The translations under genes were made by a program, and so were the position numbers. From contig CAIIXF020000006.1 in the NCBI GenBank assembly GCA_903813345.2, forward strand, positions 32,649,524-32,713,523: a DNA stretch of 64,000 nucleotides. The letters are read 5' to 3'. Positions 1 to 64,000 of this stretch are shown here, one piece after another. This DNA comes from Owenia fusiformis. Taxonomy: Eukaryota; Annelida; Polychaeta; Sabellida; Oweniidae. Positions within the stretch are counted from its first letter, which is position 1. Every line of letters starts with the position of its first letter. The notes beneath the pieces are model-generated. The model was not told the DNA's origin. It made no database searches and was given only the letters and a program-made list of their open reading frames with translations.

Positions 1-6
1 TGTTGA

Positions 7-136
7 CTACGCCAACTACGCCTGCTACACCAAAACATGAGTCCATATGTATACATACACACTATAGAGTCAACCTATGTCCAACTACGTCTGCTACGGT
101 TATTTAATTGAAAAAAAAACCAGTATAGGATGTTTA
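7..136 (+). repeat. Representative satellite monomer B (130 bp)
   Basis: One B-type monomer measured from one CTACGCC start to the next. It opens with three 9-mers in tandem (CTACGCCAA, CTACGCCTG, CTACACCAA), then AACATGAGTCCATA. Here the core, elsewhere AGGGTCACCCT, is mutated to AGAGTCAACCT. It closes with CTACGTCTGCTACGG and an A-rich tail (TTGAA with a run of A, then CAGTATAGGATG). Confidence 0.9.
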
Positions 137-273
137 CTACGCCAATACGCTTGCTACACCTAAACATGAGTCTATAGGTATACACACACACTCCATGGTG
201 TACCCTGGGTATAGCTACTTCTGCTACAAGTATTTTATTTAAAATAAAAACCTTATAGTATGTACTGTGTTGA
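137..273 (+). repeat. Representative satellite monomer A (137 bp)
   Basis: One A-type monomer next to the B monomer, giving a dimer of about 267 bp. It shares the CTACGCC start and the ACATGAGTCTATAGG stretch with B but carries CTCCATGGTGTACCCTGGG in place of the B core. It ends with a distinct tail (CTACAAGTATTTTATTT, then CTTATAGTATGTACTGTG). Confidence 0.9.
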
Positions 274-3200
274 CAACGCCAACTACGTCTGCTACACCAA
301 AACATGAGACTATAGGTATACAAACACACTGTAGGGTCACCCTAAGTACAGCTACGTCTGCTACGGGTATTTAAATGAACAAAAACAGTAACGTATGTTA
401 ATATTACTACGCCAATACGCTTGCTACACCTAAACATGAGTCTATAGGTGTACAAACACACTGCCATGGTGTACCCTGGGTATAGCTACTTCTGCTACAA
501 TTATTTTATTTAAAATGAAAACTTCATAGTATGTACTGTGTTGACAACGCCAACTACGTCTGCTACACCAAAACACGAGTCCATAGGTATACATACACAC
601 TGTTGGGTCACCCTATGTACAACTACGTCTGCTACGGGTATTTAAATGAACAAAAACAGTAAAGTATGTTAATATTACTACGCCAATACGCTTGCTACAC
701 CTAAACATGAGTTTATAGGTGTACACACACACTGCCATGGTGTACCCTGGGTATAGGTACTTCTGCTACAAGTATTTTATTTAAAATGAAAACTTCATAG
801 TATGTACTGTGTTGACAACTCCAACTACGTCTGCTACACCAAAACATGAGACTATAGGTATAAATACACACTGTAGGGTCACCCTATGTACAACTACGTC
901 TGATACGGGTATTTAATTGAAAACAAAAATAGTATGTTTACTACGCCATGTACGCTTGCTACACGTAAACATGAGTCTATAGGTATACACACATACTGCC
1001 CTGGTGTACACTGCCATGGTGTAAACCTGAGTATACACAGTATAAGTACACACTGCCATGGTGTACCTTAGGTATAGTTTCGTCTGCTACGAGTATTTTA
1101 TTGAAACTTACCACTTCATAGTATGAACTGTGTTGACTTCGGCAACTACGCCTGCTACATCAAAACATGAGTCTATAGATATACATATAAACTGTAGGGT
1201 CACCCTATGTACAACTACGTCTGCTACGGGTATTTAATTAAAAACAAAAACAGTATAGTATGTTTACTCCGCCAACTACGCTTGCTACACCTAAACATGA
1301 GTCTATAGGTATACACACACACTGCCATGGTGTACCCAGGGTATAGCTAAATACTGTGTTGACTACGCAAACTACGCCTGCTACACCAAAACATGAGTCT
1401 ATAGATATACATATACACTGTAGGGTCACACTGTGTACAACTACGTCTGCTACGGCTATTTAATGGAACAAAAACAGTATAGTATGTTTACTACGCCAAT
1501 ATGCTTGCTACACCTAAACATGAGTCTATAAGTGTACACACACACTGCCATTGTGTACCCTGGGTATAGCTACGTCTGCTACGAGTATTTTTTTGAAAAT
1601 GACCACTTCATAGTATGTACTGTGTTGACTACGCAAACTACGCCTGCTACACCAAAACACAAGTCCATAGGTATACATACACACTGTATATACAACTACG
1701 TCTGCTACGTCTTGAAGAAAAACAGTATAGTATGTTTACTACGCCAATACACTTGCTACACCTAAACATGAGTCTATAGGTATACATACACACTGTAGGG
1801 TCACCCTATGTACAATTACGTCTGCTACGGGTATTTAAATGAACAAAAACAGTATAGTATGTTAATATTACTACGCCAATACGCTTGCTACACCTAAACA
1901 TGAGTCTATAGGTGTACACACACACTGCCATGGTGTACCCTGGGTATAGCTACATACTGTGTTGACTACGCCAACTACGCCTGCTACACCAAAACATGAG
2001 TCCATAGGTATACATACACACTATAGGGTCAACCTATGTCCAACTACGTCTGCTACGGTTATTTAATTGAACAAAAACAGTACGCCAATAAGCTTGCTGC
2101 ACCTAAACACGAGTCCATAGGTATACATACACACTGTATATACAACTACGTCTTGAAGAAAAACAGTATAGTATTTTTACTACGCCAATACACTTGCTAC
2201 ACCTAAACATGAGTCTATAGGTATACATACACACTGTAGGGTCACCCTAAGTACAACTACGTCTGCTACGGGTATTTAAATGAACAAAAACAGTATAGTA
2301 TGTTAATATTACTACGCCAATACGCTTGCTACACCTAAACATGAGTCTATAGGTATACATACACACTGTAGGGTCACCCTATGTACAACTACGTCTGCTA
2401 CAGGTATTTAAATGAACAAAAACAGTATAGTATGTTAATATTACTACGCCAATACGCTTGCTACACCTAAACATGAGTCTATAGGTGTACACACACACTG
2501 CCATGGTGTACCCTTGGTATAAAAAGAGCATAGTATGTTTACTCCGCCAACTACGCTTGCTTCATCTTAACATGAGTCTATAGGTAAACACACACTCCAT
2601 GGTGTACCCCGGGTATAGCTACTTCTGCTACAAGTATTTTATTTAAAATGAAAACTTCATAGTATGTACTGTGTTGACAACGCCAACTACGTCTGCTACA
2701 CCAAAACATGAGACTATAAGTATACATACACACTGTAGGGTCACCCATGTACAACTACGTCTGCTACGGCTATTTAATTGAACAAAAACAGTATAGTATG
2801 TTTACTACGCCAATAAGCTTGCTACACCTAAACACGAGTCCATAGGTATACATACACACTGTATATACAACTACGTGTGCTACGTCTTGAAGAAAAACAG
2901 TATAGTATGTTTACTACGCCAATACGCTTGCTACACCTAAACATGAGTCTTTAGGTATACATACACACTGTAGGGTCACCCTAAGTACAACTACGTCTGC
3001 TACGGGTATTTAAATGAACAAAAACAGTATAGTATGCTAATATTACTACGCCAATACGCTTGCTACACCTAAACATGAGTCTATAGGTGTACACACACAC
3101 TGCCATGGTGTACCCTTGGTATAAAAAGAGCATAGTATGTTTACTCCGCCAACTACGCTTGCTTCATCTTAACATGAGTCTATAGGTAAACACACACTCC

Positions 3201-4942
3201 ATGGTGTACCCCGGGTATAGCTACTTCTGCTACAAGTATTTTATTTAAAATGAAAACTTCATAGTATGTACTGTGTTGACAACGCCAACTACGTCTGCTA
3301 CACCAAAACATGAGACTATAAGTATACATACACACTGTAGGGTCACCCATGTACAACTACGTCTGCTACGGCTTTTTAATTGAACAAAAACAGTATAGTA
3401 TGTTTACTACGCCAATAAGCTTGCTACACCTAAACACGAGTCCATAGGTATACATACACACTGTATATACAACTACGTCTGCTACGTCTTGAAGAAAAAC
3501 AGTATAGTATGTTTACTACGCCAATACGCTTGCTACACCTAAACATGAGTCTTTAGGTATACATACACACTGTAGGGTCACCCTAAGTACAACTACGTCT
3601 GCTACGGGTATTTAAATGTACAAAAACAGTATAGTATGCTAATATTACTACGCCAATACGCTTGCTACACCTAAACATGAGTCTATAGGTGTACACACAC
3701 ACTGCCATGGTGTACCCTGGGTATAGCTACATACTGCGTTGACTACGCCAACTACGCCTGCTACACCAAAACATGAGTCCAATAAGCTTGCTACACCTAA
3801 ACACGAGTCCATAGGTATACATACAGACTGTATATACAACTACGTCTGCTAAGTCTTGAAGAAAAACAGTATAGTATGTTTACTACGCCAATACGCTTGC
3901 TACACCTAAACATGAGTCTATATGTGTACACACACACTGCCATTGTGTACCCTGGGTATAGCTACATACTGTGTTGACTACGCCAACTACGCCTGCTACA
4001 CCAAAACACGAGTCCATAGGTATACATACACACTATAGGGTCAACCTATGTCCAACTACGTCTGCTACGGTTATTTAATTGAACAAAAACAGTATAGTAT
4101 GTTTACTACGCCAATAAGCTTGCTACACCTAAACACGAGTCCATAGGTATACATTCACACTGTATATACAACTAGGTATGCTACGTCTTGAAGAAAAACA
4201 GTATAGTATGTTTACTACGCCAATACACTTGCTACACATAAACATGAGTCTATAGGTATACATACACACTGTAGGGTCACCCTAAGTACAACTACGTCTG
4301 CTACGGGTATTTAAATGAACAAAAACAGTATAGTATGTTAATATTACTACGCCAATACGCTTGCTACATCTAAACATGAGTCTATAGGTATACATACACA
4401 CTGTAGGGTCACCCTAAGTACAGCTACGTCTGCTACGGGTATTTAAATGAACAAAAACAGTATAGTATGTTAGTATTACTACGCCAATACGCTTGCTACA
4501 CCTAAAAATGAGTCTATAGGTGTACACACACACTGCCATGGTGTACCCTGGGTATAAAAAGAGCATAGTATGTTTACTCCGCCAACTACGCTTGCTACAT
4601 CTAAACATGAGTCTATAGGTATACACACACACTCCATGGTGTACCCTGGGTATAGCTACTTTTGCTACAAGTATTTTATTTAAAATGAAAACTTCATAGT
4701 ACATGTATGTACTGTGTTGACAACGCCAACTACGTCTGCTACACCAAAACATGAGACTATAGGTATACATACACACTGTAGGGTCACCCTATGTACAACT
4801 ACGTCTGCTACGGGTATTTAAATGAACAAAAACAGTAAAGTATGTTTATATTACTACGCCAATACGCTTGCTACTCCTTAACTTAAGTCTATAGGTGTAC
4901 ACACACACTGCCATGGTGTACCCTGGATATAGCTACATACTG

Positions 4943-7900
4943 TGTTGACTACGCCAACTACGCCTGCTACACCAAAACATGAGTCCATAGGTATACATAC
5001 ACACTATAGAGTCAACCTATGTCCAACTACGTCTGCTACGGTTATTTAATTGAAAAAAAACCAGTATAGGATGTTTACTACGCCAATACGCTTGCTACAC
5101 CTAAACATGAGTCTATAGGTATACACACACACTCCATGGTGTACCCTGGGTATAGCTACTTCTGCTACAAGTATTTTATTTAAAATAAAAACCTTATAGT
5201 ATGTACTGTGTTGACAACGCCAACTACGTCTGCTACACCAAAACATGACACTATAGGTATACAAACACACTGTAGGGTCACCCTAAGTACAGCTACGTCT
5301 GCTACGGGTATTTAAATGAACAAAAACAGTAACGTATGTTAATATTACTACGCCAATACGCTTGCTACACCTAAACATGAGTCTATAGGTGTACAAACAC
5401 ACTGCCATGGTGTACCCTGGGTATAGCTACTTCTGCTACAATTATTTTATTTAAAATGAAAACTTCATAGTATGTACTGTGTTGACAACGCCAACTACGT
5501 CTGCTACACCAAAACACGAGTCCATAGGTATACATACACACTGTAGGGTCACCCTATGTACAACTACGTCTGCTACGGGTATTTAAATGAACAAAAACAG
5601 TAAAGTATGTTAATATTACTACGCCAATACGCTTGCTACACCTAAACATGAGTCTATAGGTGTACACACACACTGCCATGGTGTACCCTGGGTATAGGTA
5701 CTTCTGCTACAAGTATTTTATTTAAAATGAAAACTTCATAGTATGTACTGTGTTGACAACTCCAACTACGTCTGCTACACCAAAACATGAGACTATAGGT
5801 ATAAATACACACTGTAGGGCAACCCTATGTACAACTACGTCTGATACGGGTATTTAATTGAAAACAAAAATAGTATGTTTACTACGCCATGTACGCTTGC
5901 TACACGTAAACATGAGTCTATAGGTATACACACATACTGCCCTGGTGTACACTGCCATGGTGTAAACCTGAGTATACACAGTATAAGTACACACTGCCAT
6001 GGTGTACCTTAGGTATAGTTTCGTCTGCTACGAGTATTTTATTGAAACTTACCACTTCATAGTATGAACTGTGTTGACTTCGGCAACTACGCCTGCTACA
6101 TCAAAACATGAGTCTATAGATATACATATAAACTGTAGGGTCACCCTATGTACAACTACGTCTGCTACGGGTATTTAATTAAAAACAAAAACAGTATAGT
6201 ATGTTTACTCCGCCAACTACGCTTGCTACACCTAAACATGAGTCTATAGGTATACACACACACTGCCATGGTGTACCCAGGGTATAGCTAAATACTGTGT
6301 TGACTACGCAAACTACGCCTGCTACACCAAAACATGAGTCTATAGATATACATATACACTGTAGGGTCACACTGTGTACAACTACGTCTGCTACGGCTAT
6401 TTAATGGAACAAAAACAGTATAGTATGTTTACTACGCCAATATGCTTGCTACACCTAAACATGAGTCTATATGTGTACACACACACTGCCATTGTGTACC
6501 CTGGGTATAGCTACGTCTGCTACGAGTATTTTTTTGAAAATGACCACTTCATAGTATGTACTGTGTTGACTACGCAAACTACGCCTGCTACACCAAAACA
6601 CAAGTCCATAGGTATACATACACACTGTATATACAACTACGTCTGCTACGTCTTGAAGAAAAACAGTATAGTATGTTTACTACGCCAATACACTTGCTAC
6701 ACCTAAACATGAGTCTATAGGTATACATACACACTGTAGGGTCACCCTATGTACAATTACGTCTGCTACGGGTATTTAAATGAACAAAAACAGTATAGTA
6801 TGTTAATATTACTACGCCAATACGCTTGCTACACCTAAACATGAGTCTATAGGTGTACACACACACTGCCATGGTGTACCCTGGGTATAGCTACATACTG
6901 TGTTGACTACGCCAACTACGCCTGCTACACCAAAACATGAGTCCATAGGTATACATACACACTATAGGGTCAACCTATGTCCAACTACGTCTGCTACGGT
7001 TATTTAATTGAACAAAAACAGTACGCCAATAAGCTTGCTGCACCTAAACACGAGTCCATAGGTATACATACACACTGTATATACAACTACGTCTTGAAGA
7101 AAAACAGTATAGTATTTTTACTACGCCAATACACTTGCTACACCTAAACATGAGTCTATAGGTATACATACACACTGTAGGGTCACCCTAAGTACAACTA
7201 CGTCTGCTACGGGTATTTAAATGAACAAAAACAGTATAGTATGTTAATATTACTACGCCAATACGCTTGCTACACCTAAACATGAGTCTATAGGTATACA
7301 TACACACTGTAGGGTCACCCTATGTACAACTACGTCTGCTACAGGTATTTAAATGAACAAAAACAGTATAGTATGTTAATATTACTACGCCAATACGCTT
7401 GCTACACCTAAACATGAGTCTATAGGTGTACACACACACTGCCATGGTGTACCCTTGGTATAAAAAGAGCATAGTATGTTTACTCCGCCAACTACGCTTG
7501 CTTCATCTTAACATGAGTCTATAGGTAAACACACACTCCATGGTGTACCCCGGGTATAGCTACTTCTGCTACAAGTATTTTATTTAAAATGAAAACTTCA
7601 TAGTATGTACTGTGTTGACAACGCCAACTACGTCTGCTACACCAAAACATGAGACTATAAGTATATATACACACTGTAGGGTCACCCATGTACAACTACG
7701 TCTGCTACGGCTATTTAATTGAACAAAAACAGTATAGTATGTTTACTACGCCAATAAGCTTGCTACACCTAAACACGAGTCCATAGGTATACATACACAC
7801 TGTATATACAACTACGTGTGCTACGTCTTGAAGAAAAACAGTATAGTATGTTTACTACGCCAATACGCTTGCTACACCTAAACATGAGTCTTTAGGTATA

Positions 7901-10328
7901 CATACACACTGTAGGGTCACCCTAAGTACAACTACGTCTGCTACGGGTATTTAAATGAACAAAAACAGTATAGTATGCTAATATTACTACGCCAATACGC
8001 TTGCTACACCTAAACATGAGTCTATAGGTGTACACACACACTGCCATGGTGTACCCTTGGTATAAAAAGAGCATAGTATGTTTACTCCGCCAACTACGCT
8101 TGCTTCATCTTAACATGAGTCTATAGGTAAACACACACTCCATGGTGTACCCCGGGTATAGCTACTTCTGCTACAAGTATTTTATTTAAAATGAAAACTT
8201 CATAGTATGTACTGTGTTGACAACGCCAACTACGTCTGCTACACCAAAACATGAGACTATAAGTATACATACACACTGTAGGGTCACCCATGTACAACTA
8301 CGTCTGCTACGGCTATTTAATTGAACAAAAACAGTATAGTATGTTTACTACGCCAATAAGCTTGCTACACCTAAACACGAGTCCATAGGTATACATACAC
8401 ACTGTATATACAACTACGTCTGCTACGTCTTGAAGAAAAACAGTATAGTATGTTTACTACGCCAATACGCTTGCTACACCTAAACATGAGTCTTTAGGTA
8501 TACATACACACTGTAGGGTCACCCTAAGTACAACTACGTCTGCTACGGGTATTTAAATGTACAAAAACAGTATAGTATGCTAATATTACTACGCCAATAC
8601 GCTTGCTACACCTAAACATGAGTCTATAGGTGTACACACACACTGCCATGGTGTACCCTGGGTATAGCTACATACTGCGTTGACTACGCCAACTACGCCT
8701 GCTACACCAAAACATGAGTCCAATAAGCTTGCTACACCTAAACACGAGTCCATAGGTATACATACAGACTGTATATACAACTACGTCTGCTAAGTCTTGA
8801 AGAAGAACAGTATAGTATGTTTACTACGCCAATACGCTTGCTACACCTAAACATGAGTCTATATGTGTACACACACACTGCCATTGTGTACCCTGGGTAT
8901 AGCTACATACTGTGTTGACTACGCCAACTACGCCTGCTACACCAAAACACGAGTCCATAGGTATACATACACACTATAGGGTCAACCTATGTCCAACTAC
9001 GTCTGCTACGGTTATTTAATTGAACAAAAACAGTATAGTATGTTTACTACGCCAATAAGCTTGCTACACCTAAACACGAGTCCATAGGTATACATTCACA
9101 CTGTATATACAACTAGGTATGCTACGTCTTGAAGAAAAACAGTTTAGTATGTTTACTACGCCAATACACTTGCTACACATAAACATGAGTCTATAGGTAT
9201 ACATACACACTGTAGGGTCACCCTAAGTACAACTACGTCTGCTACGGGTATTTAAATGAACAAAAACAGTATAGTATGTTAATATTACTACGCCAATACG
9301 CTTGCTACATCTAAACATGAGTCTATAGGTATACATACACACTGTAGGGTCACCCTAAGTACAGCTACGTCTGCTACGGGTATTTAAATGAACAAAAACA
9401 GTATAGTATGTTAGTATTACTACGCCAATACGCTTGCTACACCTAAAAATGAGTCTATAGGTGTACACACACACTGCCATGGTGTACCCTGGGTATAAAA
9501 AGAGCATAGTATGTTTACTCCGCCAACTACGCTTGCTACATCTAAACATGAGTCTATAGGTATACACACACACTCCATGGTGTACCCTGGGTATAGCTAC
9601 TTTTGCTACAAGTATTTTATTTAAAATGAAAACTTCATAGTATGTACTGTGTTGACAACGCCAACTACGTCTGCTACACCAAAACATGAGACTATAGGTA
9701 TACATACACACTGTAGGGTCACCCTATGTACAACTACGTCTGCTACGGGTATCAGACGTATCTAAACATGAGTCTATAGGTATACATACACACTGTAGGG
9801 TCACCCTAAGTACAGCTACGTCTGCTACGGGTATTTAAATGAACAAAAACAGTATAGTTTGTTAGTATTACTACGCCAATACGCTTGCTACACCTAAAAA
9901 TGAGTCTATAGGTGTACACACACACTGCCATGGTGTACCCTGGGTATAAAAAGAGCATAGTATGTTTACTCCGCCAACTACGCTTGCTACATCTAAACAT
10001 GAGTCTATAGGTATACACACACACTCCATGGTGTACCCTGGGTATAGCTACTTTTGCTACAAGTATTTTATTTAAAATGAAAACTTCATAGTATGTACTG
10101 TGTTGACAACGCCAACTACGTCTGCTACACCAAAACATGAGACTATAGGTATACATACACACTGTAGGGTCACCCTATGTACAACTACGTCTGCTACGGG
10201 TATTTAAATGAACAAAAACAGTAAAGTATGTTTATATTACTACGCCAATACGCTTGCTACTCCTTAACTTAAGTCTATAGGTGTACACACACACTGCCAT
10301 GGTGTACCCTGGATATAGCTACATACTG
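4943..10328 (+). repeat. Higher-order repeat copy 2, with extra 451-bp duplication
   Basis: Second copy of the 4.94-kb unit, lengthened to 5386 bp by a local tandem duplication near 9310-10211. Examples of small differences from copy 1: TATATATAC replaces TATACATAC near 7664, and a GAAGAAGAACAG variant occurs near 8800. Confidence 0.92.
9310..10211 (+). repeat. 451-bp tandem duplication inside the satellite
   Basis: The block starting TCTAAACATGAGTC at about 9310 is repeated from about 9761 with offset 451. At the junction the normal GGGTATTTAAATG is replaced by GGGTATCAGACGTATCTAAA. The 8-nt filler CAGACGTA is the reverse complement of TACGTCTG, a core word of every monomer, which points to an inverted template switch at the breakpoint (inference). 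Confidence 0.8.
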
Positions 10329-13300
10329 TGTTGACTACGCCAACTACGCCTGCTACACCAAAACATGAGTCCATAGGTATACATACACACTATAGAGTCA
10401 ACCTATGTCCAACTACGTCTGCTACGGTTATTTAATTGAAAAAAACCCAGTATAGGATGTTTACTACGCCAATACGCTTGCTACACCTAAACATGAGTCT
10501 ATAGGTATACACACACACTCCATGGTGTACCCTGGGTATAGCTACTTCTGCTACAAGTATTTTATTTAAAATAAAAACCTTATAGTATGTACTGTGTTGA
10601 CAACGCCAACTACGTCTGCTACACAAAAACATGAGACTATAGGTATACAAACACACTGTAGGGTCACCCTAAGTACAGCTACGTCTGCTACGGGTATTTA
10701 AATGAACAAAAACAGTAACGTATGTTAATATTACTACGCCAATACGCTTGCTACACCTAAACATGAGTCTATAGGTGTACAAACACACTGCCATGGTGTA
10801 CCCTGGGTATAGCTACTTCTGCTACAATTATTTTATTTAAAATGAAAACTTCATAGTATGTACTGTGTTGACAACGCCAACTACGTCTGCTACACCAAAA
10901 CACGAGTCCATAGGTATACATACACACTGTAGGGTCACCCTATGTACAACTACGTCTGCTACGGGTATTTAAATGAACAAAAACAGTAAAGTATGTTAAT
11001 ATTACTACGCCAATACGCTTGCTACACCTAAACATGAGTCTATAGGTGTACACACACACTGCCATGGTGTACCCTGGGTATAGGTACTTCTGCTACAAGT
11101 ATTTTATTCAAAATGAAAACTTCATAGTATGTACTGTGTTGACAACTCCAACTACGTCTGCTACACCAAAACATGAGACTATAGGTATAAATACACACTG
11201 TAGGGTCACCCTATGTACAACTACGTCTGATACGGGTATTTAATTGAAAACAAAAATAGTATGTTTACTACGCCATGTACGCTTGCTACACGTAAACATG
11301 AGTCTATAGGTATACACACATACTGCCCTGGTGTACACTGCCATGGTGTAAACCTGAGTATACACAGTATAAGTACACACTGCCATGGTGTACCTTAGGT
11401 ATAGTTTCGTCTGCTACGAGTATTTTATTGAAACTTACCACTTCATAGTATGAACTGTGTTGACTTCGGCAACTACGCCTGCTACATCAAAACATGAGTC
11501 TATAGATATACATATAAACTGTAGGGTCACCCTATGTACAACTACGTCTGCTACGGGTATTTAATTAAAAACAAAAACAGTATAGTATGTTTACTCCGCC
11601 AACTACGCTTGCTACACCTAAACATGAGTCTATAGGTATACACACACACTGCCATGGTGTACCCAGGGTATAGCTAAATACTGTGTTGACTACGCAAACT
11701 ACGCCTGCTACACCAAAACATGAGTCTATAGATATACATATACACTGTAGGGTCACACTGTGTACAACTACGTCTGCTACGGCTATTTAATGGAACAAAA
11801 ACAGTATAGTATGTTTACTACGCCAATATGCTTGCTACACCTAAACATGAGTCTATATGTGTACACACACACTGCCATTCTGTACCCTGGGTATAGCTAC
11901 GTCTGCTACGAGTATTTTTTTGAAAATGACCACTTCATAGTATGTACTGTGTTGACTACGCAAACTACGCCTGCTACACCAAAACACAAGTCCATAGGTA
12001 TACATACACACTGTATATACAACTACGTCTTGAAGAAAAACAGTATAGTATGTTTACTACGCCAATACACTTGCTAAACCTAAACATGAGTCTATAGGTA
12101 TACATACACACTGTAGGGTCACCCTATGTACAACTACGTCTGCTACGGGTATTTAAATGAACAAAAACAGTATAGTATGTTAATATTACTACGCCAATAC
12201 GCTTGCTACACCTAAACATGAGTCTATAGGTGTACACACACACTGCCATGGTGTACCCTGGGTATAGCTACTTCTGCTACAATTATTTTATTTAAAATGA
12301 AAACTTCATAGTATGTACTGTGTTGACAACGCCAACCACGTCTGCTACACCAAAACATGAGACTATAGGTATACATACACACTGTAGGGTCACCCCATGT
12401 ACAACTACGTCTGCTACGGGTATTTAAATGAACAAAAAGAGTATAGTATGTTAATATTACTACGCCAATACGCTTGCTACTCCTTAACTTGAGTCTATAG
12501 GTGTACACACAGACTGCCATGGTGTACCCTGGATATAGCTACATACTGTGTTGACTACGCCAACTACGCCTGCTACTCCAAAACATGAGTCCATAGGTAT
12601 ACATACACACTATAGGGTCAACCTATGTCCAACTACGTCTGCTACGGTTATTTAATTGAAAAAAACCAGTATAGGATGTTTACTACGCCAATACGCTTGC
12701 TACACCTAAACATGAGTCTATAGCTATACACACACACACTCCATGGTGTACCCTGGGTATAGCTACTTCTGCTACAAGTATTTTATTTAAAATAAAAACC
12801 TTATAGTATGTACTGTGTTGACAACTACGTCTGCTACACCAAAACATGAGACTAAAGGTATACATACACACTGTAGGGTCACCCTAAGTACAGCTACGTC
12901 TGCTACGGGTATTTAAATGAACAAAAACAGTATAGTATGTTAATATTACTACGCCAATACGCTTGCTACACCTAAACATGAGTCTATAGGTGTACAAACA
13001 CACTGCCATGGTGTACCCTGGGTATAGCTACATACTGTGCTGACTACGCCAACTACGCCTGCTACTCCTTAACTTGAGTCTATAGGTGTACACACACACT
13101 GCCATGGTGTACCCTGGATATAGCTACATACTGTGTTGACTACGCCAACTACGCCTGCTACACCAAAACATGAGTCCATAGGTATACATACACACTATAG
13201 GGTCAACCTATGTCCAACTACGTCTGCTACGGTTATTTAATTGAAAAAAACCAGTATAGGATGTTTACTATGTTTAAAATAAAAACCTTATAGTATGTAC

Positions 13301-13711
13301 TGTGTTGACAACTACGTCTGCTACACCAAAACATGAGACTAAAGGTATACATACACACTGTAGGGTCACCCTAAGTACAGCTACGTCTGCTACGGGTATT
13401 TAAATGAACAAAAACAGTATAGTATGTTAATATTACTACGCCAATACGCTTGCTACACCTAAACATGAGTCTATAGGTGTACAAACACACTGCCATGGTG
13501 TACCCTGGGTATAGCTACATACTGTGCTGACTACGCCAACTACGCCTGCTACACCAAAACATGAGTCCATAGGTATACATACACACTATAGGGTCAACCT
13601 ATGTCCAACTACGTCTGCTACGGTTATTTAATTGAACAAAACCAGTATAGGATGTTTACTACGCCAATATGCTTGCTACACCTAAACATGAGTCTATAGG
13701 TATACACACAC
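10329..13711 (+). repeat. Higher-order repeat copy 3, partial and rearranged
   Basis: Starts like copies 1 and 2 (offset 5386 to copy 2) and follows them to about 12200, then departs. Blocks in 12660-13510 recur at about 490 bp, and the second one lacks most of an A monomer (fusion ATGTTTACTATGTTTAAAAT at 13261). The copy ends at the strand switch near 13712. Confidence 0.85.
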
Positions 13712-13712
13712 A
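13712..13712. other. Strand-switch junction of the satellite
   Basis: Immediately after a forward A monomer reaches GGTATACACACACA the sequence continues as ATAGCTATACCCAGGGTACA, the reverse complement of the A-monomer core. All monomers downstream to 25640 read on the minus strand. No foreign DNA lies at the junction, so it is a direct head-to-head inversion within satellite units. Confidence 0.9.
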
Positions 13713-15832
13713 ATAGCTATACCCAGGGTACACCATGGCAGTGTGTGTGTACACCTATAGACTCATGTTTAGGTGTAGCAAGCGTATTGGCGTAATAATA
13801 TTAACATACTATACTCTTTTTGTTCATTTAAATACCCGTAGCAGACGTAGTTGTACATAGGGTGACCCTACAGTGTGTATGTATACCTATAGTCTCATGT
13901 TTTGGTGTAGCAGACGTAGTTGGCGTTGTCAGTACATACTATAATGTTTCTATTTTAAATAAAATACTTGTAGCAGAAGTAGCTATACCCAGGGTACACC
14001 ATGGAGTGTTTGTATACCTATAGACTCATGTTAAGTTGTAGCAAGCGTATTGGCGTAGTAAACATCCTATACTGGTTTTGTTCAATTAAATAGCCGTAGC
14101 AGACGTAGTTGTACATGGGTGACCCTACAGTGTGTATGTATACTTATAGTCTCATGTTTTGGTGTAGCAGACGTAGTTGGCGTTGTCAACACAGTACATA
14201 CTATGAAGTTTTCATTTTAAATAAAATACTTGTAGCAGAAGTAGCTATACCCAGGGTACACCATGGAGTGTGTGTTTACCTATAGACTCATGTTTAGATG
14301 AAGCAAGCGTAGTTGGCGGAGTAAACATACTATGCTCTTTTTATACCCAGGGTACACCATGGCAGTGTGTGTGTACACCTATAGACTCATGTTTAGGTGT
14401 AGCAAGCGTATTGGCGTAGTAAACATACTATACTGTTTTTGTTCCATTAAATAGCCGTAGCAGACGTAGTTGTACATAGGGTGACCCTACAGTGTATATG
14501 TATATCTATAGACTCATGTTTTGGTGTAGAAGGCGTAGTTTGCGTAGTCAACACAGTATGTAGCTATACCCTGGGTACACCATGGCAGTGTGTGTGTATA
14601 CCTATAGACTCATGTTATGGTGTAGCAAGCGTAGTTGGCGGAGTAAACATACTATTCTGGTTTTGTTTTTAATTAAATACCCGTAGCAGACGTAGTTGTA
14701 CATAGGGTGACCCTACAGTGTATATGTATACCAATAGACTCATGTTTTGATGTAGCAGGCGTAGTTAGCGAAGTCAACACAGTACATACTATGAAGTGGT
14801 AAGTTTCAATAAAATACTAGTAGCAGACGAAACTATACCCAAGGTACACCATGGCAGTGTGTGTGTATATTTATACTGTGTATACTCAGGTTTACACCAT
14901 GGCAGTGTACACCAGGGCAGTAATTGTGTACACCTATAGACTCAAGTTAAGGAGTAGCAAGCGTATTGGCGTAGTAATATTAACATACTATACTCTTTTT
15001 GTTCATTTAAATACCCTTAGCAGACGTAGTTGTACATGGGGTGACCCTACAGTGTGTATGTATACCTATAGTCTCATGTTTTGGTGTAGCAGACGTAGTT
15101 GGCGTTGTCAACACAGTACATACTATGAAGTTTTCATTTTAAATAAAATAATTGTAGCAGAAGTAGCTATACCCAGGGTACACCATGGCAGTGTGTGTGT
15201 ACACCTATAGACTCATGTTTAGGTGTAGCAAGCGTATTGGCGTAGTAATATTAACATACTATACTGTTTTTGTTCATTTAAATACCCGTAGCAGACGTAG
15301 TTGTACATAGGGTGACCCTACAGTGTGTATGTATACCTATAGACTCGTGTTTAGGTGTAGCAAGCGTATTGGCGTAGTAAACATACTATACTGTTTTTCT
15401 TCAAGACGTAGTTGTATATACAGTGTGTGTATACCTATGGACTCGTGTTTAGGTGTAGCAAGCTTATTGTTTTTGTTCCATTAAATAGCCGTAGCAGACG
15501 TAGTTGTACATGGGTGACCCTACAGTGTGTATGTATACTTATAGTCTCATGTTTTGGTGTAGCAGACGTAGTTGGCGTTGTCAACACAGTACATACTATG
15601 AAGTTTTCATTTTAAATAAAATACTTGTAGCAGAAGTAGCTATACCCAGGGTACACCATGGAGTGTGTGTTTACCTATAGACTCATGTTTAGATGAAGCA
15701 AGCGTAGTTGGCGGAGTAAACATACTATGCTCTTTTTATACCAAGGGTACACCATGGCAGTGTGTGTGTACACCTATAGACTCATGTTTAGGTGTAGCAA
15801 GCGTATTGCCGTAGTAATATTGGAGAGGTTAA

Positions 15833-16329
15833 GCTTTGCGTATATAATCGAAACTGAACCTGTAAGTATCACTCGACCATATACAAATTCATGTAGCCTT
15901 CTCATATAAATAGCCGTTCAAATCCAGTGTTTGTTTAGACTACACCATAGCGTGTAATGATTCTATAGTATGTCATTGATGCGGTTTTATAGCTGGTTTT
16001 CTAATACATATTATAAACGAGCTCGTTTCGTAAGATTTTTGGCGCTATATCATGCATGACATACATCATCGTGTTCAGCAAGAATTCAACTGTACATCGA
16101 AATCAAAATTGACAGCATAGTGTTCAATAGACACGAGTAAAATGGTTCCCGTTGACCCAACGTCAAATATTCAAATCTCCCGTTCTAAACCCGAAACTCT
16201 GAGGCTGAAAGAGTATCTGAAGTAGACTAAGCGCGCATAAAACTATGAGCGCTCGATACATTCCTTTGTTAATTTTTGTACTTTGCGTTCACGGTTACGT
16301 TGTGAAAAACATCGTTAGCTTAACCTCTC
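15833..16329. mobile_element. 497-bp TIR element, GAGAGGTTAAGCT family
   Basis: Non-satellite insert starting GAGAGGTTAAGCT and ending AGCTTAACCTCTC, interrupting a B-to-A spacer (GTAATATT ... GTAACATAC). The inverted similarity extends weakly inward (GCGTATATAATCGAAACTGA near the left end, a degenerate counterpart near the right). The same ends bound the element at 28409-29846, so this is a non-autonomous member of one family. A target duplication is not clear here. It contains no convincing coding sequence. Confidence 0.85.
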
Positions 16330-19300
16330 CAGTAACATACTATACTGTTTTTGTTCATTTAAATACCCGTAGCAGACGTAGTTGTACATATGGTGACCCT
16401 ACAGTGTGTATGTATACCTATAGACTCATGTTTAGGTGTAGCAAGCGTATTGGCGTAGTAATATTAACATACTATACTGTTTTTGTTCATTTAAATACCC
16501 GTAGCAGACGTAGTTGTACTTAGGGTGACCCTACAGTGTGTATGTATACCTATAGACTCATGTTTAGGTGTAGCAAGTGTATTGGCGTAGTTAACATACT
16601 ATACTGTTTTTCTTCAAGACTTAGCAGACGTAGTTGTATATACAGTGTGTATGTATACCTATGGACTCGTGTTTAGGTGTAGCAAGCTTATTGGACTCAT
16701 GTTTTGGTGTAGCAGGCGTAGTTGGCGTAGTCAACGCAGTATGTAGCTATACCCAGGGTACACCATGGCAGTGTGTGTGTACACCTATAGACTCATGTTT
16801 AGGTGTAGCAAGCGTATTGGCGTAGTAATATTAGCATACTATACTGTTTTTGTTCATTTAAATACCCGTAGCAGACGTAGTTGTACTTAGGGTGACCCTA
16901 CAGTGTGTATGTATACCTAAAGACTCATGTTTAGGTGTAGCAAACGTATTGGCGTAGTAAACATACTATACTGTTTTTCTTCAAGACGTAGCAGACGTAG
17001 TTGTATATACAGTGTGTATGTATACCTATGGACTCGTGTTTAGGTGTAGCAAGCTTATTGGCGTAGTAAACATACTATACTGTTTTTGTTCAATTAAATA
17101 GCCGTAGCAGACGTAGTTGTACATGGGTGACCCTACAGTGTGTATGTATACTTATAGTCTCATGTTTTGGTGTAGCAGACGTAGTTGGCGTTGTCAACAC
17201 AGTACATACTATGAAGTTTTCATTTTAAATAAAATACTTGTAGCAGAAGTAGCTATACCCAGGGTACACCATGGAGTGTGTGTTTACCTATAGACTCATG
17301 TTAAGATGAAGCAAGCGTAGTTGGCGGAGTAAACATACTATGCTCTTTTTATACCAAGGGTACACCATGGCAGTGTGTGTGTACACCTATAGACTCATGT
17401 TTAGGTGTAGCAAGCGTATTGGCGTAGTAATATTAACATACTATACTGTTTTTGTTCATTTAAATACCTGTAGCAGACGTAGTTGTACATAGGGTGACCC
17501 TACAGTGTGTATGTATACCTATAGACTCATGTTTAGGTGTAGCAAGCGTATTGGCGTAGTAATATTAACATACTATACTATTTTTGTTCATTTAAATACC
17601 CGTAGCAGACGTAGTTGTACTTAGGGTGACCCTACAGTGTGTATGTATACCTATAGACTCATGTTTAGGTGTAGCAAGTGTATTGGCGTAGTAAACATAC
17701 TATACTGTTTTTCTTCAAGACGTAGCAGACGTAGTTGTATATACAGTGTGTATGTATACCTATGGACTCGTGTTTAGGTGTAGCAAGCTTATTGGCGTAG
17801 TAAACATACTATACTGTTTTTGTTCAATTAAATAACCGTAGCAGACGTAGTTGGACATAGGTTGACCCTATAGTGTGTATGTATACCTATGGACTCATGT
17901 TTTGGTGTAGCAGGCGTAGTTGGCGTAGTCAACACAGTATGTAGCTATACCCAGGGTACACCATGGCAGTGTGTGTGTACACCTATAGACTCATGTTTAG
18001 GTGTAGCAAGCGTATTGGCGTAGTAATATTAACATACTATACTGTTTTTGTTCATTTAAATACCCGTAGCAGACGTAGTTGTACATAGGGTGACCCTACA
18101 GTGTGTATGTATACCTATAGACTCATGTTTAGGTGTAGCAAGTGTATTGGCGTAGTAAACATACTATACTGTTTTTCTTCAAGATGTAGCAGACGTAGTT
18201 GTATATACAGTGTGTATGTATACCTATGGACTTGTGTTTTGGTGTAGCAGGCGTAGTTTGCGTAGTCAACACAGTACATACTATGAAGTGGTCATTTTCA
18301 AAAAAATACTCGTAGCAGACGTAGCTATACCCAGGGTACACAATGGCAGTGTGTGTGTACACATATAGACTCATGTTTAGGTGTAGCAAGCATATTGGCG
18401 TAGTAAACATACTATACTGTTTTTGTTCCATTAAATAGCCGTAGCAGACGTAGTTGTACACAGTGTGACCCTACAGTGTATATGTATATCTATAGACTCA
18501 TGTTTTGGTGTAGCAGGCGTAGTTGGCGTTGTCAACACAGTACATACTATAAGGTTTTCATTTTAAATAAAATACTTGTAGCAGAAGTAGCTATACCCAG
18601 GGTACACCATGGAGTGTGTATATACCTATAGACTCATGTTTAGATGTAGCAGACGTAGTTGTACACAGTGTGACCCTACAGTGTATATGTATATCTATAG
18701 ACTCATGTTTTGATGTAGCAGGCGTAGTTGCCGAAGTCAACACAGTACATACTATGAAGTGGTAAGTTTCAATAAAATACTCGTAGCAGACGAAACTATA
18801 CCTAAGGTACACCATGGCAGTGTGTACTTATACTGTGTATACTCAGGTTTACACCATGGCAGTGTACACCAGGGCAGTATGTGTGTATACCTATAGACTC
18901 ATGTTTACGTGTAGCAAGCGTACATGGCGTAGTAAACATACTATTTTTGTTTTCAATTAAATACCCGTATCAGACGTAGTTGTACATAGGGTGACCCTAC
19001 AGTGTGTATTTATACCTATAGTCTCATGTTTTGGTGAAGCAGACGTAGTTGGAGTTGTCAACACAGTACATACTATGAAGTTTTCATTTTAAATAAAATA
19101 CTTGTAGCAGAAGTACCTATACCCAGGGTACACCATGGCAGTGTGTGTGTACACCTATAGACTCATGTTTAGGTGTAGCAAGCGTATTGGCGTAGTAATA
19201 TTAACATACTTTACTGTTTTTGTTCATTTAAATACCCGTAGCAGACGTAGTTGTACATAGGGTGACCCTACAGTGTGTATGTATACCTATGGACTCGTGT

Positions 19301-22300
19301 TTTGGTGTAGCTGACGTAGTTGGCGTTGTCAACACAGTACATACTATGAAGTTTTCATTTTAAATAAAATAATTGTAGCAGAAGTAAGGATACCCAGGGT
19401 ACACCATGGCAGTGTGTTTGTACACCTATAGACTCATGTTTAGGTGTAGCAAGCGTATTGGCGTAGTAATATTAACATACGTTACTGTTTTTGTTCATTT
19501 AAATACCCGTAGCAGACGTAGCTGTACTTAGGGTGACCCTACAGTGTGTATGTATACCTATAGTCTCATGTTTTGGTGTAGCAGACGTAGTTGGCGTTGT
19601 CAACACAGTACATACTATAAGGTTTTTATTTTAAATAAAATACTTGTAGCAGAAGTAGCTATACCCAGGGTACACCATGGAGTGTGTGTGTATACCTATA
19701 GACTCATGTTTAGGTGTAGCAAGCGTATTGGCGTAGTAAACATCCTATACTGGTTTTTTTTTCAATTAAATAACCGTAGCAGACGTAGTTGGACATAGGT
19801 TGACCCTATAGTGTGTATGTATACCTATGGACTCATGTTTTGGTGTAGCAGGCGTAGTTGGCGTAGTCAACACAGTATGTAGCTATATCCAGGGTACACC
19901 ATGGCAGTGTGTGTGTACACCTATAGACTCAAGTTAAGGAGTAGCAAGCGTATTGGCGTAGTAATATAAACATCCTATACTGTTTTTGTTCATTTAAATA
20001 CCCGTAGCAGACGTAGTTGTACATAGGGTGACCCTACAGTGTGTATGTATACCTATAGTCTCATGTTTTGGTGTAGCAGACGTAGTTGGCGTTGTCAACA
20101 CAGTACATACTATGAAGTTTTCATTTTAAATAAAATACTTGTAGCAAAAGTAGCTATACCCAGGGTACACCATGGAGTGTGTGTGTATACCTATAGACTC
20201 ATGTTTAGATGTAGCAAGCGTAGTTGGCGGAGTAAACATACTATGCTCTTTTTATACCCAGGGTACACCATGGCAGTGTGTGTGTACACCTATAGACTCA
20301 TTTTTAGGTGTAGCAAGCGTATTGGCGTAGTAATACTAACATACTATACTGTTTTTGTTCATTTAAATACCCGTAGCAGACGTAGCTGTACTTAGGGTGA
20401 CCCTACAGTGTGTATGTATACCTATAGACTCATGTTTAGGTGTAGCAAGCGTATTGGCGTAGTAATATTAACATACTATACTGTTTTTGTGCATTTAAAT
20501 ACCCGTAGCAGACGTAGTTGTACTTAGGGTGACCCTACAGTGTGTATGTATACCTATAGACTCATGTTTATGTGTAGCAAGTGTATTGGCGTAGTAAACA
20601 TACTATACTGTTTTTCTTCAAGACGTAGCATACCTAGTTGTATATACAGTGTGAATGTATACCTATGGACTCGTGTTTAGGTGTAGCAAGCTTATTGGCG
20701 TAGTAAACATACTATACTGTTTTTGTTCAATTAAATAACCGTTGCAGACGTAGTTGGACATAGGTTGACCCTATAGTGTGTATGTATACCTATGGACTCA
20801 TGTTTTGGTGTAGCAGGCGTAGTTGGCGTAGTCAACACAGTATGTAGCTATACCCAGGGTACACAATGGCAGTGTGTGTGTACACATATAGACTCATGTT
20901 TAGGTGTAGCAAGCGTATTGGCGTAGTAAACATACTATACTGTTTTTGTTCCACTAAATAGCCGTAGCAGACGTAGTTGTACACAGGGTGACCCTACAGT
21001 GTATATGTATATCTATACTCATGTTTTGGTGTAGCAGGCGTAGTTTGCGTAGTCAACACAGTATGTAGCTATACCCTGGGTACACCATGGCAGTGTGTGT
21101 GTATACCTATAGACTCATGTTTAGGTGTAGCAACCGTAGTTGGCGGAGTAAACATACTATACTGTTTTTGTTTTTAATTAAATACCCGTAGCAGACGTAG
21201 TTGTACATGGGGTGACCCTACAGTGTATATGTATACCTATAGACTCATGTTTAGGTGAAGCAAGCGTAGTTGGCGGAGTAAACATACTATACTGTTTTTG
21301 TTTTTAATTAAATACCCGTAGCAGACGTAGTTGTACATGGGGTGACCCTACAGTGTGTATGTATACCTATAGTCTCATGTTTTGGTGTAGCAGACGTAGT
21401 TGGCGTTGTCAACACAGTACATACTATAAGGTTTTCATTTTAAATAAAATACTTGTAGCAGAAGTAGCTATACCCAGGGTACACCATGGAGTGTGTATAT
21501 ACCTATAGACTCATGTTTAGATGTAGCAAGCGTAGTTGGCGGAGTAAACATACTATGCTCTTTTTATACCCAGGGTACACCATGGCAGTGTGTGTGTACA
21601 CCTATAGACTCATGTTTAGGTGTAGCAAGCGTATTGGCGTAGTAATATCAACATACTATACTGTTTTTGTTCATTTAAATACCCGTAGCAGACGTAGTTG
21701 TACATAGGGTGACCCTACAGTGTGTATGTATACTTATAGTCTCATGTTTTGGTGTAGCAGACGTAGTTGGCGTTGTCAACACAGTTCATACTATGAAGTT
21801 TTCATTTTAAATAAAATACTTGTAGCAGAAGTAGCTATACCCAGGGTACACCATGGAGTGTGTGTTTACCTATAGACTCATGTTTAGATGAAGCAAGCGT
21901 AGTTGGCGGAGTAAACATACTATGCTCTTTTTATACCCAGGGTACACCATGGCAGTGTGTGTGTACACCTATAGACTCATGTTTAGGTGTAGCAAGCGTA
22001 TTGGCGTAGTAAACATACTATACTGTTTTTGTTCCATTAAATAGCCGTAGCAGACGTAGTTGTACATAGGGTGACCCTACAGTGTATATGTATATCTATA
22101 GACTCATGTTTTGGTGTAGAAGGCGTAGTTTGCGTAGTCAACACAGTATGTAGCTATACCCTGGGTACACCATGGCAGTGTGTGTGTATACCTATAGACT
22201 CATGTTATGGTGTAGCAAGCGTAGTTGGCGGAGTAAACATACTATTCTGGTTTTGTTTTTAATTAAATACCCGTAGCAGACGTAGTTGTACATAGGGTGA

Positions 22301-25300
22301 CCCTACAGTGTATATGTATACCAATAGACTCATGTTTTGATGTAGCAGGCGTAGTTGGCGAAGTCAACACAGTACATACTATGAAGTGGTAAGTTTCAAT
22401 AAAATACTAGTAGCAGACGAAACTATACCCAAGGTACACCATGGCAGTGTGTGTGTATACTTATATTGTGTATACTCAGGTTTACACCATGGCAGTGTAC
22501 ACCAGTGCTGTAATTGTGTGTACCTATGTAGTATGTAGCTATATCCAGGGTACACCATGGCAGTGTGTGTGTACACCCATAGACTCAAGTTAAGGAGTAG
22601 CAAGCGCATTGGCGTAGTAATATTAACATACTATACTCTTTTTGTTCATTTAAATACCCGTAGCAGACGTAGTTGTACATGGGGTGACCCTACAGTGTGT
22701 ATGTATACCTATAGTCTCATGTTTTGGTGTAGCAGACGTAGTTGGCGTTGTCAACACAGTACATACTATGAAGTTTTCATTTTAAATAAAATAATTGTAG
22801 CAGAAGTAGCTATACCCAGGGTACACCATGGCAGTGTGTGTGTACACCTATAGACTCATGTTTAGGTGTAGCAAGCGTATTGGCGTAGTAATATTAACAT
22901 ACTATACTGTTTTTGTTCATTTAAATACCCGTAGCAGACGTAGTTGTACATAGGGTGACCCTACAGTGTGTATGTATACCTATAGACTCATGTTTAGGTG
23001 TAGCAAGCGTATTGGCGTAGTAATATTAGCATACTATACTGTTTTTGTTCATTTAAATATCCGTAGCAGACGTATTTGTACTTAGGGTGACCCTACAGTG
23101 TGTATGTATACCTATAGACTCATGTTTAGGTGTAGCAAGCGTATTGGCGTAGTAAACATACTATACTGTTTTTCTTCAAGACGTAGCAGACGTAGTTGTA
23201 TATACAGTGTGTATGTTTACCTATGGACTCGTGTTTAGGTGTAGCAAGCTTATTGTTTTTGTTCCATTAAATAGCCGTAGCAGACGTAGTTGTACATGGG
23301 TGACCCTACAATGTGTATGTATACTTATAGTCTCATGTTTTGGTGTAGCAGACGTAGTTGGCGTTGTCAACACAGTACATACTATGAAGTTTTCATTTTA
23401 AATAAAATACTTGTAGCAGAAGTAGCTATACCCAGGGTACACCATGGAGTGTGTGTTTACCTATAGACTCATGTTTAGATGAAGCAAGCGTAGTTGGCGG
23501 AGTACACCATGGCAGTGTGTGTGTACACCTATAGACTCATGTTTAGGTGTAGCAAGCGTATTGGCGTAGTAATATTAACATACTATACTATTTTTGTTCA
23601 TTTAAATACCCGTAGCAGACGTAGTTGTACATAGGGTGACCCTACAGTGTGTATGTATACCTATAGACTCATGTTTAGGTGTAGCAAGCGTATTGGCGTA
23701 GTAATATTAATATACTATACTGTTTTTGTTCATTAAAATACCCGTAGCAGACGTAGTTGTACTTAGGGTGACCCTACAGTGTGTATGTATACCTATAGAC
23801 TCATGTTTAGGTGTAGCAAGTGTATTGGCGTAGTAAACATACTATACTGTTTTTCTTCAAGACTTAGCAGACGTAGTTGTATATACAGTGTGTATGTATA
23901 CCTATGGACTCGTGTTTAGGTGTAGCAAGCTTATTGGACTTATGTTTTGGTGTAGCAGGCGTAGTTGGCGTAGTCAATGCAGTATGTAGCTATACCCAGG
24001 GTACACCATGGCAGTGTGTGTGTACACCTATAGACTCATGTTTAGGTGTAGCAAGCGTATTGGCGTAGTAATATTAGCATACTATACTGTTTTTGTTCAT
24101 TTAAATACCCGTAGCAGACGTAGTTGTACTTAGGGTGACCCTACAGTATGTATGTATACCTATAGTCACATGTTTTGGTGTAGCAGACGTAGTTGGCGTT
24201 GTCAACACACTACATACTATAAGGTTTTTATTTTAAATAAAATACTTGAAGCAGATGTAGCTATACCCAGGGTACACCATGGAGTGTGTGTGTATACCTA
24301 TAGAGTCATGTTTAGGTGTAGCAAGCGTATTGGCGTAGTAAACATCCTATACTGGTTTTGTTCAATTAAATAACCGTAGAAGGCGTAGTTAGCGTAGTCA
24401 ACACAGTATGTAGCTATTCCCAGGGTACACCACGGCAGTGTGTGTGTACACCTATAGACTCAGGTTAATGAGTAGCAAGCGTATTGGCGTAGTAATATTA
24501 TCATACTATACTGTTTTTGTTCATTTAAATACCAGTAGCAGACGTAGTTGTACATAGGGTGACCCTACAGTGTGTATGTATACCTATAGTCTCATGTTTT
24601 TGGTGTAGCAGACGTCGTTGGCGTTGTCAACACAGTACATACTATAAGGTTTTCATTTTAAATGAAATACTTGTAGCAGAAGAAGCTATACCCAGGGTAC
24701 ACCATGGAGTGTGTGTGTATACCTATAGACTCATGTTTAGATGTAGCAAGCGTAGTTGGCGGAGTAAACATACTATTCTGGTTTTGTTTTTAATTAAATA
24801 CCCGTAGCAGACGTAGTTGTACATAGGGTGACCCTACAGTGTGTATGTATACCTATAGACTCATGTTTAGGTGTAGCAAGTGTATTGGCGTAGTAAACAT
24901 ACTATACTGTTTTTCTTCAAGACGTAGCAGACGTAGTTGTATATACAGTGTGTATGTATACCTATGGACTCGTGTTTAGGTGTAGCAAGCTTATTGGCGT
25001 AGTAAACATACTATACTGTTTTTGTTCAATTAAATACCCGTAGCAGACGTAGCTGTACTTAGGGTGACCCTACAGTGTGTATGTATACCTATAGTCTCAT
25101 GTTTTGGTGTAGCAGATGTAGTTGGCGTTGTCAACACAGTACATACTATAAGGTTTTTATTTTAAATAAAATACTTGTAGCAGAAGTAGCTGCAGTGTGT
25201 GTGTATACTTATACTGTGTATACTCAGGTTTACACCATGGCAGTGTACCCCAGCTATACTCAATAAAATACTCGTAGCAGACGAAACTATACCCAAGGTA

Positions 25301-25640
25301 CACCATGGCAGTGTGTGTGTATACTTATACTGTGTATACTCAGGTTTACACCATGGCAGTGTACACCAGGGCAGTATGTGTGTATACCTATAGACTCATG
25401 TTTACGTATAGCAAGCGTAGATGGCGTAGTAAACATACTATTTTTGTTTTCAATTAAATACCCGTAGCAGACGTAGTTGTACATTGGGTGACCCTACAGT
25501 GTGTATGTATACCTATAGTCTCATGTTTTGGTGTAGCAGGCGTAGTCAGCGAAGTCAACACAGTACATACTATGAAGTGGAAAGTTTCAATAAAATACTC
25601 GTAGCAGACGAAACTATACTCAAGGTACACCATGGCAGTA

Positions 25641-25918
25641 CTGTACGTGCCAATGAAAGTTCCCCTGACTTGAATTGTTGTGACTTTTTCTTTTGGAGCT
25701 ATCTCAGGAGCATCTGTGCTCACAATTCCTCCACCAGATATTGCAAAACCTCGAGAAAGATTTGCCCATGGGCTACTTTTCTTTGCTTTAACCCACACAT
25801 GATTCTGGGCTGAACCATGCATGATGTGGACAGATGAGCGCATCTTTATGTGCAAGGAAGTGGTGGCAATTTGGAGGGGTATAGGATGTATTCTTGCAAG
25901 AGTATGAGTATGAACACT
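25641..25918 (-). pseudogene. Protein-like reading frame fragment, unknown family
   Basis: The minus-strand frame is open for about 92 codons from an upstream TAA (25919-25921) to the satellite border at 25641, and continues without a stop into satellite sequence. Composition is not low-complexity. The segment contains NHVWVKAKKSSPWANL and GFAISGGGIVSTDAPEIAPK. The first in-frame ATG is at 25841-25843. I do not recognise a family. It could be an exon fragment of a host or transposon gene cut off by the satellite. A splice donor near ATTGGCACGTAC at the border is possible but weak. Loss of its normal context and fusion to satellite argue that it is a relic. Confidence 0.35.
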
Positions 25919-25959
25919 TTACTGTCTATGCCATACCTGTCACACCTTCTTCCAATAGC

Positions 25960-26400
25960 CCCTATGCCCCTTGTACTGGCTTTTGCAATGTTTTAGACTT
26001 GGGTCCGGGCTGAATTTTGCCCCACTTCGGAAAATTAATGATTATTCGGCCAGAGATGACCCTCTGTGAATGAATGATATTCCATTGCAAAGATGAGTAA
26101 TTTGGCTTTTTGGTACATTGAATTGAAAGGATGCAGTCAGCATTGATTTTATGTTTTCGTCCAATATTGCATCGGGCTCCGTACACTGACTTTTGCAATG
26201 TTTATAACTTGGCCCGAGGCTAATTTTGGCCCACTTTGCAAATGGAATGATTACTCACCCAACCATGACCAAATATCAATGAATGATATATCATTGCAAA
26301 GAGGAGACACATGGCTTTATGGTGCATTGAATGAAGTCAATGCTGTTATCACTGGTTTTGTGCTTTTCCAAGATAACAATCTGTTGCGTTTTTTTTGATA
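25960..26400. repeat. Diverged tandem duplication, about 220-bp unit
   Basis: Two copies follow each other: GACTTTTGCAATGTTTATAA (26189) matches GGCTTTTGCAATGTTTTAGA (25978), and each is followed by matching runs (GGGCTGAATTTTGCCCCAC against GAGGCTAATTTTGGCCCAC; GAATGATATTCCATTGCAAA against GAATGATATATCATTGCAAA; TTGAATTGAAAGGATGCAGT against TTGAATGAAGTCAATGCTGT). Many substitutions and small indels separate them, so the duplication is old. No coding function is visible. Confidence 0.75.
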
Positions 26401-26404
26401 CGCA

Positions 26405-27252
26405 CTGTAGTATGTTTACTCCGCCAACTACGCTTGCTACACCTAAACATGAGTCTATAGGTATACACACACACTGCCATGGTGTACCCTGGGTATAGCT
26501 ACATACTCTGTTGACTACGCAAATACGCCTGCTACACCAAAACATGAGTCTATAGGTATACATATACACTACAACTACGTCTGCTACGGCTATTTAATGG
26601 AACAAAAACAGTATAGTATGTTTACTACGCCAATACGCTTGCTACACCTAAACATAAGTCTATAGGTGTACACACACACTGCCATTGTGTACCCTGGGTA
26701 TAGCTACGTCTGCTACGTGTATTTTTTTGAAAATGACCACTTCATAGTATGTACTGTGTTGACTACGCAAACTACGCCTGCTACACCAAAACATGAGTCC
26801 ATAGATATACATACACACTGTATATACAACTACGTCTGCTACGTCTTGAAGAAAAACAGTATAGTATGTTTACTACGCCAATACGCTTGCTACACCTAAA
26901 CATGAGTCTATAGGTATACATACACACTGTAGGGTCACCCTATGTACAACTACGTCTGCTACGGGTATTTAAATGAACAAAAACAGTATAGTATGTTAAT
27001 ATAACTACGCTAATACGCTTGCTACACCTAAACATGAGTCTATAGGTGTACACACACACTGCCATGGTGTACCCTGGGTATAGCTACATACTGTGTTGAC
27101 TACGCCAACTACGCCTGCTACACCAAAACATGAGTCCATACACACTGTAGGGTCACCCTATGTACAACTACGTCTGCTACGGGTATTTAATTAAAAACAA
27201 AAACAGTATAGTATAGTATGTTTACTTAGCCAACAACGCTTGCTTCATCTAA
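26405..27252 (+). repeat. Satellite array, second forward block, first part
   Basis: Forward A and B monomers resume and run to the TAA target site at 27250-27252. The last unit reads GCTTGCTTCATCTAA, which is completed after the insertion by ACATGAGTCTATAGG at 31678. Confidence 0.93.
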
Positions 27253-27430
27253 TGCCTTGGTCACATAGGCTCCAATTTTCACTACAGCTCCCGGCCGATG
27301 AGTATATATTTTGTTCAAAACTGGCCGGCGAGCCCGGGCATCGTACGGGCGGCGGGCGATGATCGCCACTCATCGGCCGATTTTTAGACATCGTACTGGC
27401 GCCGACAGAGTTTTATCGCGGAGATAAAAG

Positions 27431-28408
27431 TTGCCGATGCTGATTTGTTTGATAAATCTTAATAATGATTACTTATAAAGTAATATAAAGGTTTTAAAAA
27501 TAATGAGGTAAGGAATAATAATTACTACACACTGTCAGAGATTTTTTACAAAACATAAATGGAACGATTAGGCTTACTGTAAAACAATGTAGTATGTGCC
27601 AAATCGCTTCCAAAGTGGCTTAGTTAGTCTAAACCGATGTTGAGGTAGATTACTAAGAAGCGGCCCAAAGGCATTATAGTTTGCACTTGTCTGCAGTCAA
27701 AAAGGTGACACGAAAGGGCTAAACGGCTTGCCCAAGGTGCAACCGTCAAAAAGATGAGTTTAAAAAAAATCATTTTTTTCAAATAATAGCAGCGAGGATA
27801 TAAAATAGGAGGCAAATTTGATATTGATATGTATGATAGTCCATTAAGGTGTGGTCTTTTTTATTAAAAACAATAACGGTGAAGAATTATATATTTCTGA
27901 CCTTAAAACGCCATTTTAATGCAAAAGTCACCTTTGTTAATAATAATATTCCTATTTTACCCATTCAATGTTTTATAAGTATTACAATTACCATTATATT
28001 AGTTTTTGGCAAAGTAAGTAATTATAGGGCTCACACAAGGATCAACTTTATTTACAACTTTTCATATCTAGTGATGTTTTGTAAAAATACTACGTTTAAC
28101 ACAATTCTATGTGTTAAATATTAAACAAAATAATGATAATGTATTTGTTTTGTTGTTTCAACTGAAAAATCACAATTCATTGCTCTTGCTCTTAGAGCGG
28201 CAGGGCATATACCAGTATGAAAAATCGTCAATACAGTTGATCCTTGTGTGACCCCTACAATAATTTACTTTGCCTAAAACTAATATAACGATTATTCGGA
28301 TATATAAAAATCATTTCATAGGTAAAATAGTAATAAAATGATTGACTTTTGAAAAAAAGACATTATAGTTACCACACCAAAGTGGACTATCTTTACATAT
28401 TAATAGTA
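27431..28408. other. AT-rich interior, no gene seen
   Basis: Left interior of the Harbinger-like element. Open frames here (for example 27849-28124) have simple composition and no recognisable motif. A TIR element is inserted after TA at 28407-28408. Confidence 0.6.
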
Positions 28409-28427
28409 GAGAGGTTAAGCTACAAGT

Positions 28428-28640
28428 ATTTAACAAAACTTGAACGTGAACTTCAATGCGCGCGCAGATAAATGACGTCAGATTTGTTTATTTCCTGTGG
28501 GCCAGCGTGAAGTTTACAGGTTTTTACATGAGATTATCATATTCGTGCAATTTACAGACGCGTATTCAACAAAGCATGAACGTGTACTTCTATGCGCGCG
28601 CAGGAAAATGACGTCAGATTAGTCTACTTTCTACAGGTAA
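28428..28640 (+). repeat. Subterminal direct repeats with CRE palindromes
   Basis: Two copies about 136 bp apart read roughly AACAAARC(T/A)TGAACGTG, then ACTTC(A/T)ATGCGCGCGCAG, then AAATGACGTCAGATT. Each holds a perfect TGACGTCA (28473-28480 and 28609-28616), the cAMP-response-element palindrome. In transposons, repeated subterminal motifs are often transposase-binding sites; that role here is inference. Confidence 0.75.
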
Positions 28641-29605
28641 GCGCGAAAGTTACAGGTTTTTACGTGTAGATGAGTGATTACACGTCCCTCATTACGTGAT
28701 TGATTTTAGCTATGTTCTAGGATGGCCCTGGAGTCCATATTTGATACAGACAATCTTACTTGTTATATTGGTAAACCCCAAACCTTAATTGGAAATAAGA
28801 ATACATTTTAATGGGTAAATGACAACTTCAAATGTGATCGTTTGTTTATTCCGTACAATATAAATTGGCAAGACCAATTTGATGCCCGGGGCTTAGTACA
28901 ATATGTATACTAAACGAAATGAAATGACAACCATTATTACATTATTATTACATTTATATGTACACTAGTATCTTGTTGACCTATATTCAGCACTGAATGG
29001 GCCACTTATTAGGGCCAATATTCAATCATAAAGTGTACAGGGGTAGAGATGCCAAACCATGAAGTCTTTTTGTGTCTGTCAAAATCCATTTGCATCCTAC
29101 ACATCCCTACATCTTATCCAAATATGTTATTAATAATGAAACATAACAGTATAATTTTTGTATTTACAAAGTTGTATGGGATTTCATAAGTGTAAAAGTT
29201 GCTTTTGTAGCATTTTTCTATAGCCTTTTTGTAGGAAAAAATGATGAAAAAATGTATCATATTTTAATTTGAAGTTTGACCTGAATCGATTGCAAACTTT
29301 ATATATGCACATCTGATGTGATATACCATTTGTGTCATATTGTGAAATTATTTAGTTTTCAATTGATTCAGGTCATAGTGTATTTTAGGTATTCTTGTGA
29401 AAGTCAATAGAAACCAATGGCCTCCATCGGAATCTGATGGTATCCACATGTTAAGTCAATAGAACACAGTATTATGTGACATTGTATTCTTTATGTTACA
29501 GTTAAAAATGATTCATTTTGTTCACGGGGAAACCATAATGGAAAGTGCACTAGACTCTTTAATTGAATATGAAATAAAGCAAAAATAAAAAACAAAATGT
29601 TTTAT

Positions 29606-29689
29606 TGCGACTAGATTCGAACACAGGCCTAACGGACATACGTGAAGTGCTAGATTGCCGAAGTGCTATCCATTACACCATAGAGACAT
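29606..29689 (-). ncRNA. tRNA-like segment (SINE head or tRNA relic)
   Basis: Read on the minus strand this has an A-box-like TGGTGTAATGGATAGCAC and a B-box GTTCGAATC with about tRNA spacing. The acceptor ends pair in about five of seven positions. The T and anticodon stems are poor, so it is not a functional tRNA. The resemblance is to Gln/Glu/Arg-type tRNAs with the TGGTGTAATGG D-arm. It lies inside the nested TIR element, so it is probably a SINE insertion or tRNA-derived relic. Confidence 0.5.
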
Positions 29690-30289
29690 GACCTTTAGAC
29701 AAAGTCACAACATAAATATAGCTCCACGTCCACTGACATGGTTTCAGACGTGTAGCTTAACTGAATATTTTCTTAAACGTGTACTTGAGCGTCGACTTAC
29801 GCGTTCAGGTTCACGTTTTGCATTTATACGTGTAGCTTAACCTCTCTATTATATATCAAATGGGCCTTCTATTTGCAAGTTTTACTGTACTTATTTGTAA
29901 CAAAAGTTTATTGTGATAAAGCAAGCAGTGAATTTGATATTTTTAGCTAGCAGACAGTGATCTAGACGAGGCAACGTCTTGATGTAATATGTGTAACAGT
30001 GATGAGTTAGGAATTACTTTATAAATGCAATGACAAATGACAATTCCAGTGTTGATGGTTTATCTAACAATTAGCCATTTTGTCCAACATTCTGCTTGGA
30101 CGTCAAATTAAAAGATGCCGATTTGCATCACATCAAGTTTGATTTGTTCACGGATGTATGTCAGAGTGATACCTGTAGCAGCTCCTGCACTCATACCTAC
30201 ATTTTGAAACATATGCAGCAATTTTATTTCCAAAAGGTCAGTTTTCAACTTTGTATGTTTCATTTTTGTTCATAAAATGTGAATTCTAG

Positions 30290-31000
30290 AAATGTCAAGG
30301 TCATTTCTAGGAAAAATATCAATATTTAGTTAGTTGGCTTTTTAAAACACTTGCCCGATGATTTGACCCTTCATAACCAATGATAAGGTGACCTGAGGTC
30401 AAGATCTGAATGGGTCAAGGTAATTTAAAGGTCAAAGGTCAATATCTAGCAATTTGACGTTTTGAGGCAATTGAGAACAATTGTGACATTTGGCGACCAA
30501 TGATGAGGAGACCTGATTTCAAGGTAATTTCTCGGTAGTTGGCTACTGTGGGTCTACAGTAGCATTTGATCACCAATGATAAAGTGACCTACGGTCAATG
30601 TCATTGTTTAGGGTCAAGGTCATCTCAAGGTCATAGATCTAAATCTATCTATCTATCTATCTGTTTTGGGGATGCTGCTTCACGTGAGAACTCATGAATA
30701 TGTGTCCTGAGGTTAAGGTCATTCCTACAAGGTCAATATCTCAGTATTTGGAGTTTTGAGCCCCTGGGGGCTGCTGTGGCCCTTTGCAACTCATGTTAAG
30801 GTGACATGGAGTTAAAGTCAATACCTATGGTTCAAAAACATTATAAGGTATATCTAGGTATTTGGCCTTTAAAGGCACTCAGGGGACGAAGTAGCCCTTG
30901 GTGACCCATTATTAGGCGACTTGAGGTCAAAGTTATTACTGATGGGTTAATGTCAATTCAAGGTCAAAAGTCAATATCTAGGTATTTGGATTTATTTTTA
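30290..31000. repeat. GGTCA-rich irregular tandem array
   Basis: About six degenerate units of 100-125 bp, each with AATATCTAGGTATTTGG-type and AAGGTGACCTGAGGTCA-type words (for example near 30322, 30443, 30736, 30848 and 30972). The words AGGTCAAGGTCA and GGTCAAAGGTCA recur, matching the half-site of nuclear receptors by chance or design. It joins the tRNA-like head at 31090-31160, read on the minus strand, so it may be the expanded body of a SINE. Confidence 0.75.
30643..30662. repeat. (ATCT)n microsatellite
   Basis: About five ATCT units inside the GGTCA-rich array, followed by GTTTTGGGG. Simple-sequence expansion. Confidence 0.85.
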
Positions 31001-31090
31001 CGGCCATGTTGGGCTTCTGTGACCCACTCGAACAATAGATTGCTAGTATTATTAAAGATAAACAAGAATATAGCGGGAGGATGGGAAAAT

Positions 31091-31160
31091 TGTCTAACCA
31101 AACCTGGGACCTTCTAGTCTAGATTCTGATGCTCTACCACCTGAACTAAACAACCAAGCT
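31091..31160 (-). ncRNA. tRNA-derived SINE head
   Basis: On the minus strand the D-arm region reads TTTAGTTCAGGTGGTAGAGC, close to the classical tRNA A-box TAGCTCAGNNGGTAGAGC. Downstream is GGTCCCAGGTTTGGTT, a damaged T-arm/B-box (GGTTTGG for GGTTCGA). The spacing fits a tRNA-derived RNA polymerase III promoter. With the GGTCA-rich array downstream on the same strand it looks like an old SINE. Its B-box damage argues against current activity. Confidence 0.6.
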
Positions 31161-31440
31161 TAAAAGATACAATTCCTTAAAAAGAAATCATGGACCGATA
31201 TTGTTTTGTTTAGATTAATATGTCAAATCAATTTTCCATTGCAATTCACGTAGTGCAATACACTTTATCAATTGACATTTTAAAAATAACAGTCGATTCT
31301 GATTTTTATTGCATGGAAACATTATTATCCTGGAAGTCCTGTCTATCGAAGTATTTCGTTTTGATCAAATCTTGCATTCAGGCAATGTGGAACAGGCATA
31401 CCGGGTCATACAAGAATTTTGTATAAATCTAGAGGCCTGT
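31161..31440. other. No feature seen
   Basis: AT-rich interior of the Harbinger-like element between the SINE head and the GC-rich right end. Overlapping 60-80 codon frames start here, run on into the GC-rich end and carry no recognisable motif. Confidence 0.5.
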
Positions 31441-31674
31441 AGATCGACCGATGTCCTGGCGGGTGCCGTACGGCCATCGGCAGATCGGTTTGCGATACCC
31501 GTGCGATGTCTTTCAGATTCAATTGATTGCGGGCGCCTTACGATGCCTGTACTAATGTGACCATACTCACGATTAGATCAAGACATCGGTGAAAAGTCAC
31601 CGGCGCCCGGTCGATTTAGAAATCGGCCGATGACTACTCATCGGCCGGCGCCCGGCGGCTATGTGACCCAGGCA

Positions 31675-31916
31675 TAAACATGAGTCTATAGGTTTACACA
31701 CACATTGCCATGGTGTACACTGGGTATAGCTACGTCTGCTTCGAGTATTTTTTTGAAAATGACCAATTCATAGAATGTACTGACTATCTGCGCCTGCTAC
31801 ACCAAAAAACAGTAAACTTGAGTCTGTAGGTATACACACACACACTGCCATGGTGTACCTTGGGTATATCTACAACTGCTACGAGTATTGTATTAAAACT
31901 GACCACTTCATAGTAT
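31675..31916 (+). repeat. Satellite array, second forward block, continued
   Basis: Resumes in register after the duplicated TAA and runs to the TAGTAT target at 31911-31916. Units here are more diverged (for example GACTATCTGCGCCTGC). Confidence 0.92.
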
Positions 31917-32411
31917 CAGGCCTGTCAACGGCAACTGTCCCGCAATTTGCGTATTTGTCACGCATTTGCTGAAGAATTTGAAGTCTCGCCAGTTATTTTT
32001 GCGTGACAGAAAATGTCACGCAAATACGCATTTTACCTGGTAATTGTCAAGCAAAAATATTTCTCTAGAAAAATTTCTAAAAAAGATCGTCTACACAGCA
32101 AAAATACGAACGCCGGAAAAAAAACGCACGCATTTCGTTCGGACTTTTCACGCGAATTACGTATATGTCACGCATTCCGTTCGAAATTTTTCGTACCTAC
32201 CCCCCCGTTGTTGGATGTTTTAAACGCGAGAGAAGCGAGCGCGAAAAATTTGAGGTATTTAAAATTTGGCAAGATGTAATAAAATTTAAACCAAGGTGTT
32301 TAAAATTTGGATCAAGGTGTTCACATTTGGACCAAGGTGTCCACATTTTGAGGGGAGGTGTTCAACATTTCCAAGTCACTCATGTTAGGTGTTCCCAAGT
32401 TGACAGGCCTG
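31917..32411. mobile_element. 495-bp TIR element, ACCTGYCAAC-type, TSD TAGTAT
   Basis: The satellite word CATAGTATGTACTG is split between duplicated TAGTAT hexamers (31911-31916 and 32412-32417). The ends are CAGGCCTGTCAAC and its inverse, 13 bp. The interior consists of short recurring words: GTCACGCAAATACGC and variants in the left half, AAAATTTGGATCAAGGTGTT-type words about four times in the right half. No transposase is present. A 6-bp duplication does not match the 8 bp of hAT elements; the superfamily is uncertain. Confidence 0.85.
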
Positions 32412-32801
32412 TAGTATGTACTGTGTTGACTACGCCAACTACACCTGCTACACCAAAACATGAGTCTATAGGTATACATATACACTGTAGGCTCACCCTA
32501 TGTACAACTACGTCTGCTACGGGTATTTAATTGAACAAAAACAGTATAGTATGGTTACTAAGCCAACTACGCTTGCTACACCTAAACATGAATCTATAGG
32601 TATACACACACACTGCCATGGTGTACCCTACACCATGATGTACCCTATGTACCCTACCACGGTGTACCCTACGTCCGCTACGAGTATTTAATAGAAAGTG
32701 ACCACTTCATAGTATGTACTGTGTTGACTACGCCAACTGCGCCTGCTACACCAAAACATGAGTCTATAGCTATACATATACACTGTAGGGTCAACCTATG
32801 T
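32412..32801 (+). repeat. Satellite array, second forward block, continued
   Basis: Dimers continue, with a local variant in which CACCATGATGTACCCTATGT-like words are amplified (32600-32670). Ends at the TATGT target (32797-32801). Confidence 0.92.
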
Positions 32802-32813
32802 CATACCTGCCAA

Positions 32814-33125
32814 CCTACCGTATTTTTACGGGAATCTACCGTAAATCTTTCGTTTTTCCGTAAAAAAATGACAAACTACCGTAAAAAAAATACCATTTTT
32901 TCCCGTAAAAACGCCCGTAAAAAAATCTACCGTATTTTTTTCGTAATCTACCGTAAATTTTCTTTGTAAAAAACTCGTTTATTCCATGAGAACGGCCGTA
33001 AAATCTACCGTAAATTTTTGAAAATCTACCGTAAATTTTTGAAAATCTACCGTAAATTTTCGAAAATCTACCGTATTTCTGCTAAAATCAACAGTATTTT
33101 TGTTCAAACTACCGTAAAATTTCCC
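32814..33125 (+). repeat. CTACCGTAAAA word block, left
   Basis: Irregularly spaced repeats of CTACCGTAAA, ACCGTATTTTT and CCCGTAAAA on the plus strand, separated by 5-25 nt of A/T-rich filler. Because TACGGTAGATT and ATCTACCGTA words face each other, local self-pairing is possible. Confidence 0.85.
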
Positions 33126-34300
33126 GTTATTGTTATTGGGAAATGCTGAAAAATTGAAGTCTTCCTGTACTGTCCCTGTAATATTCCTTCACCAACCCGG
33201 TATTGGCAGGTCTGTGGTTATCAGGTTATTGCGCATTTATCTAAGTAAGCTTGCGTGTAATCAGTCCAAACACCAACTACCACTAGCTAGAAAGAATTCT
33301 TTCTGCCATGGTTTTTGTAGTTAACCAAACCCTTTTGTACACGGATCTTTATTCCGAATGCAACAAAAATATTATTTTAGTTGCGCTTCATCTAAATAAA
33401 TGAGTGGAAATGCGTATGCATATTTAGCGTATGAAATATGCGTAGTTTGATTTGTTATGATCAGTAATGAACGACACATATACATTATACATAGTTTAAT
33501 CAATTTGTTTACAGAACGATAAAATGTTGTATTTTTCATCAGAACACATTATCAGTAACAAATACTTAATTAAAAAATAAAGCATTGAGTTCTGGTTTAT
33601 TATAAAAGTATTGTGATATCCGAATCTGGACGATGTCTCAGGGGAAAGGTTTCGGCAAATGCTCATAACAAATTATTTTTGAAAGACAATTGATCTGTAC
33701 TTATTTTCTATTTGTGCCAGACAAACACATTGATATCATTAGAGACTTGCGAGTGAACAAATCAATATTTAATACCATATGATTCCAATGTTATATGAAC
33801 ATTATGTCTGTCATTTCAATTCGTTAAAATGATAGATCATCTAAGATGGTGAGTAAAAACGTGTAAAATCCATATTTTGTATTTCAGTAAATGTTTCATT
33901 CATGGTATTTCCAAACATCCTGATATCTAAAAAAACTGGTTAGAAGGTGAATAAAAGTGGAGATATGAATATTGTGTTCGTATTTTGAATCAATCTAGAT
34001 TTATTGTAAAAAAGTTGTATATGTACATTTTGCTGAAACATTAAAATCCAAAGTTGCTGTCAGTCCATTGTAGGCATGGTAAATGAAGAATAAAAAGTGT
34101 TTAGTCTCTATTTATTCTTGAAAATAGTATATCTATTTTTTCTTGAAAATAATAGTTTCGTATAATTCTCAGGTGGTAGTTCTGCTTTACAAACTGTAAT
34201 TATCAAAATCACTCTTGCAGTAAAATATGTATTCACAATAACAACAACAATATGACCACGTAAACATTGTATTAATATAGAAAACCGCATTGTATAAAGG
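33126..34300. other. Core of the CTACCG element, no gene seen
   Basis: AT-rich sequence between the two word blocks. Frames at 33130-33324 (+) and 34108-34290 (-) are short and show no motif. If the element ever carried a transposase, it would be expected here and it is gone. Confidence 0.6.
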
Positions 34301-35085
34301 TTTAACTACCGCATTTTTCAAAATCTACCGAAAAATACCGCATTTTGGCAAAAGTACCAGTTTTTCAAAAAATTACCGTAAAAACTACTGCAATTTTCAA
34401 AATCTACCGTAAAACTACCGCATTTGTTCAAAATCTTCCGCAAAAGTACCGGTATTTCAAAAAATTACCGTAAAAACTACCGCAATTTTCAAAATCTACC
34501 GTAAAACTACCGCATTTTTTCAAAATCTTCCGCAAAAGTACCGGTATTTCAAAAAATTACCGTAAAAACTACCGCAATTTTCAAAATCTACCGTAAAACT
34601 ACCGCATTTTTTCAAAATTTTCAGCAAAACTACCGGTTTTTCAAAAAACTTCCGTAAAAGCTACCGAATTTTTTCAAAATCTACCGTAAAACTACCGCAT
34701 TTTTTCAGAATCTTTCGCAAAACTACCGGTTTTTCAAAAACCTACCGTAAAAACTACCGCATTTTTAAAAATCTACCGTAATACTACCGCATTTTTTCTA
34801 AATCTTCCGCAAAACTACCGCTTTTTTCAAATTTCTACCGCAAAATTACACTTTTTTCAAAAATCTACCCCAAACCTCTGAAACTACAGTATTTTTTTAA
34901 AATCTACCGCAAAAACGACCGTATTTTTAAAATCTACCGCAAAAACTACCGTTTTTTAAAAAATCTACCGCAAAAACTACCGCAATTTTGTTGAAAAATA
35001 CCGCAAAAACTACCGTATTTTGAAAAATCTACCGCAAAAATACAGCAATTTAAAAAAAATCTACCGCAAAATTTTGGTCTTAGGT
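34301..35085 (+). repeat. CTACCGTAAAA word block, right
   Basis: Dense repeats of AAAATCTACCG and AAAACTACCGCATTTTT on the same strand as the left block. Part of it (about 34375-34620) is organised in a higher unit near 90 bp present about three times; other parts repeat irregularly at 20-45 bp. Confidence 0.87.
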
Positions 35086-35096
35086 TGGCAGGTATG

Positions 35097-35167
35097 TATG
35101 TACAACTACGTCTGCTACGGGTATTTAATTGAACAAAAACAGTATAGTATGTTTACAACGCCAACTA
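35097..35167 (+). repeat. Satellite fragment between two insertions
   Basis: Seventy-one bases of B monomer (GTACAACTACGTCTGCTACG onward) separate two independent TIR elements and end at the AACTA target (35163-35167). Confidence 0.93.
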
Positions 35168-35434
35168 CACTGTGGCTAGTCGATCTATGTGGATGCAGTC
35201 ATTTATATGCAATGTATCGTGGGTGCTCGCGTACATTATAGGGAATGGGATCATTACAAACATATGACAGCAAATCGAGGAAAGTGATCTCAGAGTTTCT
35301 ACATTGTGACTTGAAATCTTGGATACATATTCAAAATACATAGTATGACAATGTGTGAAAGTTTCAGCTTCCATATTCCTGTTATAGGGAAGATATTTGA
35401 AAAACTTTCCGTAAACGTCAACATATATGTATAA

Positions 35435-35650
35435 AATGGATGCCACTATGTAGCATTTGGATTCAGAACGGTAACAAATGGATGCTATGATAAATTATAC
35501 TTTTATCATGATGATTTATTTACTGATGGACAACTGGCCAGAGTTCTTTGTATCCATTGTTTGGATAAACATTCCTCATTCAGTAAAGTAATTAGCCACC
35601 CCATTACAAGTTTTAGAGACCCTCATGAAAAATTGAAATACTATATATAA
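35435..35650 (+). pseudogene. TTF/ZMYM-type zinc-finger-like fragment
   Basis: The frame is open for about 71 codons to TAA at 35648-35650, without its own ATG near the start. Roughly residues 30-68 contain VLCIHCLDKHSSFSK followed by PITSFRDPHEKLKYY. The pattern resembles the TTF-type zinc-binding N-terminal module found in DUF4371/hAT-like proteins related to the 52-kDa repressor of the inhibitor of the protein kinase, where a CxxC pair precedes a PF..W/F..A.EKL..H stretch. That family assignment is from recall of the pattern and is tentative. It is a lone exon-sized piece inside a TIR element, so either captured host or transposon sequence. Confidence 0.4.
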
Positions 35651-36285
35651 ACCCATCAACTGGAAAATGCCATTACAGATGAAAAAACTGTGCTTTTATC
35701 CGTAATACTGTTAATTTGAAAAACGGGTCCATAACATGTAATTATGACAATGAAAATGTTGAAATTAGGTACGCCGATGAAGTGAATTCAGAGCAAAAGA
35801 CCCATCAACCCACTGGAATACCCACAAATCAAGTTTCATAGCCTTACATTGCCGGACTAGGTCTTCGTGCATTTCCATCACGAATTCAGTTTTGATTTTG
35901 AATCCACATTGAATTGCATGATTTCATTAATACGAGTATTAATGACTGCTTACATTCCAATGTACATTTAATAACATAATATATTGTAACTCTCAAGAAA
36001 CACTCGATCAGATCATTGAATTTCAAGTCCTAGACGAGTAGTTTGCTTTTTTTATGCAGGTCAACCTGATAACGTTTTGATTAGTCAATCAGCCTGAAGT
36101 CACACGTCGTGTCCATGTCCATAGTGTCAATCAATATGGTTTCGCGATACCCTTAGGTAGCTTAAGTATTATGGGAATCTCGGAACCGCTGAATAACTTA
36201 GCATAATATCAGCGATGATGCATTGGATTGTACAAGGTGATACTAATTCAAGATCAGATAAGTAAATAAATAGCGACTTGGGCAG

Positions 36286-36464
36286 GGCTACAAGTTTCAG
36301 AGCCATTAACATTCCTTGAAAGTGACAATGAGCAGCCAACAGATGGACCATCCGTAAATCTTGATGATTTTGTAAGCTCAGCTGAACGAGCCTACAGATT
36401 CCTTGAAACAAATGACCCAACTTCAAGAATGATATTATCTATTTACAATTTTTTTGAAATCGTG
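36286..36464 (+). pseudogene. Exon-like fragment with splice signals
   Basis: The frame is open from after TAA at 36267-36269. An AG acceptor candidate (TTGGGCAG, ending 36285) and a strong donor GTGGTAAGT (GT at 36465) bound an exon of about 179 nt ending in phase 0. The encoded acidic, helical-looking stretch includes TFLESDNEQPTDGPSVNLDD and AERAYRFLETNDPTSRMILS. I do not recognise the family. It may belong with the fragment at 35435-35650 in one former gene, since both are on the plus strand of the same element. The acceptor lacks a good pyrimidine tract. Confidence 0.4.
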
Positions 36465-36957
36465 GTAAGTGGAATATTTCCAATTACCAATATAGTATTA
36501 TTATTGTTTTTGGACACTGTGGATTAAAATATTAAAAACACACACATTCAAAATGATTCAATTGAAACCTAGCCAGTCTGTTCATTGAATCCAATAAGAA
36601 CTTCTACTAATCCACATGATACATCATAATTAAATAATGCTTTTTAAAGCGGATATGTCACACCATAACCCCAAAATATTATAAAACGCATTGTATTTGT
36701 GTTTTACTTCACACAGATCTGTTGACTGGTCGAGTGAACTCGTTTGAGTTATCTATTCTCCGTAAAAATATCAGAGAATGTGTGTTTATAGCGTAGCTTT
36801 GGTTTTGTAAATTAATGAAGTATGATATAGACAGATGAGTAAATATAGATTATTTAAACAGAAGTGCAAAATTCTTCCATTGAAAAGTACAGAGGCGGGC
36901 ACTCACGAAACATTACATGTGCCTGACTGCATCCACATAGATCGACTAGCCACAGTG

Positions 36958-39900
36958 AACTACGCTTCCTTCATCTAAACATAAGTCTATAGGAATACAC
37001 ACACACACTGCCATGGTGTACACTGGGTATAGTGTACGTCTGCTACGAGTATTTTACTGAAAATGACCCATTCATAGTATTGAATACGCCAACTACGCCT
37101 GCTACAGCAAAACATGAGTCCATAGGTATACATACACACTGTAGGGTCACGCTATGTACAACTACGTCTGCTACGAGTATTTAATTAAAAACAAAAACAG
37201 TATAGTATGTTTACTCCGCCAACTACGCTTGCTACACCTAAACATGAGTCCATAGGTATACATACAAACTGCAGGGTCACCCTATGTACAACTACGTCTG
37301 CTACGGGTATTTAATTGAAGAAAAACAGTATTGTATGTTGACTACGCCAACTACGCTTGCTACACCTAAACATGAGTCTATAGGTATACACTCATATAGC
37401 CACGTGTTGACTACGCCAACTACGCTTGCTACACCAAAACAAGAGCCCATAGGTATACATACACACTGTAGGTCTGCCACGGGTATTTAATTAAACATAA
37501 GTCTATAGGTTTACACACACATTGCCATGGTGTACATTGGGTATAGCTACGTCTGCTTCGAGTATTTTTTTTGAAAATGACCAATTCATAGTATGTACTG
37601 TGTTGAATACGCCAAGTTCGCCTGCTACACCAAAATATGAGTCCATAGGTACCATAGTACCAACTACTCATGAAATACACACTGTAGGGTCACCCTATGT
37701 CCAACTACGTCTGCTACGGGTATTTAATTGAACAAAAACAGTATAGTATGTTTACTACGCCAATACGCTTGCTACACCTAAACATGAGTCTATAGGTATA
37801 CACTCACATAGCCACGTGTTGACTACGCCAACTACGCTTGCTACACCAAAACATGACTCCATAGGTATACATACACACTGCAGGATGCTATGTACAACTA
37901 CGTCTGCTACGAGTATTTAATAGAACAAAAAACAGTATAGTATGTTTACTACGCCAATACGCTTGCTACACCTAAACATGAGTCTATAGGTGTACACACA
38001 CTGCCATGGTGTACCCTGGGTATAGCTACGTCTGCTACGAGTATTTTATTGAAAATGACCACTTCATAGTATGTACTGTATTGACTACGCCAACTTCGCC
38101 TGCTACACCAAAACATGAGTCCATTGGTATACATACACACTGTAGGGTCACCCTATGTACAACTACGTCTGCTACGGGTATCTAAATGAACAAAAACAGT
38201 TATGGTTACTACGCCAACTACGCTTGCTACACCTAAACATGAGTCTATAGGAATAAACACACACTGCCATGGTGTAAACTGGGTAAAGTGTACGTATGCT
38301 ACGAGTTTTTTATTGAAAATAACAACTTCATAGTATGTACTCTGTTGAGTACACCAACTACGCTTGCTACACCTAAACATGAGTTTATAGGTATCCACAC
38401 ACACTGCCATGGTGTACCCTGGGAATAGCTACGTCTGCTACGGGTATTTTATTGAAAATAACCACATCATTGAGTCCATGTGTATTGACTACGCCAACTT
38501 AGCCTGCTACACCAAAATATGAGTCCATAGGTATATTATACACACTGTATGTACAACTACGTCTGCTACGGATATTTAATTGAACAAAAAAAACAGTATA
38601 GTATGTTTACTACGCCAACTACGCTTGCTACACCAAAACATGAGTCCATAGGTATACATACAAACTGCAGGGTCACCCTATGTACAACTACGTCTGCTAC
38701 GGGTATTTAATTGAAGAAAAACAGTATTGTATGCTGACTACGCCAATTACGCTTGCTACACCTAAACATGAGTCTATAGGTATACACTCATATAGCCACT
38801 GACTACGCCAACTACGCTTGCTACACCAAAACAAGAGCCCATAGGTATACATACACACTGTAGGTCTGCCACGGGTATTTAATTAAAAACAAAAAGAGCA
38901 TAGTATGTTTACTCCGCAAACTACGCTTGCTACACCTAAACATGAGTCTATAGCACACACACTGCCCTGGTGTACACTGCCATGATGTAAACCTGAGTCT
39001 ATAGGTGTACACACACACTGCCATTGTGTCCCCTGGGTATAGCTACGTCTGCTACGAGTATTTTACTGAAAATGACCACTTCATAGTATGGACTGTGTTG
39101 ACTACGCAAACTACGCCTGCTACACCAAAACATGAGTCCATAGGTATACATACACACTGTATGTACAACAACGTCTGCTACGGGTATTTAATTGAAGAAA
39201 AACAGTATAGTATGTTTACTACGCCAATACGCTTGCTACACCTAAACATGAGTCTATAGGTATACACACACATAGCCACGTGTTGACTACGCCAACTACG
39301 CTTGCTACACCAAAACATGAGTCCATAGGTATACATACACACTGTAGGTCTGCCACGGGTATTTAATTAAAAACAATAAGAGCATAGTATGTTTACTCCG
39401 CCGACTACGCTTGCTACATCTAAACATGAGTCTAAAGGTGTACACACACACTGCCATTGTGTACCCTGGGTATAGCTACGTCTGCTACGAGTATTTTACT
39501 GAAAATGACCACTTCATAGTATGTACTGTGTTGACTACGCCAACTACACCTGCTACACCAAAACATGAGTCAATATGTATACATATACACTGTAGGCTCA
39601 CCCTATGTACAACTACGTCTGCTACCGGTATTTAATTGAACAAAAACAGTATAGTATGGTTACTACGCCAACTACGCTTGCTACACCTAAACATGAGTCT
39701 ATAGGTATACACACACATAGCCACGTGTTGACTACGCCAACTACGCTTGCTACACCAAAACAAGAGTCCATAGGTAAAGATACACACTGTAGGTCTGCCA
39801 CGGGTATTTAATTAAAAACAAAAAGAGCATAGTATGTTTACTCCGCCGACTACGCTTGCTACATCTAAACATGAGTCTATAGGTGTACACACACACTGCC

Positions 39901-40256
39901 ATTGTGTACCCTGGGTATAGCTACGTCTGCTACGAGTATTTTACTGAAAATGACCACTTCATAGTATGTACTGTGTTGACTACGCCAACTTCGCCTGCTA
40001 CACCAAAATATGAGTCCATAGGTATATTATACACACTGTAGGGTCACCCTATGTACAACTACGTCTGCTACGGATATTTAATTGAACAAACAGTAAAGTA
40101 TGTTAACTACTCCAACTACGCTTGCTACTACGCTTTCTACACCTAAACATGAGTCTATAGGTATACACACACACTGCCATGTTGTACCCTGGGTATAGCT
40201 ACGTCTGCTACGAGTATTTTATTGAAAATGACCACTTCATAGTATGTACTGTGTTG
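36958..40256 (+). repeat. Satellite array, second forward block, continued
   Basis: A and B monomers continue, more diverged than in 1-13711. A regional variant, TATAGCCACGTGTTGACTAC, appears in several units (37390, 37808, 39270, 39717, 40788), and a TAGGTCTGCCACGGGTATTT variant recurs (37470, 38871, 39345, 39790, 40848). These mark a locally amplified subfamily with period near 1.4 kb at 37300 and 38660-38890. Confidence 0.93.
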
Positions 40257-40572
40257 TATTACATACCTAGCGAAGCATTTGTATGGAAGTCAATTGGAAA
40301 GTTAGCGAGCTATATCCACCGATATTGCCCGATTACCCCGATATAGCCCGCTTACCTCGTTTTGATATTAGATTTCTTTAATAACCATGATAATATCATG
40401 ACGTCACGTCATTGATACAAAGTAACCATGGGAACAAAGGCATGTAATACATCAGTTATGTCACTATGACGTGAAATATGCCTTCGTTCTTGCCCAAATA
40501 TAGAGCCTCCCAAGGTCGGCCTATATTGGGAGAACTCAGGCATATTTCACGTCATAGTGACATAACCTCTAA
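40257..40572. mobile_element. Composite insertion in the satellite
   Basis: Foreign sequence sits between a satellite unit ending TACTGTGTTG and one resuming at ATACGCCAACTTCG. It has two parts: about 195 bp with short inverted ends GTATTACATACCT and AGGCATGTAATAC (40256-40450), then a long hairpin (40455-40566). No coding sequence. A target duplication is not clear. Confidence 0.7.
40455..40566. repeat. 112-nt fold-back hairpin
   Basis: The left arm (about 40455-40502) begins GTTATGTCACTATGACGTGA and the right arm (about 40521-40566) is its inverse with a few mismatches and bulges (TTCGTTCTTGCCC against GAGTTCTCCC). The loop of about 18 nt contains CTCCCAAGGTCGGC. Arm length and loop size would give a pre-miRNA-like stem or a MITE fold-back; the sequence alone cannot separate these. 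Confidence 0.85.
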
Positions 40573-41348
40573 GAATACGCCAACTTCGCCTGCTACACCA
40601 AAATATGAGTCCATAGGTACCATAGTACCAACTACTCATGAAATACACACTCTAGGGTCACCCTATGTCCAACTACGTCTGCTACGGGTATTTAATTGAA
40701 CGAAAACAGTATATAGTATGTTTACTACGCCAATACGCTTGCTACACCTAAACATGAGTCTATACACATAGGTATACACACATATAGCCACGTGTTGACT
40801 ACGCCAACTACGCTTGCTACACCAAAACAAGAGTCCATATGTATACTGTAGGTCTGCCACGGGTATTTAATTAAAAACAAAAAGAGCATAGTATGTTTAT
40901 TCCGCAAACTACGCTTGCTACACATAAACATGAGTCTATATAGGTATACACACACACTGCCCTGGTGTATACTGCCATGATTTAAACCTGAGTCTATAGG
41001 TATACACATACACTGCCATGGTGTACCTTGGGTATAGCTACGTTTGCTACGAGTATTTTATTGAAACTGACCACTTCATAGTATGTACTGTGTTGAGTAC
41101 GCCAACTACGCTTGCTACACCTAAACATGAGTCTATAGGTATTCACACACACTGCCATGGTGTACCTTGGGTATAGCTACGTCTGCTACGAGTATTTTAT
41201 TGAAAATAACAACTTCATAGTATGTACTGTGTTGACTACGCCAACTACGCCTGCTACACCAAAACATGAGTCTATAGGTATACATATACACTGTAGGGTC
41301 ACCCTATGTACAACTACGTCTGCTGCGGGTATTTAATTGAACAAAAAC
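40573..41348 (+). repeat. Satellite array, last part
   Basis: Final monomers of the array. The last B monomer ends ...ATTTAATTGAACAAAAACC and then diverges to unrelated sequence at about 41349. No further satellite copy is seen to 64000. Confidence 0.93.
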
Positions 41349-42100
41349 CAAGACAAAATTAGTCATTATTAAGAGATTTTGCGCTATATATGGAAACATT
41401 TTAATTATAATTACCGCACATGTTAATAATTCGTGTTTTGCTTTAGCTAAATACGGGATACCAAATCAAAAAGAGTATGTTTTCACTTTATATCCGACTT
41501 GAGTCACGAAAAGTACATCGCAACGTGGCTTCTTAATATATTGGTAAGTTGTTATAAATTCAGAGGGTCTGTTTAAATGGGTATTTTCACTAATCAACAC
41601 CCATTAATACTAGACTAGATGCGAGTAGAAAAAAATCTTGATTTACGCCATTAAATATTCAAAATTCAGTCAATGCGATGTTATATTTGAAATCTACATG
41701 TAAAATTACATCTAGATATATGGTTTCGAAAATTGTTTATCAAGTTTGAAAATTTAATTATTTTTGAAAGTGTGACTTCTAGTTCGGGTTGATTCTCCAT
41801 AGAGCCCATGTTACAAAATCACAAAAAGTGAAATATCTTTTCTTGTATTGGTCAGATAACATTTTCATTTACTGGACATATTTTGATTTGCATAACTATT
41901 AGATACATAAGGGTTATATGAAAATCGAACCACTAAAACAGATATGGTTTAAGTTAAAGGGAACTTTCTACTATACCCGCCATGCTATCTGACCCGAACG
42001 AGTCACCTGGTTGTGAAACTTGTAACTACCTACTCGCATCTGCGACGAGTACCAGGGCCTAATCCAGCATTTGCTAAGGGGATGACTTTTGAATTAATCA
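41349..42100. other. No gene seen
   Basis: AT-rich flanking DNA next to the satellite edge. No frames of note, no inverted ends. Confidence 0.55.
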
Positions 42101-42374
42101 AGGGGTGAGATCACATTTGATATTTGCTCAAAAATTACACGAAAACTGCTCAAAATGGTGATAGAATTATTGGCCAGGGGATACAGTATTATTTTAAACA
42201 AGACATCTCTGTCGGCGAGGGGAGGGCTTATTTATTCCAGGGGTGGGGTCACATTTGATATTTGTTCAAAATCACACGAAAACTGCTCCAAATGGTGAAA
42301 TAATAATTGGCCGGGGATGCAGTATTATTTTAAACAATACATTACTGTCGGCGAAGGGGAGGGGGAAGGGCTAA
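42101..42374 (+). repeat. Tandem duplication, 138-bp unit, two copies
   Basis: Both copies share TCACATTTGATATTTG, ACACGAAAACTGCTC, CAGTATTATTTTAAACAA and CTGTCGGCGA with about 10-15 percent divergence by eye. The unit is G-rich at its edges. Confidence 0.88.
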
Positions 42375-42625
42375 CATATAGTTGAAATTACAAATAGCTA
42401 CCTTAATTTTTGATAATCTATAAACATAATCTTGTCATAAACAACTACTGATTTAATGTCTTATATATGTGGACGGATATTTGTAAATTTGGTTTAAACT
42501 AAGCTGAGACAGAATGAGAATCATATGTCTGGACTCGCAAGATTTTCATAAACATATTTGTTGATTTCTCAAGAAAACAAAAACAAATTTCAGGGTTCAT
42601 TGGCATCAGACAATATTTGCAAAAT

Positions 42626-42643
42626 GGGGGGGGGGGGGGGGGG
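42626..42643. repeat. G18 homopolymer
   Basis: Eighteen G followed by T and four more G. A G-quadruplex is possible; the length may also be an assembly-sensitive homopolymer. Confidence 0.9.
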
Positions 42644-43031
42644 TGGGGTGCATTTTCCCAGGATTTACAACAATGCTTTACTTTAAATGTTGCCCTCATA
42701 CTAGCATACGCTTGAACTACCAGATTCAGTAGCACCCTGCCATTTTTTCTTTGATCTGTAACCTAGATCACACAATAATTAATTACAGTAACTGTTTGAT
42801 TGTTATCTCGTTATTTTAGTTGTGTATCTCTGAATCCCGGCTCTGATTATCATATACAATTTACTTTAACCAATTTAACCCGGTTTTTGAACTTCAAAAC
42901 TGTCACATACATATTGGTCCCTATTCATATTAGGACCAATAACAAACAACATAATTAAAACTGGAAAACATACAATACATATTCATCATCTCATCTATTT
43001 CTCCGGTTTGTATCTCCCGGCAATGTTTGAG

Positions 43032-43042
43032 CCCCCCCCCCC
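43032..43042. repeat. C11 homopolymer
   Basis: Eleven C just before the word-repeat element at 43051. Confidence 0.9.
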
Positions 43043-43050
43043 TTACAGAT

Positions 43051-43432
43051 ACTGTAGATACACTTATTTTGACGCTACTTAATTTGACGAATTTCAAATA
43101 TTGGCGGCTATTTAATTTGGCGGAGTCAGGACTGAAGTTTATTTTCTGTCTATGTTTATGCATGGGCTATCAAGAGATTCTCTTGAAAGCCCATGGTGGT
43201 TCATGTCATTAGGACGGGTATTTACTACTGTAAGATATTTTCTGTATTTCTTTTGGGATAATGTAGAATTGATGACATGTTCAGTTGATAAGAAAAGGGG
43301 CCCCAGAAGTTTAATTTCTGAAGTGCATTTGACAAAAATTTCAAACTGAAATTTGACGGATTTTAATTTGGCGGATTTTCTGAATCCGTCAATCCGTCTA
43401 ATTAAAACGGGAGCCAAATTAAGTGACTTCAG
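43051..43432. mobile_element. Word-repeat element with imperfect TIRs
   Basis: The left end ACTGTAGATACACTTATTTTG pairs imperfectly with the inverse of the right end (ACTGAAGTCACTTAATTTGG). Next to the ends are repeated words TAATTTGACG, TTTGGCGGA, TTGACGGATTTTAATTTGG. This arrangement, related words near both ends around a non-word core, parallels the CTACCG element at 32802-35096. No coding capacity. Confidence 0.6.
43161..43195. repeat. 35-nt near-perfect hairpin
   Basis: CATGGGCTATCAAGAG pairs with CTCTTGAAAGCCCATG across a tiny loop with one mismatch. A related word, CATGGGCTTTCAA, occurs at 50944 and 57009 in isolation. Confidence 0.85.
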
Positions 43433-43436
43433 TTAT

Positions 43437-44022
43437 ATCAATATTATTTTGTATCTATCTGACATTATAATTTCGAAGAGAGATTCTCCCGGGGACATTC
43501 GGGATTTCGAACATAACAAACTTAGATGAAATTCTATGAGAATGGAATACATGGACCTGGTTACATGGTTTATCTTATTCTAAATGGACAAATCAGATCG
43601 CAGGGGCAGGAAACTCCCCCGTAATTTACATTTTGTTCATATAAAAGCCATTTGCATTAATCCTTTTGATAACTTTCTTTCGTAGTTGGTCTCTTGACCC
43701 GAAACATTGTGGCTACAACAATACAATTGAGTTTTAGAGAAAAAGTTGTGACTAACCACCCTAGGATGAACGTTGGAGCTTGTTAAGACCACATTAAGCC
43801 CCTACTTTAACCAACATCCTAACCCATGTTAAAGCCAAAGCCAACCATAGAACAACCTCCCTTCAAAACCATACGTGTACAGGCCGGTACCTACCCCTAA
43901 ATCCATGGACATAGAGGAAATTTAGGAGTCATTTTCAAATGCCTGATTACAAGATTACAGTGGTTTATTTCCGCCCTTACATAACAGTGTTGTTGGTGGG
44001 CAGAGGAAATCGGAGAAAGAGT
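43437..44022. other. No gene seen
   Basis: Non-repetitive AT-rich DNA between the word-repeat element and the large fold-back composite. It has short frames only. Confidence 0.55.
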
Positions 44023-44037
44023 CGAAGGCAAATATAC

Positions 44038-44180
44038 AAAGCCGGCTTTCGGCTTCTACAGTACATCAGAAGCCGGCTTCTGGCGTCACCAAGAAGCCGG
44101 CTTCTAAAAACCGGCTTCGAATGACTTACAGAAGCCGGCTTCTGCAGTTACCAAGAAGCCAGTTTTAGAAGCCAGATTCT
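44038..44180. repeat. AGAAGCCGGCTTCT palindrome cluster, left
   Basis: Four or so intact or decayed copies of the 14-bp perfect palindrome AGAAGCCGGCTTCT and half copies (AAAACCGGCTTCG), spaced by about 15-30 nt including CACCAAGAAGCC. Confidence 0.92.
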
Positions 44181-44185
44181 CTCTC

Positions 44186-46390
44186 TCAATCATTTTGTTG
44201 TGCATTATGCATCTTATTCTCGTATAATTAGCATGGAAATGAGAAAAAATGAAAATAAGTAAGATTGTAACATATTGCAAGATTTTTTGCAAAAAGTAAT
44301 TTCAAACCAAAACTATGGGGGAAATTTAATTCTAAGTAAAGATATCGATGAATTAAATCATGTTCGTTAAATAAGAGTAGATTATGCATTGCATTTCTGT
44401 TTGATAAAAACGCATCGCTCATTTTACAAAACTGGCTCCAACTTGGAGCCAGTTTGCAAATCAGCTCGCTCCATCCTACACAAGCTATGTAGGGGCAATC
44501 TAGCAACTGGGAATCACGGGATACTGTTTCATGATAATTGTTATGTGCATTATGCATCTTATTCTCGTATAATTTGCATGAAAATGAGAAAAAACTGAAA
44601 AATACGTAAAATTATTACATATTTCAAGATTTTTTGGAAAAAGTCATTTCAAGCCAAAACTATGACAGTAAATTGAATTCTAAGCACAGATATCGATGAA
44701 TAAGATCAAATTCATTAAATCAGAATAGATTATGCATTGCATTTCCGTTTAATAAAAACGCACCGCTCATTTTTCAAAACTGGCTCCAACTTGGAGCCAG
44801 TTTGCAAATCAGCTCGCCACATATGACAAATGCTATGTAGGTACAATCTGGTAACTGGGAATCACGAAATACTATCTCACGATTATTTTTATGTGCATTA
44901 TGCATGTTATCCTCGTATAATTTGCATGAAAATGAGAAAAAACTGAAAAATACATAAAATTATAATATATTTCATGATTTTTTGCAAAAAGTCATTTCAA
45001 GCCAAAACTATGAGAGAAAAATCAATTCTAAGTAAAAATATCGATGAATTAGATCATGTTCACCAAATCAGAACAGATTATGCATTGCATTTCTGTTTAA
45101 TAAAAACGCACCGCTCATTTTACAAAACTGGCTCCAACTTGGAGCCAGTTTACAAATCAGCTCGCTCCATCTTACACAAGCTATGTACGGACAATCTAGC
45201 AACTGAGAATCACGAAATACTGTCTCACGATCATTTCTATGTGCATTATGCATCTTATTCTCGTATAATTTGCATGAAAATGAGAAAAAACTGAAAAATA
45301 CGCAAAATTGTAACTTATTTCAAGATTTTTTGCAAAAAGTCATTTCAAGCCAAAACTATGAGAGAAAATTTATTTCTAAGTAAAAATATCGATGAATTAG
45401 ATCACGTTCACTAAATCAGAACAGATTATGCATTGCATTTCCGTTTAATAAAAACGCACCGCTCATTTTTCAAAACTGGCTCCAACTTGGAGCCAGTTTA
45501 CAAATCAGCTCGCTCCATCTTACACAAGCTATGTAGGGACAATCTAGCAACTGGGAATCACGGGATACTGTCTCACGATCATTTCTATGTGCATTATGTA
45601 TCTTATTCTCGTATAATTTGCATGAAAATGAGAAAAAACTGAAAAATACGTAAAATTGTAACTTATTTCAAGATTTTTTGCAAAAAGTCATTTCAAGCCA
45701 AAACTATGAGAGAAAATTCATTTCTAAGTAAAAATATCGATGAATTAGATCACGTTCACTAAATCAGAACATATTATGCATTGCATTTCCGTTAAATAAA
45801 AACGCACCGCTCATTTGTCAAAAACGCTCCAACTTGGAGCCAGTTTACAAATCAGCTCGCTCCATCTTACACAAGCTATGTAGGGGCAATCTAGCAACTG
45901 GGAATCACGGTATACTGTCTCACGATTATTTTTATGTAAATTATGCATCTTATTCTCGTATGATTGGCCTGAAAATGAGAAAAAACTAAAAAATACGTTA
46001 AATTGTAACTTATTTCAAGATTTTTTGCAAAAAGACATTTCAAGCCAAAACTATGAGAGAAAATTCATTTCTAAGTAAAAACATCGATGAATTAGATCAC
46101 GTTCACTAAATCAGAATAGGTTATGCATTGCATTTAGATTAGATCACGTTCACTAAATCAGAACATATTATGCATTGCATTTCCGTTAAATAAAAACGCA
46201 CCGCTCATTTGTCAAAAACGCTCCAACTTGGAGCCAGTTTACAAATCAGCTCGCTCCATCTTACACAAGCTATGTAGGGACAATCTAGCAACTGGGAATC
46301 ACGAGATACTGTCTCACGATCATTTCTATGTGCATTATGCATCTTATTCTCGTATAATTTGCAAGAAAATGAGAAAAAACTGAAAAACTT
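44186..46390 (+). repeat. 348-bp unit array, direct orientation, about six copies
   Basis: The palindromic marker GGCTCCAACTTGGAGCC occurs at 44434, 44782, 45130, 45478, about 45825 and about 46219, giving offsets of 348, 348, 348, 347 and 394. The 394-bp step holds an extra 46-bp partial duplication (ATTAGATCACGTTCACTAAA near 46138). Each unit also has ATTATGCATTGCATTTCCG and TCTTATTCTCGTATAATTTG. Frames of 60-109 codons recur once per unit and simply reflect the repeat. Confidence 0.95.
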
Positions 46391-46865
46391 TAAAGTCAAA
46401 ATTGTTTTTCAAAAAAACTCTCCCATTGAAATAACACAGGAGGCGAAAAATTATTTTCAAAAATGACTTTGAAGCGCTGTAACTTTAATATTCATCAAAT
46501 AAACTAAATACTTAGTGTTCAAAAAAGTTAGACAATTCAATTTTCTATATGAAAATATTTTTTGCTGAATCTTTTACTGAAAAGATATCCTGATTTCTGA
46601 TTTGCCCCGAACCCTCCATTTCCCATTGGATTACATGGGAATGACGATTTTCAAAAATTCATCAAATTTATCATCAATTTTCGACCTATTGTAATTGAAG
46701 AAAAAAATTGAGAAAATTTGGAGGTATTAGAATTAAAGTCAAATTACGTTTTCATCAATATTATAAGTTATTTCATCACCGGTTAAATAAATAAAAATTC
46801 AAACGTAAAGAGGCTTTAACACGCAGTTCAATGGGGGAAAAAGGTTGCCAAACTTATGGAGGGGA
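46391..46865. other. Spacer of the fold-back, no gene seen
   Basis: Non-repeated AT-rich sequence between the direct and inverted arrays; it would form the loop if the arms paired. Confidence 0.7.
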
Positions 46866-47760
46866 GTGTAGCTTGTGTAAGATGGAGCGAGCTGATTTGT
46901 AAACTAGCTCCAAGTTGGAGCCAGTTTTGAAAAATGAGTGGTACTTTTTATTAAACGGAAATGCAATGCAAAATCTATTCTGATTTAGTGAACGTGATCT
47001 AATTCATCGATATTTTCACTTAGAAATGAATTTTCTCTCATAGTTTTGGCTTGAAATGACTTTTTGCAAAAAATCTTGAAATAAGTTACAATTTTACGTA
47101 TTTTTCAGTTTTTTCTTATTTTCTTGCAAATTATACGAGAATAAGATGCATAATGCACATAGAAATGATCGTGAGACAGTATCCCGTGATTCCGAGTTGC
47201 TAGATTGTCCCTACATAGCGTGTGTAAGATGGAGTGAGCTGATATGTAAACTGGCTCCAAGTTGGAGCCAGTTTTGAAAAATGAGCGGTGCGTTTTTATA
47301 AAACGGAAATGCAATGCATAATATGTTCTGATTAAGTGAACATGATCTAATTCATCGATATTTTTACTTAGACATCAATTTTCTCTTATAGTTTTGACTT
47401 GAAATGACTTTTTGCAAAAAATCTTGAATTATGTTATAATTTTACATATTTTTCAGTTTTTCCTTATTTTCATGCAGATTATACGAGAAAAAGATGCATA
47501 ATCCACATCAAAATGATAGGGAGACAGTATCTCGTGATTCCCAGTGGCTAGATTGTCCGTTAATAGCTTGTGTTTAATGGTGAGCTGATTTGAAAACTGG
47601 GTCCAAATCGGAGCCAGTTTTGAAAAATGAGCGGTGCGTTTTTATTAAACAGAAATACAATGCATAATATTTTTGGAATTGATGAACGTGATCAAATTCA
47701 TCGATATCCATGCTTAGAATTCAATTTACCCGTATAGTTTTGCAAAAATATGACAATATA
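46866..47760 (-). repeat. 348-bp unit array, inverted orientation, about three copies
   Basis: The same unit read on the minus strand: inverted GGCTCCAACTTGGAGCC markers near 46907, 47252 and 47606. The third copy is the most diverged (GGGTCCAAATCGGAGCC). Confidence 0.93.
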
Positions 47761-47803
47761 AACTATATTCAAAAGCCATCTTAGAACTGCAACGTCAGTA
47801 AGT

Positions 47804-48080
47804 AAGAAGCCAGTTTTAAAAGCCGGCTTCTTGGTGACTCCAGAAGCCGGCTTCTGTTGTCCTTCAGAAGCCGGTTTTTAAAAGCCAGCTTCTTGTTGAC
47901 TGTAGAAGGCGGCTTCTGTAGTATGTAAGAAGCCAGTTTGTAAAAGCCGGCTTCTTGGTGACTCCAAAAGCCGGCTTCTGTTGTCCTTCAGAAGCCGGCT
48001 TTTAAAAGCCGGCTTCTTGGTGACTCCAGAAGCCGGCTTCTGTAGTACGTAAGAAGCCAGTTTGTAAAAGCGGTTTTTGC
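47804..48080. repeat. AGAAGCCGGCTTCT palindrome cluster, right
   Basis: About eight copies or half copies of the palindrome, in a sub-repeat of about 125 bp that includes TTGGTGACTCCAGAAGCC. Larger than the left cluster. Confidence 0.92.
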
Positions 48081-48093
48081 CTTCCAGTACTTC

Positions 48094-51000
48094 TGGGTTT
48101 ATGGGAAGGCACGAGGTCACGTGATATTGTTTTCCCGACAGAACGATAAGAATGGATGCGGCCAATCTTCGTTTTAACTGTTGTTTCTGAATATTTCGTG
48201 ACGAAAATTAAACAAACTAAAATATGTTAAATAATTAATCAAGTTAGATTGATTTTATTTACCAATCACCAACACATGCAGATATATCAAGCTCTGGGAA
48301 ATCATGTCCAAAGATCGATGGTGACACAGTTTATCAGAAAATATTTAAACTTCGCCGCGCATCCCCTTAATTCATTGGGGTGAATGGAATAGTGTAGGAT
48401 AAAAATCCGAACGCCGAATACATAGAAACTGCGAACGAAACACGTTCCATGTATAACGTTCACCCTTGTCAAAACACCCAATCCAATTTTCTTTCATTTC
48501 AATCATTTTTTCATTTGCACATCGGAGGCCATATTGGGTACAATAAACATAGTTAAAGTTACTCTGCATCTGTTTTAACCCGTCTCCTTGCTATATAGAA
48601 AGCAATGAAGCATCTGCGCTTGCGAAAATATTTTTCGTACAAAGGAAATAAGCAACACCTAATATTTCAAAATCTGGTTATTCACATTTTCCGGAAAACA
48701 TCGTTTTACTTTTCAGGGGAATTTCTAACAATGAAATTTCCATTCTGTTTGTAAAACCCTAATCTGTGAATTATCAGACTTGTTTAGATCAATTAACATA
48801 TTCTAAGCTTCTCAAGCTGATACATGTATATCAGCCTCAATCGCGTGTTTATGCTATATATTTGTTCATCGTGTTAATGAACTAGACCCTGTTGTGATAA
48901 TAAGTCAGATTTTCCTACAAATTAGTGTGATATGCCTTAAGTTCATATTGCACTTGGTGGTTTATCTGATGCTCTCTTGATGTAACTACTCTAAAAGTGC
49001 AAGATTATAAGTCACAGCTCTGCATTCAGAGGGTGAATCAAGGATATAATAAGAAATATCTATACTCAAAATCTTTTTTTCGTGTCGAAACATCATAAAA
49101 TGAAACCTGTCGTATGCAATATTTTTACTTTTGTGGTGATAGTATGAAGCCGTCTAACTCTTCCAATCGTGCAATATCGTATTATCTTAGATTCATCAAT
49201 TTCATGTTGACATTACAACTCTACATTCAATATATATATATCGGATGTTACAAAAATGAGCCTTTTTTGACAAGAATCATTTCGGCAACTGATGAACCAA
49301 ATTCTCTGAAATTTTGTACAAAGTAGCCCATGAGTATTAGCAAGTTACAAAAATATGAAAAAGATCAAGTAAATGTTATGAGGACTTCGAAATTTAAGAT
49401 AGCATGTCATAATATCCCATACCGGAGCAACGCAATGAGAACTTCATAGCATTTGTTCCAATAAATGAGAAGCAATTTCACAAGTAATTTCTCAGCAATA
49501 GATGAGCAAAATATCTTTGACAACTTTACCAGAGGCACTTCAGGGTATCTTCTGCTAGTGCTGTGAATAAGTGGGAGATTAGTCTCTTATTATGTGTATA
49601 TTTTAGAATTAGAGACTGTAGTATGTCACAATAATCGATATCAATGTAAAAGTCACTTATTAATCCATTTTCAAGCAAAAATACTTTTCCGTATTTATTC
49701 TAACAATACATTTTGAGAATGAATTGGATTTTGGATATTTGGGATGAATGAAAAGAAAGAATGCGAAGATGATAGCTGGTACAAACACTATTGTAGAGGT
49801 CTCATATCAGACCTCCAGTTTGGGAATTTTTGACACGTCATTTTGAATTTCTTAGTTCTCACAGAATATTTACTTGATCTTTTATATATTTTTTACTTTA
49901 TTAAATATCAAAGATCTTTCTCAAAATAAAATGATTAAGCTTTTTACTATCCCCCCAGTCATACAAAACTAGTTCTCAAATTAAAATGTGTTGCCGCGAA
50001 CGGCCAAAACTCTATTCGAACAGATTGGAGGTTCAATTTCAATTTTATGTCTCTTCAAGAGAAGACTTGAAATTGTGTTAACTAAACCGCGGGTAAGATA
50101 CGGTATAACGCAAATTCAAATTCCTTGTGTTGTACCTTACCGTTACCACTGGTTACCTCGCTCTATACCGTATACTATGTTCGTAGTTTGTGTAGGTTTA
50201 ACTATGAAATTCATTGTCAAGTTCGCTGTCTAGGATGTCGTTATACATTTACATATAAAAAATAAACATCTTTCTGAAACGATGAAAACATATGTTTGCT
50301 CACATTTCAGCACCCTTATGTTGCACCGTACCCCGCGCCCGTGGCCCGTGGGAAACTCCATGTGACATCATAAAAATAATGATTTGGGTCCAGGAAACTG
50401 GGCATGTAAGACATGGCTGCAATGTTGATGATATGCAATGTTGATGTGAAATAGCCAATTTTTCACACCAGTCCTTTGCACGGGATTTCCGATTCGTGTT
50501 TTCATTAACCTTGAAACTGTGTTAACTAAACCACTTAAACTGATAAATGTACAGGCTGGTCCATATTGCAGACCTGCACTGGTCGGTTGAGGTTGTAATT
50601 TCATGTTTCGTATTATAGCCATAAAATCCCGACCATTCGGGCAGGGCCAATTAAACTTAGCAAAATGAAAGAACATTAAACATGGTGTTATTATGCGAAA
50701 TAACACTTTAACAGATGCGGAATTTGTTTGGGTTACATTTTTGGCTCACTCGGTATTAGACTAGCACTTTGATAGTATTCATGATGTCATATGTTGGGTA
50801 ACAGGCGATGATTTAACCTACTTTTGATGGCAAATGTATTTTAATATGAATGAAATAGTGGCAGGTACTATTTATATTTAATGAGCCATAAAATGGTAGG
50901 TTGATCTGGCAGCTGTTAGTTGAATTCGCAAATACTACTTATCATGGGCTTTCAAAGCCCGTGGTCACCTACGTAGTTTCTTCATCCTAGGTCAAATCCA

Positions 51001-51190
51001 CTCAAGAATGCCCTTAATCACAATGGTGTTACTAGTATATTAGATGCAGCATTTATTAAACACTGGAATCACAGCACCCCTACGCTTAATCATAACTCCA
51101 TCGATTGACCTTCAGCATAGGTCTAGGGAAGAGTAGTAGGAAGGCAGTTTATGAGTGCTCTCGATGTTCATAAGCTTACGACTACTTTTA
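48094..51190. other. Long stretch without a recognisable gene
   Basis: Frames of up to 112 codons (for example 50368-50706 minus, 49988-50233 plus) show no domain, biased composition or splice-bounded structure. A 22-bp word ending GTGTTAACTAAACC, preceded by TTGAAAYT, occurs at 50067 and 50511 in direct orientation. A short palindromic CATGGGCTTTCAAAGCCCGTGG lies near 50944. Confidence 0.55.
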
Positions 51191-51318
51191 TGCCTGGGTC
51201 ACATATGCTCGGCCGGCGCCCCCCGATTTTGTTTTGTTCAATATTGTATTCAATTTTGAACAAAATACTCAATCGGCCGGGTGCCGTAGTGAAAATCGGA
51301 GCATATGTGCACAAGGCA
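51191..51318. mobile_element. 128-bp Harbinger-like MITE, TSD TTA
   Basis: Ends TGCCTGGGTCACATATGCTC and, inverted, TGCCTTGTGCACATATGCTC, flanked by TTA on both sides (51188-51190 and 51319-51321). The interior is a near-palindrome (CAATATTGTATTCAATTTTG between CGGCCGG words). Same ends and same TWA target type as the 4.4-kb element at 27253-31674, so both were probably moved by one transposase. Confidence 0.9.
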
Positions 51319-52012
51319 TTACATACAAGTTATGGATAAGTTAGGGATCCCTCATTTAAACCAAAACTTCTATTCCTAATTACAGCCCCCAAAAACAGCA
51401 ACCCCGAACAAAGTGGGAGTCAGGGGACCCAAAAGCGTTTTTAATGAGAATCCCTTTAGTGAATAACAACCAGGTAGTCGTCTAAGGTATAGCAACATGT
51501 TCAGTTTGCAATTTTATAGAAGGTCACTAAATCTTCTAATCGTTCATTCAGTTATGGATAAACTATGAGTACTGGGTTTTATGAGAAATAATAGCAGAGG
51601 GGCTTGGCCTGAGGCTATTACATGTAGTTCTCATAAGACCCAATTCGAATACTTGATTCAACTTAACCCCACACTGACTCTTATGAAGGGTAAATGACCC
51701 ATGATCCAAGTTCTTTTGTATTAACTATGAGGTAAGTGTGTTGAGAAGTGAGTTGGTTTAACAATGCACTGTATGTATCAGGCAAGGTACAGTTTCAAAT
51801 CTTATTTATTTTGTGTTTACAATTCAACTATTGAGTGGTTGAAAAGGGCTTAATTAGTACAGCTTCGGTGGACTGCATGTGACAGTCAAGGTGTTAATAT
51901 TGAGGAAAACACTGTCAATCATCTTTTGTGCCACACTGGTTTTGGATAGCTTGCAATGTCCATTCTTCAAAAACAATTGAACAAGAATGCACTCTTCTTT
52001 GTTACTACTGTA
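51319..52012. other. No gene seen
   Basis: Non-repetitive sequence downstream of the MITE. No motif recognised. Confidence 0.5.
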
Positions 52013-52270
52013 AATTCTTTGAGGTCAAAAAGGTCTTCAAATTGACTATTTTTTCAAAATAATCTTCAAGGTCTCAGAAATTCAAATCTGACTTTAGATT
52101 CAACAATTGACCTTCAATGACCTTCTCAAAGTAAAGAGGTTCTAAAAGGTATTCTTCAACTTACTTCAAATTGACCGATTTTTTTTTCAAAATCACCTAC
52201 AAGTTCTCAGAAGTCAAATCATACTTTTGATTTGACATTTGACCTCTAAAATTCAAAAATATCAAAAAGG
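52013..52270. repeat. Diverged TTCAA-rich duplication
   Basis: Two related halves: TTCAAATTGACTATTTTTTC (52037) with CTTCAAGGTCTCAGAA resembles TTCAAATTGACCGATTTTTT (52167) with CTACAAGTTCTCAGAA, followed in both by TCAAATC(T/A)(G/T)ACTTTTGATT-like words. Offset about 130-145 bp. Confidence 0.65.
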
Positions 52271-53763
52271 TGGTGACATTTTGTAATGTTAATGCCTTGT
52301 TCTACATGTTGTTATATCATGATTTCTTTACGAAGTATTGGCTTCTTACCTCCTACCCATGTACGTGGGTCGTGATACAGTTTTGAAGGGTTCAATTTTT
52401 AAAGTTTCAAAAGATTATTCAATCTTAATGCTATCTGAGGTATAAATACATTCATAGTATCCATAGATGTGAAATTCGTATAGTCAGAGATAGATAGATA
52501 TAGAGTCATAAAATAAAGCCAGAATTGTTAATTTTAGTTTTTCATTGATTGTCAAAATAGCGCCATTCAAGGGACTGTTCAAGAGAGAAAATCAAAATTC
52601 TAAATTAGTTTTAAATATGTCGGGGTATTCTGTGTTTCATTTTATTAAATCACAGCATGAATAAAGATAATTTTAGTCTCGGGGATCGTAAATTCACCCC
52701 AACACACGACAGTATGATTTGTGCAGTTGTGCTTAACGGTGGATGATGATTCGATATTCCATATTGAATGGGGAGCAATCTAAATGTGGCAATATAGGTG
52801 ACACCTTTTAGACGACTTCCTGGAATTTCCCAGCAAATAAAAAACGTTTAATTGTAGATTGGTTCTATAGTGAACGAGCATTTCAATTAGGCATTTTTAT
52901 GAAGGATAAAATAGCAAAGATAAACAATTTTGCAATTCTGGCCTTATTTTATGACTAGGTCTACGAGTGCATTAATGCACCTACAATTCATATAATCTGA
53001 ATAATCTGAAACGTTAGAACCCTTTACACCAAAGAATGTATTATGCCCCAAGTACGTGGGTACGTGAGTACGAGGTATAAGATTTTTATACAAAGCCCGA
53101 AGTATTGACTGAGGGAATAGAGTGATCGATCGAGGGACAATATCATAATTACACAAGGCAATATCCCTATTGTCAAATGGTAACACCCATAGGATTAAAC
53201 TGTTTATTCCATAAAAAACTTGGGAAATCCAATCAGCAAAAAACAATCGAATATGATCTGAAATGAACAAAAAAGTTTGGCCAAACCATTGGAGAAAATT
53301 ATTATTTGCATGTACTCTGTATACAGTATCAATACCTACTACATATAACACTTTTCGAAAGATCATTTACAGCAAACCCCTTCACAGAGGGCACTTTCGA
53401 AACATCCAAGATGGTTGATGATGAAGAAAGATTCACATGGGAAGAGTTAATTCAAATAAGATGGTATTGAATCATGTTTGTTGAAACATCGCAAATGTGT
53501 AATATTTCAAGTATTCATTTACACTATACAATACAAATATATAAACAAGTATTTCACCTTATGTGTTTTACTAGGTGTTAAACACATTTATGTTTTACTG
53601 TACATACTTTACAGGACACAGTCATGTTGACATATCCACGCTCATTTCGATAATACGCGATTATGCAACAATGAATACACAGGGTATTAGGCACTCACCC
53701 GTGAAGAATATATCATGCCATCTATGGAACATATATAACCACGGGGTACCATCGAATAATTTT
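52271..53763. other. No supported gene; one 140-codon frame
   Basis: A minus-strand frame at 52944-53366 (140 codons, hydrophobic, Phe/Ile/Leu-rich) is the second longest in the window but has no motif I recognise, and frames of this size arise by chance in AT-rich DNA. The rest shows nothing. Confidence 0.4.
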
Positions 53764-55419
53764 GGCAACGTACCGGAGAACGACATTTTACTAAGAAATG
53801 GCAATAATTTAGCACAATATATTTTTTAACTAGAGTTCTATTTTGATTTTGACAAAAGTAAGTATTCCATGCAATAACTATTTCATTCATGAGTTTGTAG
53901 GAATTCTGTTGTAACCCAGTTCTGATCAAGTACGAAGTTATTGAAATCGGCGCAGACGGACTTTACTCCGAAAGATGGTTTTTCGATTATAACTTTTCAC
54001 AACATTTAAGTATAGACTTTTGAAAAAAGTACAGAATAGTCCTTATACTTTTGAATGATCCTGTTATTTCTGATTCACACGACTCTGATTTGTTTAATCA
54101 AAAAAAAGTTTTTAAAATATTACTTAGGAACGTAACCGGAGCTGGGAAAGTAACCGGAGCAGATCAGTTGAATTATTTAATCAAAAAAATTTAAATATAT
54201 GATTTAAAGCACATATACTAATTTAAAAACATACGGGATTGTTCGAATGCGTATTTATTACATTTTATTTAAAGAAAAAAATTTATCCATTGTGAAAAAT
54301 TAAATTTGGTATTTACCATGCATAAGTGCACTTACCTTAGAAAGGCTATCAAACATAGAACAATCATTGTATGGAGAATGAAGTGATTAAATGTAGTAAG
54401 CAAATAATTCCATTTGATTTCACCCATTGTATTTGTTCAGCGAACTATTAAAACCCACTCTGTTATACTATGTCAAGAAAATGGACTTAGTGATATGATA
54501 GTACGATCCTTTAAAACCAAGGAATATCTGGACAAACACAAAAGGATTACCCACGGAAAAGTTGTATTTGAATGTCCCCATTGTGGAAAAACATGGAAGA
54601 AAAGGGCAAACATGATCAATCACATTAAAAAAATCACTGAACAATTTAGAAATTTATTAACTCATGAAAAAATAACTATTTTATGGCATCACTTTTGTAT
54701 TAGGCCTATTTGCTTTTAATTAGCGATGCGACTGATGACTGCCTCTTCTTTGTTTGACAGAACTTTGTACTATACATATATGTCCTTGTGTTACTTCCCA
54801 GCTTCCCACTGAAGCAATAACTATCAGTGAATTTTTTGATACTCTAAAATATAAGTGCAAAAAATATATCTTTAGAAAATTTATATGTTTTGCCATGCAT
54901 TGATTTTCCTGTAAGTGAAGGGTAATAAATGCTCATTTTAACATTCATATGTGTTTGTAAATAATATATATGCTTTAAATCATATATTTTATTTTTCTAA
55001 ATTATATAATTCAACTGATCTGCTCCGGTTACGTTCCCAGCTCCGGTTACGTTCCTAAGTAATATTTTTAAAACTTTTTTTTAAATTAAACAAATCAGAG
55101 TCGTGTGAATCAGAAATAACAGAATTATTCAATAGTATAAGGACTATTCTGTACTTTTTTCAAAAGTCTATACTTAAATGTTGTAAAAAGTTATAATCGA
55201 AAAACCATCTTTCGGAGTAAAGTCCGACTGCGCCGATTTCAATAACTTCGTACTTGATCAGAACTGGGTTCCAACAGAATTCCTACAAACCCATGAATGA
55301 AATAGCCATTGCATGGAATACTTACTTTTGTCAAAATCAAAGTAGAACTCTAGTTAAAAAATATATTGTGCTAAATTATTGCCATTTCTCAGTAAAATGT
55401 CGTTCTCCGGTACGTTGCC
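53764..55419. mobile_element. Fold-back element with 455-bp arms
   Basis: The left arm (about 53764-54217) starts GGCAACGTACCGGAGAACGA and the right arm (about 54964-55419) is its inverted copy at high identity. Both arms contain CGGAGTAAAGTCCG-type words and a paired GGAACGTAACCGGAGC motif facing the 746-bp spacer. No clear target duplication was found at the outer ends. The spacer carries a zinc-finger-like fragment on the plus strand. The class is unknown; long inverted arms and a short spacer are typical of fold-back elements. Confidence 0.88.
54414..54719 (+). pseudogene. Degenerate C2H2 zinc-finger fragment
   Basis: The frame runs through the fold-back spacer. Residues 30-46 read RSFKTKEYLDKHKRITH, the second half of a C2H2 finger (F-x5-L-x2-H-x4-H type), but the CxxC of that finger is lost. 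Residues 52-70 read FECPHCGKTWKKRANMINH, with CxxC, twelve residues and the first His; the second His does not follow at the expected spacing. There is no strong ATG start. C2H2 fingers bind DNA. This piece has one broken and one incomplete finger, so it is a captured or decayed gene fragment. Confidence 0.65.
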
Positions 55420-56400
55420 GTATTCAGGGGTCAATTGCCAATAAAGGGAGACTCGTAGTTCTTCCTTGTCTAATACCGTCTGCGATTGAAAATTGTTGCA
55501 TATGGTTGAACATGAATTGGTTGCTTATATAAGGACCATATCATCAACATTTGATTGACTACATGGATCTTTGAGAAATGTCGGCAATCATGTAAAAATG
55601 AATCGATGTAATGCATCGCAGTGACAAATATAATGGACTTTATGTTGGAAACTATAACAATATGTCATACCACTCTTGGTGGTGACATAAGAAACCCCAG
55701 CAATCCCACGAGCTAAGGATAAAGATCATTCCCAGACCATTACACCAAGTAGCACTTTTCGAGTCATTACAACACAAATTGAATAAAAATACAAATTGAG
55801 AGCCAATACTCATAACAATACTAAAAGTATATTAGATAATATTTAGAATTTGGTCTTAATGCTTTGAGATAGATATAACTCGTTTAACGTTTAAAAGGGT
55901 CAGCATCCCACTGCAAACCTAAAGCCTTTAGTTTTAGCAATTTAATTGACAATGCCTAAAATAATCCCCACATCCTTCAGCATCTCGAGTACATAAACTT
56001 AAAAGTTCGCAAAATCCAGAAATTATTTTACAAAGAGGAATACTGTCTCGTTAAACAAAACAAAATACCTCAAATAAAAATCAGTGACTATAGCATTTGG
56101 ATTCACTCTCGTATACCAATCCTCTCATGAAAGCTCTTATATAGAACTGATAATTCGTAAAAACTTGGATTAATCAAACGTTATAGGATGCGCCTCACAA
56201 TATAGCATCATAGAGTGCACTATTTGTAAGGAATACCTTTTATCAATTTTCAAATATTATACAGAATATAGAATGAAGTTAAGAGAAATTTGTACTCCCC
56301 TAAAATAAGCTGTAAAATAGCCCTAAAATAAGTGTATGGATAGTACTCACAATTAGCAACGACCCAGGGACAATGACTACCACTCCACATTAAACCATAC
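55420..56400. other. No gene seen
   Basis: Non-repetitive AT-rich DNA. No frame, repeat or inverted ends worth calling. Confidence 0.5.
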
Positions 56401-56550
56401 AGTACCTGTCAACCTCTCATCGGTTAAAATCGGGACAAAAATCGGGACAAATCTGGATTTTTCAGAAAAATCGGGACAAATCGGGACTTTTCGAAAAAAA
56501 TCGGGACAGCAAAACCTCTCAAAAATCGGGACTTTTCAGAAAATGCACAC
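56401..56550 (+). repeat. AATCGGGACAAA word block, one-ended
   Basis: Starts GTACCTGTCAACC, the same end type as the ACCTGYCAAC elements, followed by about seven AATCGGGACAAA or TCGGGACTTTTC words. No matching right end follows, so it is a truncated copy or one end of an element I cannot close. The same word fills the element at 61205-61425. Confidence 0.75.
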
Positions 56551-57125
56551 TGGTGGTGAAGCCTGAAATGACGCATTTTTCGTATAATTGGAAATACATT
56601 TAGCATGCCCAGCATTTTAAAGATATATGCAGTGTAAGATAAAAGCCACATTTTACGGTCATCCAATATTGTTTAGAATTGAAGATTTTATATTTACAGA
56701 TTCATGATATGATGTGGTGGTGATTGGCCTATGATTTTACGATGAAAGCGTTGTCTCTATTAACGCATGCCTAATGCGTCGATTGATTTTGAAAAGTACA
56801 CGTTTTGGGATATGATTGGGATCTTGTGGTATATATGATAGAAGTTCCCATGGACCTAAAATCGAAAGGCTTTCTCCGATTCTCAAATGGGCTTGTAAAA
56901 GAGGATCGACGTGTATTCATTTTGTTGAAATACGGTATCGGCATGATCGGGATGAAAACATTTACTCGGATATATTTTAAAATTAAATCGTTTAGGAATC
57001 GTTTAACCATGGGCTTTCAATAGATTGGTTTAACGTACATTCGACATTTAGGCCTTCATTCTGATTCATTTACTTTGGACAGTTTGTAATGAAGATGGCT
57101 TGGCCGCATTCAGTAGTCACTTTTT
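56551..57125. other. No gene seen
   Basis: Opposite-strand frames overlap at 56771-57023 without a motif. Confidence 0.5.
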
Positions 57126-57553
57126 CAGGCCTCCTAGACTTCCAACAACGCGAACATCAGTTCTGATACCGCGAACTACGTTCCTTGCACTCGAACCACG
57201 AATCTTATATCGCGAACGTGAAATCTTATATCGCGCACCACCATTTCCTTGTTTCCGAACATATTTCTTGTACCTCGAACAGAGATCCGTTACCGCGAAC
57301 AATTTGTACATAATACATCCGGGTGTTTGGGATTCCAAGTTACATGTATATGCCATGCAACGGAGTGAAACAAGGAATCGAAATTCAGTTTCTCCTCCGC
57401 TTTCGCCGGACTTTCGTTCCTATGAAAAGCATGCACTTGCATATTAGATGACCCATTCGTCACTGTATTTTGAAACGTAATCTTAAGATTAACATCCACG
57501 CCCCGAGTTGGCAGTTCTTTAAATGATGTGTCAAAGGAAAGCACTGCGTCCCA

Positions 57554-57832
57554 TAGTTCAACAAGTTAAACCCAATACCACGGCTTTCATTTATTAATCT
57601 GAATGTTCTTGTTGCCGTGATTGGGTTTAACTTCCGTGCTATTCTTTCATTTGTTGCAAATTCTCACCATCAGTTATTAAGTAAACGCGCATGAAATTAT
57701 ATGCGCTGCCATAGACCACCATTGAATATTTTGCATAAAGAGCCGAATGGGTACGGAAGTTAAACCTAGGGCGGGCCACAAGATATGTCAGATAGGAAAT
57801 AAGGCCCAGACTAGGTTTAACTTGTTGAACTA
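57554..57832. mobile_element. 279-bp MITE with 9-bp TSD
   Basis: TIR TAGTTCAACAAGTTAAACC and its perfect inverse (57814-57832), flanked by the exact duplication TGCGTCCCA (57545-57553 and 57833-57841). Two further facing copies of the AAGTTAAACC word lie inside (GGGTTTAACTTCCGTGC near 57625 and GTACGGAAGTTAAACCTAGG near 57750). A 9-bp duplication fits Mutator-like or Merlin-like elements (established knowledge); the superfamily is not decided by sequence here. Confidence 0.88.
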
Positions 57833-58729
57833 TGCGTCCCACAGTCATTCATTTTTGGGATCAGAGAGTATCTGCGCACGGTGTGGTGTAATAGGAGATG
57901 TCATTTGTAAAAGCGATATTTTTTTCTTTTTTATGACCGCCATTTTTTCAGACAAGTTTCTAAAATTTTAAAGATTGTATCATTTAGAGCAATATCTTGG
58001 GCCCATTTTCTAAAAAATTCAAAAGACTCTGTTCATTGACCTTTCCTATGCTCCTACTTAAAGCTATTTACAGTGACCTTTTCAGAGGACTGAAAAAGTT
58101 ATTTCATCATGCCTAGGGTCATTCTGACCATGGTCAGTGTGATCCTGGTCACACTGCATCATGCGACCTTTAACTACAAGGTTTACATTTATACAGTACA
58201 CCTACATTGTAGTAATCAGTTATGGCTGTATTCTGTGTAGATGCACTGGCCCGCCCCTCCCGCTGAGATGGGCCCAGAAAAAAGGGTCCGACATTTTAGC
58301 GCTCCACATGTCTTGGGTCAGATATCGTCCTGGTTGCTGAAGTCAGGAAATTTTTGGGAACATGGGGCAAAACGGCCCTCATAATAGTTTGATCCGTGCA
58401 GAGGTTTTTCTAATCTGTCAATCATCGCGAACTTTCATGTTCCATCTTATGAAGGGATTATATTTTACATTTTCTGTGATTTTTCAGAGTGTTCGAAAAT
58501 AATGTTGAGAGGAGGGCAAAATGGCCCATGGGTGGGGCAGAACAGCGCACAATGAAAGCTTCGGTTTTAAAACCAAGATTAATTAACTGCAGGACTCGTC
58601 AACACACATTTATTTCAGACGGTCAAAGATTAGACAGATAAAGTATTCTTTATGGTGTTAAAACTGTATCAAAATTGGTCATCTTATATTTATGTGATAT
58701 CTCAAACACATAGAATAGCGTTTAGTAGA

Positions 58730-59650
58730 ATACATACACAATCCGTGTGATTTCATACACGGTTTGTTCGAGTTTGTACACTTTATGTTTGTAAAATCAC
58801 ACTTGTACATGCGTATTTGTGTATGCATTGTTTAAAAATGACATCGAACAGGGTACACAAGTCGAACAAACTCTTGTGCGGCTCGCACAAACGTTTTCCC
58901 CTTCACAAACCATGATGTGCCGATCACACACCTTGATGTACCGATCACACATCTTGATGTAACATAAATTGCTTTCTAGAGATGTTCGAGATTTTGTTCT
59001 AAATCTCGCGTTACTTTTGCACTGAACGAAATAACACATCAGCGCGGCAAAAAGATAAAAAGATCTAGTTTGTAGTTTCTCAATATATGGCCACTGTACG
59101 TCTCCCCAGCCTAGGGCCTAGGGTATCCTATTATATATTTTTAATTTAAAATTTACATTTTATCACATTTCAACGAAGGGCACCATATTGTAGAAATCAG
59201 GATGTAAATATCACGTGACTTCAAATCTCGCACCCTGTGTGAAGTGCAACTTGTTTGTGACAGCCTATGCGAGCGGGAGCCATCCTATGCGAGTTTGAAC
59301 TCAATGCGTTTGTAAAATTGACACGTTCGTTCGAAATTTACTTTGATCCATGTGTAATTCTTTCAGTATTCTATGCAACTTATAACACAATCCGTGTGAC
59401 ATTTCAACATTGCTTTTGGATTTTTGTAAAGTGATTTGAGTTAGTGCTTACTCTTTGTGTGACACTTGATACAACCAGTGCGTGTGTGAATGAAAATAAG
59501 TTATGTAAGAAAATTAACTGTTGGTATAACATGGATTGAAAATGGCACACGATGATGCTAGTTTCGCATATAATGATGCGTATTTCGCATAGTATGATGC
59601 GAGTTTCGAATCATATGGTTCGAGTATCGCATCATATAGTTCGATTTTTC
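58730..59650. repeat. Interior rich in CACACG/TTCGA words
   Basis: Recurring short words include ACACAATCCGTGTGA (58736 and 59388, direct), TTGTTCGAGTTTG, GATCACACACCTTGATGTAC twice in tandem near 58918-58960, and at 59548-59650 a run of about four 25-bp units containing ATGATGCGAGTTTCG-like words. The pattern again is an element interior built of degenerate short words. Confidence 0.7.
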
Positions 59651-60548
59651 CCATACATCATGTAATGTCCAATTTTGATACAAAATAAATTCCATAATTC
59701 TTAGCCCTTACCCTAAAATTACGATTTAGTAGTCATTTGATATGTTTTGAAACAAAAACTAAGTGTTAAAATCTTTATCAGGATGTTAGATTGTTATTTT
59801 CCTGTATGTAAACAGTTAATCCCACAAGCCGTAATGGGGGAGGGGGCAACATTTAAGTTAAGTTTTCATCTAAATGTTGACAGGCAAAGGGTAGCATCTT
59901 CAAATTATCAGTAGCTGGAGCGACAGATATAGCACATCAAGTATTCTATAAAATCAGGAATATTGTACATAGGGTAGGCCTAACTCATTTCTTTATTATG
60001 ATGCAATCATGGACAAATTTGGAAAAAGCTGGTAAAGAGAAAGAAGATATTCTGGATTTTGAAGCCCTGTGATCGGAGGATGTCACTAATTTGGCCAAAC
60101 ATGTACGTGTTGTTACTCAAAAGTCAGGTTTTGTTGTTATTACCCAGCCCTTTCACTGAAAATGTCAATGCGCGTGATTGCAAGGTAGTCCCAATATCTT
60201 GTGTTTCCTAGAGCTTGAAAATACTGTTATCGTCAATGATTAGATATTCATTCACATGCATGAAAAACTGGGAAAATATTTCTTCTGCATTCCACATGAA
60301 AACACCTCTTTGGAATTACACTTATGCGTAATAATACGAACAAAATTACGGACTTTTTTCGATCAGATGCGTGGTTCGCGGTAACGGATCTTTGTGCGCG
60401 GTACAAGAAATATGTTCGGAAACAAGGAAATGGTGGTGCGCGATATAAGATTTCACATTAGCAATATGAGATTCGTGGTTCGAGTGCAAGGAACGTAGTT
60501 CGCGGAATCAGAACTGATGTTCGCGTTGTTGGAAGTCTAGGAGGCCTG

Positions 60549-60851
60549 TTTTTGATGTAAACTTGACAAGAATTTTGTTTGCCAACAAGGACCTAAACAT
60601 GTAATATAAATTGCTGTGTGAATTAATAATGCGCGCTTTGTTCAAGAGCAAAGTGCATGAGTTAGTATTATTGACGTCTTTTAAAAAATCAAATATCATC
60701 GCATATATTTTAGGTGAAGATGTTTACCAATTTATAGACAAATAATTTCGAAAGGTATATGCTCTATCTGATTTTAAAATATTTCTCGAATGCATTTTGA
60801 ATGTAAAATCTAATAATAAAAAGCCGATATCTACCGGGCTTGGTGCTTTTA
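60549..60851. other. No gene seen
   Basis: AT-rich spacer between the 3.4-kb element and a hairpin. Confidence 0.5.
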
Positions 60852-61005
60852 ATTAAGAAATATAGACCGAAAAACTGTTGGGTGTAAGGAATGAATACAG
60901 ACCCCGTGGGTGGGTAAACACGTTTTCTATAAAAAAAGTGTGTGCCCGACCAGAAGGTTTGTAGTCATTCATACTCCAACAGTTTTGAGGTCTATATTAT
61001 TAAGA
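60852..61005. repeat. Long imperfect hairpin, about 150 nt
   Basis: The left arm (from TTAAGAAATATAGACC through AAAACTGTTGGGTGTAAGGA) pairs with the right arm (CATACTCCAACAGTTTTGAG, then GTCTATATTATTAAG). The stem is about 65-70 bp with bulges, and its loop is near TTTTCTATAAAAAAAGTG. Fold-back MITE or hairpin-RNA candidate. Confidence 0.75.
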
Positions 61006-61204
61006 TTCCTGAATAAATAACAGAAAATGCGTAACATAATGTTACTATTCTGATCATTTAATGTTAGAATAGATCATATTTGTACATATATAGCATTTGC
61101 TTCCCATGTACAGCACATAAAATACAGAAGAAAATATTAACCTCTTGTTCTTTTGATGCAGAATGAGCTCTTTAAATAGAAGAAGAAGTTGCAGTTCGTA
61201 GTTG

Positions 61205-61425
61205 CATACCTGTCAGTAGTTTAAAAATTAATCGGGAAAAATGTGTTGCAAATTGAATTCAATACAAAATTTACGATGAAAACAAGTAAAAAATAAATCG
61301 GGACAAAATCGGGACATATGTGCCCAAAATCGGGACAAAATCGGGATCGGGACAGGCCTAAAAAAATCCGGACAGGCCAAAAAAATCGGGACAATCCCGA
61401 TTAAAATCGGGACTTGACAGGTATG
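61205..61425. mobile_element. 221-bp ACCTGYCAAC-type element with CGGGAC words
   Basis: Ends CATACCTGTCA and, inverted, CATACCTGTCAAGTCCCGA. The interior has about eight AATCGGGACAAA words, some facing (ACAATCCCGATTAAAATCGG). No target duplication could be assigned. The ends match the type seen at 32802-35096 and, more distantly, 31917-32411. Confidence 0.78.
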
Positions 61426-61840
61426 TAAAACATTAGCATAAAAACAAAAGAGATATAGCCTGGGAGTAGCCATTTTGTCCCAAATTCTATCCAAAATGTC
61501 ATGAATATGTACGCACAAGTGCCAAATGCGAAAGACCAAAAATGACAAAACATAGCAAGAAAATGAAATGTCTAAGAACTCATTGCCAAATGGAAAGAAA
61601 ATCCAACTATCCCAAATTAATATACAACGTGAAAGGAAAATGTATCTTACAACACTCACAACAATTCGTAAAAGTGCAATTCGCATGGCTTTGGCGACGA
61701 GTTTGTGCACAAATGAATAATGCCTGATTTTGAAGTTACAAATTATATAACCTCATTGGTACAGAATATACTCACCAAACGAAAACCTCATACCAGAACT
61801 CATGGCAAAGCATCTTGATGCAATGTTAAGGCATCTTTAA

Positions 61841-61960
61841 TATACCTCTCCAGAGGTTTACTGTCAAAATTATATCCCGAGACTGTAAACCGAGACCGTA
61901 GGTCGAGGTTTACAGTCGAGGGATATAATTTTGACAGTAAACCGAATGGAGAGGTCTATA
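61841..61960. repeat. 120-bp palindromic element next to the DUF3504-like exon
   Basis: The inner arms GGTTTACTGTCAAAATTATA... (61855 on) and the inverse ending at 61943 pair over about 40 bp with one or two mismatches around a short GAGACCGTAGGTCGAGG centre. Outer words TATACCTCTCCA and TGGAGAGGTCTATA are also inverted. It lies just 3' of the minus-strand exon at 61970-62224. Confidence 0.88.
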
Positions 61961-61969
61961 ATTGTTTTG

Positions 61970-62224
61970 TTAGTCCGAAGAATATCTTAGATTTTTCTGA
62001 CCCTTGAAGTTGACTTGAAGTTGGATCCAGACCCTCGAGACATTCATGTTGTATTTCAGTATATCGGCAGTAAGTTCACTCAATGGAGTCAAATTACTCT
62101 CCTGGGCGAAGTCCACTAAAAGCTTTGTACAAAGATTTTTCTTCGTATTTTGACTGTCTTTACTCTCTAAGAGACTAATAATATCCTCATCTTCAACGAA
62201 ACGGCTAGTGCTAGCGGCGGCCAT
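61970..62224 (-). CDS. First exon of a DUF3504/KIAA1958-like protein (partial)
   Basis: On the minus strand the frame starts either at 62248 or, more likely, at the ATG at 62224, whose context AAAATGGCCGCC is close to the Kozak optimum. The protein begins MAAASTSRFVEDEDIISLLE and continues KDSQNTKKNLCTKLLVDFAQ, then a LSELTADIL stretch. The order RF.E.......LL....NTKK......F......L.ELT...L is typical of the N-terminal domain of KIAA1958/ZMYM-like proteins with a C-terminal DUF3504 tyrosine-recombinase-related domain, many of them Crypton-derived (family recall). The frame stops after GQKNLRYSSD, so either an intron begins near here or the copy is broken; a good donor is not evident. It is either the start of a host gene or a relic of a Crypton-like element. 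Confidence 0.5.
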   Translation of the reverse strand: MAAASTSRFVEDEDIISLLESKDSQNTKKNLCTKLLVDFAQESNLTPLSELTADILKYNMNVSRVWIQLQVNFKGQKNLRYSSD

Positions 62225-62345
62225 TTTATCGTCTGATAATGACGTCATTTTAGTGGAATGCTGGGAATATTATTCACCGGCAATGCATTGCGCGGTGTAC
62301 AGTTAAAATTATTCACCGCTCGTTGACCAATCAAAATCGAGTATT
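62225..62345 (-). promoter_or_regulatory. Putative promoter of the DUF3504-like exon
   Basis: Upstream of the exon on the minus strand lie a perfect CRE palindrome TGACGTCA (62240-62247), two ATTATTCACCG words (about 62267 and 62307) with CACCGGCAATGCATTGCGCG between them, and an inverted CCAAT box (GACCAATCAAAATCG near 62326, plus strand). The combination of CCAAT, CRE and a strong Kozak ATG suggests a TATA-less animal promoter; this is inference. Confidence 0.4.
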
Positions 62346-63170
62346 TCAACTGAGGTACTAACAATATAGAATTTACTCACAAAAACTTAGCCTCCGCATA
62401 GAAAATTAAAAATAACAATAACTGCACTTTCAAAACAAAAACGAATGCCTCACACAAAGATGTGAATAAGATGAAGCCTCTTTGCTATAACTGAAGTCAC
62501 AGAACTAGTATTCCACAAATCATATTGACTTTCCTGTATAGAATGCACAAAAAATAATCGTCCACTAATATAGTAGAGTAGTAAAATATCTTGAGTAAAA
62601 ATGCCAAGATTTCAAGTGCAACTCGCATGGACTAGTCGACATAGAGCTCAAACACAAATGAGTAATGCCTGAATTTAAAAGAATGATATAACCTTTTCGG
62701 TATAGAACGCACGAAACTTATATCTTGCATAAAAAATAAAAATATGAAGCCTCTGTAGTATAATGTGAACCCACATAAACTAGCACTGCGTACAAATAAA
62801 AAAAGTCGCACTCAAAGCGTAATACCTCATATATACCTCGTATAACCTCATTGAGAGCACTCTAAAAACGAATACCTCGTATAAAACTCAAAGGTGATAA
62901 CTAGTCTCTCCGTCATACATCATATATATGAGAACCGGTCTTACAAAAAATGATTCGATGTCGTCTTCAAATATCGGAGGCTCTTCTGAAAGATTGGATG
63001 TGTGCAACACTATAGATTTCTCCCAATTCCTATCGGGACTTTGCACGCGATGGGTGAGTTGATATGATTGATAGGGTCACACCTTGGAACAACGATACAT
63101 ATCGTGAACACAGATGATAAAATATAGATAGTCAATGAAATAAAATATAAATGAGTACCTTTAATTACGT
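62346..63170. repeat. Diverged repeats, no gene seen
   Basis: Loose recurrences of GTGCAACTCGCATGG (62618), resembling GTGCAATTCGCATGGCTTTG at 61674, and of TAATGCCTGAATTTAAAAG (62663), resembling TAATGCCTGATTTTGAAG at 61719; also ATATAACCTCATT / ATAACCTTTTCGG words. Units are about 120-160 bp and heavily decayed. The copies at 61670-61800 lie on the other side of the palindrome and exon, which therefore look inserted into this repeat. Confidence 0.5.
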
Positions 63171-63179
63171 ATAATTCAC

Positions 63180-63515
63180 AATCTCGCCCTGCTGAATGAA
63201 ATCGTCTCTAACGGTGTCACTCATCCATCACGAAGGTTGGTTTCTGGTTCTTATTAATGACAGTATGGCTCTCACTTATAAATTTACATTAAGAATAGAA
63301 CGAACATTTGTCAAGTTATGATCGAAACAAAACTAAACCTTGTCTTCGCAAGGGACAGTTCAAAAAACTAAATTACTATCTTGAATTTCAAAAATCTTGC
63401 TCTACTGCATGAAATCGTCCTGAATATAGTCACTCATCAACCACGAAAGTTGATTTCTGGTTTCTTTATCAATCATTCTAGCGTTCTCATTTATAAAACA
63501 ATCGATAATTAAAAC
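63180..63515. repeat. Diverged tandem duplication, about 230-bp offset
   Basis: AATCTCGCCCTGCTGAATGA (63180) and AAATCTTGCTCTACTGCATG (63409) start matching stretches that share GAAATCGTC, GTCACTCATC, CACGAA(G/A)GTTG(G/A)TTTCTGGTT and TCTCA(C/T)TTATAAA. Between the copies is unrelated sequence. No coding frame is preserved. Confidence 0.75.
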
Positions 63516-64000
63516 TGACATATATTATAATGCATTCAATGTTTACTTTCTTACAACATTGCATGCTTATTTTGTTGTGGGAGCACAGCATTGTGACACT
63601 GTGATATATGCGACGCATTTGACTGCGCCTTCTTTATTCCTCGATGCAAATCATCTAGTTTAAAAATGTAAACATTCCAATACCAAATTAGATTAATTAT
63701 TTAAATGATACATCCTTTATATTTTTATTTGATTACGTTTTGAATATCATTAACAATAATCCGTTGTTTGACCCTTGAAAACGCAAGAAATATTTCCGTG
63801 AATATATTGTTTCTATAAGTACAAAACTAATACGTTACTAATTATAGATTTTTCTGAATATTTCGCATAATTTGGTCACATCTGCTCTGTCTTATTTTTT
63901 TCTAAATAATAAAACGTTGAAAAGTACCCTAGTGCAATGCACTAATTGAAAAATGACATTTAAGTTAAGATAGTATTATATTTCTATGTAATCCTAATCC
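63516..64000. other. No gene seen
   Basis: AT-rich sequence to the window end, no motif recognised. Confidence 0.5.

Follow-up and report, generated by a model that had tools for sequence, protein, structure and literature searches.

The window, by which we mean the whole 64-kb stretch of Owenia fusiformis DNA that was analysed, contains the terminal inverted repeat (TIR) elements F1, F2 and F3, with a further element, F6, nested in F3. Features are listed with the evidence for each; TSD denotes target-site duplication.

31911..31916, no strand: F1 TSD TAGTAT, partner at 32412-32417 (sequence and TSD tally)
31917..32411, plus: F1, non-autonomous TIR element with CAGGCCTGTCAAC... ends (copy search and end alignment)
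32797..32801, no strand: F2 TSD TATGT, partner at 35097-35101 (sequence and TSD tally)
32802..35096, plus: F2, non-autonomous TIR element with perfect 16-bp ends CATACCTGCCAACCTA (end comparison, copies, TSDs)
32815..33115, plus: F2 left word array, CTACCGTAAA (word enrichment, strand counts)
33201..34280, no strand: F2 middle, no enriched word, variable among copies (word test, frames)
34290..35071, plus: F2 right word array, CTACCGCAAAA and CTACCGTAAAA, with 31- and 92-bp higher-order units (word test, tandem units)
56396..61425, plus: F3, a single TIR element, ∼1.6 kb without its F6 insert (copies L081, L082, L103)
56428..56530, plus: F3 left word array, AATCGGGACA (word counts and enrichment)
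57126..60548, plus: F6, TIR element inserted into F3, with CAGGCCTCCTAGAC ends (empty site, copies)
57126..57300, plus: F6 left arm, CGCGAAC-type words mostly 19–21 bp apart (word test)
60374..60548, minus: F6 right arm, 95% complementary to the left arm (arm comparison)
61295..61414, plus: F3 right word array (word enrichment, palindrome scan)

A preliminary description had tied elements of this DNA together by a shared terminal core; the core held, and the map of elements had to be redrawn at 56401, 61205-61425, 57126-60548 and 43051-43432. The window has 8 occurrences of the motif CAKRCCTGYCA where 0.25 are expected; 0 of 100 shuffles reached that number. Genome-wide, CATACCTGCCAACCTACCG was found 176 times and CATACCTGCCAACCTAAGA 156 times, their reversed controls never. 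ACCTGYCAAC with one mismatch tolerated was not significantly enriched across the window (11 against 7.3 expected; 10 of 100 shuffles reached that count). Two further families, F4 and F5, came from reading 14 of 50 ends matching CATACCTGYCAACCTB, and no transposase was found there. Ends of F1, F2 and the further families compared are of the CA...TG type. TIRs measure 13–16 bp in F1–F3 and are imperfect in F4; F6 departs, with arms of 175 bp each in an element of 3.4 kb.

Target duplications and an empty site demonstrate that the elements are mobile; F1 and F2, with their CA...TG ends, are mobile families. TSDs of exactly 6 bp flanked 18 of 21 F1 and 5 of 7 F4 copies checked, and exact 5-bp TSDs flanked 16 of 22 F2, 2 of 3 F3 and 3 of 3 F6 copies; TSD length is a family trait. 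The third F3 copy is that of the window, with an imperfect TSD (TAAAC/TAAAA). The best 40 of ∼2056 F1 candidates were 93–100% identical, and the best 40 of 520 F6 candidates 98–100%. Relative to the fetched copies, F1 of the window carries six additional bases, GGCAAC, behind its 13-bp left end.

What had been described as a one-ended copy at 56401 and a separate element at 61205-61425 are the two ends of F3, found without the F6 insert in the copies L081, L082 and L103. A later F6 insertion splits F3 between them. CATACCTGTCA at 61205 lies inside F3, its left flank TTCGTAGTTG being common to all six other loci where that flank was read. F6 is bounded by the TSD TTTTT at 57121-57125 and 60549-60553, and the empty site is present in L103. 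For one F6 locus, L123, the right end lay outside the fetched stretch. For the F3 left end at L083/L106, no right end was found in the 9.7 kb read.

F6 and 43051-43432 had both been read as the same design with other ends. F6 is a TIR element with words in its arm. Similarity among copies of 43051-43432 continues through the whole fetched right flank in 7 of 7 fetched copies; on the left it covers the full flank in 5 of them and passes the supposed boundary by 19 bp or more in the other 2; its boundaries are therefore not element ends, and it was rejected as an element. Its words are also weaker, reached by 2 of 200 shuffles.

Word arrays at the element ends

Each element does have an enriched word of its own, as first proposed: none of 200 dinucleotide shuffles reached the top GC-containing 7-mer in F1 (tested as one piece), at both the left and right ends of F2, F3 and F4, or in the F6 arm. 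It was not enriched in the middles, where 200 (F2), 33 (F3), 177 (F4) and 73 (F6) of 200 shuffles reached it. Words, 7–11 bp long, are confined to element ends, and in F2–F4 they are strand-polar. In 18 F2 copies, 747 words lay on the plus strand and 6 on the minus strand over both ends (left 350 bp, 164 and 0; right 900 bp, 583 and 6), against 8 and 8 in the middle; the right end held 25–42 words. Words at the F1 left end differ from those at its right. The F1 14-mer GTCACGCAAATACG and 16-mer TTTGGATCAAGGTGTT are each whole only once; what recurs in F1 is the core of each. Interiors had been called unrelated, which applies to the middles but not to the words, most of which have a CCG core in common; similarity of the end regions (bp 14–46) was clear for just 2 of 45 pairs.

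One word was counted genome-wide, AATCGGGACAAA of F3, and it is not an ordinary microsatellite. It had 93 matches, against 53 for its reversed control. The 25 matches within 6 kb of another were all at F3 copies; among 68 singletons, two lay in F3 (L083, L107) and 66 elsewhere, approximately the background. Word number did not rise with copy number in rough counts for four families: F1 has few words per element and ∼2056 candidate copies, F2 roughly 45 and 506–591, F3 about 15 and 9 genome-wide matches, and F6 has 520 candidates. Tandem units of 21, 31 and 92 bp occur in the arrays, which look like local tandem duplications that were then copied along by transposition. Such duplication, with copy-variable array length and spread by transposition, makes the proposed process of seeding and spreading a motif unnecessary.

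Words are often helically spaced, and at some ends phased with the tip, with caveats given here. Seven arrays, each represented by one copy, had 36 distinct spacings of up to 45 bp, of which 30 came within 2 bp of some multiple of 10.3 (against a base rate of 0.40); the range 13–18 bp held 1 of 81 spacings. Nine arrays, including second copies, gave 42 of 50 and 1 of 147; a six-array subset, omitting the F4 right array with its one 13-bp spacing and the second copies of two arrays, gave 0 of 77 in that range. Just 4 of the 9 arrays, from three families, beat a jitter control, and 5 did not; the F4 right row of the jitter test extends one spacing past the element end, unlike the seven- and nine-array counts. 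Ten ends were examined, each in a single copy, and 5 of them had an inverted word pair centred 22.5–24 bp from the tip, against a chance of 2.8–12.2% per end. A sixth end had an AT palindrome centred at 25.5 bp; the other 4 had no palindrome at the position, and F6 is without one. L081, an F3 copy with a perfect TSD, has a right end without the word palindrome. The left end of F2, the right end of F3 and F5 have CCG starting 16–18, CGG 27–28 and CCG 37–38 bp from the tip. The F2 left array opens with a sense-antisense-sense triplet (CCG 32818-32820, CGG 32829-32831, CCG 32839-32841), and inward from 61425 on the minus strand F3 has CCG 61408-61410, CGG 61397-61399 and CCG 61387-61389.

Search for a transposase partner

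The hAT dimerisation domain had 138 matches genome-wide; CCTGYCAAC was absent from the 1.6 kb downstream of 40 of them (0.8 kb for one), where looser end patterns gave 4 and 10 scattered matches. One of the looser matches, L049, was followed and judged to be chance. A hAT gene on C9, identified by eye as ZBED-like, has CATATCTGTCAA downstream, in our judgement by chance. Multi-copy hAT families were rejected as partners, their common stretches ending in TAGGGCTGTGCCGG and TAGAGGCTGACGG, unlike these elements. From 100 of 176 F2 left ends we obtained 60 end pairs, six of them longer than 3 kb. Inspection by eye of five of the six, read whole or in part (L034, L109–L112), revealed no recognisable transposase, and three of the five had retroelement-like frames. 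Nor was a transposase found at the examined F3 ends without a nearby partner. In the F2 and F3 middles, 10 of 15 open stretches of at least 40 aa had no Pfam match above the cut-off; the F2 middle has four such stretches, with a match in none. L093 is a left end lacking a partner. L086, omitted from the TSD tally, combines the left end of an F4 copy with a long reverse-transcriptase-like insert; its right end was not located.

Subterminal words as proposed transposase sites

Transposases of the hAT superfamily combine a BED domain, an RNase-H fold and a C-terminal dimerisation domain; those of hAT5 and hAT6 group with the Blackjack lineage. Subterminal repeats are known from single hAT elements: Ac, Hermes, Tol2, Tag1 and Herves. 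A 5-bp TSD marks hAT5 and a 6-bp TSD hAT6 (Kapitonov and Jurka 2007, as cited in PMC12730594); F2, F3 and F6 have the former and F1 and F4 the latter. TIRs of hAT elements measure 5–27 bp (PMC3517528), a range that includes those of F1–F3, and short repeats lie near the tips here as in hATs.

The families are probably non-autonomous hAT5/hAT6-type transposons in which local tandem duplication has multiplied subterminal sites for the transposase, namely the words; we put the probability at about 0.58. As no transposase partner was found, we infer both hAT membership and transposase binding. Counting against this reading, besides the missing partner, are the few arrays that beat jitter, the 4 ends lacking a palindrome, the scant similarity of end regions, the right end of L081, the unlike left and right words of F1, and F6 with its long arms. 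The binding sites suggested in the preliminary description remain the best fit to the anatomy: words are end-confined, strand-polar in F2–F4, often spaced by whole turns, and tip-phased at some ends. Transposases acting in trans would move these families, with family-specific words just inside the short CA...TG TIR as putative docking sites for the transposase DNA-binding domain. In several families the first words of one end, which alternate in direction at a fixed tip distance, would serve like Hermes STR1-STR2. The remaining words lie for the most part on a single strand, frequently separated by one, two or three turns of the helix, and may be extra docking sites, multiplied by local tandem duplication. 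Spacing would then be under selection, and words would have diverged among families alongside transposase specificity.

A neutral minisatellite is a somewhat unlikely alternative: a 10–12-bp unit near each tip would have grown by slippage and unequal exchange in each family's source copy and then decayed, the ∼10-bp multiples coming from unit length. The tandem 21-, 31- and 92-bp units, the variation of array length among copies, the 10–12 bp that are the commonest short spacings in F2–F4, and the 5 of 9 arrays that fail to beat jitter all suit this history. F2 right words are hardly better kept than spacers (0.78–0.93 against 0.75–0.84 in five copies, a weak test); CCG in F2 words of the window copy, however, is kept at 0.86–0.96, despite the usual decay of CpG. 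Neutral growth also sits poorly with arrays only at ends, at both ends and in several families, with the wider F6 word spacing, and with a first inverted pair at similar tip distance in five families. There is precedent in foldback transposons such as Tetris, whose internal tandem repeats seed satellites (PMC4079207).

It is very unlikely that the words bind instead a host factor for replication, silencing or transcription, and are kept since the factor aids copy persistence. A directional host process might be expected to leave strand polarity, and maize nuclear proteins bind Ac subterminal regions too (a reference title in PMC3260210), but words vary by family while the first-pair tip distance stays similar, which points to a tip-recognising protein. 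We consider it equally improbable that another superfamily with 5–6-bp duplications moves the elements, the hAT resemblance being convergent. No transposase is tied to the elements, and IS3EU likewise makes 6-bp TSDs; its ends are TAYGG..CCRTA, however, with TIRs >30 bp in the families described (PMC12730594), against CA...TG and 13–16 bp here, and we rejected IS3EU membership on the ends. Both TSD lengths with a single end type suit hAT5/hAT6.

A further, unlikely reading is a repeated "dialect change" within one transposon clade. TIR and geometry (first-word phase, polarity, helical pitch) would stay fixed while concerted whole-array change replaced the word in each family, and each array would offer multimers of a co-evolving transposase a directional platform in helical alignment. 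Such a history would provide a natural series for the splitting of transposon specificities; should the spacing reflect neutral minisatellite growth, these are ordinary tandem repeats borne by transposable elements. Same-genome families with shared tips, and words varying at constant tip distance and mostly constant spacing, would separate transpososome geometry from the letters that set specificity; they would also reveal how a non-autonomous element keeps or escapes a given transposase.

Among the matches listed in open-licence literature, none to the end sequences concerned these elements, and none on subterminal repeats, hAT5 arrays or helical spacing described arrays of this kind. Hermes is close in anatomy: within its short TIR lies a left-end STR1/STR2 quasi-palindrome, other STRs are unidirectional near each tip, BED domains bind three STRs, and phasing is called crucial (PMC10368747). 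Against our reading, ∼70% of Hermes activity is left after mutation of interior putative sites. Its "LE antisense, RE sense" would be one strand, as in F2–F4, if ends are read tip-inward. Hermes differs in its 8-bp TSDs, its 4-bp motif in 17 and 14 copies (here 7–11-bp words, of which a single F2 end holds as many as 42), and an inverted-pair centre at ∼19 bp, by our own reading of the printed A15-T23, against 22.5–24 bp. Galileo and Tetris also have internal tandem repeats, Galileo's holding additional transposase sites, and no autonomous partner of Tetris was found, but their terminal repeats are long and inverted, whereas F1–F4 have short TIRs and F2–F4 direct arrays. Foldback membership was rejected, F1–F3 ends being without long inverted arms and those of F6 taking up little of the element.

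The subterminal repeats bound by the Ac, Tol2, Tag1 and Herves transposases are short and vary from one element to the next (PMC3143072, PMC3260210). Herves, a mosquito hAT, resembles these families in its subterminal motif, which its transposase binds as we suppose for the words here; it differs in having a known active autonomous element and another kind of array. Maize Ac/Ds likewise has non-autonomous members with common TIRs and subterminal hexamers (AAACGG) but different interiors. A single word serves the whole Ds group, whereas the present words take family-specific forms in longer arrays.

Transposon families and their insertion sites

The elements are genuine and belong to several non-autonomous transposon families that have their tips in common. 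Those in the window are:

31917-32411: F1
32802-35096: F2, with perfect 16-bp ends
56396-61425: F3
57126-60548: F6, with 175-bp arms, nested in F3

The source genome comprises 498 Mb in 525 contigs, with the window on contig C6. F1 and F2 are mobile families as delimited in the preliminary description. F1 gave ∼2056 rough candidates genome-wide, the best 40 scoring 93–100%. Exact 6-bp target-site duplications (TSDs) flank 18 of 21 F1 copies (20 fetched plus the window copy); among the other three, two lack an exact duplication and the third had a left end that was not located. Exact F2 ends numbered 176 (left) and 156 (right) genome-wide, with 0 for reversed controls, and for 60 of the 100 left ends listed, a right end, also among those listed, lay no more than 12 kb away; the resulting pairs have a median length of 2164.5 bp. 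Among 22 F2 copies the TSD was 5 bp in 16, 6 bp in two and absent from four, two of which (L091 and L092) have an identical left flank. Locus L092 carries F1 and F2 elements near each other, with F1-type ends at 1456 (+; variant tip CAGGGCTGTCAAC), 1952 (−) and 2508 (+). Within F2, an inward TIR-like CAGACCTGCCAATACCGGG at 33204-33214, the inner edge of the left word region, is perhaps the old end of a shorter element.

F3 had been described as a one-ended copy at 56401 and a separate element at 61205-61425; insert-free copies L081 and L103 establish that it is a single element. L103, on contig C10, matches the window at 99.8–99.9% identity including flanks, and 57126-60548 is absent from it. 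Its empty site is CACTTTTTGATG, where the window has CACTTTTT-F6-TTTTTGATG, so F6 inserted afterwards and produced a 5-bp TSD; the two other F6 copies for which both ends were read have a 5-bp TSD as well. The CATACCTGTCA at 61205 lies inside F3, since the six other loci where it was read all have the left flank TTCGTAGTTG too. Minus the F6 insert, 55417-61438 is 99.8–100% identical to C10 near 29.62 Mb, F3 flanks included; judged by this identity, it is a duplication between contigs predating the F6 insertion.

Two further families with ends of this type came from 14 fetched of 50 matches to CATACCTGYCAACCTB (reversed control, 2). F4 (L084–L090, L094) has left end CATACCTGCCAACCTCTC and right end CACAGTTGCCAACTCCCG, with 6-bp TSDs in five of seven copies whose right end was located; F5 is known from a single end, in L084 (CAGAGCTGTCAAGTGTCCCGCG). 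The element proposed at 43051-43432 was discarded: all seven fetched copies are similar beyond both proposed ends. On the right the similarity covers the whole fetched flank in every copy, on the left in five. The surrounding 43040-43445 is within a longer repeat (777 rough candidates) with its own repeated words, AATTTGACGG and AATTTGGCGG, and its true ends were not found in the fetched copies.

Words, spacing and phase at the ends

Each family carries short repeated words near its tips. The commonest GC-containing 7-mer exceeded all 200 dinucleotide shuffles in F1, in the F6 arm and at each end of F2, F3 and F4; it did not in the middles of F2, F3, F4 and F6. Over 18 F2 copies, plus- and minus-strand counts of TACCG were 164 and 0 for the left 350 bp, 583 and 6 for the right 900 bp, and 8 and 8 for the part between. 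Words were likewise mostly one-way at both ends of F3 (6/0 and 7/1) and F4 (21/0 and 5/1); in the long inverted arms of F6, strand polarity cannot show. These end-confined, mostly strand-polar arrays are most likely enlarged subterminal regions of putative binding sites.

The 12-mer AATCGGGACAAA occurs 93 times genome-wide, all listed (reversed control, 53). All 25 occurrences with a neighbour within 6 kb are at F3 copies, two singletons are also in F3, and 66 are elsewhere. Since the clustered matches all lie at F3 copies, a genome-wide microsatellite was rejected as the source of AATCGGGACAAA, the sole word counted genome-wide. Words do differ between families, as the preliminary description held, but a CCG core is common to most of them (TACCG, TCCCG, TCCCGCG, ACCGCG), so what look like separate vocabularies may be variants of a single word; the F1 right and F4 left words do not fit the core as they stand. 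Word number and copy number did not rise together in the four families whose copies were roughly counted.

Six of nine arrays (from F2, F3, F4 and F6) had a best period of 10.1–10.4 bp. The jitter control was beaten by four: F2 right in two copies (0/1000 each), F4 left in L090 (0/1000) and the F6 arm (2/1000). It was unbeaten by F2 left (63 per 1000), F3 left (92), F3 right (440), F4 left in L088 (192) and F4 right (303). When each array was represented by a single copy, 30 of the 36 distinct spacings no longer than 45 bp differed by at most 2 bp from a multiple of 10.3 bp (base rate 0.40). Only 1 of 81 spacings was 13–18 bp, and 8 exceeded 45 bp. The binomial value of 1e-7 is a guide only: within-array classes share descent, the words were picked by eye, and the helix was already in view when the period was set. 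Spacings close to multiples of ten would also arise from a 10–12-bp minisatellite, and in line with such an origin, the F2 right array has word columns that are only slightly better kept than its spacers (0.91 versus 0.84 in the window copy; 0.78 versus 0.75 in the weakest of five copies).

Phase to the tip was surveyed at ten ends, one copy each. An inverted word pair is centred 22.5–24 bp from the tip at five (F1 left, F2 left, F3 right, F4 right and F5), with a chance of 3–12% per end. At F2 right an AT palindrome is centred at 25.5 bp; the remaining four ends have no palindrome in this zone. A third word is present at F2 left, F3 right and F5, placing CCG at 16–18, CGG at 27–28 and CCG at 37–38 bp from the tip, successive words being 10–11 bp apart. 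Beyond the shared tip, bp 14–46 were compared for all 45 end pairs with 500 shuffles. F1 left–F5 and F3 right–F4 right are clearly similar (0/500 each); F2 left–F3 right (4/500) and F2 left–F5 (12/500) fail after 45 tests and are hardly more similar than some pairs of other ends, namely F1 right–F6 (7), F1 right–F4 left (8) and F4 right–F4 left (10 of 500). Because some ends share this similarity, the five inverted-pair ends are perhaps three independent cases. L081 has a perfect TSD and lacks the right-end word palindrome; either the pair is not needed, or it disappeared once the element had inserted.

Proposed type of transposase

Ends of hAT elements are often CA..TG. Together with the short CA..TG ends, the 5- or 6-bp TSDs agree with hAT5 and hAT6, to which the definition quoted in PMC12730594 assigns TSDs of 5 or 6 bp. 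Passages in PMC3260210 and PMC3143072 describe short subterminal repeats bound by hAT transposases: AAACGG in Ac, CG/AATTCAT in Herves, and motifs in Tol2 and Tag1. The words are thus most likely subterminal transposase sites, their copies multiplied through local duplication. Binding of the words, a transposase partner and selection on spacing are what we infer; the interest lies in a geometry that stays constant while the letters change, and proof hangs on the transposase. According to PMC10368747, Hermes STR1 and STR2 at the left end make a quasi-palindrome directly inside the TIR, BED domains bind three STRs, and phasing is described as crucial. In the same paper, a Hermes donor with mutated interior left-end putative BED sites kept ∼70% activity, and the authors doubt that in cells any further transposases bind inside the ends; this counts against long arrays being needed in Hermes. 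There, left-end STR2–STR7 are antisense and right-end STR1–STR5 sense; if both ends are read inward from the tip, as the '8 + TIR-RE + 30' layout suggests, these repeats would lie on one strand, like the F2–F4 words.

No autonomous element was found in sampled flanks of hAT-domain hits or in the long F2 pairs read. CCTGYCAAC was absent downstream of 40 sampled of 138 hAT dimerisation-domain hits. Looser end patterns gave scattered matches near such hits; the one examined more closely was put down to chance. Five of six F2 pairs longer than 3 kb were read wholly or partly without any transposase being recognised. Frames resembling those of retroelements occur in L109, L110 and L112, and similar ones, on opposite strands, in L034; L111 has an insert of no recognised kind. 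In a separate hAT-domain family (L045, L047, L054, L055, L056, L057, L073, L076, L079, L098, L099), the common stretch stops at or near TAGAGGCTGACGG.

Other repeats in the window

A long satellite with units of ∼100–270 bp occupies 1-27200. Its orientation switches at ∼13.7 kb, where GC skew flips, and near-identical frames lie on opposite strands, so the region looks, on sequence, like a large inverted duplication. A AAGCCGGCTTCT-rich region at 47797-48071 is close to the 348-bp tandem repeats.

9355-9723, minus strand: frame
20027-20395, plus strand: near-identical frame
44182-46135: 348-bp tandem repeat, 5.6 copies
46869-47742: 348-bp tandem repeat, 2.5 copies
61855-61943: hairpin, 43-nt arms, 91% complementary, 3-nt loop
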